The notes under the pieces were generated by a model. That model ran no database searches and had not been told where the DNA came from. It saw nothing but the letters and a program-made list of their open reading frames with translations. A DNA stretch of 64,000 bases from Buxus sempervirens (Eukaryota > Streptophyta > Magnoliopsida > Buxales > Buxaceae): contig OX387183.1 in NCBI GenBank assembly GCA_947561395.2, forward strand, positions 2,055,883 through 2,119,882, read 5' to 3'. The first letter of the stretch is position 1. Each line of letters opens with the position of its first letter. Below are positions 1 to 64,000 of this stretch, piece by piece. The position numbers and the translations under genes are program-made.

Positions 1-282
1 GAACTGACACAGGATGCACGTGTTTTTAGGGATGAAAGATTTGATTCTTTTGTGTGCAAAATGCGTGAGAAGGAGCATGTTAAAGATTCCCGGAAGGAGC
101 CTGTTGGATTAGAAGTGTTTGATGAACTGTGCCCAATAGAATTGAAGTTTGATTCTCCTGCTGAGAACTTTGAGATGAAGGAACTGAAAAGCTACAAATT
201 ATTGAAGAGACAGTTCTCGAAATGGCAAGAGGGTTTTAAGCCATATCAAGATTTCTGTACTCAATACAAGATCAGAAAGTGA
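1..282 (+). CDS. 3' end of an unrecognised protein-coding gene (partial)
   Basis: The frame is open from the first base of the window to a TGA ending at 282, giving 93 residues. The composition is protein-like: charged, rich in K and E, no low complexity, ending in a basic tail (CTQYKIRK). The first Met is residue 21, so the start probably lies left of the window or in an earlier exon. I do not recognise the family. It has no resemblance to the MTP proteins that follow, although an MTP exon begins 370 bases downstream on the same strand. It could be the last exon of a host gene or part of a transposon-borne gene. Confidence 0.4.
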   Translation, partial: ELTQDARVFRDERFDSFVCKMREKEHVKDSRKEPVGLEVFDELCPIELKFDSPAENFEMKELKSYKLLKRQFSKWQEGFKPYQDFCTQYKIRK

Positions 283-653
283 GATTCTTGTTTCTGGGAG
301 CAGTCTTTCAAATATTGGCCCATTTTTGGTAGGATGTTGAAGTTCATCTTATCCAGCTATACCCCTTGAGGTATATTTACTTTTATTATTTCTTCTGCTT
401 CTCCCTTGTTTATTTATTTTGAAATATATCTTATCCTATTTCTGAGATTTTGAAGATTATAAGAAAATAATAATTGTGCTCTGGCAAAGGCTTTAAGCTT
501 TTTCCCAGTTCAACTCTAAAGCTTTAACACTTTCGTCTCTAAACTTGCATGGTTTATTTCAATGTAATAAAAGATGGAAACTTTCCTATGAAAGAAGTCT
601 GACTGCATATTAATCTTATGTAATATTTGTTGCTTTTGTTATTTTTTTTTCAG
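283..653. other. Non-coding stretch between the partial frame and MTP fragment A1
   Basis: AT-rich sequence with stops in all frames. It ends in a pyrimidine-rich tract and CAG acceptor at 651-653. It does not resemble intron 1 of the complete MTP copies, so the homology of A1 seems to begin at exon 2. Confidence 0.5.
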
Positions 654-1168
654 GGGAAAAGAAATACTATGAAAGACAATATTTAACAGTAAGATCTTTT
701 GAGGAAGTTGATTTGTTAGAAATGCCCAAGAACATTCATGAGGAGCAAGATTTCACAGAACAAGTCCAACATGAAAGAGCAATGATAATCTCTAATTGAG
801 CAAACATCATTTTTTCTGGCATTTAAGGTACTTCCTTGGGAATGATCTTAGAGGCTTCTGATAATCTTAACTATCACTTTGTATGAACATTATTATAAGT
901 AATCCCGTATAGCATTTTCAAATTTAACCATTTGTCATAAAAAAAAATTTATGCTTTAAAAAGGTGCAGGCCTTTGCTACAATAAAGAGTGGATCATTAG
1001 CTATTGTTGCTTCAACTCTAGATTCTCTTCTAGATCTTATGGCTGGTGGAATTCTTTGGTTTACACACTCGTCAATGAAAAGTATAAATATCTACAAATA
1101 TCCTATTGGAAAATTAAGGGTGCAGCCAGTAGGCATTATCATCTTTGCTGCTGTCATGGCTACACTTG
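654..1168 (+). pseudogene. MTP fragment A1: exons 2 and 3 only
   Basis: Exon 2 (654-827) and exon 3 (970-1168) of a metal tolerance protein gene are recognisable. Exon 3 is open and keeps the TM2 metal motif DSLLD and the conserved [12 protein letters not shown] block. Exon 2 is damaged: a TGA replaces the Trp codon of the SNWAN motif near 799, and a 1-nt length change follows (174 nt against 173 in intact copies). Exons 1 and 4-7 are absent; intron 3 breaks off near 2194, where the promoter of copy A2 begins. The exon 2 protein differs from the other copies at many sites (for example EMPKNIHEEQ for [10 protein letters not shown]), so this is an old, unconstrained copy. It is probably not functional. 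Confidence 0.85.
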
Positions 1169-2194
1169 GTACGTAATTCTGACTTAAACTGCTCTTTATC
1201 AGCTTATAGCACTTAAAATTTTCATTGGACTTAATTTCGTTCCCTATTATGGTTGAGATTTTCAGATCCATGGGACTACATTTACCTGTGTTTCCAAATA
1301 TATGTTACTTCTTCAGGACTTGATGTGAAATTTAATGAAATCAAAACTATGCCACTTGAAAAAAAATTTTTGTTTAGTGTTTACCATCCAAGAAGTATAA
1401 AAAGGACCATAACCAAGCATAGGTATTGTTGAAGCTGGGTCCTGGGAGGGTTGAATCGGCAACAGACATAACCTTTTACATGTTTGCCAGAAGTGACTGC
1501 ACTTAGTTTAAAACCCACATCTTTTTGCTAACAACCAAGATTTTTACTGTTACAACAATTGATAGTACCATCAATGAATTTAACATGAAATTAGAAAAAA
1601 GCCTAGCTAGATTTGATAACATCCATTAAAAAAAGAGAAAAATATAGAAATGCTTCAACTCATAGGTAATTTAAAGATACATCTCTCTCTTTTTCTTGGA
1701 GATTGGCGTGCAACTGCATTTAAAAATTTTCTGGCTACAAAGACAAGTAGGATGTCTAGTTTTTGTTTTCATGCATGGTGTGCTCGGAAGGAATAGATTC
1801 CCATTTTGAACCTCTTTTGAAACTTTCAACATCTGTTAATCAATAAACAATATCAAAGATGACTTATAATTGATCCTAAGAGGAGCTAAAGGAAAAGCTC
1901 ATATTTGTGAAGTGATGCTAGGCATTGGGCATAATTTGCAGGCTTAGCCTGCAAGGACATAGTACAGACCGGTACCAGCCGGTCCATTAAACCATGGGCA
2001 TAGCTGTTGTCTTGGAATATACATAGGGCACCATAAGTGGTTACTGCCCGTCAACTTGGGGGAGAATCAGAATGCCTTATACCAACTAACTGGGGTCAGC
2101 AACACCAATCTATCAAAAATCATATTTCAGTTAGACGACATATATAAATAAGTAATAGCAATAAGCAGATCATATTTGAGGCTTTTGCTTTACT
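1169..2194 (+). other. Remnant intron 3 of MTP fragment A1
   Basis: This matches intron 3 of copy B (about 23,050-24,060, reverse strand), including a run about a conserved ACCGGTACC-like stretch near 1968-1985. It resembles B more than A2 or C. No exon 4 follows. Homology changes near 2195 to the sequence that precedes the promoter of copy C (near 44,985). Confidence 0.65.
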
Positions 2195-2927
2195 ATATAT
2201 ACATATACATATTAAATTAGATTAGATTAGATAAGTATTATAAAATCAAAACTTATAGGCCAGTTTGTTCTAAAATAGCCTAAATTGTAGGAAGGTGGCA
2301 CCTCAACAGCAATCATGTTAAGTTTGCCTTAGTTAATCGATAATTCTCCTTTAGCTGAAGACGAGATCAACTTGGCGAGTTTGTTATTATTCAATACCGT
2401 TTGAAGTGGTCCAATCAAAACTGAGTCACTGAGGTTAACTCCATTTGATTTTGTAATTACCAAACTATGATTTGTTAAATCTAGATTTAAGGGGGAAAAG
2501 GGGAAGCATTGCCATTATCAAAGCTGGTTTGGCTGCTTCCGCTCCACAGTGCTTCAAAAGAAATTTTAGCTAAAAGACGCGTGGAAGCAGTCAAAAGACT
2601 CAAAACTGGTTTGGTAGAAGACAGACAGAGATATGATAAAAGTCAAAACATGAAATTGGTATCCCCAGATACTCCAGAAGAAGACGATTTCCATTGGACG
2701 AAGACAGTGAAATCTAATCATGTCTTTGGGTCTCAGCTTCAGATGCAGGAAAAGCTAAATGAGCAAACAAACTGAAATCAGTTTCGAATGAATCGAATTC
2801 TACTTCGTTAAACTGTGCTATTCCTGTGGTTTGGATTGAAAGAATCCCTACAGAGAGAGATAGAGAGAGAGAGGGAGAGTAAGATTTAATCTGGGTTTTG
2901 AAAGAAGATTGTTTTTCATTCACTTGA
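2195..2927 (+). promoter_or_regulatory. Promoter and 5' UTR region of MTP copy A2
   Basis: About 730 bases homologous to the upstream region of copy C (44,240-44,985, reverse strand). A GA-rich tract at 2849-2880 lies just before the start codon; its complement is the CT tract upstream of B and C. Purine/pyrimidine tracts of this kind are usual in plant 5' leaders. I see no clear TATA box. A frame at 2509-2775 is not kept in the homologous region of C on that strand and is not called. Confidence 0.55.
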
Positions 2928-5900
2928 ATGGAAGGTGATGCGAAAATGCCATTTTTGTTGATGGAAGAGCAAATTCCTGTTGAGAAAGTGCAATTAAAGA
3001 TTAACCGCAGGAACTCAGTTAACTCTCTTAGAACCCAATTCGTCTCCAAATTGCCCGATAAGGTTCAGTCTGGTTTAGATTCTGAGAATCCTCGTCACGT
3101 TAGCCTCTCTCAAACAAGAGGATTGACTGAAGGTAACTTGTTGGATCAATTTTTGGTTTTGTTTCTATCTAGTGAAAAGGAAAAGGGAAGCAGAAGTCAG
3201 AAGGGTTGTTTCACTTTGCATCATCAATCTCACTATACCACCATGAAAACAGATTTAGCTTTTCCATTTTTAATCCTCTTAAGGAAATATATTCACTTAT
3301 GATATTTATGTGTATAGAGAGACGTGTTTCTTGTAAAGAAATGTTTGCTTTCTCTGTCTTTTTTTTTTTCTGAAAAACTTTAGAAAAATGTTCTGATTCT
3401 AGTGTTGCAAATGAGTATTTGTGTGAGAATTAATTTGATAGAAGTGAACTTGTAGTACACAATCTGCTGCAACTAGTAATGTCTTGGCATCGTGCAACAT
3501 AAGATCAGGGATCAATTGATTCAATTCCCACCTTCACATAAGACCAGTAATGACCAGAAAGTTGTAATTTATCCATCTGATACTTTATTTTGATTCCAAA
3601 TAATGACTGGGGATACAAAATATGTGAAACAACTAAAATAACAATGTTGGAAGAGGTTCTGGTTGTGTCCATGGTTGGTTCTTTTCTATAGACTTTTTTG
3701 TGCAATTTCATCATTCAAATTGTTTCATCTTCAATCACTAGAACTGGCCCGGATTGCGTTCCATAATCAAATGCCACGATGGAAGTTCTGAAAGAAAATT
3801 TAGATATTATAGAGCTGGTGAAATTCTCCGAAAAGCCTATATGCCAACAATATCAAACTCATTGCAGATATCATTATCTTTAGGAATTTTCCTTTTATTT
3901 GTGTTATTTTGGTAGACAAGAAAGTGCTTCATTCTCCAGTTGTAATTGTGTTTTAAGGCAGGCCTACTTCCCAATAATCAGTTATTGGAATCACAGTTTT
4001 GTGTCAATTTGCGAAACTGTTGTTCATCACATAAATATCTTCTGTATGAGATGAGTAGCTGCTCAGACTATACCTGATAAGTAGCTAATTTTAAACATAA
4101 TGCTGTTGTCTTGCTGCAACGTTCTGTATGTCACTAAAAGAAATTAAGTTTACTTCTATAACTCATAGTTTGAACATCTCCTGTCTTTTCAGGGGAAATG
4201 GAATACTATGAAAGACAGTTTGCAACACTCAGATCTTTTGAGGAAGTTGATTTGCTAGAAATGGGCGATGACATTGATGAGGAGCAAGATCGCAGAGAAC
4301 AAGCCCAACATGAAATAGCAATGAAAATCTCTAATTGGGCAAACATCTTTTTACTGGCATTTAAGGTACTTCCTGTTTCCCTACATCTTTGTAACTTTTG
4401 GGAATGATCTTAGAGGCTTCTGATACCCTTAACTCTCACTTTGTATGATACATTATTGTAATTAATCCCTTCACCTTTTGTAAAATTTAACCATTTTAAC
4501 ATAAAAATATGCTTTAAAAAAGTGGAGGCCTTTGCTACCATAAAGAGTGGATCATTAGCTATTGCTGCTTCAACTCTAGATTCTATTCTAGATCTTATGG
4601 CTGTTGGTATTCTTTGGTTCACACACTTGTCAATGAAAAGTATAAACATCTACCAATATCCTATTGAAAAATTAAGGGTGCAGCCAGTGGGCATTATCAT
4701 CTTTGCTGCTGTCATGGCTACACTTGGTACGTAGTGCCAGATTAATCTGCTCTTTATCAGCTGGTAGCACTTTCAAATTCATGGAATTAATTTTGTTTCC
4801 TATTATGTATTGAGATTTTCAAATTCATGGAACTACATTACCTGTGTTTCCAAATAGATGTTACTTCTGCGGGACTTGATGTAAAATTTAATGAAATCAA
4901 ATTTATGCCAGTTGAAAAATTTTGACGTTTAATGTTTTACTATCCAAAAAGTATAAAATTGATCATAAACAAGCATAGGTATTGTTGAAGCAAGGTCCTT
5001 GCAAGGTTGAATTGGCAACAGACTTAATCTTTTACATTTTTGCACAAAGTGACTACTTAGATTCAAACCCACATCTTCATGCTAGCATCCAAGGTTTTTA
5101 CTGTTAAATGGTTCCTACCGTCAATGAATTTAACTTGAAATGAGAAAAAGGCCTAGCTAGATTTGATAACAGCCACAGGAAAAAAAGAGAGATGTGTAGA
5201 AATGCTTCAACCCACAGGAAACTGAAAAATACATCTCTCTCTCTCTCTCTCACTCTCTCTCTCTCTATCTCTCTCTCTCTCTGTGGAGAATGGGGTTTAA
5301 CTGCATTTAAAAATTTTCTGCCCACAAAGACAAGTAGGAAGTCCAGTTTTGGAATACACATAAGCACCATAGATGGCTACTAGCTGTAAATCTAGGGGAG
5401 AATCAGAATGCCGCATACCAACTAATTGGGATCAGCAACACCAATCTATCAAAAATCATATTTCAATTAGACAACATATCTAAATAAGTAATAGCAGTAG
5501 GCAGATCGTATTTCAACTGGGCTCTTACCTAGGCATGTTTTTAACCTAGGTGCATTCCTGGTGGCTTAGACGACCACCTAGTTTGAAAATACCGAGGCAC
5601 CCAAATGCATGGGTGCCTAGCTAGCCGCCTACCCCCCACCCACCCACCCCCTCTTGAAATGCGTGTTTGTAGTCAGAATATATGCTAGTGGCAATCAAAA
5701 TTAATGACAAGATAGATAATAAGCTTTATGAGTATAATTTGATTAATTAGGAAACTTGATGGGAGCTTCTGATTTTACTATTTCACTGTAAAAATTATTA
5801 TTAGAACTCCAAGAAATTAAGCACAATAATAACTGTTGGAAAAAAATTCACATACAATTAGTGTTGTTCGTCTTAGATGGAGTATGAAGCTGTAAGCTTC

Positions 5901-8482
5901 TTCAGTTGGAAACAGATATCTTAGAGGAAAAAATCATTATGTAATAGAATGGATTAAGTTTGATCAGCTAAACAGAATGGAAGAATCTGTAAGATGTAGC
6001 TGCAAAATTTGTGAGCTTGAATGGAAGAAAAGATGATTGGATTTATTAAGATTTAGATTGGTGCATGTTTGGAATTATTGCAGTTGCGTCAGACTAACAA
6101 ATCATATATATGTACTATGGACTCTGAAATTCTTGTTGTGAATGATCAGTTTCAATGTGGTCAATGTTACCACCCTGGTATCAAGGATATATGTGTGTGT
6201 GGAGAGAACATTGGAGAGCTGTTATATAAAAGGCAAGCTATAGTGTATGGTTGTCGCCCTAAAAAGGATTTGAAAGGGTTGTTATTGAACTGTGGCAAGA
6301 ACTGACTTTGATTTGAATATTCATATGAAATGGCTATAACAAACTCACATAGCATATTGTAGGAATATTCCCAAAAACCTGAATAATCTCAAGAAGTTTC
6401 ATGTTTTTATATCATTTATTTCTATGTGGACTAGATATCAGTAGCCTTTGGGAGTATAGCATTCAGAAAGTGACACTGGTTCCTGCTAATCTTTCTTCCA
6501 GGCTTTCAGGTGCTGGTCCAGGCAATAGAACAGTTGGTCAAAAATGAACCTTCTAAGAAGATGACCACAGAGCAATTGGTGTGGTTGTACTCAATCATGT
6601 TGGGTGCTACTGGAGTAAAGCTTGTCCTGTGGTTATACTGCAGAACCTCAGGGAACAAAGTCGTCCGTGCCTATGCAAAGGTTTTCTCTAACTTGCCTTA
6701 TTTGAAGCTCCTTCTAGTTGTAACATTTCTTCTATCCTCATTCAGTTGCACAATTCTTTGGTATATTGTTCACTTCTTTCTTTCATGGGTATTGCCAGGA
6801 TCATTATTTTGATGTGATAACAAATGTAGTTGGATTAGTTGCCACTGTTCTTGGTGATTTATTCTATTGGTGGATTGACCCTACTGGTGCTATTGTCCTT
6901 GCAATCTATACGATTTCAAATTGGTCTGGGACTGTTACGGAGAATGCAGGTAGCTCCTTCAGCATTTCTTCCCTTCCCTTCATCTTTCCCATTTTTTTCC
7001 TCTAAATAGATTTAACCAATCTCATTTTGAGAATTTATTCGAATTACTGCAAATGATTATTGAACTAATGAATAAATTATTTTTTTGAATCTTTTTTTTT
7101 TTTTTTCTGAAAGAAAATCTGTTGTCATGATCATAGTTTCCTACAATTTCCTGTTATGATTCTTGATGTAGCTTCCCTAGTTGGACAATCAGCCCCTCCT
7201 GAAGTCCTACAAAAATTGACATACCTCGTCATAAGGCACCATCCTTTGATCAAGTGTATTGACACTGTGCGTGCATACACCTTTGGTGTTCTCTATTTTG
7301 TCGAGGTCAGTGATAAACTCCCCCTTCCCTTTATTGAGTTTTCTTGAAATTCCCTTTTCCATTTGGTGGAAAAGTGTGTGTGTGTTTTTTTTTAATATTA
7401 GTGTGCGTTCAGTTTGCTTTTTAACTGAGCTTAAGGCTGGGTTTGGAACTCCTTAATCAAGTGCCTTTATTTTTTTTTTTAACTTATTAAAGCACTTTTA
7501 AGCCACAATTGCATTTGGTAACATTAAATTGATAGTTTCTTACTTATAACTTATAAGCAATAAAGGCGGATACCACTTAAGGTGATATTGCTGAGAAAAA
7601 TTTCTCCTAATCACTTATGTGGAAAGTTCTTTTATAGAAATCAGTACAGCCTTGCGCTGAAAAGAGGAATCACTCCTAGACCCCTTTTTGGATTTTCACA
7701 ACTCATTTTGCAAAAGTACGATGGAAAACTTCTAATATCTTAAAACTTTGAAGGATATATTTGAAACAAGTTTCAAAGACTTCCTTACATGACAAGGATA
7801 GACTCGTTATTTATGAAAAATCCTTTAAAGCTAGGACAATGGAAAACTTCTAATATTTATAACCTCTACAGTAATGACAATTGTACACCCCCAACTTCTC
7901 TCAAATCGTGCAAATCATTTGAGGCCTAACTATTTGAAAATGGAAAAATTCAGCCACATATACATGTGTAACTTAAAATGATATTTTTAATCCCTAAATA
8001 AGGTAATTCCCACCATATGTCAAGACAAGCACTTTAGTAGAATCTATTTACCAAAATTCATTTTTTTCATTTTAAGCAACTTATTGCTGCTATGGATAAA
8101 TGCCACAGTCTAAGTCTCTTATGTGAAATTACTTACCCATGAGCACAAGTAGGGCCAAATGTCGCTAAAAGTATAGAAACAATTAATTTGTAAGTCTAAC
8201 TGCTGTTTCTTATAGCTCACTGTATTAATGGTTTATTTTATAATTTATTTGTTGCTATTATTCTGTTCTTTTGCTAAAAAAGATTTTCTTTTGTTGTTAC
8301 AGGTTGACATTGAACTACCAGAAGATTTGCCATTGAAAGAAGCCCATGCGATTGGAGAGAGTTTGCAGATTAAGATTGAGAAATTCCCTGAAGTAGAGCG
8401 GGCATTCGTTCACCTGGATTTCGAGTGTGATCACAAGCCAGAGCACTCTGTACTTAGTAGACTGCTCAACAGTCAGCCTTGA
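2928..8482 (+). CDS. MTP9/10: Metal tolerance protein, Mn-CDF group (copy A2), seven exons
   Basis: Exons: 2928-3132, 4193-4365, 4528-4726, 6502-6680, 6799-6949, 7172-7305, 8303-8482; all introns are GT-AG and the joined frame codes for 406 residues, the usual size. Mn-CDF proteins (Arabidopsis MTP8-11) are H+-coupled transporters that load Mn2+ into Golgi, prevacuolar or vacuolar compartments. Seen here: an acidic cytosolic N-terminus with YYERQ; TM2 with a DxxxD site (DSILD, 144-148); TM5 with the second DxxxD (DHYFD, 253-257); and a cytosolic C-terminal domain with [10 protein letters not shown]. Intron positions are identical to those of B and C. Odd: Gly152 is Val and Gly173 of the YPIGK motif is Glu, both glycines in the other copies. 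The gene is complete and may be expressed, but constraint looks relaxed. MTP9 versus MTP10 cannot be decided here. Confidence 0.85.
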
Positions 8483-9680
8483 TTGCTTAAGCGTCAGTTG
8501 AAATAACAAATGCCAGTGTTTTTGGTCTCCTGGGATTTTAAACACCATCATAAAGAGGGGATGTTCATATGAGTAGACAAGAGGGCCTTAATTTACATCC
8601 TAATTGGCTTTGCCATATGCAATTGTGACTGGAAACTGTGATTTTGGAAGAGACAAATCAGTGTTTTGATATCTAAAGATGTACATTTATCATGGGTATG
8701 AGTCCTCACAGTGATAGGACTTGGAGGGTTGTTTGTTTATGATGAGCTAAAAAGGCCACATGGTTGTTTGTATTCAAGCTTCCTACATATCAGATATTGT
8801 TATGAATTACTGCAGTTTTTCAAAATTTTAAATATTTTTTGGGTTTTTACCAAAGGAAATGCTGTGTCTCACCATGTATGGCTACCTCCTCAAATTTAGA
8901 ACTTTCGGGAAGGGGTCTAAATCCTCTTATTTTTGCATTATAATTTGGTGCATTAATTAGCATAATAATATAAAAAATTACTATGTATATAGGTATTGAA
9001 TGAAAGATTGCGTTAATTAGCATAATAATATCAAAAATTAAAAAAAAAAAAACAAGCTTATTGGGCATAATTTATATAATTTGGTACATTATAATATTAA
9101 AACACTAGTAGCTAGCTTAACTCGCGAGAGATAAAAGTCAATATGAACAAAAAGGATGGGCTTTTGATGTTGGTCGAGAATTTTCAAAGTTCCCTTTCCG
9201 AAGGGGATGTGAGTGACTTTTTTGCAACATTGAAGGCTTAAAATTTTTTAAATGGTATCGTTTTGGTAAATGAAAACAAAAAAACAGAAAATATTCAAGT
9301 TATCCCATAGAAATATGCATAAAAAGGCACTTTAAGGTTGTATTGGGAATAAAAGTTTACATGTTTGGCATTTTAAGGTTGTATAAAAAGATTACTTGTT
9401 TGGGATTAAAGTTATAGATTATATTATTATTGCTGCTACAAGATCAGGCAGCACCAAAACACACACATAGACAAAAATAAAAATAAAAATAAATTCCTAG
9501 AGTAAAATAGGTTCCTAATTAATTAGTAAAATCATATGAGATTGTACATTGGCTCTAGTAAAGGGGCATTGAAGACATTTTATGTCCAATGACGCTTGCT
9601 AGGGTTTTCATCGTATTATCTCCAACACGAGTGGCACAATCCAGACCATTTCATCCTCATTATCTATAAAAACCTCTCAA
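8483..9680 (+). other. 3' UTR and spacer between MTP A2 and the small gene
   Basis: Homologous to the 3' flanks of B (18,808-20,008) and C (37,418-38,680) on the reverse strand. It holds A-rich runs and a local repeat of a TTAGCATAATAATAT segment near 8956 and 9015. Near the right end lie an AGGGTTTTC telobox-like motif (9601-9609) and a TATA-like CTATAAAAA (9664-9672), probably the core promoter of the next gene. Confidence 0.5.
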
Positions 9681-9790
9681 ATGGCTCTTCACATGAGTTC
9701 TCTCTGTTTGTCTCGATTTGTTTATGAATTAGGGTTCCTGGCTCTCATGCGAAGCTCTCTCAAGCATGAAACTGCCCAGCGTCACTGGAG
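9681..9790 (+). CDS. First exon of a small unknown gene, A copy (rest missing)
   Basis: A 110-nt open exon from ATG 9681 to a GAG|GTACTT donor after 9790. The same exon with the same length, start and donor occurs at 18698-18807 and 37308-37417 on the other strand, each downstream of an MTP gene in the same orientation. The encoded peptide begins MALHMSSLC and ends TAQRHW. A TATA-like box at 9664 suggests that the second Met (9747) may be the real start. Here the intron is cut off about 15 bases in, near 9805, where MTP fragment D begins; so this copy has lost its second exon. Function unknown. Confidence 0.45.
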
Positions 9791-9805
9791 GTACTTCTTC
9801 AGTGA

Positions 9806-10560
9806 AGAATTATAAGTAATCCCGTATAGTATTTTCCAAATTTAACCATTTGTCATAAAAAAAAAATTTATGCTTTAAAAAAAGTGCAGGTCTTTGCTAC
9901 AATAAAGAGTGGATCGTTAGCCTTTTCTGCTTTAACTCCAGATCCTCTTCTAGATCTTATGGCTGGTGTTATTCTTTGATTCACACGCTTGTCAAAGAAA
10001 ATTGTAAATATCTGCAAATATCCTATCGGAAAATTAAGGGTGCAGCTGGTTGGCAATTCCATCTTTGCTGCTGTCATGGCTACCCTTGGTATGTAGTGCT
10101 GGCTTAAACCTGCTCTCTTGCTGTTGCACTTAAAAATATAAGTTGGCTTAATTTTGCCCCCTATTATGCATTAAGATTTTCAACCTAAGTTTCCAAGTAC
10201 ATGTTGCTTATTCAGGACTTGATGTGAATTTGAATGAAATCAAACTTATGCCACTTGAAAATTTTTGAAAATTTTTGACATGTCTAGTGTTTACCATCCA
10301 AGAAGTATAAAAAGGACCATAACCTAGGGTAGGTTTTAGGTTTTGTTGAAGCATGGTACCGGGATGGTTGGATTGGAAACAGACATATCCTTCAACCTTT
10401 TTGTACAAAGTAACTGCACTTACATACAAACCCACATCTTCATGCTGCCATCCAAGGTTTTTACCATTACAACAAGTGATGGTCCCTTCCATGAATGAAT
10501 TTTACTTGAAATTAATAAAAAGCCTAGCTGGATGCTGGATTTGATAATAGCCAGTCTGAG
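9806..10560 (+). pseudogene. MTP fragment D: a single broken exon 3 with flanking intron
   Basis: Exon 3 (9890-10088) is the full 199 nt but has an in-frame TGA at the Trp codon of the ILWFTH motif and many replacements. The flanking intron sequence (from 9806, and on to about 10,560) matches A1 closely, including the intron 2 end and the intron 3 body. No other MTP exon follows. It is fused directly to the broken intron of the small gene. It is probably a remnant of a further tandem copy. Confidence 0.85.
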
Positions 10561-10751
10561 AGATTTTTATGGTATTTTGTCAAGCTGAGCGACACAATTA
10601 AGACCTTGTTATCTTAACAAGCATCAAACGGGAGGATAAACATTAAGGAATCCAGACTGAAGCTGTGAAAATAACGTAGCTGCCTGGTCACAATAATCAG
10701 TGAGTCATATTTCGATTGTGACATTCAGTCATGATTTTTTTATATATTGTA

Positions 10752-11049
10752 CAACTTATAAGGGATACAGTGGAGGAGTGTTTAGAGACAGCAGTGGGCC
10801 TCTTTCACAAGTCTTTACAGGTCCTATGGGTGAAGGAACTGCGGTCAAGGGTGAGAAGCTAGCTTGTCTCAAGGATCTGGAGATTGCCAAAAAGGAAGGT
10901 TACTTCGGGTTAATAGCAGAAGAGACTGTCACCATCGTCCAATGGATGAGTACAGCCACAATGGAATCTTGGAGACTAAAAGATTTGGCTCAGAAAGCAA
11001 GGTCTTTGGCTCATGTAGTGAATATTTTGCACAATGGAATCAGGGATTA
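10752..11049 (+). mobile_element. LINE RNase H domain fragment
   Basis: A frame ending at 11050 carries the tail half of a plant L1 RNase H-like domain: GGVFRDSSG, then GEGTAVKGEKLACL, LEIAKKEGY, TIVQWMSTAT and QKARSLAHV in the usual order. The N-terminal catalytic Asp region and everything upstream are missing, so this is a short remnant. It is not a host gene. Confidence 0.7.
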
Positions 11050-11100
11050 ATTGGTTGAGCGTAAGCGGGCCCGGATGCCCTGAGTTTCAAAAATAAAATA
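11041..11100 (+). repeat. SINE 3' end (Au-like)
   Basis: The stretch around GGTTGAGCGTAAGCGGGCCC with an A-rich tail resembles the 3' part of the SINE at 62944-63081 (reverse strand), which shows a GGTTGAACGTAAGCGGGTGC stretch before its poly-A. The 5' part is missing or fused to the LINE piece. Confidence 0.45.
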
Positions 11101-11153
11101 AAATGAAGTGAACATTTCGTTCATTTAAGAGCCAAGATCAGATTTGATAAAAC

Positions 11154-11460
11154 CAAGGTTTACAGTTTCGGTTTTTATTCCCCCAGCAATGCGTTTTGTT
11201 GGGGGAAATCGTTAGCAAAACGGACCGAAACAAGCGAAACGGGCAAAACAGAGAAAAAAATGTAAAATTTTTTTAAAATTTTTTTTAGCGAAACAGACGG
11301 CGTGTCAGCAAAACAGAGTGGCGTGCCGTGAAATCCAAAAAAACATAAATTTTTTTATTTTTTTTGCCCATTAAAAATTTTCCGGTGTTTCGGCTTGCCG
11401 CCGAAATGCCATTCGGTGCCCTCAGCGGCATGCCCAGCGGCACCGAAACTTAAAACCTTG
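11154..11460. mobile_element. hAT-type MITE, CAAGGTTT family, complete
   Basis: A 307-bp element with terminal inverted repeats starting CAAGGTTTACAGTTTCGG and an exact 8-bp target-site duplication GATAAAAC at 11146-11153 and 11461-11468. The 8-bp duplication and CA..TG ends fit the hAT superfamily. There is no coding capacity. The interior is rich in GAAAC/GTTTC motifs and has a subterminal hairpin around CCCCCAGC/GTTGGGGG. Relatives lie at 26217-26510 and 51875-52206. Confidence 0.85.
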
Positions 11461-11554
11461 GATAAAACAGATCAAATCCCAATTTCTCAAGTGTCTCTTT
11501 GTTTTCCACGTACATTGGGTTGAAAGGAGAAAAGTTTGCAAGCCACATAATTTG

Positions 11555-11797
11555 GGTTGATATCGTCTGCCGCAGGGGATCCTGCGGCAGATGGTGCAGC
11601 ATCATGGGATGCTGCCATGTGTAGCATTCCACTGATGCTGATTTTTTACGATAAAAAAAGTGAAATGTCAGATCAACCGACATTTCAGTTTTTTTTTTAA
11701 TGTGATTTTTATAGCATCCGTGGGATGCTACACATGGCAGCATCCCATGGATGCGGTAGGGACAGCCGCAGGGGCTCTGCGGTAGACGATTTCGTCC
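11555..11797. mobile_element. Mutator-like MITE, GTCTGCCGCAGG family
   Basis: A foldback element of 243 bp whose ends read ATCGTCTGCCGC and, inverted, ATCGTCTACCGC. It is flanked by the direct repeat CACATAATTTG at 11544-11554 and 11798-11808; a 9-11 bp duplication suits Mutator-like elements. The inner arms repeat GCATCC(A/C)TGGGATGCT motifs. Relatives lie near 48,020, 51,487, 54,451 and 59,795. Confidence 0.7.
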
Positions 11798-11808
11798 CAC
11801 ATAATTTG

Positions 11809-14689
11809 CTTCTCTACCGATCTTCAGGATGTACTTCTTACTGGAATAGTCCAACAAATCCCAATTTCCTCATGATTTCAACTATTTACCAAAGTGGTTC
11901 TTCTTCCTTTTTAATCAATCTGATTATAGTATTATGCTTATTTTTTAATAAAGAGCTTGTATATTCTATATTATATAAAGAGGACGTATGTCCAAATATG
12001 ATCTATTTTAATAAAGAGTATGTATATTTTATATTATATATTTTTTTCTATGTCTTAATATTAGATAGATAAAGCCACTTATAAGATGGACAAAGCTAAG
12101 ATGGAGCAATTATCCAATCTATTATTCAATATCTTTCTATTATATAGTGTAATATATATACGTGATTTATTTAATAAAACCCATTATAGTCTTTTAATAT
12201 TAACACAGATCCTCTGAAGTTTAAATTTAATATTACCTTTGTCCATAATGACTATGAGGATTAACTTATTTTCAATTTGATTTAAGTTGGCTCAGTCTCA
12301 AACCATAATCAAATCAAATTAACACTCTTTTTTAATTTGAGATTGAGGCAACTCTTTATATTTAAACTCAAGAATATCCAACCCAACATGAGTTGTAGTT
12401 TTAGAGTAGTTTAAATCAAGTTATGTTTTTAATTATCACAAAAAAGAATTGACAATAAAAATCGGGGTTAATTTTGGGTAGAACGACTTCAATTTTCCTT
12501 TTAATTTTTATATTAAGATATTATAATTTATGAATTCTTGAAAATTTATAAAAATTAATAATTCAAAGAGCATACATCAAAACTCACCTTCAGTTTTTTA
12601 TTTTTCTTTTTAAGATTATTTTCATTCATTATGTTGTTTCATGACTAAAAAGTTAATGAAACAAAAAGAAACATAGTAAAAAAAAAAAACAAAGGGTCAA
12701 CCACTCCTACTCTGAGATAAATTTGGGTAAGTTTATGAATAAAATAAAAAAAACTTCAATTTCATGATTTAAAAAATTAATAGATCATGGCAATCCATAT
12801 TATTATAAATAGTTGTAAGTTAATAATAATAAAACTTATATTACATGAGAGGGGAGAAATTATGTACATTTATATACAATTTACCAAATGACTTCTATAA
12901 CATCGTGATGCTAAATAATACCATCTTACTTACAGATAACCATTAAGAATTTATGATATTTCTTGTGATACTTGTTTTATTTAAAGTCAAATCAAAATGA
13001 AAAGCACAAAAAATCATGTAAGTTCTACTTGGATGATAAAATATTTCTATTCTAACTAATATATATTTAAAATTTTAATATTTTGGTTGTCCACTTAAAT
13101 AGAAAATTTTTATGTTTTTAGGACCAATAGGTCCTTTTGACTACTACCGTTGGTTGTGTTTTAGATTACATACTGTCTTTTGAATGAAAAAATAAACAAA
13201 AGAAATTAAAAATCATTCGACCATCCACCTGATTTTTTTATTGGAAAGCCATTTTGGCCGTAAAAGTATTTGGGTATACATTTTTACTCATCAAATACTC
13301 ATTTAACATATTCTAAAAATTCAAAGCTAAATTAACCTAAAGCCAAACACCTTAAATTTATTTATTTTTGAGATTGAAAACAAGAAACAAACATTAAAGT
13401 TAAAAGTTTACACAAAAGGGACCATACCCATACTCAGAGTTCAACCAATACAATATAAAGATGCACCTATCCATCATATACATTCTCGGATTCCATTTCT
13501 TCATTTTTTTTCCTTTGTTTCCTTCTTTTATTCATTATCATGATTCTTTAAGGCGATTCCGCTATTTTACACATTAACTAAGCGTCAATAATCTCAACAG
13601 CATCTGCAACAATAAGGATGAGCTCCAAGAGAACACTTCATACGTTGCATTAAGTCCTATCCAAGCCATTAGATAGCCCCAAAAACTTTAACGTCAACTG
13701 TGCTACTTCTTGCCATGATATGGTCATGGCCCTTGCCTCAAATGTAGGACCCATTTACAGGACATCGTCTGTATCAGTGACTTCCATGCAGGTGAAAACA
13801 ATTTGTATACTGGTGATCACTTAAAATCAGTCTTCAAAGTGTTGCAACAGATGGAAGATCCATACGTCCTTGTCGGTGAAATTCAACAATCAATAAAGAA
13901 CCTCTTTTCCATATCGGAGACCTTTTCCTCTCTTAGATGGAAAGGATTTCACCAAGAAGAATAAAAGAACTCAATGCCTTTCTCCTCTTCCTATGTCTCT
14001 TACATATAAAAGAACATCAATTTTATGTTTTTAATTAATAGAATAAACTAAGTTCTTTTGAGCTTTTAAACTGAAACCTTTTGAGCTTCTTCTTAGTCCA
14101 CATGTCATTATACTTTATATGCTAAATTGATTGCTTCACCCTTACAAAACATTTTTATTCAATGTAAAATCCATTAGTAGGTGATAAATTATTTAATAAC
14201 TTACAAATAGCATTCTAATTTTAATCAAGAGGGTGTAAAATATGGACAATCCAAGAGACTATCCATAAATATAACAGTTTTATGTTGAGTATTAATAGAA
14301 TAAACTAAAGCCTTTTGAACTTCTAAACTAAAACCTTTTGAGCTTCTTCTTAGTAACTCATGTAGCATTTATTCCTAAGATCAAGAGAGTGTAAAATATG
14401 GGCACTCTGAGAGATTGTCAATAAATAAGTTAGTTTTATGTTAAGAATTAATAAAATAAACTGAAACCTTTTGAGCTTCTTCTTAACTCATGTAGCCTTA
14501 TTCAACATGGAAAAGTCATTGTAAATAATGTTAATAAATGCTAAATAGGGAAAATTTTTATAAATTACATCATTATCCTTTATATGTTGATTGACTACTC
14601 AATTCTTTCAAACATTTTTATTCAACAAAAAAACCATTAGTTAGTGATAGATTATTTAATAAATTTTGGATAGCAATGTAATTTTAATC
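11809..14689. other. Gene-poor AT-rich spacer
   Basis: No frame, RNA gene or bounded element that I can support. Two or three diverged direct copies of a segment containing CTTTTGAGCTTCTTCTTAG occur near 14,085, 14,338 and 14,472, an irregular local duplication. Confidence 0.5.
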
Positions 14690-15250
14690 TAGGGAGTAGG
14701 GGAAAAGGAAGTGATGACCAAAAAAGAAGGTTTTTGCTTTTAGGAGTAGTAGAATACCTTATTTTGGGCTTTCCACACAATCCAACTGATATTAGCCCAT
14801 GCCGCAGCTGCCTGACAGTGTTCTTCTTCATTCCCTTTCAGTAATCTCTGCAACAGCCTCTCTTTGAAATTTATTGGTTGAGTTTCCCATGTTCCCCGAC
14901 AACAAAAAACCACAATGATGTAATGAATGAATAAGTGTCTAATAGAGTCTTGACTCGTTTTGCAAAGAGCACACTCCAGGTAATCCTATTGTCTATTGGA
15001 GCATATCATTGGTAGGGCGCCTATTTTGACTACACTTCCAAATGAAATGCTTATTCTTTTGAGCGCATGTAGATGCTGGATTTTCAGCCACCCACTATCT
15101 TGTCAACCCTATATTTTGCAGGGACTCTCCCAGCTGATGCCCATACAAAGGCTATAGGTTTATTTGTTGTACTTGATTTTTAGACATGTATTTTGCTGAA
15201 TAGTCAGATCTCCTAGGACTTATCCTATCCTCTGTAAAATTTTGGAAGAT
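14690..15250 (-). mobile_element. Decayed LINE, zinc-finger RVT region
   Basis: Read on the minus strand, scattered pieces look like the region after reverse transcriptase in plant L1 elements: a CxLC-like segment, a HLFIH-like segment and a final W-(I/V)-W-KAQNK-like stretch. All are broken by many stops and frame changes. There is no tail or target-site duplication. The identification rests on these faint motifs only. Confidence 0.4.
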
Positions 15251-16865
15251 GTTTGAATGGATGATTATGAAGGTTAAGTCAATGTGCTTTTAGATGCCTC
15301 AATAATCACCCATTCACATATGCTGAATGGGTGATTATGCAAGTTAAGCCAAGCTAGCCTAAACATATCAAACCCATTCACATATGCTGACATCTCACTA
15401 CCATTGAGACATTCAAAACTGGTTCTCTCTATTTTACTTATTCAGGAATCAAAGCTGCATCTAAAAGTAAGGAGAAATGAAAATAAAAAAAGGAATAAAA
15501 AAACAACAAAAAAAAACATAAAATAGGGGTGCAAATTAGCAAATTATCCTAAAATTATGTGTTCTAGATAACAGCGAGCATTTGCTAGAACTTCCTTCTT
15601 ACAGCTGCACTCTTCTGTGTCCATAATTATACTGTTTTTTGTCATTTTTGGATAGAAAATAAGATGTTGGTGCAATTGGGTGGTTTTATTCAATCTAAGT
15701 CAACTACTTTTTTCTTTCTTTATTCTTCTTATCTAGGAATATTTTTTCATTTAATAATTTTTTAAAGAAATTAAAAGGATAATTATTAATATATTCACGA
15801 ATAAGGATGCTACATTTTGGATGCAATGATTAACCAAATTTCTTTCCATGGATTTAATAATTCAAATTTCCCTTTTCCACCTTTTCGTTTCTTTTTTATT
15901 TGAAAAAATGACAACAAAACTTCATGCCTAGGTTAAGGTGGATGTTAATTTCTTCTCTTTCTTTCTATTATTTTTTTTTCAGCTTAATGTTGCCTTGGGT
16001 AATCAAAGGGAGCATTATAAGGTTTGTTTCATCATGGTTATTTAGATACCGCGCAATGCATGGGCTACATTTCTAATTTATTATATTATTATATAAATAA
16101 ACCTCAAGGGTTTATTTTGTAAAAGGAAAACCATAATATGGGTTTCAATGCCGATCTAACCATATCCCAACCCAATGATATTAAGAAACTACAAATTAAA
16201 CTTATTTTAGAGTTACCATAAAGGCAGAGTTACTTTGGAATATCTGTGAAAGCTGATCAAATTTTGGACGAGTGTAGTCAACCATAAGATTTTCAGGCTA
16301 GCCTTGCTTGGTCAGATGTCCTTGCTATATATTATGAGTTGGTCAGATGTTCTTGCTATATATTATGAGTAATATTATAAATACAACTTTCTATAGGTTA
16401 AGCAATATCTAAATTGTTTGATATTATTTTTTGAATGCTAGCAAGTCTATGATTTATTATTGTATGAGAGTCTATTACTTGTGCATATATATATATATGT
16501 TTATGCTGAGTGTGTGTATGTGTTTGGTCAAAAATTTCTGCAGGTCATGATATACCGGATTAGATTCGATCACCTTGTCCAAGCTGACCACAAATATAGG
16601 ATTTAACCATCAGGGCCAAGGATTACTAGCCAACTAGAAGATGAAATGTGTTCTACTTTTCATTGGATACACGATTTCCCAATGAGTTCAAAAGTCAATA
16701 ATCTCAATCAAATAATTTTAGCCATTTGCTTTCTCCATTGCTATAAGAATCGTATCAATGATTGAATAAGTCAATAATCAGCTTGCCCAAATGAATGTAA
16801 ATTGATTAAACAATTACATCAAATTTCTGAAACTTTAATATGATAATTATCTGTACTAATATATA
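15251..16865. other. Gene-poor AT-rich spacer
   Basis: No supportable gene. It contains small local direct repeats, for example a CATTCACATATGCTGA segment at about 15,310 and 15,378 and a GGTCAGATGT(C/T)CTTGCTATA repeat near 16,310 and 16,343. Confidence 0.5.
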
Positions 16866-16867
16866 AA

Positions 16868-17916
16868 TGGAACTGCCAAGATTCTGGCCTGATAATCTAT
16901 GCCCAAATCGTCCCTCAGCTTTTTCCTATATTACCGATTTGTTATGCCACATCATAACCGAACTACTTGCGATTTGAATTCTTGCTGGAGTTTTTTCTAA
17001 GTAGGTCCCACATGATTTGCTAATCGTATTCACTTTAAACTCTTGCTAGAGTTTTTCCTAAAGAAGCTCCACGTAATTTGATATGTGCATAGCGTGTCTA
17101 ATCCCGTAATATGGTTTAATGCCCAAAACCTTCTCATATTAACCACATGCCAAACTTCAGATCTCAACAACTCCTCTCAACTCTCCAATTCTTAAAACCT
17201 CAATCATCACCACATGGTTTGACTCGCATCGCCTCTAGTACACACACCCTCACATCATGGTGGGACCTCCCCACACATTCATGTAGGGGGCCCACCATTC
17301 ATGCGAGGTGGTGTGTACACTCTCCGCTGTAGACAATGTCCATTGCACTTGGTTTGCCATTCCAACATCCTTATAGGCAACTAAACCCTAGATAAGAGAT
17401 TTTACCATTTCTCCCCATCCTTTTAAACTTCTAATCGGAGAATTTGTAAATCGAAATGATAACCAAAGGGATCTAGATTGCAAATGCATCTTGAATTGAA
17501 AAATAATTTAAGCTTTGCAAATCCCTGAGATTTAAGATCTTCACCTTTTGATGTTTATGTTGTAGCCTAAGAAGTAGCTATAGTAAGCACAATAAAGAAG
17601 ATATGTTCAAGCATCTGAATGCATAGAATGCTAGAACTAAAAAGCAAGAAACCATGCCAGAATATCAACTAGGAGATTAGACTATGCGCGTAACAAATTA
17701 CTTGGAACCCACTTAGAAAAAATTACAAAAAGGGTCTTAAGTAAATTTGGTTAACAAATTATGTAGGGCCCACTTAGAAAAACTTCAACAAGAGTTCAAC
17801 TCGCATGCGGTTCGATTATGTTGATGTGTCATAATAAATCGAAAAAATAGAAAAAAAATAAGAGACGATTTGAGTAATAGATTATCAGGCCAGAATTTTG
17901 ACAGTTCTATTATTTA
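16868..17916. mobile_element. Pack-MULE-like element with long inverted ends and a captured gene piece
   Basis: Left arm about 16,868-17,106 and right arm about 17,682-17,916 are diverged inverted copies (tips GAACTGCCAAGATTCTGGCC and, reversed, GAACTGTCAAAATTCTGGCC). About 240-bp inverted ends suit Mutator-like elements. The interior (17,107-17,681) is not transposon-like: it is a diverged copy of the neighbouring 17,917-18,310, the second exon and 3' region of the small gene. The copied exon 2 still reads to the same stop. A further 150-bp insertion, ending in the tip CGCTGTAGACAATG, interrupts the captured piece near 17,205-17,360. I could not find a clean 9-bp target-site duplication. Confidence 0.55.
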
Positions 17917-18222
17917 ATGCCTAAAACCTTCTCATATTAGTCATATGCGAGACTTCAAACTTCAGATCTCAACAACTCTTATGTTGACTCTAGAATTCTT
18001 AAAACCTCAAGCAGGTCCGCCCTTTCAAGATCCTTATAGGCGACTAAACCTAGAGAAGAGATTTACCATTTCTCCCCATCCTTTTAGACTTCTAATCAAA
18101 GAATTTGTAAATCGAAATGCTAACCATAGGGATCTGGATTGCAACTAGATCTTGAAATGAACAATAATTTAGCTTTGCAAAACCCTGAGATCTAATATCT
18201 TCACCTTCTGATGCGTTGAAGC

Positions 18223-18807
18223 CTAAGAAGTAGCTATAATAAGCACAACCAAGAAGATATGTCCGAGCATCTGAACGCATAGACCGCTGGAACTAAAAAG
18301 CAGGAAACTATGCCAGAATCTCAACTCGGATTGTTATCGGCAACGTACAGCGCTGAAGACGCTATTGATCACAGAAAGCGCATCAGAGACTCTAATTTGT
18401 TGCCTTAAACTAACCACGACCTAAGCAGCTTCAAAAGAGAAAAATACGAAATCATCAAAGAGAAGGCTGGGAGAGTAATTAATGATTTTGATACATGATC
18501 AACAAGCGTAGAATTAGAAAAAAAACAGAAGAAAATTAAATGAAAAGAAGGTTTCAACGTACGCGCGTAATCAATGTCGCTGTGTCTTCTTCTTCGAAGA
18601 ACAACACAAACAAAAAATTTCCAAAATCTACGAAAGAAAAAGCCAGAAAGAGACCGAAAGAGATTAAAAAGGCGAAAGAAGAAGAAAAAAAAAGTACCTC
18701 CAGTGACGCTGGACAGTTGCGTGCTTGAGAGAGATTCGCATGAGAGCCAGGAGCCCTAATTCATAAACAAATCGAGAGCAACAGAGAGATCTTATGTGAA
18801 GAGCCAT
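18223..18807 (-). CDS. Small two-exon gene of unknown function (unit 1 copy)
   Basis: Exon 1 (18698-18807) starts ATG and ends at a GAG|GTACTT donor; exon 2 (18223-18292) follows a TTTTTAG acceptor and ends in TAG. Joined, they give 59 residues: a basic N-terminal half (MALHIRSLCCSRFVYELG..., ..KHATVQRHW) and a hydrophobic C-terminal segment (HIFLVVLIIATS) that could be a membrane span. The structure is the same in unit 2 (36835-37417). It lies 1.2 kb downstream of MTP on the same strand, with a telobox-like AAACCCTAG upstream (18,885) and a TATA-like TTTTATAG. The product is not recognised; the exon 2 junction is inferred, and the transcript could be non-coding. Confidence 0.4.
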
Positions 18808-20008
18808 TTGAGACGGTTTTATAGATAATGAGGATGAAATGGTCTGGATTGTGCCGCTCGTGTTGGAGATAATACGATGAAAACCCTAGCAAGCGTCATT
18901 GGACATAAAATGTCTTCAATGCCCCTTTACTCTGCCAATTTACAATCACATATGATTTTACTAATTAATTAGGAACCTGTTTTACTCTAGGAATTTATTT
19001 TTTGTCTATGTGTGTGTTTTGGTGCTGCCTGATCTTGTAGCAGCAAAAATAATAATAATCTATAATGTAAAACGGCCCCTGGAGAATGTGTTAAACATGT
19101 AATCTTTTATTCCCAATACAACCTTAAAATGCCTTTTTATGGGATAACTTGGATATTTTCTGTTTTTTGTTTTCACTTAACCAAAACGATACCATTTAAA
19201 AATTTTTAAGCCTTCAATGTGGCAAAAAATCACTCACATCCCCTTCGAAAATGCAACTTTGAAAATTCTTGACTAACATCTGCCGCTTAAAAAGCTCATC
19301 CCTTTTGTTCATATTGACTTTTATCTCTCAAGAGTTAAGCCAGCCACTTGTGTTTTAATAATATAAAGTACCCAATTATAAAAATTATGCTTTTGGAAAG
19401 CTAACATCAACAGTGTTATTTGAATAACCAATACTGAATTTTGTATGTTTATAAATAAGTTTGTTTTGTTTTGTTCTTTTTTTTTTTCTTTTCTAATTTT
19501 TGGTGTTATTATGCTAATTAATGCAGTCTTTCATTCAATACCTCTATACCATGCAAAAATAAGAGGATTTAGACCCCTTCCTGAAAGTTCTAAATTTGAG
19601 GATGTAGCCATACATGGTGAGACAAAGCATTTCCTTCAGTAAAACCCCAAAAATATTTAAAATTTTGAAAAACTGCAGTAATTCATAACAATATCTGATA
19701 TGTAGGAGCTTGAATACAAATAACCATGCATGTGGCCTTTTTAGCTCATCATAAACACACAACTCTCCAAGTCCTATCACTGTGAGGACTCATACCCATG
19801 ATAAATGTACATCTTTAGATATCAAAACACTGATTTGTCTCTACCAAAATCACAGTTTCCAGTCACAACTGCATATGGCAAAGCCTATTAGGATATAAGT
19901 TAAGGCCCTCTTGTCTACTCATATGTACATCCACTCTTTATGATGGTGTTTCAAATCCCAAAGACCGAAAACACTTGCATTTGTTATTTGAACTGACACT
20001 TAAAGCAA
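18808..20008 (-). promoter_or_regulatory. Spacer between MTP B 3' end and the small gene, with its promoter
   Basis: Homologous to 8483-9680 and 37,418-38,680. On the minus strand it holds the MTP 3' UTR, A/T-rich runs, then the telobox-like AGGGTTTTC and TATA-like segment just upstream of exon 1. No other gene. Confidence 0.45.
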
Positions 20009-23000
20009 TCAAGGCTGACTGTTGGGCAGTCTACTAAGAACAGAGTGCTCTGGCTTGTGATCACACTCGAAATCCAGGTGAACGAATGCCCGCTCTACTT
20101 CAGGGAGTTTCTCAATCTTAATCTGCAAACTCTCTCCAATCGCATGGGCTTCTTTCAATGGCAAATCTTCTTGTAGTTCAATGTCAACCTGTAACAACAA
20201 AAGAAAATCTTTTTTAGCAAAAGAACAGAATAATAGCAACAAATAAATTATAAAATAAACCATTAATACAGTGAGCTATAAGAAAGAGCAGTTAGACTTC
20301 CAAATTAATTGTTTCTATACTTTTAGCGACATTTGGCCCTACTTGTGCTCATGGGCAAGTAATTTCACATAAGAGACTTACACTGTGGCATTTATCCATA
20401 GCAGCAATAAGTTGCTTAAAATGAAAAAAATGATATTTGGTAAATAGATTCTACTAAAGTGCTTGTCTTGACATATGATGGGAATTATCTTATTTAGGGA
20501 TAAAAATATCATTTTAAGTTACACATGTATATGTGGCTGAATTTTTCCATTTTCAAATAGTTAGGCCTCGAATGATTTACACAATTTGAGAGAAGTTGGG
20601 TGTGAACAATTGTCATTCCTGTATAGTTTATAAATATTAGAAGTTTTCCATTATTCTAACTTAAAAGAATTTTTCATTATAAATAATGAGTCTATCATTG
20701 TCATGTAAAGAAGTCTTTAAAACAAGTTTCAAACTTTCAAATATATCATTCAGATTTTTTAGATATTACAAGTTTTCCACTGTGCTTTTGCAAAATTAGT
20801 TGTGAAAATCCAGAAGTCGGGTCGAGGGGTGATTCCTCTTTACAGTGCATTTGTTTAAACTCATTTGGGGAAAACTCTGTCCCACATTGCAAACAAACAC
20901 CCATTTCTTATAGGAACTCATTCCAAGCCGTGGAATGAGTCCCCAGAATGGACACCAAACAGGGCCTCACTGATGTCTAGAAAAGAACTTCCCACATAAG
21001 TAATTAGTATAAATTTTGCTCAGCAATACCACCTTAAGTGCTATCCTCCATTTTTGCCTATAAGTGCCAAACCCAACCTTAATCTCAAGTTAAAAATCAA
21101 ACTAATTAATTGCAAATTAATATAAAAAACACTTCTCCACCAAATGGAAAAGGGAGTTTCAAGAAAATTCGAGAAAGTGAGAGGGGGTGTTCATCACTGA
21201 CCTCAACGAAATAGAGAACACCAAAGGTGTATGCACGCACTGTGTCAACATGCTTGATCTGAGGATGGTGCCTTATGACGAGGTATGTCAATTTTTGCAG
21301 GACTTCAGGAGGGGCTGATTGTCCAACCAGGGAAGCTACATCAAGAATCATAACAGTTAACTGTAGGGAATTATGATCATGATAACAGATTTCTTCCCTC
21401 AAAAGAAAAAAAGATTAAAAAAAATATATTTATTCCTTAGTTCAATAATCATTTGCAGTAATTCAAACAAATTCTCAAAATGAGATTGGTTAAATCTATT
21501 AAAAGGAAAACAAGGTGAAACGGGAAGGGAGGGGAAGGAATACTGAAGGAGCTACCTGCATTCTCCATAACAGTCCCAGACCAATTTGAAATTGTATAGA
21601 TTGCAAGGACCATAGCACCAATAGGGTCAATCCACCAATAGAATAAATCACCGAGAACAGCGGCAACTAATCCAACTACATTTGTTATCACATCAAAATA
21701 ATGATCCTGGCAATAGCCATGAAAGAAAAAGGTGAAAAATATACCAAAGAATTGTGCAACTGAATGAGGATAGAAGAAATGTTACAACTAGGAGCTTCAA
21801 ATAAGGCAAGTTAGAGAAAACCTTTGCATAGGCACGGACGATCTTGTTCCCTGAGGTTCTGCAGTATAACCAAAGGGCAAGCTTTACTCCAGTAGCACCC
21901 AACATGATTGAGTACAACCAAACCAGTTGCTTCGTGGTCATCTTCATAGAAGGTTCATTTTTGACTAACTGTTCTATAGCCTGGACCAGCACCTGAAAGC
22001 CTGGAAAAAAGATGAGCAGGAACCAGTGTCGTTTTATGAATGCTACATTCCCAGAGGCCACTGATGTATAGCCCATAGGGAAAAATCTATGATGATTTAA
22101 AAACAAGAAACCTCTAGATATTATTCAGGTTTTTGGGAAAATTGCTATAGCATGCTATTCGAGTTTTAGCCATTTCATAGCAATATTCAAATCAAAAAGT
22201 GATTTCTTGGCACAAAATTTCTTTCCTTTTTCTTTTTTCAATAAAACCCTTTTCAAATCCTTTGTAGGGTGAGAACACATGCACTACAGCTTATCTTTCA
22301 TATACCAGTCTCTCCAATCCTCTCTCCACACACACATATATCGTTGAATACTAGGGTGGTAACATTGAACATATAACCGATTATTTGCAACAGGAATTTC
22401 ACACTTCATGGGACATCTGTACGAAATCTAGAAGCAACTGCAATAACTCCAAACATGCAGCAATCTAAATCATAATTAATCCACTTGTCTTTTCTTCCAT
22501 TCAATCTCATACACCTAGTGCTACATTTTACATATTCATCAATTTTGCTTAGCTGATCAAATTTAATCCATTTTATTAGATGATGATTTTTAATTTAAAG
22601 TATTTCTTTCCAATTTATAATTGGAATTTTTATTTTTTAAAATTAATTCAAATCTTTTGATTTGGCAGTTACTTAAGTTCATACTCCATCTAAGAGGAAC
22701 AACCTTAACTGTATGTGAATTTTTTTCCAACACTTGATTATTGTGCTTTCTTGGAGTTCAAATAATAAGTTTTAAAGTGAAATAGTAAAATCAGAAGCTC
22801 CCATCAAGTTTCCTAATTAATCAAGTTATACTCCTAAAGTTTATAATTATTTATACTTGTCATTAATTTTGATTGCCACTAGCATATATTTTGATTGAAC
22901 CACACATACACATGCACACTTTTCAAAGGGGGCTACCTAGGCACCTAAGCAGTTTGTTAAGATCATGAATTTGGGTGCCTCAGTATTTTCAAACTAGGTG

Positions 23001-25850
23001 GTCGTCTGAGCCAACGGTAATCCACCTAGGTTAAAAACGTTATTAGGTAAGGGTCTAGTTTAAATATGATCTGCTTATTGCTATTACTTATTTATATATG
23101 TCTAACTGAAATATGATTTTTGATAGATTGGTTTTGCTGACCCCAGTTAGTTGGTATAAGGCATTCTGATTCTCCCCCAAGTTGGCAGGCAGTATCCACT
23201 TATGGTGCCCTATGTATATTCCAAGACAACAGCTATGCCCATGGTTTAATGGACTGGCCGGTACTGGTCCGTACTGTGTCCTTGCAATCTAAGCCTGCAA
23301 ATTATGCCCAATGCCTAGCATCATTTGAAACATATGAGCTTTTTCTTTAGCTCCTCTTAGGATCAATTATAAGTTATCTTTGATATTGTTTATTGATTTA
23401 CAGATGTTGAAAATTTCAAAAGAGGTTCAAAATGGGAATCTATTCCTTCTGAGCACACCATTCATGAAAACAAAAACAGGACATCCTAATTGTCTTTGTA
23501 GCCAGAAAATTTTTAAATGCAGTTGCACGCCAATCTCCAAGAAAAAGAGAGAGATGCATCTTTAAATTACCTATGAGTTGAAGCATTTCTACATTTTTTT
23601 TTAATGGATGTTATCAAATCTAGCTAGGCTTTTTTCTACTTTCAAGTTAAATTCATTGATGGTACTATCAATTGTTGTAACAGTAAAAACCTCGGTTGCT
23701 AGCACGAAGTTGTGGGTTTGAATCTAAGTGCAGTCACTTTTTGCAAAAATGTAAAAGGTTATGTCTGTTGCCAATTCAACCCTCCTAGGACCCTGCTTCA
23801 ACAATACCTATGCTTGGTTATGGTCCTTTCTATACTTCTTGGACGGTAAACACTAAACGAATTTTTTTTTTCAAGTGGCATAATTTTGATTTCATTAAAT
23901 TTCACATCAAGTCCTGAAGAAGTAACATATATTTGGAAACACAGGTAATGTAGTCCCATGGATCTGAAAATCTCAACGCATAATAGGGAATGAAATTAAG
24001 TCCAATGAAAATTTTAAGTGCTAAAAGCTGATTAAGAGCAGTTTAAGCCAGAATTACGTACCAAGTGTAGCCATGACAGCGGCAAAGATGATAATGCCTA
24101 CTGGTTGCATCCTTAATTTTCCAATAGGATATTTGTAGATATTTATACTTTTCATTGACAAGTGTGTGAACCAAAGAATACCACCAGCCATAAGATCTAG
24201 AAGAGAATCTAGAGTTGAAGCAGCAATAGCTATTGATCCACTCTTTATTGTAGCAAAGGCCTGCACTTTTTTAAAGCATATTTTTATGTCAAAATGGTTA
24301 AATTTTACAAAAGGTGAAGGGATTACTCACAATAATGTGTTATACAAAGTGAGAGTTTAAGGGTATCAGAAGCCTCTAAGATCATTCCCAAAAGCTACAA
24401 AGATGTAGGGAAACAGGAAGTAACTTAAATGCCAGTAAAAAGATGTTTGCCCAATTAGAGATTTTCATTGCTCTTTCATGTTGGGCTTGTTCTCTGCGAT
24501 CTTGCTCCTCATCAATGTCATCGCCCATTTCTAGCAAATCAACTTCCTCAAAAGACCTGAGTGTTGCAAACTGTCTTTCATAGTATTCCATTTCCCCTGA
24601 AAAGGAAGGAGATGTTCAAAGTATGAGTAATAGAAGTAAATTTTTTTTAGTGACATTTGCAGCAAGACAACAGCATTATGTTTAAAATTAGCTACTTATC
24701 AGCTATAGTCTGAGCAGCTACTCATCTCATACGGAAGATATTTAAGTGATGAAAACAGTTTCGCAAATTGACACAAAACTGTGGTTCCAATAACTGATTA
24801 TTGAGAAGTAGGCCTGCCTTAAAACACAATTACCACTGAAGAATGAAGCACTTGCTTGTCTACCAAAATGACACAAATAAAAGGAAAACTCCTAAAGATG
24901 ATGATATCTGCAATGAGTTTGATATTGTTGGCATATAGGCTTTTCGGAGAATTGCACCAGCTCTATAATCTCTAAATTTTCTTTCAGAACTTCCATCATG
25001 GCATTTGATTATGGAACGCAATCCGTGCCAGTTCTAGTGATTGAAGATGAAACAATTTGAATCATGAAATTGCACAAAAAAGTCTATAGAAAAGAACCAA
25101 CCATGGACACAACCAGAACCTCTTCCAACATTGTTATTCTAGTTGTTTCACATATTTTACATCCCCAGTCATTAGTTGGAATCAAAACAAAGTATCAGAT
25201 GGATAAATTACAACTTTCTGGTCATTACTGGTCTAATGTGAAATTGGGAATTGAATCAATTGATCCCTGATCTTATGTTGCACAATACCAAGACATTACT
25301 AGTTGCAGCAGATAGTGTACTACAATTTTACTTCCTTCAAATTAATTCACACAAATACTCCTTTGCAACACTAGAATGAGAACACCTTTTTTCTTAAATT
25401 TTTTCAAAAAAAAATAAAAAGGACAGAGAAACAGAACATTTCTTTACACGTCTCTCTCTACACATAAATATCGATCATAAGTGAATATATTTCCTTAAGA
25501 GGATTAAAAATGGAAAAGCTAAATCTGTTTTCATGGTGGTATAGTTGAGATTGATGATGCAAAGTGAAACAACCCTTCTGACTTCTGCTTCTCTTTTCCT
25601 TACCACTAGATAGAAACGAAACCAAAAATTGATTCAAAAAGTTACCTTCGTTCAATCATCTTGTTTGAGAGAGGCTAACGTGGCGAGGATTCTCAGAATC
25701 TAAACCAGACCGAAACTTATCGGGCAATTTGGAGACGAATTCGGTTCTAAGAGAGTTAACCGCGTTCCTGCGGTTAATCTTTAATTGCCCTTTTTCACCT
25801 GGAATTTGCTCTTCCATCAACAATAATCGCGTTTGTGCATCACCTTCCAT
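20009..25850 (-). pseudogene. Metal tolerance protein, Mn-CDF group (copy B), full length but broken
   Basis: All seven exons are present with the lengths of the intact copies: 25646-25850, 24424-24596, 24062-24260, 21822-22000, 21556-21706, 21202-21335, 20009-20188. Two lesions are visible. Codon 65 in exon 1 is TGA where A2 and C have GGA. The exon 2 donor reads AAG|TTACTT instead of AAG|GTACTT (plus strand 24422-24424), so the invariant +1 G is lost. Both DxxxD metal sites survive. Other replacements include PEDLP to QEDLP in exon 7. Translation from the exon 2 Met (residue 71) could still give a transporter lacking the N-terminal tail, but the donor loss should disturb splicing. Most likely a recent pseudogene. 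Confidence 0.85.
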
Positions 25851-26216
25851 TCAACCGAATAAAAACAATCTTCTTTCAAAACCCAGATTAAATCTTACTC
25901 TCCCACTCTCTCTCTCTCTCTCTGTGTAGGGATTCTTCCAATCCATACCCCGGGAATAGCACAGTTAGATTTCGCTTTCGTCTTCCAATGGAAATTGTCT
26001 TCTTCTGGAGGTATCTGTGCCTGTGGATACCAGTTTCATGTTTTGACTTGTATCATGTCTCTGTCTTTATCTTTGTCTTCTACCAAACCAGTTTTGAGTC
26101 TTTTGACTGCTTCCAGGCGTCTCTGTCTTAAAACAGTTTGTTAATTGCTAATCTCAATCGGAACTCGGCCCCAAAATCAAATACGGTTCCCTCAGTGACT
26201 CAGTTTTGATTGGATC
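25851..26216 (-). promoter_or_regulatory. Promoter and 5' UTR region of MTP copy B
   Basis: Related to the upstream regions of A2 and C; the CT tract at 25,908-25,923 is the 5' leader purine tract on the coding strand. Homology stops at 26,216, where a hAT MITE remnant is inserted. Confidence 0.5.
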
Positions 26217-26510
26217 GAAGGTTTACAGAATTACAGTTTCGGTGCCGGTGGCGGCAACGAAATGGCGTGCCGCCGAAACGGTGGAAAAAATAAAAAAAGG
26301 GCAAAAATAGGGTTTTTTTTTTCCAGATTTTGGGAAAATTTCGGCGGCACGCCGCCTCGTTTCGACAATAAAAAATAAATTTTTTTCTGTTTTGCCCGTT
26401 TCGTTCGGCACACCGCACCGTTTCGCTGACAAATCGTCGAAATTTTGCCAAAATCACCAGCGATGCACCCTGATGATTTCCCCCAGCGAAACGCATCGCT
26501 GGGGGCCACC
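26217..26510. mobile_element. hAT-type MITE, CAAGGTTT family, one end lost
   Basis: The left tip (GAAGGTTTACAG...TTACAGTTTCGG) and the subterminal hairpin CCCCCAGCGAAACGCATCGCTGGGGG region match the complete elements at 11154 and 51875, but the right tip is missing. It interrupts the promoter of copy B between stretches that are adjacent in copy C (44,785 and 44,790). Frames through it in several phases are by-products of its GC-rich repeats. Confidence 0.75.
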
Positions 26511-27437
26511 AACGAATGATGCTGAATATTGATAAACTCGCCGAGTTGATTCTTACTCAACGAGTCAGCAATAGTCCAACTCAACATGATTCCTGTTGAG
26601 GTGCCACCTTTCCACAAATTAGGTTATTTTAGAACAAATTGGCCCATAAGTTTTGATTCAATAGTAATAGAGTAAATCAGAAGCCTCAAACACCCTCCTC
26701 AATGTGGATATTCTCTTTTTCTCTAATTTTCTTTGTGGGTACTTGAATAAGTCTCAAACACTAATTTCTCTTTCCTTTATGTGACTATTTTCTCTTTTTT
26801 CCTCCAAGATAGATATAAAACATAAGAAAAAGATATATATAGATATATATATATATATAATATGAAAAATATAAGAACAAAATATTCCCTCTAAATATAA
26901 AATAATATATATTTTAATAGATAAACATATATGATGAAACATATGATACTATTATATATGTTTTAATAGTAAAAATTATTGTAAACTATTTAACAATATG
27001 TAATTCAAGAAAAAAAAAAGGGGGTTCTAATGAGCACAGAAAAAACAACTAGTAATTTTAATTGGTTACGTTACCTGTTCTAAACCTAGCAACAGGAAAG
27101 CTTGGATAAGGTTAGTGGCTAATCAGACTATAATACTACTAGACAAATCCTTAAAGTTCTGAATTTTTTTTGGTTAGTCAGTCGGTGTGTGGGGGGTGTT
27201 GCTGCCAGCACAACATCTAAAGACATGTTTTTCCACATTGAAAATTTTGAAACAACTGTAAACAGTGACAGATGACTTCATCCTGTCGGTTGGTGAGAAA
27301 TTTAATCCTATCGAACATTTTGTCATTTCCTTTTGCTTTTTGGAGTTTAGTGGCTTCAAATCAATGTTTAAACCATGGGTACCGACTACAGTATCAGTGG
27401 GTGTGTGTAATTAAATACCAAAAATGACACTGATATC
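26511..27437. other. Spacer in unit 1, AT-rich
   Basis: Counterpart of about 45,410-46,165 in unit 2. It has a TA-rich run near 26,830-26,860 and no supportable gene. Confidence 0.5.
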
Positions 27438-28035
27438 TGAGAGGAGGGGGGAATATTCCACTTAGATTTTTGGCCCCCCCTCCCCCCCAAGAATTAGGAG
27501 AGGAGGGGGGAATATTCCACTTAGATTTTTGGCCGCCCCCCCCCCCCCCCCCCCCCCAAGAATTAGGAGAGGAGGGGGGAATATTCCACTTAGATTTTTG
27601 GCCCCCCCCTTCTTTTTATTCCAAACCTTCCTTTCCACAAACAAAAAGACCCCCCTCTGCTTTTCCCATGTTCCAATCTAAATCCTACATACTTTTATGC
27701 AATTTCCACAAACAAAAAGACCCCCTCTGCTTTTCCCATGTTCCAATGTAAATCCTACCTACTTTTATGCAATTTTCCACAAACAAAAAGACCCTCCTCT
27801 GCTTTTCCCATGTTCCAATGTAAATCCTACCTACTTTTATGCAATTTTCCACAAACAAAAAGACCCTCCTCTGCTTTTCCCATGTTCCAATGTAAATCCT
27901 ACCTACTTTTATGCAATTTTCCACAAACAAAAAGACCCTCCTCTGCTTTTCCCATGTTCTAATCTAAATCCTACCTACTTTTATGTAATTTTTAATGGGG
28001 GTTAGGATGTGCAGTATGCACGTGCCACTACTAGC
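27438..28035 (+). mobile_element. Helitron-like insertion carrying a minisatellite
   Basis: This block is absent at the matching place in unit 2 (near 46,160-46,280). It opens with three copies of a GAGGAGGGGGGAATATTCCA segment followed by C-runs, a motif shared with the small Helitrons at 44994 and 49288 (GAATATTC near the 5' end). It ends with GTGCAGTATGCAC, a small hairpin, followed by CTAG at 28,031-28,034. The ends are not the clean A^T target, so the class is inferred. Confidence 0.45.
27638..27995. repeat. 72-bp minisatellite, about five units
   Basis: Near-identical units containing CAAACAAAAAGACCC, CTGCTTTTCCCATGTTCCAA and AAATCCTACCTACTTTTATG repeat with a 72-bp period (first unit slightly shorter). 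Since 72 is a multiple of three, frames stay open across the array on both strands; these are not genes. Confidence 0.9.
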
Positions 28036-28974
28036 GTATACTAAAATATCATTTTAATATATTTAAAATACTATTTTTATATATATCATATATAAAAATA
28101 CATATTTTGTTAATAAGTATATTATCCATTTTCTATTTAGAAAAGCCTTTTTGCATTTTATTCCGGGTCAACCCCGTCCGCCAGTTACCGACCCGATAAG
28201 GGTAGGTTCAAATTCAGCAAAACTCGACCGGTTGCCACCCATATTTAAAACCTTGGGTTGAATCACACAAGATAACGATGGGCAAGTGTTATACCTTGTC
28301 ATGAGAAGTCCCATCGTGGCCCTTAAGCTGCATTTGGACAATGAGAAACTTCGTCATGATGCTGTTTCTTTCGTTCCGGTGTGACGGGAATTTTTTTTTT
28401 CTTAATTTCTCCTTTAAGATGCAGGAATCCTTCATTTTCTTGAAGTTTTTCGATTTAAATACAGCCAATGAACTCAACAAATTGAATTGTACTCAAGAAG
28501 ATAAGAAAAAAAAAGAAAAAAAAAAGAAGATAAGAAGAAAAGAGATACCACGCATTAATTTCCTAAATTATCCCACGGAAAGATCGTTTTCACTGAAGCA
28601 TTCTTACCAAAAAAAAAAAAAAATGGTTTTCACTGAAGCATCTAATAAGTCAGAGTGAGTCTTGTTTAGGACTTCTTGTTTTTTGTCTCTGGCTATCGAT
28701 CCCCCACTTTCTGTCATCAATTCTGTTTGATGAAGCGAGGGTGATCACTTATGTTTGAAAGGTTCATTAATACATTGGGTCTTGTTTAGCCAAAAAAAAA
28801 AAAGAGAGTCAAAGTGAGTCAAATTGGAGTCTTGATATAGAGCAAAAAAGAAAATACTGAGTCACCTCGTCCAACCCACCAGGTTTATTTGCTGAGTTGG
28901 TCGATTTACTTACCATCTTAGCTCCTAACAAATCCTAATGACTAAAAGACCGAGTCTAAAATAAAAGCAACTGA

Positions 28975-29212
28975 CAGTGGTGGAACCAGGATTTCAAATC
29001 TTGGGGGGGGGGGGGGGGGGGGGGGCAAAAAAAATTTTCAATTAACACTTCTCATGAAATATAGAAATTTTAATGAGTTGGGGGTGAGCAAATTAGAAAT
29101 TTTAGAAGGGATTCTCATGAAATATAGAAATTTCAATGAGTTGGGGGGCAAATCAGAAATTTTAGAAGGAATTCTTATGAAATATAAAAATTTTCAATGA
29201 GTTGGACCACTG
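28975..29212. mobile_element. hAT-type MITE, CAGTGGCGGAACC family, degraded
   Basis: Ends CAGTGGTGGAACCAGG and, reversed, CAGTGGTCCAAC; the flanking 8-mers GCAACTGA and CCAACCGA match at six of eight bases. The interior has a long G-run (29,005-29,025) and three repeats of an ATGAAATATAGAAATTT segment. Complete relatives: 30153-30380 and 53235-53585. Confidence 0.6.
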
Positions 29213-29313
29213 CCAACCGATCCAAGAAATTCGGACAGAGTTTTCATTTTAGCCAGCGAGTTCTTAAACATACAAAGAGAAGCACTTGAGAGTTCAGAGT
29301 TCTCGTATCATAC

Positions 29314-29503
29314 CCTTGGAGCTGATAGCGTTGGCAGGTTTTGTGGTGAAGGACTCGTTGGATCCATAGTTTCTCTCCCAAGCGAACTGAAACCTGTGAA
29401 AGAAATTAGCCCTAGCCTCACTGTATCCGCCATTTCTCCTCTGATCTTCTCCGTCCCCATTCATCTGCTTTAGCAGCAGTGTCTCGTCACACGCAGTAGC
29501 CAT
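29314..29503 (-). CDS. Orphan first exon, MATACDETLLLKQ type (unit 1 copy)
   Basis: A 190-nt exon from ATG (29503) to an AAGG|GTATGA donor. It encodes about 63 residues, hydrophilic, with EARANFFHRFQFAWERNYGS. The unit 2 copy (47480-47669) has identical length, start and donor. Between the two I count about five amino-acid changing and two silent differences, so there is no sign of purifying selection since duplication. I found no second exon downstream in either unit. It may be a captured or truncated 5' gene end. Family not recognised. Confidence 0.4.
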
Positions 29504-29716
29504 CGATCGATCTTTGCTTCGGATTGCTTTCAGAGATTGCTTTCAGAAATATATCTTTCTGACCTGCAGCCGATGATTGTGCAGAGAGCTTTGAGCTCAA
29601 CTAGTTTTATGTTTGTCTGCAACCTACCTTGTGCTTCTGTTTTCCAAGCAACTGCAAGAGTAAGGACAAACTACAATCTGTTGTTTCTATATATTCATCA
29701 TAAAGAGGAGTCTCTT

Positions 29717-29734
29717 CCTTTTTTTTTGGTGAAA
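29717..29734 (-). mobile_element. LINE-tail micro-insertion, 18 bp
   Basis: An insert of C2, T9 and GGTGAAA between two copies of AGGAGTCTCTT (29706-29716 and 29735-29745). Unit 2 has a single uninterrupted AGAGTCTCTTT at this place (near 47,904). Read as the poly-A end of an extremely truncated retroposon. Confidence 0.6.
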
Positions 29735-29893
29735 AGGAGTCTCTTTCGCCATATGTGCCAAGAACACAAAACACAATTGCATTGGTTTCGGCGCTTCTGG
29801 GAGGGAATCTTCAATCTTGGACAGTGAAGCTTATAGATATAGGTGTCCCATGGGTCTACACTGCTTTTTCAATAATGTCAATGATGTTTTGAT

Positions 29894-29909
29894 TTTTTTT
29901 TTGGTAACG
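29894..29909 (-). mobile_element. LINE-tail micro-insertion, 16 bp
   Basis: T9 followed by GGTAACG between two exact copies of CAATGATGTTTTGAT (29879-29893 and 29910-29924). Unit 2 keeps the empty site near 48,289-48,303. Confidence 0.7.
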
Positions 29910-30052
29910 CAATGATGTTTTGATTAGTGATGTAACATGGGACACAAGCCTGATTAGTGATGTCAATGATGTTTTGATTAGTGACGTAACATGGGACACT
30001 TATTTTATCAGAAGCACGGTATCCATGCGCTTGTCAATTTACTTCTTGTGAT

Positions 30053-30440
30053 AGTTTTATCTGCAGCCCATAAATGAAGCCTCCATAATCCACATGATGC
30101 AAATACGTATCCCGTGACTAAAAATTATTAGTTGCGTGTTTGTATCCACAGGCAGTGGCGGAACCACGCTATGTCTAGGGGGGCCAGTATATATTTTTTA
30201 AATGAAAGTATATATTTTTCTATATTTTTTAAATGAAAATTATGTTTCGCCACCCCCCCCCCCCACCCTAAAATTTCTGGTTTGTCCCTTTTTCTCCATG
30301 AAATTTTTGTATTTCATGTATAAGTGTTAATTGAAATTTTTTTTTGCCCCCTCAGATTTGGAGTCTTGGTTCCGCTACTGTCCACAGGACACGTGTTTGT
30401 ATCCTGTCGAGGCTTCACTTAAGGGCTACAGATAAAGCCA
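30053..30440. mobile_element. Foldback MITE, GGCTCTATCTGCAGCCC family, with a nested insertion
   Basis: Ends TTTTATCTGCAGCCCATAAA and, reversed, GCTTTATCTGTAGCCCTTAA enclose about 160 bp of element plus a 228-bp hAT MITE (30153-30380). A second, uninterrupted member is at 46723-46868. Its palindromic core contains GTGTTTG(T/C)AT(C/T)CAC. Confidence 0.65.
30153..30380. mobile_element. hAT-type MITE, CAGTGGCGGAACC family, complete
   Basis: 228 bp with ends CAGTGGCGGAACCA and, reversed, CAGTAGCGGAACCA. It has an exact 8-bp target-site duplication TCCACAGG at 30145-30152 and 30381-30388. The interior has a C-run at about 30,251-30,266. It is nested in the foldback MITE around it, so it is the younger of the two. 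Confidence 0.85.
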
Positions 30441-31411
30441 CCGCAGGAAGTGATCCGTGCGCTTGTATGGGTAATTTGAACGACTTAAAAAGTCTCCATT
30501 GAAGATAAGATATCGAGCACTTTTTTTTTCAATTTGGTGAGAATGGATTTTGAACCTCAACAAATGGTTAAATAAAATGGGTTCTGTGGCATAAGAGAGG
30601 TATTAATCGTCTAATGCACAATCTGCACCTCTTCTTAAATAATAAGTAGGTTGAAAATGGTCACTTGACGTTTAATTATCTTCTTATTTGTGTGTTAAAA
30701 GTTCTTAATCCAAAACGGGTTTCAAGGGTCCAGATTTCCAAGTCTTAACGTATTTAAAGTTGGGTGGATCAGCTTGCGAATTCTATATGAATAAACCCTC
30801 GATCTGTCTTCATAAATTAAAGGTAAATGTAATGTAAAACAACCGGCCAGAATGTTGGTCGGTACGTGTCCGTAACCTTAAAAAATCCTACTTTTAGGGG
30901 TGACAATGGGGTGGGTTTGGGGATGGCAAAGGGTATTTTTCCTTTTTAAATATAAATCAAGAACTAGTTTTATGTAATGTACAAGCCAAAACCAAAGTGA
31001 AATTAACCTATAAGGTCCCTGAAATCTATAATCGACCCTAATAGATTTGGCTCTGTTTATCGGTTTTAATCAAACCCTTGCCTTTCCCAGCTAAAATTTT
31101 ACATAAATTTGTATTTTATTTTGGAAAAATACCATTTATAAGTAATAAATGGATGTAGGTTGGGTGAGGGCAATTAAAGTAGCATGTTACAGCTTAAATA
31201 GTTCAGGGCCAGTAGCTACTCCTTCAGGTCATTAAATACTTTTGCTGAACACCTCAGAACGTCCTTCAATGTAACTTATTATTGGTGGTCTTGGTATCCT
31301 AGATAAGGATTTTGAGTTTGGTGGTTGAGCTTATTATTGACTTCTATTAAATACAACATGCCTATTAATATCTTCTTTATCGAAGGTCTAACTATTAAGC
31401 TTGTATAGGAC

Positions 31412-31541
31412 TTGAAATCTGCTGGAGCCCTTGGTTGGAAGATCTGTTGGTCCAACGATGAAATATATGTCCACATAAGTGCATGAAGTCTATGTGTACA
31501 CACCCTCCATCGTTGGACCAGCAGATGTTTCAGCGTGAGGG
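31412..31541. repeat. Foldback repeat, GTTGGTCCAACG family (copy 1)
   Basis: Inverted arms around TTGGTCCAACGATG and CATCGTTGGACCA. The same family is at 45297-45406, 49729-49870, 53586-53720 and 58866-58995. Copy 3 is the unit 2 counterpart of this one. Confidence 0.7.
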
Positions 31542-32127
31542 ACCAGTGGATATGATCTTCTCATATAGTTTGTGAGAAGTTCTTTTCATCCTCTTGTTAG
31601 CTGTGAAGCACATTAAAGAATAGTTTATGAATTGTTATTAATTACCAAAAATGAAAAAAATGTTATTAATTGACTATCATAGATAAACTTTAACAGAATT
31701 AAATAATTGAAATAAAATGACAGATTTTGAATGGTACAAACATGTATCTCTCAAAAATTAACAATTTTCACAAGAATACAAGCATGATACATGTAAGAAA
31801 AGATTTGTGTTTTGGCTTACCAAAATTATTTGCCTAAAAAAAATTGAAAACAATATGATAATAAAGACCTCAATTAATGGCCAACTTATACAACTGGTTG
31901 TCATATATATATACACTAGTAGAGTGTATGTGCTTATATACACTAGTAGAGTGTATGTGCTACCTACACGTACGTAGATAAAAATGTTAGGACATGTAAG
32001 GGATAACAAATTAATGAATGGTATCTTTTGGAAAGTGAAAAATGAAAAAAGACAAAGTTATCCATTTAAATATACAAGACAAAATATCATTAGAAGGTTA
32101 TTTTTAAATAAAAAAAAAAGTATATAT

Positions 32128-32577
32128 ACCAAAGGGATCTAAATTGCAACTACATCTTGAATTGAAAATCATTTAAGCATTGCAAAACCTTGAGATCTAA
32201 GATCTGAACCTTTTGATGTTTACGTTGTAGCCTAAGAAGTAGCTATAGTAAGTGCAACCAAGAAGATATGTTCAAGCATCTAAATGCATAGAATGCTAGA
32301 ACTAAAAAGCAAGAAACCATGCCAGAATATCAACTAGGGGATTAGACTACGCGCATAACAAATTGCTTTGAACCCACTTAGAAAAAATTAGACTAAGGGT
32401 CTAAAGTGAATTTGGTTAGCAAATTATGTAAAACCCACTTAGAAAAAACTTCAACAAGAGTTCAAATCGCATGCAGTTCAATTATACTGATGTGTCATAA
32501 CAAATCCAAAAATATAGAAAAAACCAAGAGACGATTTGGGTAATAGATTATCTGATCAAAATTTGGCAGTTCTATGA
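32128..32577. mobile_element. Right part of the Pack-MULE-like element, second copy
   Basis: Counterpart of 17,462-17,916: the captured exon 2 piece followed by the right inverted arm, ending ATTTGGCAGTTCTATG. The left arm is absent because the duplication joint cuts the element. The exon 2 copy here has an in-frame stop not seen in the other copies. Confidence 0.6.
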
Positions 32578-33896
32578 TTTAATGCTTAAAACCTTCTCAT
32601 ATTAGCCATATGGGAGACTTCAAACTTCAGATCTCAACAACTCTTATGCGGACTCTAGAATTCTTAAAACCTCAAGCAGGTCCGCCCTTTCAAGATCCTT
32701 ATAGAAGACTAAACCCTAGAGAAGAGATTTACCCACTACAAATTTTGGGTGAATTAGTGGCGACTTATTACCGGCGGTTTCATGAAATCACCAGTAATGA
32801 CATGTATTGAGGTGCTTCGAATCCGAGTGGGTTAAAAATATTCAGCACTCTTTAACGGCACTTGTTTTTGGAAGCGCCAACGATGTTTATCAAATCCCTT
32901 CTTCTACAATTATTCTCGACTGCAAGCCCTTCGTTCTTCTCTTCCTAATCGAGCAAGCCCTTTTTGTAAGCTTGATTTCGTTTTTGCCTTGAGGCTTCTC
33001 TGGTGGATCCTATCGGCAGTAATTCTGATCGGAACAGAAGAGCAAGACAAGACCGATCGATCTCGATCTGTCTCACTCGCAGCCGGCTAGGTTTTCTCCT
33101 CAGAAGGTCGGTTACAATGGTTTTGGATTTGAGCTTGTTGAGTTGTTGTTTTATATGAATTACTTCAATTTGAGTTTGCTTTACTTTGAGATTTTGATAT
33201 TTAGTTCTTGTAATTGTAACTTGGAATTTGGATCTGTTGATTATGGATTCACTCTCTTTCTCCCTCCCTCTGGCCCTCAGTTTCCCTCCTTTTTGCAATT
33301 CTTCTTCTTCTATAGACGTAAATTGCTTGCCAATGTTCAGGTTATGTGATTTGAGAACTTTACCTTATTTTTTGTAAGGATTTCAATCCGTTTGGCTAAA
33401 TTGTTTTTATCCTCTTCGCTTTCTGATTCTAGTCAGGATTATAGCATAATTTTATAACACAAAAACCAACCTATACATAAATAATCAAAATTTGTTTCCA
33501 TCAACATTAGCTATAACGTTTTCAGTTCTATTTCAAAAATCATTTGGATTATAACTATCGGGTTGTCGTAAGAGGCTGCTGATCCCTTGGATTAGAGGCA
33601 TAAAGCAGGTGGATGAACTGGTAAAAAAGCAAATCCCTTCTTCTTATCAGCCTATGACTTCATTTTAGTAGGTATTGATTCTGCTAGAAACAATGATTTG
33701 TGTATCAGAATTTTCCCACCCTGTCTTGGTTGCAGCCATGTCAATTTACCAACACAAGGGAGAGAGAGATAGCACAAATACCATGACCTATTATTTTTTA
33801 TTCTCAAACATGGACCATGAAACTACTACTGATGTATCTTTTGTTTATGGTCTTGCCAAAATTGCAGTTGTAACCTTTACTAGTGAAATAAATATT

Positions 33897-34144
33897 GACA
33901 TTAATTTATGAGAGTGAATGCCACTAAAAAATTAAGGATTATTAGGGAGGGCTTTTAAACAGTTGTTAGCAAACATTGTAATGATGCAAACCACTCAACA
34001 AATCACAATTATAAAAGATTGACATTAATTTATGAGAGTGAATGCCACTACAAAATTAAGGATTATTAGGGAAGGCTTTTGAACAATTGTTAGCAAAACA
34101 TTGTAATGATGCAAACCACTCAACAATTCACAATCATAAAAGAA
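33897..34144. repeat. 124-bp direct tandem duplication
   Basis: Two near-identical units starting GACATTAATTTATGAGAGTG at 33897 and 34021, inside the CACTA element. Confidence 0.9.
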
Positions 34145-34728
34145 AAATAAGAACTAGAAAATCATCTAAAGAAAATACTCAAAATAGTTGTTTGCTACTC
34201 AATTCACAACTCAGCATAATAGTGAACTGATTGGTGAGTGGAGAGTAGGCATATTTGGGACTCTAGATTACTTAACTCTTCAGTATTTTATATATATTGT
34301 AATTAATTACAGCATCATCACTAGTACTGCTTTATGATATTAAACAATATCTAAACTGTAATGCTATCACTGATGTTTCTTTTGTGTCCTCGTCCTTGGC
34401 TTTTCAAACTTTCCTAGGATGCATATACAAACACTTAAATTAAATAGTATCTTGCAAGACTTTTTGAAAGTTCAAGCTTTATGTTGGCATTTTAATGTAA
34501 TGCATGCATACAACCAACTATGGATATGGTCATGCATGCATGATTTTTCACGAAATTACTAGTTAATCTTATTTGATAATATACAGTATTATGACAGGAA
34601 CAGAATTGATTCCTCGGACAAAAAAGAAAGAAAAAGAGGGTAATTATATAAAGAATTTTAATCAGCTATCTACTATTGCATGAGTTGCATTTAGCATTGA
34701 TTCTAAGTATATCAGGATTTTATTACAG

Positions 34729-34835
34729 GTATGGTAGCTTCTATTCTGGATCCACAACCTGGAGAAACCATCATTGACTGTTGTGCCGCACATGGAGGGA
34801 AGACCCTGTTCATGGCTTCACACTTGAGGGGCAAG
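34729..34835 (+). pseudogene. Captured exon of an NSUN/RsmB-type RNA m5C methyltransferase
   Basis: A 107-nt exon-like block with a TTACAG acceptor and AAG|GTGATT donor. It encodes VASILDPQPGETIIDCCAA followed by HGGKTLFMASHLRGK. This is SAM-binding motif I of the NOL1/NOP2/Sun family, normally D-x-C-A-A-P-G-G-K-T; here the Pro is His. The family methylates C5 of cytosine in rRNA or tRNA. No catalytic Cys exons are found nearby, so it is a fragment carried by the CACTA element rather than a working gene. Confidence 0.75.
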
Positions 34836-35859
34836 GTGATTCTTTGAACAACAAACCTTATTTATTTAGCCACAAATGCACTCTTTCATATTTTAGAAGC
34901 ATAGTATATGAGTGTCTGCTATTGTGTAAAATTCTAGGCTGTGAATTAGCATCACCTAAACATTCTGCTTTCAACAGGTTGCTAGTATATGATGGTGGAC
35001 TTGATCAACTGATATAATGCTTTCCATTGCTTTCCCTGTTTGTGGGATTCATTCCCAATACACTAATTTGTTATGGCCTTACTTAACCAAGGACTGATGT
35101 GGTACTTTTCTTTTATTTCATGTGAGGGGTGATGCTGATGGGTTTCAGAACCCAAAAAAGAAAGAATAAAAAAAAAAAAAAAAAAAAACCAAAGCAACTA
35201 TTCTGGTAAGTGCTATAGTTCTCTCCTTTACGTTAGAATAGTTAGAAAGTGAATTTGAATGTAAACCTGCAATCCATTCACCCATTAATGTTCCAGATCT
35301 TGCGCACCTATTATAAGAAATAAGAACGAGTAATACAATTATTTTCAAATCTGAATGAACTTGGGCCTCTGTTCACTATTCTTGTAAAGAGCATTATTGG
35401 GACATGACCTGAAATTGGCTTTGGTAATACTAACTGGATTATATTCTTGAGATGACCATCCTACTCAAAAGACATGAGGAACCTGTCCAGCCGGCTTCGG
35501 GTTGGATCTTCTGCATGTTAGATCATGTGAACTTTGCCCTCTCAATAACAAATCCTCTAGATTACTTTGACCACCCATGAGTGAACCCTCTCATACTTCT
35601 GGTTTGTTTGCTCCTTGGTATATGTAAAGACATGGCTAAATTCCAAAGATAAATGTAACTTTAATCATTACTTAAGCTTGATTTGTCCTTTCTAATCAAA
35701 GGTCCTCAACTCTTTTAGTTGGAATTAATCTTGAAAAAGATGGCTAAATTCCCTCCAATATTTACTTCGAATGTTGCACTAATGATGGCAATGCTTTGCC
35801 TCATAAGGATAATGTGCCCTAATCCTTCCAAAGATTACCTTTAATAATAATCAAAAGTA

Positions 35860-36093
35860 GATTTGTCCTCACTAACTGAAGATGTTTCAGAGCTGTTAAA
35901 TTCCCCCTTACAGAGCAGTGCAGTTACTGGAATTTATATAGAAACTAATGATGAGGTCTGTCTACAATCACATACCATGCTTTATCTTATATTCAAACAA
36001 AATGTAAAGTTTCTTCTCAAACTCTTGCAGTTAGCTCTTGTTGTTGAGATGCGGGATGATGATGCAAGCTTTAGGCAATATCCAGCTGCTTAA
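35860..36093 (+). pseudogene. Exon-like pieces of an unrecognised gene inside the CACTA element
   Basis: A frame with SSLTEDVSELLNSPLQSSAV and then, after a CTCTTGCAG acceptor-like site (36,026-36,034), LALVVEMRDDDASFRQYPAA before a stop. Composition is protein-like and the splice-like borders suggest captured exons, possibly from a different gene than the NSUN exon. No family recognised. Confidence 0.3.
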
Positions 36094-36834
36094 AGTCTCA
36101 AGTTCAGTACATTCTTAAATGCCCACAAATGACTGAGCACTTTGATCAATGTATGTACAACTTCATGATGGTTCACAATTCAACAATTGCAGCAGATTTT
36201 GTAAGCTATCCTAATTAGCAAAGCTTCTTCTCAGGTCAACAGAACAATATATGAGATACAATCTTTGAAAATAGCATTAAGATACTGATTTTGAAAATGT
36301 AAGGTACCCTTTTGTATGGCATTTCATGCTTTTTTTTTGAGTCACACAGGAATATTTGGCGCATTAGGACTGATCAGCAACTTGGATGACCGAGTTGCCA
36401 CAGCAACCATTCTCGTTTTTTCACCTGGGTTCTAATCACATATTCACGCTTAATTGAATCACATCCAAGGGCAAAAAGGGAATTTAGCCTGTCAATCCGA
36501 GTGTGTATGAGCAGATGTGAGAGCGGTGGACCAAATTTTAAAAAAAAAAAAAAAAAAAAGTAATTACCGGCGGTCATAAGGAAAGAGCACTTTTATTACT
36601 GGCGCTTCTAAAAACGCCGCTTAAAGCGCACGCTTCCTTTCGTGGCAGCTGTGGAAAAACCAATTAGTTAGTAGCCACCATTTCTCCCCATCCTTTTAGA
36701 CTTCTAATCAAAGAATTTGTAAATCGAAATGCTAACCAAAGGTATCTAGATTGCAACTAGATCTTGAACTGAAAAATAATTTAGCATCGCAAAACCTTGA
36801 GATCTAATATCTTCACCTTCTGATGCGTTGTAGC

Positions 36835-37417
36835 CTAAGAAGTAGCTATAACAAGCATAACCAAGAAGATATGTCCGAGCATCTGAATGCATAGACCGCT
36901 GGAACTAAAAAGCAGGAAACCATGCCAGAATCTCAACTCGGATTGTTATCGGCAACGTACAGCGCTGAAGACGCTATTGATCACAGAAAGCGCATCAGAG
37001 ACTCTAATTTGTTGCCTTAAACTAAAAACGACCTAATCAGCTTCAAAAGAGAAAAATACGAAATCATCAAAGAGAAGGCTGGGAGAGTAATTAATGATTT
37101 TGATACATGATCAACGAGCTTAGAATTAGAAAAAAACAGAAGACAATTAATTGATAAGAAGGTTTCAACGTACGTGCGCAATCAATGTCACCGTGTCTTC
37201 TTCTTCGAAGACAAACAAAAACAAAAAATTTCTAAAATCTACGAAAGAAAAAGCCAGAAAGAGACCGAAAGAGATTAAAAAGGCGAAAGAAGAAGAAAAA
37301 AAAGTACCTCCAGTGACGCTGGACAGTTCCGTGCTTGAGAGAGATTCGCATGAGAGCCAGTAGCCCTAATTCATAAACAAATCGAGAGCAACAGAGAGAT
37401 CTTATGTGAAGAGCCAT
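36835..37417 (-). CDS. Small two-exon gene of unknown function (unit 2 copy)
   Basis: Exon 1 (37308-37417) and exon 2 (36835-36904) have the same lengths, start, donor, acceptor and TAG stop as the unit 1 copy. The 59-residue product differs at a few sites (KHGTVQRHW; IQMLGHIFLVMLVIATS) and keeps the hydrophobic tail. The CACTA element sits just beyond the 3' end and has separated the gene from its former 3' flank. Function unknown; the joined frame is inferred from the conserved splice sites. Confidence 0.4.
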
Positions 37418-38680
37418 TTGAGGGGTTTTATAGATAATGAGGATGAAATGGTCTGGATTGTCCTGCTCGTGTTGGTGATAGTACGATGAAAACCCTAGTA
37501 TGCGTCATCCGTTGGGAATAAAATGTCTTCAATGCCCTTTTACTAGAGCCAATTTACAATCACATATGATTTTACTAATCATAATTAGGAACCTATTTTA
37601 CTCTAGGAATTTATTTTTATTTTTATTTTTTATATTTGTTTTTTTGTCTATGTATGTGTTTTGGTGCTGCCTGATCTTGTAGCAATAATAATAATAATAA
37701 TAATAATAACAATAATATAAAACGGTCCTAAAAAAAGTGCCAAACATGTAATCTTTTATTCCCAATACAATCTTAAAATGCCTTCTTATGCATATTTCTA
37801 TGGGATAACTTGGATATTTTCTGTTTTTTGTTTTCACTTACGAAAACAATACCATTTAAAAATTTTTAAGCCTTCAATGTTGCAAAAAATCACTCACATC
37901 CCCTTCGAAAAGGGAACTTAAAAAATTCTGCCACTTAAAAAGTTCATTCATTTTGTTCATATTGACTTCTATCTTTCAAGAGTTAAAAGTTCATTCCTTT
38001 TGTTCATATTGACTTCTATCTTTCAAGAGTTAAGCCAGCCGCTATTGTATTTATATTATAATGTACCAAATTATATAAATTATGCCCAATACTGAATTTT
38101 GTATGTTTATAAATAAGCTTGTTTTGTTTTGTTCTGTTTTTGTTGATATTATTATGCTAATTAATGCAATCTTTCATTCAATACCTATATACATAGTAAT
38201 TTTTGATATTATTATGCTAATTAATGCAAAAATAAGTGGATTTAGACCCCTTCCTGAAAGTTCAAAATTTGAGGAGGTAGCCATACATGGTGAGACAAGG
38301 CATTTCCTTCGGTAAAAACCCAAAAAATATTTAAAAATTTGAAAAACTGCAGAAATTCATAACAATATCTGATATGTAGGAAGCTTGACTACAAACAACC
38401 ATGTGGCATTTTTAGCTCATCATAAACAAACAACCCTCCAAGTCCTCTCACTGTGAGGACTCATACCCATGATAAATTTACATCTTTAGATATCAAAACA
38501 CTGATTTGTCTCTTCCAAAATTACAGTTTCCAGTCACAATTGCATATGGCAAAGCCAATTAGGATGTAAATTAAGGCCCTCTTGTCTACTAATATGTACA
38601 TCCACTCTTTATGATGTTGTTTTAAATCCCAAAAGACCAAAAACACTTGCATTTGTTATTTGAACTGACGCTTAAAGCAA
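37418..38680 (-). promoter_or_regulatory. Spacer between MTP C 3' end and the small gene, with its promoter
   Basis: Homologous to 18,808-20,008. It includes the telobox-like AAACCCTAG (37,491-37,499), a (TAA)n microsatellite at 37,684-37,710 and a short local duplication of TTGACTTCTATC(T)TTTCAAGAG near 37,963 and 38,009. No other gene. Confidence 0.5.
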
Positions 38681-41513
38681 TCAAGGCTGACTGTTGGGCA
38701 GTCTACTAAGAACAGAGTGCTCTGGCTTGTGATCACACTCGAAATCCAGGTGAACGAATGCCCGCTCTACTTCAGGGAGTTTCTCAATCTTAATCTGCAA
38801 ACTCTCTCCAATCGCATGGGCTTCTTTCAATGGCAAATCTTCTGGTAGTTCAATGTCAACCTGTAACAACAAAAGAAAATCCTTTTTAGCAAAAGAACAG
38901 AATAATAGCAAAAAATAAATTATAAAATAAACCATTAATACAGTAAGCAATAAGAAAGAGCAGTTAGACTTCCAAATTAATTGTTTCTATACTTTTAGCG
39001 ACATTTGACCCTACTTGTGCTCATGGGTAAGTAATTTCACATAAGAGACTTAGACTGTGGCATTTATCCATAGCAGCAATAATTTGCTTAAAATGAAAAA
39101 AATGAATTTTGGTGAATAGATTCTACTAAAGTGCTTGTCTTGACATATGATGGGAATTACCTTATTTAGGGATAAAAATATCATTTTAAGTTACACATGT
39201 ATATGTGGCTGAACTTTTCCATTTTCAAATAGTTAGGCCTCGAATAATTTGCACGATTTGAGAGAAGTTGGGGGTTTACAATTGTCATTACTGTAGAGGT
39301 TATAAATATTAGAAGTTTTCCATTGTCCTAGCTTTAAAGGATTTTTCATAAATAACGAGTCTACCCTTGTCATGTAAGGAAGTCTTTGAAACAAGTTTCA
39401 AATATATCCATCAAAGTTTAAGATATTAGAAGTTTTCCATCGTACTTTTGCAAAATGAGTTGTGAAAATCCAAAAAGGGGTCTAGGAGTGATTGCTCTTT
39501 TCAGCGCAAGGCTGTACTGATTTCTATAAAAGAACTTTCCACATAGGTGATTAGGAGAAATTTTTCTCAGCAATATCACCTTAAGCGGTATCCTCCTTTA
39601 TTGCTTATAAGTTATAAGTAAGAAACTATCAATTTAATGTTACCAAATGCAAGTGTGGCTTAAAAGTGCTTTAATAAGTAAAAAAAAAAGGCACTAAATT
39701 AAGGAGTTCCAAACCCAGCCATAATCTCAGTTAAAAAGCAAACTGAACGCACACTAATATAAAAATAAAAATAAAAACACTTTTCCACCATATGGAAAAG
39801 GGAATTTCAAGAAAACTCAATAAAGGGAGGGGGGGAGTTTATCACTGACCTCAACAAAATAGAGAACACCAAAGGTGTATGCACGCACAGTGTCAATACG
39901 CTTGATCTGAGGATGGTGCCTTATGACGAGGTATGTCAATTTTTGTAGGACTTCAGGAGGGGCTGATTGTCCAACTAGGGAAGCTACATCAAGAACCATA
40001 ACAGTAAATTGTAGGAAACTATGATCATGACAACAGATTTTCTTTCAGAAAAAAAAAGGATTCAAAAAAATAATTTATTCATTAGTTCAATAATCATTTG
40101 CAGTAATTTGAATAAATTCTCAAAATGAGATTGGTTAAATCTATTTAGCGGAAAAAAATGGGAAAGATGAAGGGAAGGGAAGAAATGCTGAAGGAGCTAC
40201 CTGCATTCTCCATAACAGTCCCAGACCAATTTGAAATCGTATAGATTGCAAGGACAATAGCACCAGCAGGGTCAATCCACCAATAGAATAAATCACCGAG
40301 AACAGCGGCAACTAATCCAACTACATTTGTTATCACATCAAAATAATGATCCTGGCAATATTCATGAAAGAAAGAAGTGAACAATATACCAAAGAATTGT
40401 GCAACTGAATCTGAATGAGGATAGAAGAAATGTTACAACCAGAAGGAGCTTCAAATAAGGCAAGTTAGAGAAAACCTTTGCATAGGCACGGACGATTTTG
40501 TTCCCTGAGGTTCTGCAGTATAACCACAGGGCAAGCTTTACTCCAGTAGCACCCAACATGATTGAGTACAACCACACCAATTGCTCTGTGGTCATCTTCT
40601 TAGAAGGTTCATTTTTGACCAACTGTTCTATTGCTTGGACCAGCACCTGAAAGCCTGGAAGAAAGATTAGCAGGAACCAGTGTCACTTTATTAATGCTAT
40701 ACTCCCAAAGGCTACCGATATCTAGTCCACATAGAAATAAATGATATAAAAACATGAAACCTCTTGAGATTATTCAGGTTTTTGGGAATATTCCTACAAT
40801 ATGCTATGTGAGTTTGTTATAGCCATTTCATATGAATATTCAAATCAAAGTCAGTTCTTGCCACAGTTCAATAACAACCCTTTCAAATCCTTTTTAGGGT
40901 GACAACCATACACTACAGCTTGCCTTTTATATAACAGCTCTCCAATGTTCTCTCCACACACACATATATCCTTGATACCAGGGTGGTAACATTGACCACA
41001 TTGAAATTGATCATTCACAACAAGAAATTCAGAGTTCATAGTACATATATATGATTTGTTAGTCTGGAAGCAACTGCAATAATTTCAAACATGCAGCAAT
41101 CTAAATCTTAATAAATCCAATCATCTTTTCTTCCATTCAAGCTCACAAATTTTGCTGCTACATCTTACATATTCTTCCAATTCTGTTTAGCTAATCAAAC
41201 TTAATCCATTCTATTACATAATGATTTTTTCCTTTAAGATATCTGTTTCCAACTGAAGAAGCTTACAACTTCATACTCCATCTAGAGGAACAAACACTAA
41301 TTGTATGTGAATTTTTTTTCCAACAGTTATTATTGTGCTTAATTTCTTGGAGTTCTAATAATAGTTTTTACAGTGAAATAGTAAAATCAGATGCTCCCAT
41401 CAAGTTTCCTAATTAATCAAATTATACTCATAAAGCTTATTATCTATACTTGTCATTAATTTTGATTGCCACTAGCATATATTCTGACTACACACACACA
41501 TTTCAAGAGAGGA

Positions 41514-41550
<37 letters not shown>

Positions 41551-44239
41551 GTGTGTTGGTGGGGTTGGGAGGATGGGGAAAGAAGGCGGCTACCTAGGCA
41601 CCTCAGCAGTTTCTTCAGATCATGCACCTACGTTAAAAACATGCCTAGGTAAGAGCCCAGTTGAAATACGATCTGCTTACTGCTATTACTTATTTAGATA
41701 TGTTGTCTAACTGAAATATGATTTTTGATAGATTGGTGTTGCTGATCCCAATTAGTTGGTATACGGCATTCTGATTCTCCCCTAGATTTACAGCTAGTAG
41801 CCATCTATGGTGCTTATGTGTATTCCAAAACTGGACTTCCTACTTGTCTTTGTGGGCAGAAAAATTTTAAATTCAGTTAAACCCCATTCTCCAAAGAGAG
41901 AGAGAGAGAGAGAGAGAGAGATGTATTTTTCAGTTTCCTGTGGGTTGAAGCATTTCTACATATTTCTCTCTTTTTTTTCTGTGGCTGTTATCAAATCTAG
42001 CTAGGCCTTTTTCTCGTTTCAAGTTAAATTCATTGATGGTAGGAACCATTTAACAGTAAAACCTTGGATGCTAGCATGAAGATGTGGGTTTGAATCTAAG
42101 TAGTCACTTTGTGCAAAAACATAAGAGATCAAGTCTGTTGCCAATTCAACCCTGCAAGGACCTTGCTTCAACAATACCTATGCTTGTTCATGATCAATTT
42201 TATACTTTTTGGATAGTAAACATTAAACGTCAAAATTTTTCAACTGGCATAAATTGGATTTCGTTAAATTTCACATCAAGTCCTGCAGAAGTAACATCTA
42301 TTTTGAAACACAGGTAATGTAGTTCCATAAATTTGAAAATCTCAATACATAATAGGAAACGAAATTAATTCCATGAATTTGAAAGTGCTACCAGCTGATA
42401 AAAAGCAGGTTAATACAGCACTACGTACCAAGTGTAGCCATGACAGCAGCAAAGATGATAATGCCTACTGGCTGCACCCTTAATTTTCCAATAGGATATT
42501 GGTAGATGTTTATACTTTTCATTGACAAGTGTGTGAACCAAAGGATACCACCAGCCATAAGATCTAGAAGAGAATCTAGAGTTGAAGCAGCAATAGCTAA
42601 TGATCCACTCTTTACTGTAGCAAAGGCCTGCACTTTTTTAAAGCATATTTTTATGTTAAAATGGTTAATTTTTACAAAAGGTGAAGGGATTACTTACAAT
42701 AATGTATCATACAAAGTGAGAGTTAAGGGTATCAGAAGCCTCTAAGATCATTCCCAAAAGTTACAAAGATGTAGGGAAACAGGAAGTACCTTAAATGCCA
42801 GTAAAAAGATGTTTGCCCAATTAGAGATTTTCATTGCTCTTTCATGTTGGGCTTGTTCTCTGCGATCTTGCTCCTCATCAATGTCATCGCCCATTTCTAG
42901 CAAATCAACTTCCTCAAAAGACCTGAGTGTTGCAAACTGTCTTTCATAGTATTCCATTTCCCCTGAAAAGACAGGAGATGTTCAAACTATGAGTTATAGA
43001 AGTAAACTTAATTTCTCTTAGTGACATACAGAAGGTTGCAGCAAGACAACAGCATTATGTTTAAAATTAGCAACTTATCAGGTATAGTCTGAGCAGCTAC
43101 TCATCTCATACAGAAGATATTTATGTGATGAACAACAGTTTCGCAAATTGACACAAAACTGTGATTCCAATAACTGATTATTGGGAAGTAGGCCTGCCTT
43201 AAAACACAATTACCACTGGAGAATGAAGCACTTGCTTGTCTACCAAAATAACACAAATAAAAGGAAAATTCCTAAAGATGATGATATCTGCAATGAGTAT
43301 GATATTGTTGGCACATAGGCTTTTCAGAGAATTTCACCAGCTCTATAATCTCTAAATTTTCTTTCAGAACTTCCATCGTGGCATTTGATTATGGAACGCA
43401 ATCCAGGCCAGTCCTAGTAATTGAAGATGAAACAATTTGAATGATGAAATTGCACAAAAAAGTCTATAGAAAAGAACCAACCATAGACACAACCAGAACC
43501 GCTTCCAACATTGTTATTCTAGTTGTTTCACATATTTTGTATCCCCAGTCATTATTTGGAATCAAAATAAAGTATCAGATGGATAAATTACAACTTTCTG
43601 GTCATTACTGGTCTTATGTGAAGGTGAGAATTGAATCAATTGATCCCTGATCATATGTTGCACAATGCCAAGACCTTAATAGTTGCAGCAGATTGTGTAC
43701 TACAAGTTCACTTCCTTCAAATTAATTCTTACAAAAATACTCATTTGCAACACTAGAATCAGAACATTTTTATAAAGTTTTTCAGAAAAAAAAAAAAAAA
43801 GACAGAGAAAGCGAAAATTTCTTTACAAGAAACACGTCTCTCTATACACATAAATATCATAAGTGAATATATTTCCTTAAGAGGATTAAAAATGGAAAAG
43901 CTAAATCTGTTTTCATGGTGCCATGGTGGTATAGTGAGATTGATGATGCAAAGTGAAACAACCCTTCTGACTTCTGCTTCCCTTTTCCTTTTCGCTAGAT
44001 AGAAACAAAACCAAAAATTGATTCAACAAGTTACCTTCGTTCAATCCTCTTGTTCGAGAGAGGCTAACGTGACGAGGATTCTCAGAATCTAAACCAGACC
44101 GAACCTTATAGGGCAATTTGGAGACGAACTGGGTTCTAATAGAGTTAACCGAGTTCCTGCGGTTAATCTTTAATTGCCCTTTCTCAACAGGAATTTGCTC
44201 TTCCATCAACAAAAATGGCGTTCTCGCATCACCTTCCAT
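38681..44239 (-). CDS. MTP9/10: Metal tolerance protein, Mn-CDF group (copy C), seven exons, intact
   Basis: Exons on the minus strand: 44035-44239, 42790-42962, 42429-42627, 40476-40654, 40201-40351, 39850-39983, 38681-38860. All borders are GT-AG and the frame is open for 406 residues. It keeps every family hallmark: DSLLD in TM2 (144-148), the [11 protein letters not shown] and [12 protein letters not shown] segments with all glycines, DHYFD in TM5 (253-257) at the exon 4/5 joint, [19 protein letters not shown]-like ([17 protein letters not shown]) and [10 protein letters not shown] with His384 in the cytosolic domain. Such proteins export Mn2+ from the cytosol into Golgi, prevacuolar or vacuolar compartments in exchange for H+. 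It is the only MTP locus here without a doubtful change, so probably the main functional gene. Subgroup naming is uncertain. Confidence 0.92.
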
Positions 44240-44989
44240 TCAAGCGAATAAAAAACAATCTTCTTTCAAAACCCAGATTAAATCTTACTCTCCCTCTCTC
44301 GCTCTCTCTCTGTAGGTATTCTTCCAATCCAAACCACAGGAATAGCACAGTTTAACGAAGTAGAATTCGATTCATTCGAAACTGATTTCAGTTTGTTTGC
44401 TCGTTTAGCTTTTCCCGCATCCGAGGCTGAGACCCAAAGGCATGATTAGATTTCGCTGTCTTCTTCCAAAGGAAATCGTCTTCTTCTGGAGGTATCTGGG
44501 GATACCAATTTCATGTTTTGACTTTTATCAGATCTCTGTCTTTGTCTTCAGTCTTTTGACTGCTTCCTCGCGTCTTTTAGCTAAAATTTCTTTTGAAGCC
44601 CTGTGGAGTGGAAGCAGCCTAACGGCCCTAACCAGCTTTGATAATGACGATGCTTCCCCCTTACCCCCCTTAAATCTAGATTTAACAAATCATAGTTTGG
44701 TAATTACAAAATCAAATAGAGTTAACCTCAGTGACTCAGTTTTGATTTTTTTTTTTGGTAAGCATGACTCAGTTTTGATTGGACCACTTCAAACGGTATT
44801 GAATATTAACAAACTCGCCGAGTTGATCTCATCTTCAGCTAAAGGAGAATTATCGATTAACTAAGGCAAACTTAACATGATTGCTGTTGAGGTGCCACCT
44901 TCCTACAATTTAGGCTATTTTAGAGCAAACTGGCCTATAAGTTTTTTGTTTTATATTACTTATCTAATCTAATTTAATATGTATATGTA
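44240..44989 (-). promoter_or_regulatory. Promoter and 5' UTR region of MTP copy C
   Basis: Homologous to 2195-2927. A CT tract at 44,290-44,311 becomes the GA-rich leader on the coding strand. An 18-bp retroposon footprint sits at 44747-44764. No TATA box that I can assign. Confidence 0.5.
44747..44764 (-). mobile_element. LINE-tail micro-insertion, 18 bp
   Basis: T10 followed by GGTAAGCA between two exact copies of TGACTCAGTTTTGAT (44732-44746 and 44765-44779). Unit 1 (26,194-26,210) and the A2 promoter (near 2417-2433, reverse strand) keep the empty site. Confidence 0.75.
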
Positions 44990-44993
44990 TCTA

Positions 44994-45170
44994 TCTATAC
45001 TATACATAAAGAGAAGAGGGGAGAATATTCTCTCCAGATTCTGGCCCCCTTTTTCTTTTTTCAAGCACTACCCTTCCCAAACAAAACAATCCCCCACTAT
45101 TGTAACTACTTTTGATATTTATCAAAGTGGGCCCACGTTTTCTACGCGCGTAGCGCGTGCAGCCCCCTAG
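44994..45170 (+). mobile_element. Mini-Helitron, 177 bp
   Basis: It starts TCTATACTATACATAAAG after an A and ends CCCCCTAG before a T, the A^T target and TC...CTAG ends of plant Helitrons. A 3' hairpin, ACGCGC-GTA-GCGCGT, lies about 10 bases from the end. It has no coding capacity and must use proteins made elsewhere. Confidence 0.75.
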
Positions 45171-46722
45171 TCTATTTAAGAGCAAACTGGCAAACTAGCC
45201 TATGTGTATCTATCTATCTATACTATTAATAAAGAGACTATACTATTAATATTATAATCGAGAGGGGGGGGGGGGGGGGGGGGGTGGGTGGTGTCTACTG
45301 GTCCAACTATGAGTGGGGTGTACACGTCAACGTCATTCACATACATGTATGCCCCACTCATCGTTGGACCATCAGTCTTCCATCATGAGGCTCCAGCCGA
45401 TTTCAAGTCCTCAAACACCAATTTATCTCTTCTCCATGTGGATATTCTCTTTTTTCTCCAGTTTTCTTTGTGAGTCCATGGAGAAGTCTCAAACACCAAT
45501 TTCTCTTTTCTCCACGTAACTATTTTTTCTTTTTTATAGGGTCCAATTAAGAAAAAGATAAAACATTATAAACATATATTATTAAACATATGTTGATAAA
45601 TATATAAAACATATGATAATATCATGTATTAAAATGTTTCTTAAATAAGATAGGAAATATAAGAAAAAGATATATGAAAAAAATAAAGGAAATATGGTTT
45701 TTAATAGATAAAATTATAGGAACAAGAGTAGGATAATGCTTAATGTAGTAACAAACTACTGCTATATTTATATAGTAGTAAAAACTATTATAAATTATTT
45801 AATAATTTGTTATTCTGAAAAAAAAAAAAAAAGTGTTCCCATGCTAAGCACAGGAACCTTACGAAAAAAAAAAATGCTAAGCACAAGAAAACAACTAGTA
45901 TTTTAATTGCTAACGCTACCTATTTTGAGCCTAGCATCAATAGGAAAGTTGAATAAGGTTAGTGGCTAATCAGACTATAATACTACTGGAAAAGTCCTTG
46001 AGGTTCGGAATTTTTTGGGTTAATCATGCCGGTGGGTGAGGAAAACTAGTCCTATGTGACATTTTATCGTTTCTTTCTGCTTTTAGGAACGTCCAGTGGT
46101 TTCAAATCAACGTCTAAAACATAAAACATTGGTACGGCTACAACACCGGTGGGTGTATGTAATTAACTACCAAAATGGTACCGATATTTAATTCGCTCCA
46201 CCTAAACCTAATGGGGTTTGGTATTGCTAAAATCGGGTTAGGGTTGGATGCGAGTGTAGTCCAACCCGTCTGGAACCCAACCTTAATATATTAAAATATC
46301 CTTTTAATATGTGTAAAATGTTTTTTTTCTATGTATCATATATAAAAAATACATATTTTTATTAATAAGTATATTTATTTATTTATATTCTATTTAAAAA
46401 CACCCTTTTACATTTTATACTCCAATTCGGTCAATCCAAACCTGCGAGTTACCAATATAGGAAAGTGTTATCCCTCGTTACTATGGGCTGCGTTACTAGC
46501 GGCTGCGCTACGCGCGTAGTAAATGAATGTGGGCCCATCTAGAAAAATGTGTGCAACTCTTCAATTTGGTTATGCTCAATAACCAACTTATAAAAAAGAG
46601 AAAAACCGAGTAGTTGCGTGTTTAAAAATGTGAGAAGTCTAAGCTGGCCTACCTCTCAGGCTGCATTTGGACAATGAGAAACTCTGTCATGATGTAGTTT
46701 CTTTTCAGATCATTTTCTATGA
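45171..46722. other. Spacer in unit 2
   Basis: It holds a second Helitron-like 5' tip (TCTATACTATTAATAAAGAG, about 45,217), a G-run (45,265-45,285), a foldback repeat (45297-45406), AT-rich DNA and a GCTACGCGCGTAG palindrome at 46,506-46,520. No gene. Confidence 0.45.
45297..45406. repeat. Foldback repeat, GTTGGTCCAACG family (copy 2)
   Basis: Arms TGGTCCAACTATGAGTGGGG and, inverted, CCCCACTCATCGTTGGACCA around a short palindromic centre with ACATACATGTATG. Confidence 0.65.
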
Positions 46723-46868
46723 TGGCTCTATCTACAGCCCTTAAGTGAAGCCTCCACAGAATGCAAACACGTGTCCTGTGGCTGAAAACTGTTAGTTGCG
46801 TGTTTGCATTCACATGACATGTGTTTGCATCCTATGAAGGCTTCATTTAAGGACTGCAAATAGAGCCA
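46723..46868. mobile_element. Foldback MITE, GGCTCTATCTGCAGCCC family, uninterrupted
   Basis: Ends GGCTCTATCTACAGCCCTTA and, reversed, GGCTCTATTTGCAGTCCTTA; 146 bp in all. Same family as 30053-30440 but at a different place in the unit, so an independent insertion. Confidence 0.7.
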
Positions 46869-47006
46869 CCATAGGAAGTGAATTGGTTTTCTTGTTTTGG
46901 TCTCGTGGGATTTTTTTTTTCCTCTTTGTTTCTTCTCTATGCATGCAAGAATCTTTCATTTTCTTGCCTTCACTTAAGGGCTGCAGCCAATGAATTCAAT
47001 AAATCT

Positions 47007-47037
47007 TTTTTTTTTTTTTTGATAGTGAAAACTCAAC
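47007..47037 (-). mobile_element. LINE- or SINE-tail micro-insertion, 31 bp
   Basis: T15, then GATAGTGAAAACTCAAC, between two copies of TCAATAAATCT (46996-47006 and 47038-47048). Unit 1 has a single site (near 28,473, ..AACTCAACAAATTG..). Confidence 0.6.
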
Positions 47038-47479
47038 TCAATAAATCTAACTCAGAAGATAAGAGATACCACGCATTAATTTCTCACGTATCCAAACGCA
47101 ACCAAAAAGCAGGAAAAGCCTATTTTCTTCCAGTTTCTTGTACTCTCTTCTTGTTCAAACTGGCCGTCTAATTACCACCCTTCAGTGTCTAAAAACAGGG
47201 AAAGATAAAAAACGAAGACTCTAACAAGCCAGATTGTGTCAAATCGGAGTCTTGGTTTTTCTTGCATTGTACACCAAGGTTTTAATCTCGGTTTTTGTAT
47301 CGGTTCCGGCAGTTACCGACCAGTACTGGCCGGTATTTACACTAAATACCGATATTTACAACCAGTATTCAGTTGTATCGGGTTGCGCCGACCAGAACCG
47401 GTACACACAGGCATAACGACAAGAACAATTACAGAGAGAGAGAGAAGCACTTGAGAGTTCAGAGTTTCTCATATCATAC

Positions 47480-47669
47480 CTTTGGAGCTTATAGCATTGG
47501 CAGGTTTTGGGGTGAAGGACTCGTGGGATCCATAGTTTATCTCCCAAGCGAACTGAAACCTGTGAAAGAAATTAGCCCTAGCCTCACTGTATCCGCCATT
47601 TCTCCCCTGATCTTCTCCGTCCCCATTCGTCTGCTTTAGCAGCAGTGTCTCGTCACACGCAGTAGCCAT
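47480..47669 (-). CDS. Orphan first exon, MATACDETLLLKQ type (unit 2 copy)
   Basis: 190-nt exon from ATG (47669) to an AAAG|GTATGA donor, matching 29314-29503 in length, start and donor. Differences are mostly amino-acid changing (for example QMNG/QTNG, WERN/WEIN, FTTK/FTPK). No second exon is recognised before the unit's left neighbours. Family not recognised; it may be a truncated 5' gene end. Confidence 0.4.
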
Positions 47670-48009
47670 CGATCGATCTTCGCTTCGGATTGCTTTCAGA
47701 AGCCTTTCAGAAATATATCTTTCTGATCTGCAGCCGATGATTCTGCTCGATCAAGATGCAGCAACCCTCTTGTGCAGAGAGCTTTGAGCTCAACGAGCTT
47801 TATATTATTAGTCTGCAGCCTACCTGCTTCTATTTTCCAAGCAAGTCTATGAGTAAGGACAAACTACAATCTGTGGTTTTGTATATATTCATCATACACA
47901 GAAGAGTCTCTTTCGCCATATGTGTCAAGAACACAAAACACAATTGCATTGGTTTCGGCGCTTCTGAGAGGGAATCTTCAATCTTGGATAGTAGGGAGTT
48001 GAAATCTCG

Positions 48010-48260
48010 GACAGTAGGGAGTTGAAATCGTCCGCCAGGTTTCCTGTTTTGCTCCTTGATGTGGCCGTGAGATGTAGCGTGGCGTAGCTCACTGCGCATC
48101 TCATGCTCAGTCTTTTTTGAATGTTGTAAATGTTTTAGGTGGCCCCACATGAAAAAAACATTGGCCGTGAGATACTCCACATGGTAGCATTTCATGACCA
48201 CATCAGTAAGCAAATCAGAGAAGCATGGCAGACAATTTGCTTCTGTAAAGCTTCTAGATG
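48010..48260. mobile_element. Mutator-like MITE, GTCTGCCGCAGG family
   Basis: Present in unit 2 and absent at the matching place in unit 1 (near 29,825). The left tip GAAATCGTCCGCCAGG and right tip ATGGCAGACAATTTG are inverted; inside are paired GCCGTGAGAT motifs and a GTGGCCCCACATGA stretch. Confidence 0.6.
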
Positions 48261-48261
48261 C

Positions 48262-49287
48262 AGGTGCCCCAGGGGTCCACACTGCTTTCAATGATGTTTT
48301 GATTAGTGATGTAACATGGGACACAAGCCTGATTTTAGGTCATAGAAGAGATTTAAGAAGAAAGATAAATATACATGCATGTTTGTAAGGATAAGACAGA
48401 TAAACATGTTTTTTTTTAAAATTTTTTATAATCTTTTTTTAGTTACACATAACCAATATACAAAAATACACTCATCACACTTATTTTTATCAGAAACACA
48501 GTACCCATGCGCTTGTATGGGTAATTCGAACGACTTAAAAAGTCTCAGTTGAAGATAAGATATCGAGCACTCTTTTTTCAATTTGGTGATAATGGATTTT
48601 AAACCTCAACAAATGGTTAAATAAAATGGGTTCTGTGGCATAAGAGAGGTATTAATCGTCTAACGCACAATCTGGACCTCTCTTCTTAATTAATAAGTAG
48701 ATTGAAAATAGTCACTTGACACTTAATTATCTTCTTATTTGTGTGTTAAAAGTTCTTAATCCAAAACGACTTTCAAGGGTTCAGATTTTCGAGTCTTAAC
48801 CCTCCGTCTTCATAAATTAAAGGTAAATGTAATGTAAAACAACCGGCCAGAATATTGGTCGTTACGTGTCCATAACCTTAAAAAACCCTACTTTTAGGGG
48901 TGACAATGGGGTAGGTTTGGGGATGGCAAAGGGTTTTTTTTTTTCCTTTTAAATATAAATAAAAGCGGATTGATATAAACCGAAAACCGACCCTAATAAG
49001 CTCGGTTCAATTCAGTAACCATCCCTAGTCGGAGGTCTAATTTAAGCATCTGTATATATGTAATTCGTTCGGTTTGGTTTAGTTTGATCTTAAAACTGAA
49101 ACCGAGCACGAACTAGTTTTATGTAATGTACAAGCCAAAACCAAAGTGAAATTAACCTATAAAGTCCCTAAAATCTATAATCGACCCTAATAGATTTGGT
49201 TCGGTTTATTGGTTTTAATCAAACCCTTGCCTTCCCTGGCTAAAATTTTACATAAATTTGTATTTTATTTTGGAAAAGTACTATTTA
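48262..49287. other. Spacer in unit 2, no gene seen
   Basis: Counterpart of about 29,850-31,130 in unit 1. AT-rich, with A- and T-runs and a GGTTCGGTTTAT-like stretch near 49,198. No supportable coding or RNA feature. Confidence 0.5.
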
Positions 49288-49451
49288 TCTATACTATTAA
49301 TAAATTGAAGAGGAAGGAATATTCCTTCAAGATTCTAGCCTTCCATTTTTTTTCCCAACTATTGCTTTCTCCAATTAAAATAATCCTAAACTATAACTAT
49401 CCACTGCTCTTTCATAATAACGACGGTAGTAAGTACGTGCACCTCCCCCAG
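49288..49451 (+). mobile_element. Mini-Helitron, 164 bp, with a clean empty site in unit 1
   Basis: Starts TCTATACTATTAATAAATTG after an A and ends CCTCCCCCAG before a T. Unit 1 reads CCATTTATAAGTAATAAATGG (31,130-31,150) with nothing inserted between the A and T. The terminal CAG instead of CTAG is a variant. A GTGCAC palindrome sits just inside the 3' end. Confidence 0.75.
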
Positions 49452-49728
49452 TAAGTAATGAGTGGATGAAGGTTGATTGAGGCCAATTAAAGTAGCATGT
49501 TACAGGTTTAAATAGTTCGGGGCCACAGTAGCTACCCTTCAGGTCATTAAATACTTTTGCTGAACACCTCAGAACGTCCTTCAATGTAACTTGTCTTGCT
49601 GGTATTGGTGGTCTTGGTATCCTTAATAAGGATTTTGAATTTGGTTGTTGAGCTTATTATTGACTTCTATTAAATACAACATGCCTAGTAATATCTTCTT
49701 TATGGAAGGTCTAACTATCACGCTCGTA

Positions 49729-49870
49729 TAGGATTTGAAATCTGCTGGAGCCCTTGGTTGGAAGATCTGCTGATCCAACGGTGAAATACATGTCCACATA
49801 TATGCATAAAGTCTACGTGTACACACCCTCCACTGTTGGACCAGTAGATGTTTCAACATGAGGGACCAGC
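49729..49870. repeat. Foldback repeat, GTTGGTCCAACG family (copy 3)
   Basis: Unit 2 counterpart of 31412-31541; here the first arm reads CTGATCCAACGGTG and the second CACTGTTGGACCAG. Confidence 0.7.
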
Positions 49871-50410
49871 AGATATGGTCTCCTCGTATGGTCATGAGAA
49901 GATCTTTTCATCCCCTTGTTAGCTGTGAGGCATATTAAAGAATAGTTTATGGATTGTTATTAATTACCAAAAAGGAAGAATTGTCATTAATTGACTATCA
50001 TAGATCAACTTTAACAGTATAAAATAATTGAAATAAAAATGACAGATTTTGAATGGTACAAAGATACATCTCTCAAAAATTAACAATTTTTACAAGAATA
50101 CAAGCATGATATATGTAAGAAAAGATTTGTGTTTTGGCTTACCAAAATTATTTGCCTAAAAAAATTTAACTACAATATGATAATAAAGACCCCAATTAAT
50201 GGCTAACTTATACAACTGATTGTTATATATATATACCAGCAGAGTGCATGTGCTACTTGCACTTACGTAGATAAAAAGGTTAGGACATGTAAGGGAATGA
50301 AGGGTATCTTTTGGAAAGTGAAAAATGGAAAAGACAAAATTATCCATTTAAATATATAAGTCAAAATATTGTTAGAAGGTTATTTTCAGAAAAAAAAAAA
50401 GTATATATAT

Positions 50411-51486
50411 ATATATAATTGGGTTTGTTCAATCTTTGGGTGATCTGAATTCATGGGTTGCTTTCTTTCTTTCTTTTTTTAATTCATTTTTTAAATTTAG
50501 TTTTATGCAAGGAAGAGCCTAGGCAGGTGGGTATGGGGCCACCAGGTCAATTACACCTACCACATAGTCAGTTAATTCATTTAGTAAGTGATACCTAATA
50601 TACAAGGGGCCCAACTAAAGAAATATTTAATGAAACATATCTTTAGTTTGGCCTTCAAATTATGGATTCATGAGCAGCACCAAAAGGGGGTAGGTGGTTG
50701 AATATTAATTTATGTTTATCTGATGGTAACATAATTGGCATGTTGTGACTTTCCACTTTCAAGGTGGCATGGTCATTTGCGGTTTGGTTTGACCCTCATC
50801 TCTGATGTATCATTTTTGGATTTATTTGGTTTTAAAATAAGGATATTTGACAGGGTTAGAGGAGACATATATTGTATAATAACCAATATAAAAAGAGAGC
50901 ATTGAGACCTGTCTGCTCTTTGGCATGCCTGCCTGCTTCTTAAGATGCCCTTCTCTTTTTACAAAATTACATATTCTATCCCTTCTACTTATCCCAGCCG
51001 ACACTCTCTCAAATTTTTTTTTCAGTCTCTTCAGTCTATTTCCTTTCCACTTTTATGTTTGTCTGTATCCGCAATTTCTATGGTAAATGACATTTGATAT
51101 AAGTGACACAGGCAGGATTTTCATTTAAGGTGGACAGTGAAACAAAGAATGGAAAATGACTTGTTGAAATTAAAAAAATTGTAGGCAAATTAAATATTCT
51201 AGAGGGGATAAATTGTATATTTACAAGTAATTAAAAGAGGTTTTTGTAATTTTAGGGCCTATATGTAGCTCTGCCCCTGGCTGGGTTTTCTTCAAATCAC
51301 TTTCAAATTGTCTTTGATGCTTGTTATTTCCCTTTTTGCTCTATGGAGTTCATTTGAAGCTTGAAATTCATGGATTATTGATTTATGTTTGTAACTGATT
51401 GTGATAAACTATTTGAAGATCTTGGAGATTGGAAGTTTGTTTCCTCATCTCAAATTCTGGCATGAGGTTTGTCTAGCTAGGAATGA
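50411..51486. other. Spacer to the right of unit 2
   Basis: Single-copy in this window. No gene seen. A stretch near 51,110-51,285 ending in AGCTCTGCCCCTGGC resembles common plant MITE tips, but I could not set both ends. Confidence 0.45.
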
Positions 51487-51602
51487 AATCGTCTGCCGCA
51501 TGAGCTTGCGACAAACACTGCTATGAGATGCTCCATGTGGAAGCATCTCATGCCTGCAGCAGTGTCTGTTGCATGAGCCTGTGGCAGATGATTTCACTCC
51601 AC
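51487..51602. mobile_element. Mutator-like MITE, GTCTGCCGCAGG family, short
   Basis: Ends GAAATCGTCTGCCGCATGAG and, reversed, GAAATCATCTGCCACAGG, with an internal ATGAGATGC/GCATCTCAT inverted pair. Its right tip (ATGATTTCACTCC) is also the first part of each 98-bp repeat that follows. Confidence 0.65.
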
Positions 51603-51874
51603 ATCCATACTATTAGTCAAGCAAACCTTGTAAAACAGGTATTCTTTACATCTAAGTGATGTAAAGACTAGTTGGCATGCAACATATGATTTCACTCCAC
51701 ATCCATACCATTTGTCAAGCAAGCCTTGTAAAAAAGGCATTCTTTACATCGAAGTGATGTAAAGACTAGCTGGCATGCAACATATGATTTCACTCCACAT
51801 CCATACTATTAGTCAAGCAAACCTTGTAAAACAGGCATTCTTTACATCTAAGTGATGTAAAGACTAGCTGGCAT

Positions 51875-52206
51875 CAAGTTTTACAGTTTCGGTATTTTGG
51901 CCCCCAGCGAAAGCGTTTCGCTAGGGGAAATTGTCAGGGGCGCATTGTTGGTGACTTAGTAAAGTTTCGACTATTTGTCACCGAAACGGGGCGGCGTGCC
52001 TAGCGAAACAGGCGAAACGGAAAAAAATGTATTTTTATTGACGAAACGGGGTGAAGTGCCGACGAAATTTCCCCAAAATCCGAAAAAACCCATTTTTTGC
52101 CTTTTTTATTTTTCCGCCGTTTCGGTGGCACTCCGGCGACGTGCCGTCGAAATTTCGTTTTGGCCAATGGGCGGTACACCCACCGACACCGAAACTGTAA
52201 ACCTTG
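51875..52206. mobile_element. hAT-type MITE, CAAGGTTT family, complete, inside the tandem array
   Basis: 332 bp, ends CAAGTTTTACAGTTTCGG and, reversed, CAAGGTTTACAGTTTCGG, with an exact 8-bp duplication GCTGGCAT at 51867-51874 and 52207-52214. Subterminal hairpin CCCCCAGCGAAAGCGTTTCG. Open frames through it are by-products of composition. Confidence 0.88.
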
Positions 52207-52330
52207 GCTGGCATGCAACAGATGATTTCACTCCACATCCATACTATTTGTCAAGAAAACCTTGAAAAAAAGGCATTTTTTACATCTAAGTGATGTAAAG
52301 ATTAGCTGGCATGCAACAAATGATTTCACT

Positions 52331-52385
52331 TGGCGTGCCATCGAAATTTCATTTTGGCCCACTGGCACCGAAACTGTAACCCTTG
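52331..52385. mobile_element. Last 55 bases of the same hAT MITE, relic in unit 5 of the array
   Basis: It matches the right end of 51875-52206 (GGCGTGCCATCGAAATTTC ... CACCGAAACTGTAACCCTTG) and is followed by the same GCTGGCAT flank, although no left end exists. Confidence 0.8.
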
Positions 52386-52733
52386 GCTGGCATGCAACGG
52401 ATGATTTCACTCCACATCCATACTATTAGTCAAGCAAACCTTGTAAAAAAGGCATTCGCATTCTTTACATCTAAGTGATGTAAAGACCAGCTGGCATGCA
52501 ACAAATGATTTCACTCCACATCCATACTATTTGTCAAGCAAACCATGTAAAAAAAGGCATTCTTTACATCTAAGTGATGTAAAGACTAGCTGGCATGCAA
52601 CAATTTGATTTGATGGCTTGGAAAAACAAAAGTAAAAGAAAGAGCTATGGGTACACCTTTGAAATAGCTCTGCGAAAGTCGTTTTGAAGTTTTGACTGAT
52701 AGCCGAGGTTAACAAAATGCAAAAAGATTCACC

Positions 52734-52815
52734 CGTCGCCTGAGAGATTCGAACTCTCGCGGGGAAACCCCATGTACTTAGCAGGCACACGCCTTAACCA
52801 CTCGGCCAAAGCGAC
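52734..52815 (-). tRNA. tRNA-Ser (GCT)
   Basis: Read on the minus strand it folds as a class II tRNA: acceptor GTCGCTT paired with AGGCGAC plus discriminator G, D arm GCCGAGTGG, anticodon loop CTGCTAA (anticodon GCT, serine AGC/AGU codons), long variable arm GGGGTTTCCCC, and T arm with GTTCGAATC. Both internal promoter boxes (TGGCCGAGTGG and GGTTCGAATC-type) are present. There is no intron and no encoded CCA, as expected of a nuclear gene. It lies between the 98-bp array and the 5.67-kb duplication and is single copy here. Confidence 0.93.
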
Positions 52816-52976
52816 AGCTTTTCCTGCAAGCTTAGCCATTTATTTACTTCTAAGCTGATTATTAAAGGCTTTTAATATAAGAGAGGAAAATGGACTATGA
52901 GCGAAATAATCGAAGAAAAGGAAAACGATGATTTCTATAAATTAAGAATCATAACTCCATGTAGATAACGACATAC

Positions 52977-52997
52977 CTTTTTTTTTTTGGGTAACGA
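52977..52997 (-). mobile_element. LINE-tail micro-insertion, 21 bp
   Basis: C, T11 and GGGTAACGA between GATAACGACATAC (52964-52976) and GATAACAACATAC (52998-53010). The second unit has the single empty site GATAACAATATAC near 58,629. Confidence 0.7.
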
Positions 52998-53234
52998 GAT
53001 AACAACATACTTAAGCACAAGGGTAAATGTTATAGATAAAAATATGTAGTTATTTAGAGGTATTTTAGTCGAAAAGCTGCTTCATTAAGATGAAATTAAC
53101 TTGTTCAGCTTTTGGGATTTATGTGAAAGACTTAACTATTTATGGTACTTTCCCTATTTTTAGGGACGAGTTTACTCGTAAATCACCCTATCCAAGTAAA
53201 TTGGTCGAGGCCATGTCAACTGGTCTCTCATGCT

Positions 53235-53585
53235 CAGTGGCGGAACCACGTTCAGGTTAGGGGGGCAATTAACTTTTAATTTTTAATAAAAAATGTATAT
53301 GTTTTATATTTTTTTTAATTAAAATTTAAGATTTGCCCCCCATAAAATTTCTGGTTTGCCCCCCAGCCCATTGAAAATTTTTATATTTCGTAAGAATCCC
53401 TTCTAAAATTTCTGGTTTGCCCCCCCAACTCATTGAAATTTCTATATTTCATGAGAACCCCCTCTAAAATTTCTGGTTTGCCCACCCCCAACTCATTAAA
53501 ATTTTTATATTTCATAAAAGTGTTAATTGAAATTTTTTTTTGCCCCCCCCCCCCCCCCAGATTTGGAGTCCTGGTTCCGCCACTG
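53235..53585. mobile_element. hAT-type MITE, CAGTGGCGGAACC family, complete
   Basis: 351 bp, ends CAGTGGCGGAACCACG and, reversed, CAGTGGCGGAACCAGG; flanks CTCATGCT (53227-53234) and CTCACGCT (53586-53593), one mismatch in eight. The second unit has the single site CTCTCACGCTGAAAG at 58,861-58,875. The interior is a run of three or four repeats of an AAATTTCTGGTTTGCCCCC segment. Confidence 0.88.
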
Positions 53586-53720
53586 CTCACGCTGAAAGAT
53601 TTGTTGGTCCAACAGTGGAAGGTGTGTACACATAGGCTTTATGTACCTATGTGGACACATATATCACCGTTGGACCAACGGATCTTTCAGCCAAGGGCTC
53701 CAGCAGATTTCAAGTCAACT
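53586..53720. repeat. Foldback repeat, GTTGGTCCAACG family (copy 4)
   Basis: Arms GCTGAAAGATTTGTTGGTCC and, inverted, GCTGAAAGATCCGTTGGTCC. Duplicated at 58866-58995. Confidence 0.8.
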
Positions 53721-54450
53721 TGGCCAACCCAATTTTCCGAATTACTTGCAGGTTTTTAAACAATGCCTTTCATAGGCAAAATAGTGACCCCATAATCCAA
53801 ACTAAGGTGCCTAAATACTGTTTTATCATCTACTGAGAAAGTGGTGCAGATTTTTGGTTTGGAAGCAGGGGTGATAATTTTAGGCTTTGTCTTTTAGGCC
53901 CAACGGGCCGAGCTTTGTTTAAGTTGAGCTTGGGCTTGAATTTTGAGGCCCACGGGCTTACTTGGCTATTTTTAAATCAGGACCAGGCTTGGGCTAAGCA
54001 TGTTAAAGCCCAGCCCATCTAGGCACAACCCAGTTTTGAATGTCATTGCATGTACAAAACTAGTTTAATATTTCTATGCATATCTTAAACTAGTTTTGTA
54101 ATATCACAAATCCATTTTTTAAATTTTTTGTGGTACTTTGTTTTTGCTTAATTGCTTGAAATATAAGTATAAAAAAACCTTAAACTGGGCTCAACCAGGC
54201 CCAACACAGGCTTCCTTTTTTAATTTAAGGGTTGGGCTTTGGTTTATGTTTGAGGCACAAAAACTAGAGTCCGGGTAAGCCCTAGCCTTCGCACGTAAAA
54301 TTGTCACATTTTTTCTGTTTTTGGGAAGCTTCTTATGGCTGCTCAACATTTATGTGCTTGACCGTTAGGCGTATATATGTATAATATTGAGTTGTCACGC
54401 ATAATATTGCTTGCCCCACAAGCCCCACTTACTTACGTTCACGTTTCAAA
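53721..54450. other. Spacer, unit 1 of duplication 2
   Basis: Contains diverged repeats of GGCCCA/GGGCTT-rich phrases (53,880-54,020 and 54,190-54,290) that form an inverted pair (..GGCTTGAATTTTGAGGCC.. and ..GGCCCAACACAGGC..), perhaps an old transposon. No gene. Confidence 0.4.
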
Positions 54451-54674
54451 TAGAATGAAATGTTCAAATAGAATGAAATTGTCTGCGGTCTTTTCCTGAA
54501 ATGCTTGCAATCATGAGATGCTGTCATGTGGAGTATTTTACAGCTAATGTTTTGTTATGTGGATCCCATTTGAAAACAATTAAAATAACGAAAAACCATT
54601 AGCCGTGAGATGCTACACATGACAGCATCTCACGGATTCAGAACATTTTAGGGAAAGGCCAGACGATTTTATTC
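54451..54674. mobile_element. Mutator-like MITE upstream of the membrane protein gene (unit 1)
   Basis: Ends GAATGAAATTGTCTGCGG and, reversed, GAATAAAATCGTCTGG; flanked by CGTTTCAAA on both sides (54442-54450 and 54675-54683). A small local duplication has been added at the left end compared with unit 2. Confidence 0.7.
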
Positions 54675-54911
54675 CGTTTCAAAATCTGTGTACCGTTTAA
54701 AAAAGAATGGATGCCACGTCACTCCATTGTCTTTTTCTACACGTGACATTATAATAATATTCTTTGAACCTTCCTCCTCCATCTTTGAAGTTTGAACAAA
54801 TCGTGCAGGTCAATCAAGGAGTTTCTTCTCCAGAACTTCTCGAGTTCTATAGAAATCAAGTCAAAGAGGCGGCTTCATTCTCGTTATCATCTAACTCGTC
54901 CCTTCTCCTCT

Positions 54912-54918
54912 TATATAA
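54912..54918 (+). promoter_or_regulatory. TATA box of the membrane protein gene, unit 1
   Basis: TATATAA in the context CTCTTATATAAGAGCC, 110 bases before the start codon, leaving a leader of about 75-80 bases. The same box stands at the same place in unit 2. Confidence 0.75.
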
Positions 54919-55021
54919 GAGCCAGAGCTTTAGCTTCCAAGGCATATCGGTCTCTTAATTTGCTTCTTACCCATTAATTGAGCCTCTACGTACGTACCTT
55001 TCTTCTCAAGTTCTCGTCAAG

Positions 55022-55300
55022 ATGGTGTTCGACGGCGACGTAGTGGACATGCTGGTGAAGGTAGCCATGTTCGTGCTGGTTCAAGGTCTGGTTTATCTCA
55101 TCCTTTCCAAGTCTTCCAACATCTTCTCTGAAACCAAGAGGAGCAGATCATTCAACTTCAGACCTGCTCGTTCGGTTAGTGTTCGGCGATTTCTTGCCGC
55201 TCTCTCCGACATGCCGGCCGGCGGTGAGCCGTCTCCTCAGTCGAGGGTTTCGAACTCGCCGACCCAAGAATCTTCCGCGGTTAAGGATCACAGATCTTAA
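55022..55300 (+). CDS. Small single-span membrane protein, unit 1 copy, 92 aa
   Basis: Intronless frame with the start in the context TCAAGATGGTG. Residues 10-29 (MLVKVAMFVLVQGLVYLILS) form one hydrophobic span. After that come a basic, serine-rich stretch (TKRSRSFNFRPARSVSVRR, 39-57), FLAALSDMPAGGEPSP, and a serine-rich tail. I believe this is a plant-specific family of small proteins without known function. The short N-terminus is acidic and the part after the span basic, suggesting a cytosolic tail. A TATA box and a plant-like leader precede it. It lies divergently from the thioredoxin relic's 3' end (tail to tail). The near-identical second copy at 60359 differs in the last residues. Confidence 0.8.
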   Translation: MVFDGDVVDMLVKVAMFVLVQGLVYLILSKSSNIFSETKRSRSFNFRPARSVSVRRFLAALSDMPAGGEPSPQSRVSNSPTQESSAVKDHRS

Positions 55301-55867
55301 TTAGTTGGGATGTGGGGCACTTCAATTAAAAATTTGAGATAATTGATCCCCCCTTTTAAGATGGAGTTTTTATTGCTTGTATATTGAGTGGATTTAGATC
55401 TTAGGATCATTCTTTTGTTCTTTTAAGACATAGATGTTCTATAGCTATATAATTTGAATTTGATTTAGATACGCTTATATGTGGCCTTTGCTCTAATTTA
55501 TTGATCCAGATCTCTTCCTTTCATCTTTTACGAATTTAGATCATCAACTAAAATGGATCAGAGTTGAAATACTTAGTGGGTTGTGGTTGAGATGCCAAAG
55601 GCTGCGTTTGGATGTCAAGATCACGCAATAAATCTTTTCGTTTCTCATTGGAGCAGTTTAAACATACATCCTAAACAATTTCTAATAAATTTTTTTTTCT
55701 CTACAAGGTATAAAATTAAGCTTGGTACTGGTGCTGGTACTATTGACTTCTAAACACACCCTAAAGTTTAAACACTTTCAATTACAGGATATAAACTGAA
55801 TATCTGTATTTATAAGGATATTAGGGGAATGCATGTAACAAAGAAGCCCGGCGAGTTAAGTGGCCTC

Positions 55868-56070
55868 TTCTTTAGAAGTGGGATGTTCCGATGCTTCCAT
55901 GTGGAGCATCCCATGTTAGTGTTTTTCACTTTTTGTAAATGTTTTATATGAAACCTACTCGATCATAAAAACATTTATTATGGGATACATGCTTCACGTG
56001 AAAGCATCTCACTTTAAAAGGAAGATCTAATTAATTTTGGCCCAAATCATAGATGATTTCATTTTGTTAA
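55868..56070. mobile_element. Mutator-like MITE, diverged (unit 1)
   Basis: Inverted inner arms GATGCTTCCATGTGGAGCAT and ATGCTTCACGTGAAAGCATC, right tip AGATGATTTCATTTTG. Duplicated near 61,450-61,690. Confidence 0.5.
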
Positions 56071-56215
56071 TTATGATGCTAACATAGTGATAATTAACCT
56101 GGAAAACCAGAAAAAATTTAAAGGCGTTTTGGATACAAAATGTCAGAAAAAAAACCTATATAATATATAAAAATCGGTAGAACGACTGTGAGAGAAAATT
56201 AAAAATCACGTCCAT

Positions 56216-56603
56216 TCATCGTAGAGGACTTCATCAATCACCAACCATGCTTTATACCCTCCAATCACCTCTTCCTTCATCTCACCATCCTTCCATAGCT
56301 GCAATACCAGCCCCTTTACTTATTTACTTATTTTAACTGGTTGATCTCCTTAATTTCACTGAATAAAAATTGAGAGAGCATGCGATCGAAGAAGGTAAAC
56401 ACACCTGAATTGTTGGCATTTTCTGAGCAACAATAATAAAACCAATTAATTAGTATAGAAGAAAAAAAGGCAAAAGCTCGAACTAGAAATACAAATAGAA
56501 AATGGAAAACCATTGTGTAGTGTAAAGCAGGCTTACAGAGATGTTTCCACGCTTAACGAGAGCTTGAGAAACGTTATTTACGTCCACGCAATAAAATTTG
56601 ACT
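56216..56603 (-). pseudogene. 5'-truncated WCRKC-type thioredoxin relic
   Basis: Three 3' exons match the intact gene at 61838-64000: exon 3 (56537-56603, KFYCVDVNNVSQALVKRGNIS), the 18-nt exon 4 (56405-56422, KMPTIQ) and exon 5 (56216-56298). Exons 1 and 2 with the WCRKC active site are absent because the duplication joint falls in intron 2. Exon 5 also lacks 19 nt after DEV, which changes the C-terminus to LYDEWT. No start or active site remains, so it cannot make a thioredoxin. Confidence 0.88.
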
Positions 56604-56791
56604 CTGCTACGAGAAAATGAAAACACTATCTCATTAGAATTATAGTTGATCAGATAAGAAAGAAGTGCATATCGTTCACATAGAAAATCATGCATCCGTG
56701 CTCTAATTGGTGCATTCTATTTTAACAATCGTTTCAAAGGAATAGAAATTAATTTTTTAAATTGAATGCACAAATCACAATATCCTGTGTA

Positions 56792-57858
56792 TAGGGGCGA
56801 TTCAAACTTTTTGGGGCCTTAGGCAAGATCATAAAAATATTGCCTTTTAATTTTAAAAAAAATTTAATATTAAATTGTAAATTTATGTCTTGCTTTTTTA
56901 GATACAAAATTTCTAATTAAACTCTTGTATTCAAGTTTAGCCAATAAATCATTTTTGATAGATAAAATTACTAAATCGTTAAAGCAATTAGTACCTTCTA
57001 TTGGTACTTTGCCTCAATGCATGGGTAACGACACTTTCGCTTCCAGCATTCAGCGGTTGGACCTCTTCCGGTAAATCAGTAACGTGCACTCGAATATCGG
57101 TCTAAAGGCAAACTCAATAGCAATATCATTTTTTGATTTCAGAAGCAAATAAGAAGAGAAGATATGTGTGAGCGGATGGCTCTTTCATTTTCACAAAAGA
57201 TAAAAACCCTAAGCCCCATTTTCCCTTTTTAAAAAAGATTTACAGAGAAAATAATTGGTTTCTATAAAAATGAGAAAGAGAAAACAATGGGGGCTTTACT
57301 CATTATGCGGTACCATTAGTGAGGGGTGGGTCCACAAAAAAAAAAGGAAAAATTATGAAAAGGGTTACTTTTTAAAATATTTATAAAACAGTCCACTAAG
57401 ATGCCAAATTGTAGAAAAGGGCCATTTTTCAACCTGAATAGTCACTTTTTAAAAATAATTAAAAATAACGCCATTTTATTATAGCCAAAACGCGCTTGTG
57501 TCAACGTATGATGCGCTCGTATCTCACGTAAAATGTGCTTGTGTCCCATGTAAAATAAATTTGTGTCCCGTGTAAGAAGTTTGCATCCCATCTCATATAC
57601 AATGTGCTTGTGTCCCAAGTAAAGTGATCCCCAAATTTAATTATTTTTGAAAAGTGATCTTGTAATTTAATTTCGATGGACTTTTTTTTATTATCAATGA
57701 AAAGAGGCCCTTTCTTGTAATTCGGCATCTTAGTGGACTGTTTTTTATAAATATTTTTAAAAAGTGACCCTTTTTCATAATTTTCCAAAAAAAAGTTGGG
57801 AAAAATTTGCCTTAGTGGGGGGACTTAGGCGGTGGCCTACCCCTTTGAGCCGCCCCTG
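56792..57858. mobile_element. Non-autonomous hAT element, 1,067 bp
   Basis: Ends TAGGGGCGATTCAAA and, reversed, CAGGGGCGGCTCAAA; 8-bp flanks CCTGTGTA (56784-56791) and CCCGTGTA (57859-57866). The second unit has the single site TCCCGTGTAGAGG at 62,424-62,436. No transposase is recognised. A foldback element is nested at 57349-57789. Confidence 0.85.
57349..57789. mobile_element. Foldback element nested in the hAT element
   Basis: Inverted arms of about 80-90 bp containing AACAGTCCACTAAGATGCC, with outer parts AAAATTATGAAAAGGGT(T/C)AC. The centre repeats GTGTCCC(A/G)TGTAA and GTGCTTGTGTCCC phrases. Superfamily not clear. Confidence 0.65.
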
Positions 57859-57904
57859 CCCGTGTAGAGGCAGTGCAGCATTTTGACTGTGGATGATTTG
57901 TAAG

Positions 57905-58172
57905 GTTTTTTTTTTTTTTTTTTGGGGTAAAGGCAAGGCCTTTGCACTTTCATTGATACAAAATGAGCTTATAACATCATTGGCCAAAGACCGAAATAGA
58001 ACATAGCTACATTCATGCACTGTTGATAGAACATAAAAGAGATAAGAAAATTGAGCATCTTGATACTCCACAGAACTGAATACATTGTTGAAGAAACCTA
58101 GACATGTGACCACAGCCACAACATCCAACGGAAAACCGTTGATAGAGTCTGGAAAAGGGTTCAGCCGGAGGC
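57905..58172 (-). mobile_element. LINE (L1-type) 3' end, unit 1
   Basis: Insertion with a long T-run at its left (the poly-A tail on the minus strand) and 14-bp target-site duplications GGATGATTTGTAAG at 57891-57904 and 58173-58186. On the minus strand it encodes a short L1 C-terminal stretch (GFPLDVVAVVTCLGF..) and ends with the usual AATGAAAGTGCAAAGGCC region before the tail. 5'-truncated to about 270 bp. Shared with unit 2, so older than the duplication. Confidence 0.85.
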
Positions 58173-58186
58173 GGATGATTTGTAAG

Positions 58187-58566
58187 TTGTTGCACAAAAC
58201 ATACAGATTTTACATCGTTTGGCTTTTAATGCCTACATCCGCGGCAAAGATAATGAGAAAATCCAATTAGAAACAAAAAATGAATTTGAGAAAATCCAAT
58301 TAGAAACAAAAAATGAATTTCAAAAGGCACTTCTGCGCACAGTGAATGCCTTAAAAAAAGGCTGCACGAATTCCAAAGCTTGTACAAGAAGTTTCTATAA
58401 CTTCAATAGATCTCCGTATCTTGCTGCTCACAAAGAATTATTTCCATCTTGTATCTTACCTCAAAAAAATTCGGGTCGGGGGCTCTACCCTAGAACAACA
58501 TCCTATTAGGCACTCATGGACCCACCAATGACCTCTTGAATTAAGGCTTTCCCAGGTGCAACATAC
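58187..58566. other. Former thioredoxin intron 2 sequence, unit 1
   Basis: Homologous to 62,745-63,239, which is intron 2 of the intact thioredoxin gene. It contains a 28-bp direct repeat of a GAGAAAATCCAATTAGAAAC segment (58,255 and 58,283) absent from unit 2. No exon. Confidence 0.6.
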
Positions 58567-58865
58567 CGAAATAATCGAAGAAAAGGAAAACGATGATTTC
58601 TATAAATTAAGAATCATAACTCCATGTAGATAACAATATACTTGAGCACAAGGGTAAATGTTATAGATTAGAAATATGTAGTTATTTAGAGGTATTTTAG
58701 TCGAAAAGCTGCTTCATTAAGATGAAATTAACTAGTTTAGCTTTTGGGATTTATGTGAAAGACTTAACCATATATTTATGGTACATCCCCTATTTTTGGA
58801 GACGAGTTTACTCGTAAATCACCCTATCCAAGTAACTCGGTCGATGCCATATCAGCTGGTCTCTC

Positions 58866-58995
58866 ACGCTGAAAGATTTGCTAGTCCAATGGTGGAAGGT
58901 GTGTACACATAGACTTCATGTACCTATGTAGATACATACATCACCGTTGGATCAGCGGATCTTCTAGCCAAGGGCTCCAGCAAATTTCAAGTCAA
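58866..58995. repeat. Foldback repeat, GTTGGTCCAACG family (copy 5)
   Basis: Unit 2 counterpart of 53586-53720, with arms GCTGAAAGATTTGCTAGTCC and GTTGGATCAGCGGATCTTCT. Confidence 0.75.
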
Positions 58996-59794
58996 CTTGG
59001 CCAGTCCAATTTTCTGAGTTACTCGCAAGTTTTTAAACAATGCCTTTCACAGGCAAAATAGTGACCCCATAATCCAAGCTAAGGTGTCTAAATAATCTTT
59101 TATCATCTACTGAGAAAGTGGTGCAGATTTTTGGTTTGGAAGTAAGGGTGATAATTTTAGGCCCGACGAGCCGAGCTTTGTTTAAATTGAGTTTGGGCTT
59201 GAATTTTGAGGCCCACGGGCTTACTTGGCTATTTTTAAATCAGGACCAGGCTTGGGCTAGGCATGTTAAAGCCCAACCCATCTAGGCACAACCCAGTTTT
59301 GGATGCCATTGCATGTACAAAACTAACTAGTTTAATATTTCTATGCATATCTTAAACTAGTTTTGTAATATTACTAATTCATTTTAAAAATTTTTTTTTG
59401 TGATACTTTGTTTTTGTTTAATTGTTTGAAATATAAGTATAAAAAAACCTTTATTATTGATAAGTATAAAAATTACAAGTATTTTTAATTTTGATAAAAT
59501 TACAAAAAATTAAAGAAATGACAAAAACTGGGCTTAACCAGGCCCAACACAGGCTTCTTTTTTTCATTTAAGGGTTGGGCTTTGGTTTATGTTTGAGGCC
59601 CAAAAACTCGAGTTCGGGTAAGCCCTAGCCTTTGCACGTAAAATTGTCACATTTTTCTTTTTTTGGGAAGCTTCTTATGGGCTCTCAACATCTATGTGCT
59701 TGACCGTTAGGCGTATATATGTATAATATTGAGTGGTCATGCCTAATATTGCTTGCCCCACAAGCCCTAATGTACTTACGTTCACGTTTCAAAT

Positions 59795-60007
59795 AGAATG
59801 AAATTGTCTGTGGCTTTTTCCTGAAATGCTCTTGATGCAATCTTGAGATGCTGTCATGTGGAGTATTTCATATCTAATGTTTTGTCATGTGGATCCCACT
59901 TGAAAACAATTAAAATAACGAAAAACCATTAGCCCTGAGATGTTACAAATGACAGCATCTCACGGATCGGGGAACATTTCAGGGAAAGGCCACCGACGAT
60001 TTCATTC
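59795..60007. mobile_element. Mutator-like MITE upstream of the membrane protein gene (unit 2)
   Basis: 213 bp; ends AGAATGAAATTGTCTGTGG and, reversed, GAATGAAATCGTC; exact direct repeat CGTTTCAAAT at 59785-59794 and 60008-60017. Inner arms GATGCTGTCATGTGGAG and GACAGCATCTCACGG. Confidence 0.78.
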
Positions 60008-60250
60008 CGTTTCAAATCTGTGTACCGTTTAAAAAGAATGTATGCCACGTCACTCCATTATCCTTTTCTACACGTGACATTATAATAATAATAATACTCT
60101 TTGAACCTTTCTCCTCCTTTCTTTGAAGTTTGAACAAATCGTACAGGTGAATCAAGGAGCTTTCTTCTCCAGAACTTCTCGAGTTCTATAGAAATGAAGT
60201 CAAAGAGGCGGCTTCATTCTCGTTATCATCTAACTCGTCCCTTCTCCTCT

Positions 60251-60257
60251 TATATAA
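60251..60257 (+). promoter_or_regulatory. TATA box of the membrane protein gene, unit 2
   Basis: TATATAA in CTCTTATATAAGAGCC, 108 bases before the start codon, same arrangement as unit 1. Confidence 0.75.
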
Positions 60258-60358
60258 GAGCCAGAGCTTTAGCTTCCAAGGCATCGATTCCTTAATTTGC
60301 TTCTTACCCATTAATTGAGCCTCTGCGTACGTACCTCTCTTCTCAAGTTCTCGTCAAG

Positions 60359-60643
60359 ATGGTGTTCGACGGCGACGTAGTGGACATGCTGGTGAAGGTA
60401 GCCATGTTCGTGCTGGTTCAAGGTCTGGTTTATCTCATCCTTTCCAATTCTTCCAACATCTTCTCTGAAACCAAGAGGAGCAGATCATTCAACTTCAGAC
60501 CTGCTCGTTCGGTTAGTGTTCGGCGATTTCTTGCCGCTCTCTCCGATTTGCCGGCCGGCGGTGAGCCGTCTCCTCAGTCGAGGGTTTCGAACTCGCCGAC
60601 CCAAGAATCTTCCCCGCGGTTGAGGATCACAGATCTTAATTAG
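60359..60643 (+). CDS. Small single-span membrane protein, unit 2 copy, 94 aa
   Basis: Residues 1-82 match the unit 1 protein with only K30N and M64L. A 2-nt difference near 60,612 (TCTTCCCCGCGG against TCTTCCGCGG) moves the last codons into another frame, so the tail reads SPRLRITDLN instead of SAVKDHRS. The membrane span (10-29), the basic Ser/Arg stretch and AALSDLPAGGEPSP are intact, and the promoter with TATA box is duplicated too. Both copies could be expressed. Function unknown. Confidence 0.8.
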   Translation: MVFDGDVVDMLVKVAMFVLVQGLVYLILSNSSNIFSETKRSRSFNFRPARSVSVRRFLAALSDLPAGGEPSPQSRVSNSPTQESSPRLRITDLN

Positions 60644-60940
60644 TCGGGATGTGGGGGACTTACAATTAAAAATTTATGATTGATCCCCCTTTTGTTGTTT
60701 TAGGATGGGAGTTTTTATTGCTTGTATATTGAGTGGATTTAGATGTTAGGAGCATTCTTTTAATTGGAATTTGATTTAGTTACGCTTATATCTGGCCTTT
60801 GCTCTAATTTATTGATCCAGATCTCTTCCTTTCATCTTTTACGAATTTAGATCATCAACTAAAATGGATCAGAGTTGAAATGGTTAGTGGATTGTGGTTG
60901 AGATGCTAAAGGCTGCGTTTGGATGTCAAGATCATGCAAT

Positions 60941-61196
60941 GAAATGGAAGAAAAACTTCTTCTATTTTAGGTGAAATGAATTTTTTTAATAAACGCACTA
61001 ACCATACTTTCCGACAGGGGAACAAGGTAGCAGATTCCCTAGCAAATTTTGCTTTGGAAAATTTATCATGTACTTGGCTTTCGAAACCCCCTCCTTTTCT
61101 TGCTTCGCTTCTGAGTGATGATGCAAGAGGGAGGGTGTCTGTAAGGAATGTCACTGTTTCCGGTTAATGAAATTTTCGTTTTCCATAAAAAAAAAA
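60941..61196 (+). mobile_element. LINE (L1-type) 3' end with RNase H tail, unit 2 only
   Basis: Plus-strand frame NHTFRQGNKVADSLANFALE continues through WLSKPPPFLASLLSDDARG to a TAA at 61165-61167, then an A10 tail. HxxRxxNxxADxLA is the C-terminal motif of the RNase H domain of plant L1 elements. Unit 1 lacks the block (joint at 55,640), so it inserted after the duplication. 5'-truncated. Confidence 0.82.
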
Positions 61197-61449
61197 TGAT
61201 TTCAGAGACATACGCTAGCTTCTTTTTGTTTCTCATTGAAGCAGTTTAAACATACATCCTAAACAATTTCTAATAAATTTTTTTTCTCTACAAGGTATAA
61301 AAACTTGGTGCTGGTGCCGGTATAATTGACTTCTAAACACACCCTAAAGATTAAACATATTCAATTACAGGATATAAACTGAATATCTGTATTTATAAGG
61401 ATATTAGGGGAATCCACGTAACAAAGAAGTCCCGGCGAATTAAGTGTCT

Positions 61450-61690
61450 TCTTCTTTTGAAGTCGGATGTTCCGATGCTTCCATGTGGAGCATTCTATGA
61501 TTAGTGCTTTTCACTTTTCGTAAATGTTTTATATGAAGCCTACGAATGGGCATTGTCTACAGCGTCCGCTGTAGGATGCAAATCCGAAGCCTACTCATAC
61601 AAACATTTATTATAGGATGCATGCTCTATGTGAAAACATCCCACTTTACAAGGAAGATCTAATTTTGGCCCACATCATAGACAATTTCAT
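61450..61690. mobile_element. Mutator-like MITE, diverged (unit 2), with a 42-bp insertion inside
   Basis: Counterpart of 55868-56070. The 42-bp insertion at 61544-61585 is flanked by GAAGCCTAC on both sides. Confidence 0.5.
61544..61585. mobile_element. 42-bp minimal foldback insertion with a 9-bp duplication
   Basis: Flanked by exact GAAGCCTAC at 61535-61543 and 61586-61594; unit 1 has a single GAAACCTAC (near 55,953). It holds the perfect inverted pair CTACAGCG-TC-CGCTGTAG, and its two halves resemble each other inverted (..GCATTGTCTACAGCG.. and ..GCATCCTACAGCG..). The same tip occurs at 17,327-17,345. Confidence 0.65.
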
Positions 61691-61837
61691 TTTGTTACTT
61701 ATGATGCTCATAACTAACCTGAAAAACCAGAAAAAATTTAAGGGCATTTTGGATACAAAATGTCGAGGAAAAAAACCTATATAATATATACAAATCGGTG
61801 GTTTGATAGTGAGAGAAAAATTAAAAATCACGTCCAT

Positions 61838-64000
<2,163 letters not shown>

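Follow-up and report, generated by a model that had tools for sequence, protein, structure and literature searches.

The analyzed window, i.e. the whole stretch of 64,000 nucleotides of Buxus sempervirens DNA, contains seven very short insertions (stubs), each of which probably arose by LINE-type target-primed reverse transcription that stopped about 7 bases into the body; the stop is probably dictated by the RNA, at a constant distance from its poly-A/body junction. Their observed features are target-site duplications, empty sites, a common tail, a body that in the GGTAA type is short and near-constant, the existence of longer copies sharing that tail, and repeated strikes at one target.

Stubs in the window and their empty sites

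All five footprints described in an earlier note on this DNA (direct repeats enclosing a T-run and a few more bases) are present in the sequence (Table 1). Their repeats, given there as 11-15 bp, measure 11, 16, 16, 11 and 14 bp, and the range is accordingly 11-16 bp. Two further stubs were distinguished, both with the T-run on the minus strand. The body of stub 47007 (17 bases) is the longest among the seven. No open reading frame of at least 170 aa was found in the window.

Table 1. Stubs and longer retroposon-like inserts identified in the window
Feature	Position	Strand	Flanking repeats	Insert
Stub 29717	29706..29745	-	AGGAGTCTCTT x2, 11 bp (29706-29716, 29735-29745)	29717-29734, CC-T9-GGTGAAA; T-run on plus
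Stub 29894	29879..29925	-	CAATGATGTTTTGATT x2, 16 bp (29879-29894, 29910-29925)	T-run + GGTAACG
Stub 44747	44732..44780	-	TGACTCAGTTTTGATT x2, 16 bp (44732-44747, 44765-44780)	T-run + GGTAAGCA
Stub 47007	46996..47048	-	TCAATAAATCT x2, 11 bp (46996-47006, 47038-47048)	T-run + GATAGTGAAAACTCAAC
Stub 52977	52963..53010	-	AGATAACRACATAC x2, 14 bp, 1 mismatch (52963-52976, 52997-53010)	C-T11-GGGTAACG
Stub 28586 (additional)	28586..28641	+	16 bp (28586-28601, 28626-28641)	T-run on minus; unique part read on minus, GGTAAGA
Stub 45841 (additional)	45841..45889	+	16 bp, 1 mismatch (45841-45856, 45874-45889)	T-run on minus; unique part read on minus, CGTAAGG
Longer copy, 268 bp including T-run	57891..58186	-	GGATGATTTGTAAG	related tail, T-run + GGGGTAAAGG
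57891 insertion in second copy of duplicated unit	62459..62746	-		
Retroposon-like insert, 138 bp	62929..63096	-	15 bp, 1 mismatch	T-run + GGAACAAAGG; different tail type
Retroposon-like insert, 145 bp	28648..28820	+	14 bp, 1 mismatch	T-run on minus + GGCTAAACAAG

We judged the window stubs to be backed by empty sites as a set, three of the seven being clean, one a single copy in a paralogue 78% alike, one near-clean, one weak and one without. Clean sites, with one uninterrupted target, exist for stubs 29717 (paralogue at 47.9 kb), 44747 (inverted unit near 2.4 kb) and 52977 (paralogue at 58.6 kb), and these paralogues are 91-97% alike. For stub 29894 the paralogue at 48.2 kb carries one target copy, but nine further bases are absent too. 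The site for stub 47007 is weak: its paralogue at 28.4 kb is interrupted by an A-rich repeat and was rejected as proof on account of too great a divergence. The single target copy corresponding to stub 45841 lies near 27.0 kb, in the 78% paralogue, and a search for an empty site of stub 28586 found none. Since only three of the five originally described stubs have clean empty sites, the statement that every one of them has been proven goes too far.

Flanking repeats were detected at 8 of the 129 window T-runs of at least 7 (both strands), compared with 0.3 per shuffle of the right flanks; seven of these matches are the described stubs, the eighth being a doubtful one (T7 at 31660). At a stricter score, applied to T-runs of at least 8, repeats flank 6 of 76 T-runs versus 0.0 in shuffles, stub 52977 being absent from this count because it scores below the cut-off. 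An excess over random repeats, the lack of which would have spoken against the earlier interpretation, is thus seen. In 140 kb sampled elsewhere, 11 of 81 T-runs of at least 8 have such repeats, and eight of these 11 lie at one locus. With these proportions, there is only partial support for the suggestion that A/T-runs commonly originate as stubs.

The GGTAA motif across the assembly

The pattern T9GGTAA occurs 3498 times in the 676.5-Mb assembly, against 440 occurrences of the reversed pattern. Target-site duplications were found at 30 of 50 examined sites (shuffle mean 0.95, maximum 3 in 40 shuffles), in addition to those of the seven window stubs, and their median length in the stub set is 17 bp. 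The second (right) target copy begins exactly 7 bases past the T-run in 16 of the 30 motif sites and 2-9 bases past it in 29 of them; no body between 10 and 34 was found, and the single one at 35 contains a second stub. Outside the chosen sites, five of six T-runs of at least 8 followed by GGTAA carry duplications; window stubs account for three of these, and the five bodies measure 7, 7, 7, 7 and 8.

In 37 stubs the T-run, which lies on the strand opposite to the poly-A, is 9-22 long; the motif set required at least 9 by construction. T occupies the position at the nick (-1) in 29 of the 37 and position -2 in 23, and past the nick no base is clearly preferred. Assignment of T to position -1 is ambiguous in part, because T-runs beside T-ending targets cannot be uniquely divided. 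At one locus four different stubs lie between five copies of one target, which means that a single site can be struck repeatedly.

The two bases after GGTAA are dominated by TG (4.5-fold over background) and CG (5.5-fold) and are mostly unlike those of long copies. Decay of a single ancestral GGTAACG through its CpG to TG, CA and TA was dropped as the sole cause, because TG (743) and CA (322) would then be expected in similar numbers, and a strong excess over background is confined to TG and CG. The dominance of TG and CG, together with a body near-constant at 7 and a tail of variable length, would suit a very short RNA, NNTTACC-A(n), either dedicated or trimmed, that is copied as far as its 5′ end by a LINE enzyme in trans. 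On this view a stub would be an entire nano-retroposon instead of an aborted LINE, an explanation that overlaps with template trimming as a variant of the early stop. Stubs make up 14 of the 15 TG or CG sites, and the exception, L022, has six genome matches of which none but itself reaches the tail; L022 was for this reason rejected as a TG-type parent LINE. However, no such RNA has been seen, other body lengths occur, and stubs with AC, AA, GA, GG, TA and CA also exist and have TTACC in common with long copies. We therefore regard this origin as rather unlikely.

Body length without the motif

Among 15 motif-free hits outside arrays, 11 have bodies of 5-9 bases, the others having 0, 10, 14 and 17. 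All 15 rows were kept for this count, with L016 (CCTTTTTGGTAAGG) counted as 14, although three are doubtful (the window T7 at 31660, the T7 of L009, and L045 with body 0); if these are omitted and L016 is counted from its second T-run, the proportion becomes 11 of 12. The L042 array (10 rows, bodies 0-16) was kept separate. A gapped scan, run without a shuffle control, gave 29 matches among 236 T-runs of at least 8, with bodies of 4, 10 and 14 among them; several matches with bodies of 20-51 score 9-10.5 and could be fortuitous. Bodies of 10 and 15 were obtained in a scan of T6 runs.

These lengths bear on ordinary LINE 5′ truncation, in which lengths would be broad and very short copies noticed because they were sought. 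Truncation of this kind is usual for LINEs, and 60% of mouse L1 copies from the 3′ end are shorter than 0.4 kb according to a figure legend in PMC11084082; the four motif-free bodies outside 5-9 and the T6 bodies of 10 and 15 agree with it. However, with 16 of 30 motif sites at exactly 7, 29 of 30 at 2-9, none between 10 and 34, and 11 of 15 motif-free bodies at 5-9, truncation is not broad. In the window scan, run up to 400 bases without shuffle control, three rows lie between 32 and 137: two inserts of 67 and 71, whose AT-only 10-11-bp repeats were taken as chance, and stub 29894, whose longer repeat spans 65 bases. Ordinary truncation is consequently improbable. T-runs expand through slippage and plant break repair can leave filler between repeats, but an origin of the stubs by slippage or by filler DNA at staggered breaks, with no retroposition, is most improbable, since the same GGTAA at thousands of T-runs, the 17-bp median duplications and the single-copy empty sites need a common template.

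Longer copies and the putative template

The bases next to the tail were compared with those of the insert at 57905-58172, which the earlier note had taken for an active LINE. The tail proved to be related, but the element is not an active LINE; it is one old 268-bp insert, and the duplicated unit carries the same insertion (Table 1). Stretches similar to it occur in L010, L053 and L025, and folding indicated that it is able to form a hairpin before the tail. The 138-bp insert has related stretches at 11040-11098 of the window and in L018 and L021. Longer copies with the same tail as the stubs and with flanking repeats measure 259 (L026), 473 (L013) and 861 bp (L010), as found without shuffle control. 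A Pfam search with two open reading frames of the L010 copy gave no match.

L002 contains a zf-RVT fragment (Pfam E 1e-14), after which come TTTTACCGATC-A14 and TTACC-A16, in this order. As TTACC is common to the long copies and lies near this fragment, a 5′-truncated LINE ending in TTACC is a candidate source of the stubs, judging from sequence. However, all six sampled zf-RVT LINE ends (L046, L047, L068, L069, L070 and L071) have TTTCC, CTTCC or TTTTCCAC before the A-run and not TTACC, so that no partner LINE was found among them. The abundant zf-RVT LINE was rejected as parent, since its tail would read GGAAAG on the T-run strand. T9GGAAAG occurs 892 times versus 124 for the reversed pattern; GGAAAG follows none of the 236 T-runs of at least 8 in the sequence examined.

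A hairpin ahead of the tail was also considered as the stop signal and rejected. Folding covered the terminal 45 bases of 14 tails (10 of them retroposon-like and four of LINEs with other tails, L068 and L070 being cut 2 bases short of the A-run) and revealed no shared hairpin at a fixed distance.

Comparison with known retroposons

The stubs resemble 5′-truncated insertions of L1-clade LINEs in their poly-A tail, duplications (10-20 bp in those insertions), probably T-rich nick site, empty sites and a 3′ end common to longer copies. They differ in that truncation is usually broad, whereas the stub body is nearly constant at about 7 bases. Bodies of this size (at most 17 bases in the seven window stubs) do not contain the internal pol III promoter of a SINE, and they are presumably too short for usual repeat annotation.

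The Sadhu elements of Arabidopsis are non-autonomous and thought to rely on LINE machinery; as far as the available text of PMC2848041 goes, they share poly-A, target-site duplications (7-16 bp) and clean empty sites with the stubs, and their 5′-truncated copies are called consistent with abortive retrotransposition. They are, however, hundreds of bases long, whereas the stubs are nearly without body. Tailless retropseudogenes are likewise duplication-flanked LINE-machinery products of incomplete structure, but lack the poly-A tail, which is almost all that a stub contains (PMC4838847, in its accessible part). A 34-bp truncated somatic L1 insertion is described from human tumors; it was a single event with a 1.1-kb deletion, and the accessible part of that source describes no fixed length class (PMC7058536). 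An insertion class composed of a tail plus a few bases is not described among the literature matches listed, a weak negative, as most subscription papers lay outside the search.

Proposed mechanism and significance

That target-primed reverse transcription ended almost at once, as had been proposed, is supported by the T-runs, duplications, empty sites and the GGTAA shared next to the tail. For the GGTAA type, however, the stop is not random: at most sites the body has 7 bases, a length that is not predicted by plain early drop-off. Given the near-constant short bodies and the longer copies with the same tail, copying seems to stop preferentially at a certain distance from the poly-A/body junction.

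The early-stop mechanism would begin with an endonuclease nick at a T-rich site, the freed T end serving as primer on the poly-A tail of an RNA with ...TTACC at the end of its body. The enzyme, possibly that of an L1-type LINE, would copy the tail and only about 7 body bases of one of the RNAs with this ending, and then halt. The second strand would be cut 11-23 bases off and the ends joined, by which the target becomes duplicated. We place the stop on the RNA because body length is almost constant although the T-run ranges from 9 to 22; the position of the stop relative to the junction may be fixed by a bound protein, by the footprint of the enzyme itself or by template trimming up to that point.

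We only tentatively suggest that the stubs constitute a separate class of nano-retroposons, in which a defined RNA end of about 7 bases plus poly-A has been inserted repeatedly, perhaps thousands of times, since no more template than this is protected or presented by the copying complex. Repeat strikes at one nick might then build tandem target arrays, a route of origin for minisatellite-like arrays.

If some plant LINEs in many of their attempts get no further than the tail and seven bases, a frequent outcome of LINE activity escapes repeat annotation; the stubs would record that activity directly and could be dated by their duplications. A fixed stop would allow the enzyme's passage from tail to body, normally studied in vitro, to be read from natural copies. 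The stubs also create new A/T-runs, and repeat strikes may seed tandem arrays.

Stubs in the window and their empty sites

A search of the two strands for T-runs lying between direct repeats recovered all five of the footprints claimed in the earlier note, each consisting of a T-run and a few further bases (the body) between two copies of a target, and revealed two more whose T-run lies on the minus strand. Such structures are referred to here as stubs. Their number exceeds that expected from random repeats: 6-8 matches were obtained in the window, compared with 0.0-0.3 when the right flanks were permuted. Within 140 kb sampled elsewhere, 13 of 139 T-runs had a flanking repeat (10 of them in locus L042) versus 0.9 by shuffle, and in the flanks of chosen sites the figures were 4 of 142 versus 0.3.

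Joined-flank queries and alignments identified one uninterrupted target opposite the stubs at 29717, 44747 and 52977, in paralogues that are 91-97% alike, and a single target copy opposite 45841, in a paralogue 78% alike. The paralogue of 29894 differs by nine further bases, the only counterpart of 47007 is diverged and interrupted, and no empty site was found for 28586 by these queries and alignments. The claim that each of the five original sites faces an empty site therefore stands cleanly for 29717, 44747 and 52977, but not for 29894 and 47007. Poly-A/T runs are present in four of the 40 indels of 10-60 bp in seven paralogous alignments, and all four are stubs (29717, 44747, 52977 and 45841); these indels are not all independent or sound, since A, B and C are overlapping units and alignment G reaches only 56%, and 29894 is absent from the tally as it was not isolated as one indel.

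Features of the window (G000:C3:2055883-2119882 of the 676.5-Mb assembly) and of loci elsewhere in the assembly
Feature	Location	Strand of T-run	Details
Stub	29717	+	
Stub	29894	+	
Stub	44747	+	
Stub	47007	+	
Stub	52977	+	
Stub	28586-28641	-	
Stub	45841-45889	-	
Longer copy	57891-58186		268 bp including T-run; common to 62459-62746
Related ~7-kb units	647-9165, 19390-25966, 37985-44994		Three units, one inverted, 89-96% alike
Tandem repeat	27632-27992		Five repeats of 72-bp unit, 97%; adjoins 69-bp repeat with C-runs, 27439-27609
G-run	41517-41549		33 uninterrupted G; could be an assembly effect
Longer GGTAA-tailed copy	L026		259 bp; flanking repeat 17/17
Longer GGTAA-tailed copy	L013		473 bp; flanking repeat 19/21
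Longer GGTAA-tailed copy	L010		861 bp; flanking repeat 17/18
Low-copy body	L022, 1100-1505		After T16GGTAATG; six genome matches
T-run with repeat	L034, near 642	+	T9, ATTTGATTGA, then 26-base repeat of left flank; score 20.5; no GGTAA
Stub array	L042, 9116-9263		G000:C8, ~5.009 Mb
Two A-runs	L002, 1466-1521		

T9GGTAA sites and body length

The whole assembly contains 3498 copies of T9GGTAA versus 440 of the reversed pattern. Fifty of the first 53 listed, all within the first 7.1 Mb of contig C1, were examined, three closely paired places being omitted. Local alignment detected a flanking duplication at 30 of the 50 (mean of 0.95 and maximum of 3 in 40 shuffles), i.e. a stub share of 60% (95% interval 45-74%), or 29 of 48 distinct sites when same-flank pairs are merged (L024/L025, both positive; L058/L060, both negative). 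The distance from the T-run to the start of the second copy is 7 bases in 16 of the duplicated sites, 8 in four, 9 in two, 2-6 in seven and 35 in one (L029, which contains a second stub). The seven starts at 2-6 would fit alignments entering the insert end, with a 7-base body partly identical to the target.

Irrespective of the bases that follow the T-run, bodies measure 7, 7, 8, 17, 8, 7, 10 and 7 in the window, 7 (L035), 5 (L038) and 0 (L045) elsewhere, and 6 (L009), 5 (L012), 9 and 14 (both L016) at the flanks of chosen sites; 11 of these 15 non-array matches fall at 5-9 and five at exactly 7. Bodies of 10 and 15 were also obtained by a scan starting at T6. In a gapped scan of 236 T-runs of at least 8, run without shuffle control, duplications accompany five of six followed by GGTAA (bodies 7, 7, 7, 7 and 8) and 24 of the 230 others, whose bodies are more varied. 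Body length is clearly near-constant in the GGTAA type; other T-runs show this less well.

Several stubs at one target

Locus L042 holds five identical copies of the 14-bp AGACCATACAATTC, separated by four different stubs (T3GT8GGGTAGTC, T7GTAATGAAT, T7CT8GGTAACA and T8GGTAGGCA). The simpler reading is that the stubs arose by independent insertion at one nick, since tandem duplication followed by drift should also have altered the target copies. Repeated TTCTTGGTGACGGTAA-like stretches surround this array and are possibly older insertions stripped of their T-runs. At each of the loci L015 and L029, a single target bears two stubs. Three same-strand pairs less than 90 bp apart occur among the 145 C1 sites with TG, CG or CA after the motif, versus 0.03 expected under uniform placement, a value that understates chance because C1 sites favour the arms; these pairs, known by position alone, may have arisen by duplication.

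Template and longer relatives

T9GGTAA is followed by TG in 743 of the 3498 sites, AC in 403, CA in 322, CG in 251, AA or GA in 411 and, by subtraction, TA in 407, the other 961 being lumped without breakdown. Relative to the bases after GTAA in a 140-kb background, this represents 5.5-fold for CG, 4.5 for TG, 2.3 for AC, 1.5 for TA, 1.2 for CA and 0.6 for AA plus GA. Stubs are present at 14 of 15 TG or CG sites versus 16 of 35 others (Fisher p 0.0016, post hoc and with duplicated loci counted).

The longer copies L026, L013 and L010 are three of 11 three-kilobase loci lacking a stub, assessed without shuffle control; the remaining eight showed no convincing flanking repeat. L022 might have arisen by retrocopying of a transcript whose tail is TTACC.

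LINEs with a zf-RVT domain are typical of plants, and their presence here points to a plant genome, in line with the earlier note. In the comparison of tail-adjacent bases with LINE 3′ ends that was proposed earlier, none of six sampled zf-RVT LINE ends reads TTACC before the A-run (ACTTTCC in L046, L047, L068 and L070, ACCTTCC in L071 and TTTTCCAC in L069). In L002, a zf-RVT fragment (Pfam E 1e-14) precedes TTTTACCGATC-A14-GGGAAAGAGTTACC-A16; TTTTACC-GATC stands before the first A-run, and the second may be a stub in its own right. Pfam returned no match for three other ORFs (one in L002, two in L010), so the long copies are only candidate LINEs. None of the sampled zf-RVT ends, the long copies and L022 proved to be the parent element of the TG/CG stubs.

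Among the 150 scored zf-RVT matches and the first 100 T9GGAAAG sites, many cluster at 30-31 Mb of C1, 30-31 Mb of C3 and 36.6-37.4 Mb of C4, which may be centromeres. The 20-40 Mb region of C1 holds only 7 of the 145 TG/CG/CA sites.

Proposed mechanism

The stubs combine a common tail, target duplications, empty sites, a short body (near-constant for the GGTAA type) and longer relatives. The common tail, duplications and empty sites support the earlier interpretation as target-primed reverse transcription; the nick carries a T in 29 of 37 stubs. We consider it probable that this process is of LINE type, with an early stop at a fixed distance. A LINE enzyme would make the stubs, and copying would end at a set distance from the poly-A/body junction, the stop being measured from there because T-runs range from 9 to 22 and the body hardly varies. 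The stop could be caused by an obstacle on the RNA, by the enzyme footprint with trimming of exposed template, or by a very short template, all of which fit the data alike; the trimming and short-template readings overlap, so the odds of the explanations do not sum to one.

Broad 5′ truncation of the ordinary LINE type is an unlikely alternative. Three points shift some weight to it from the early fixed stop: body lengths vary more when the motif is not required, one of the empty sites is less convincing, and the comparison with GGAAAG lacks power.

Almost all L1 LINE families of flowering plants end in poly-A (Ohshima review, PMC3747384), and dicot retrocopies carry L1-like hallmarks (PMC4838847). 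Human L1 5′ junctions show extra nucleotides and microhomology (PMC2912911), and abortive reverse transcription is the likely cause of 5′ truncation (PMC2104539). Excerpts of these four papers describe no fixed-length, tail-only class of insertions.

The original observation was largely right; its interpretation is supported and can be narrowed to a class of insertions that is widespread and stops at a preferred point. If the 60% share, sampled on one chromosome arm, applied throughout, the genome would contain about 2100 stubs of the exact T9GGTAA motif.
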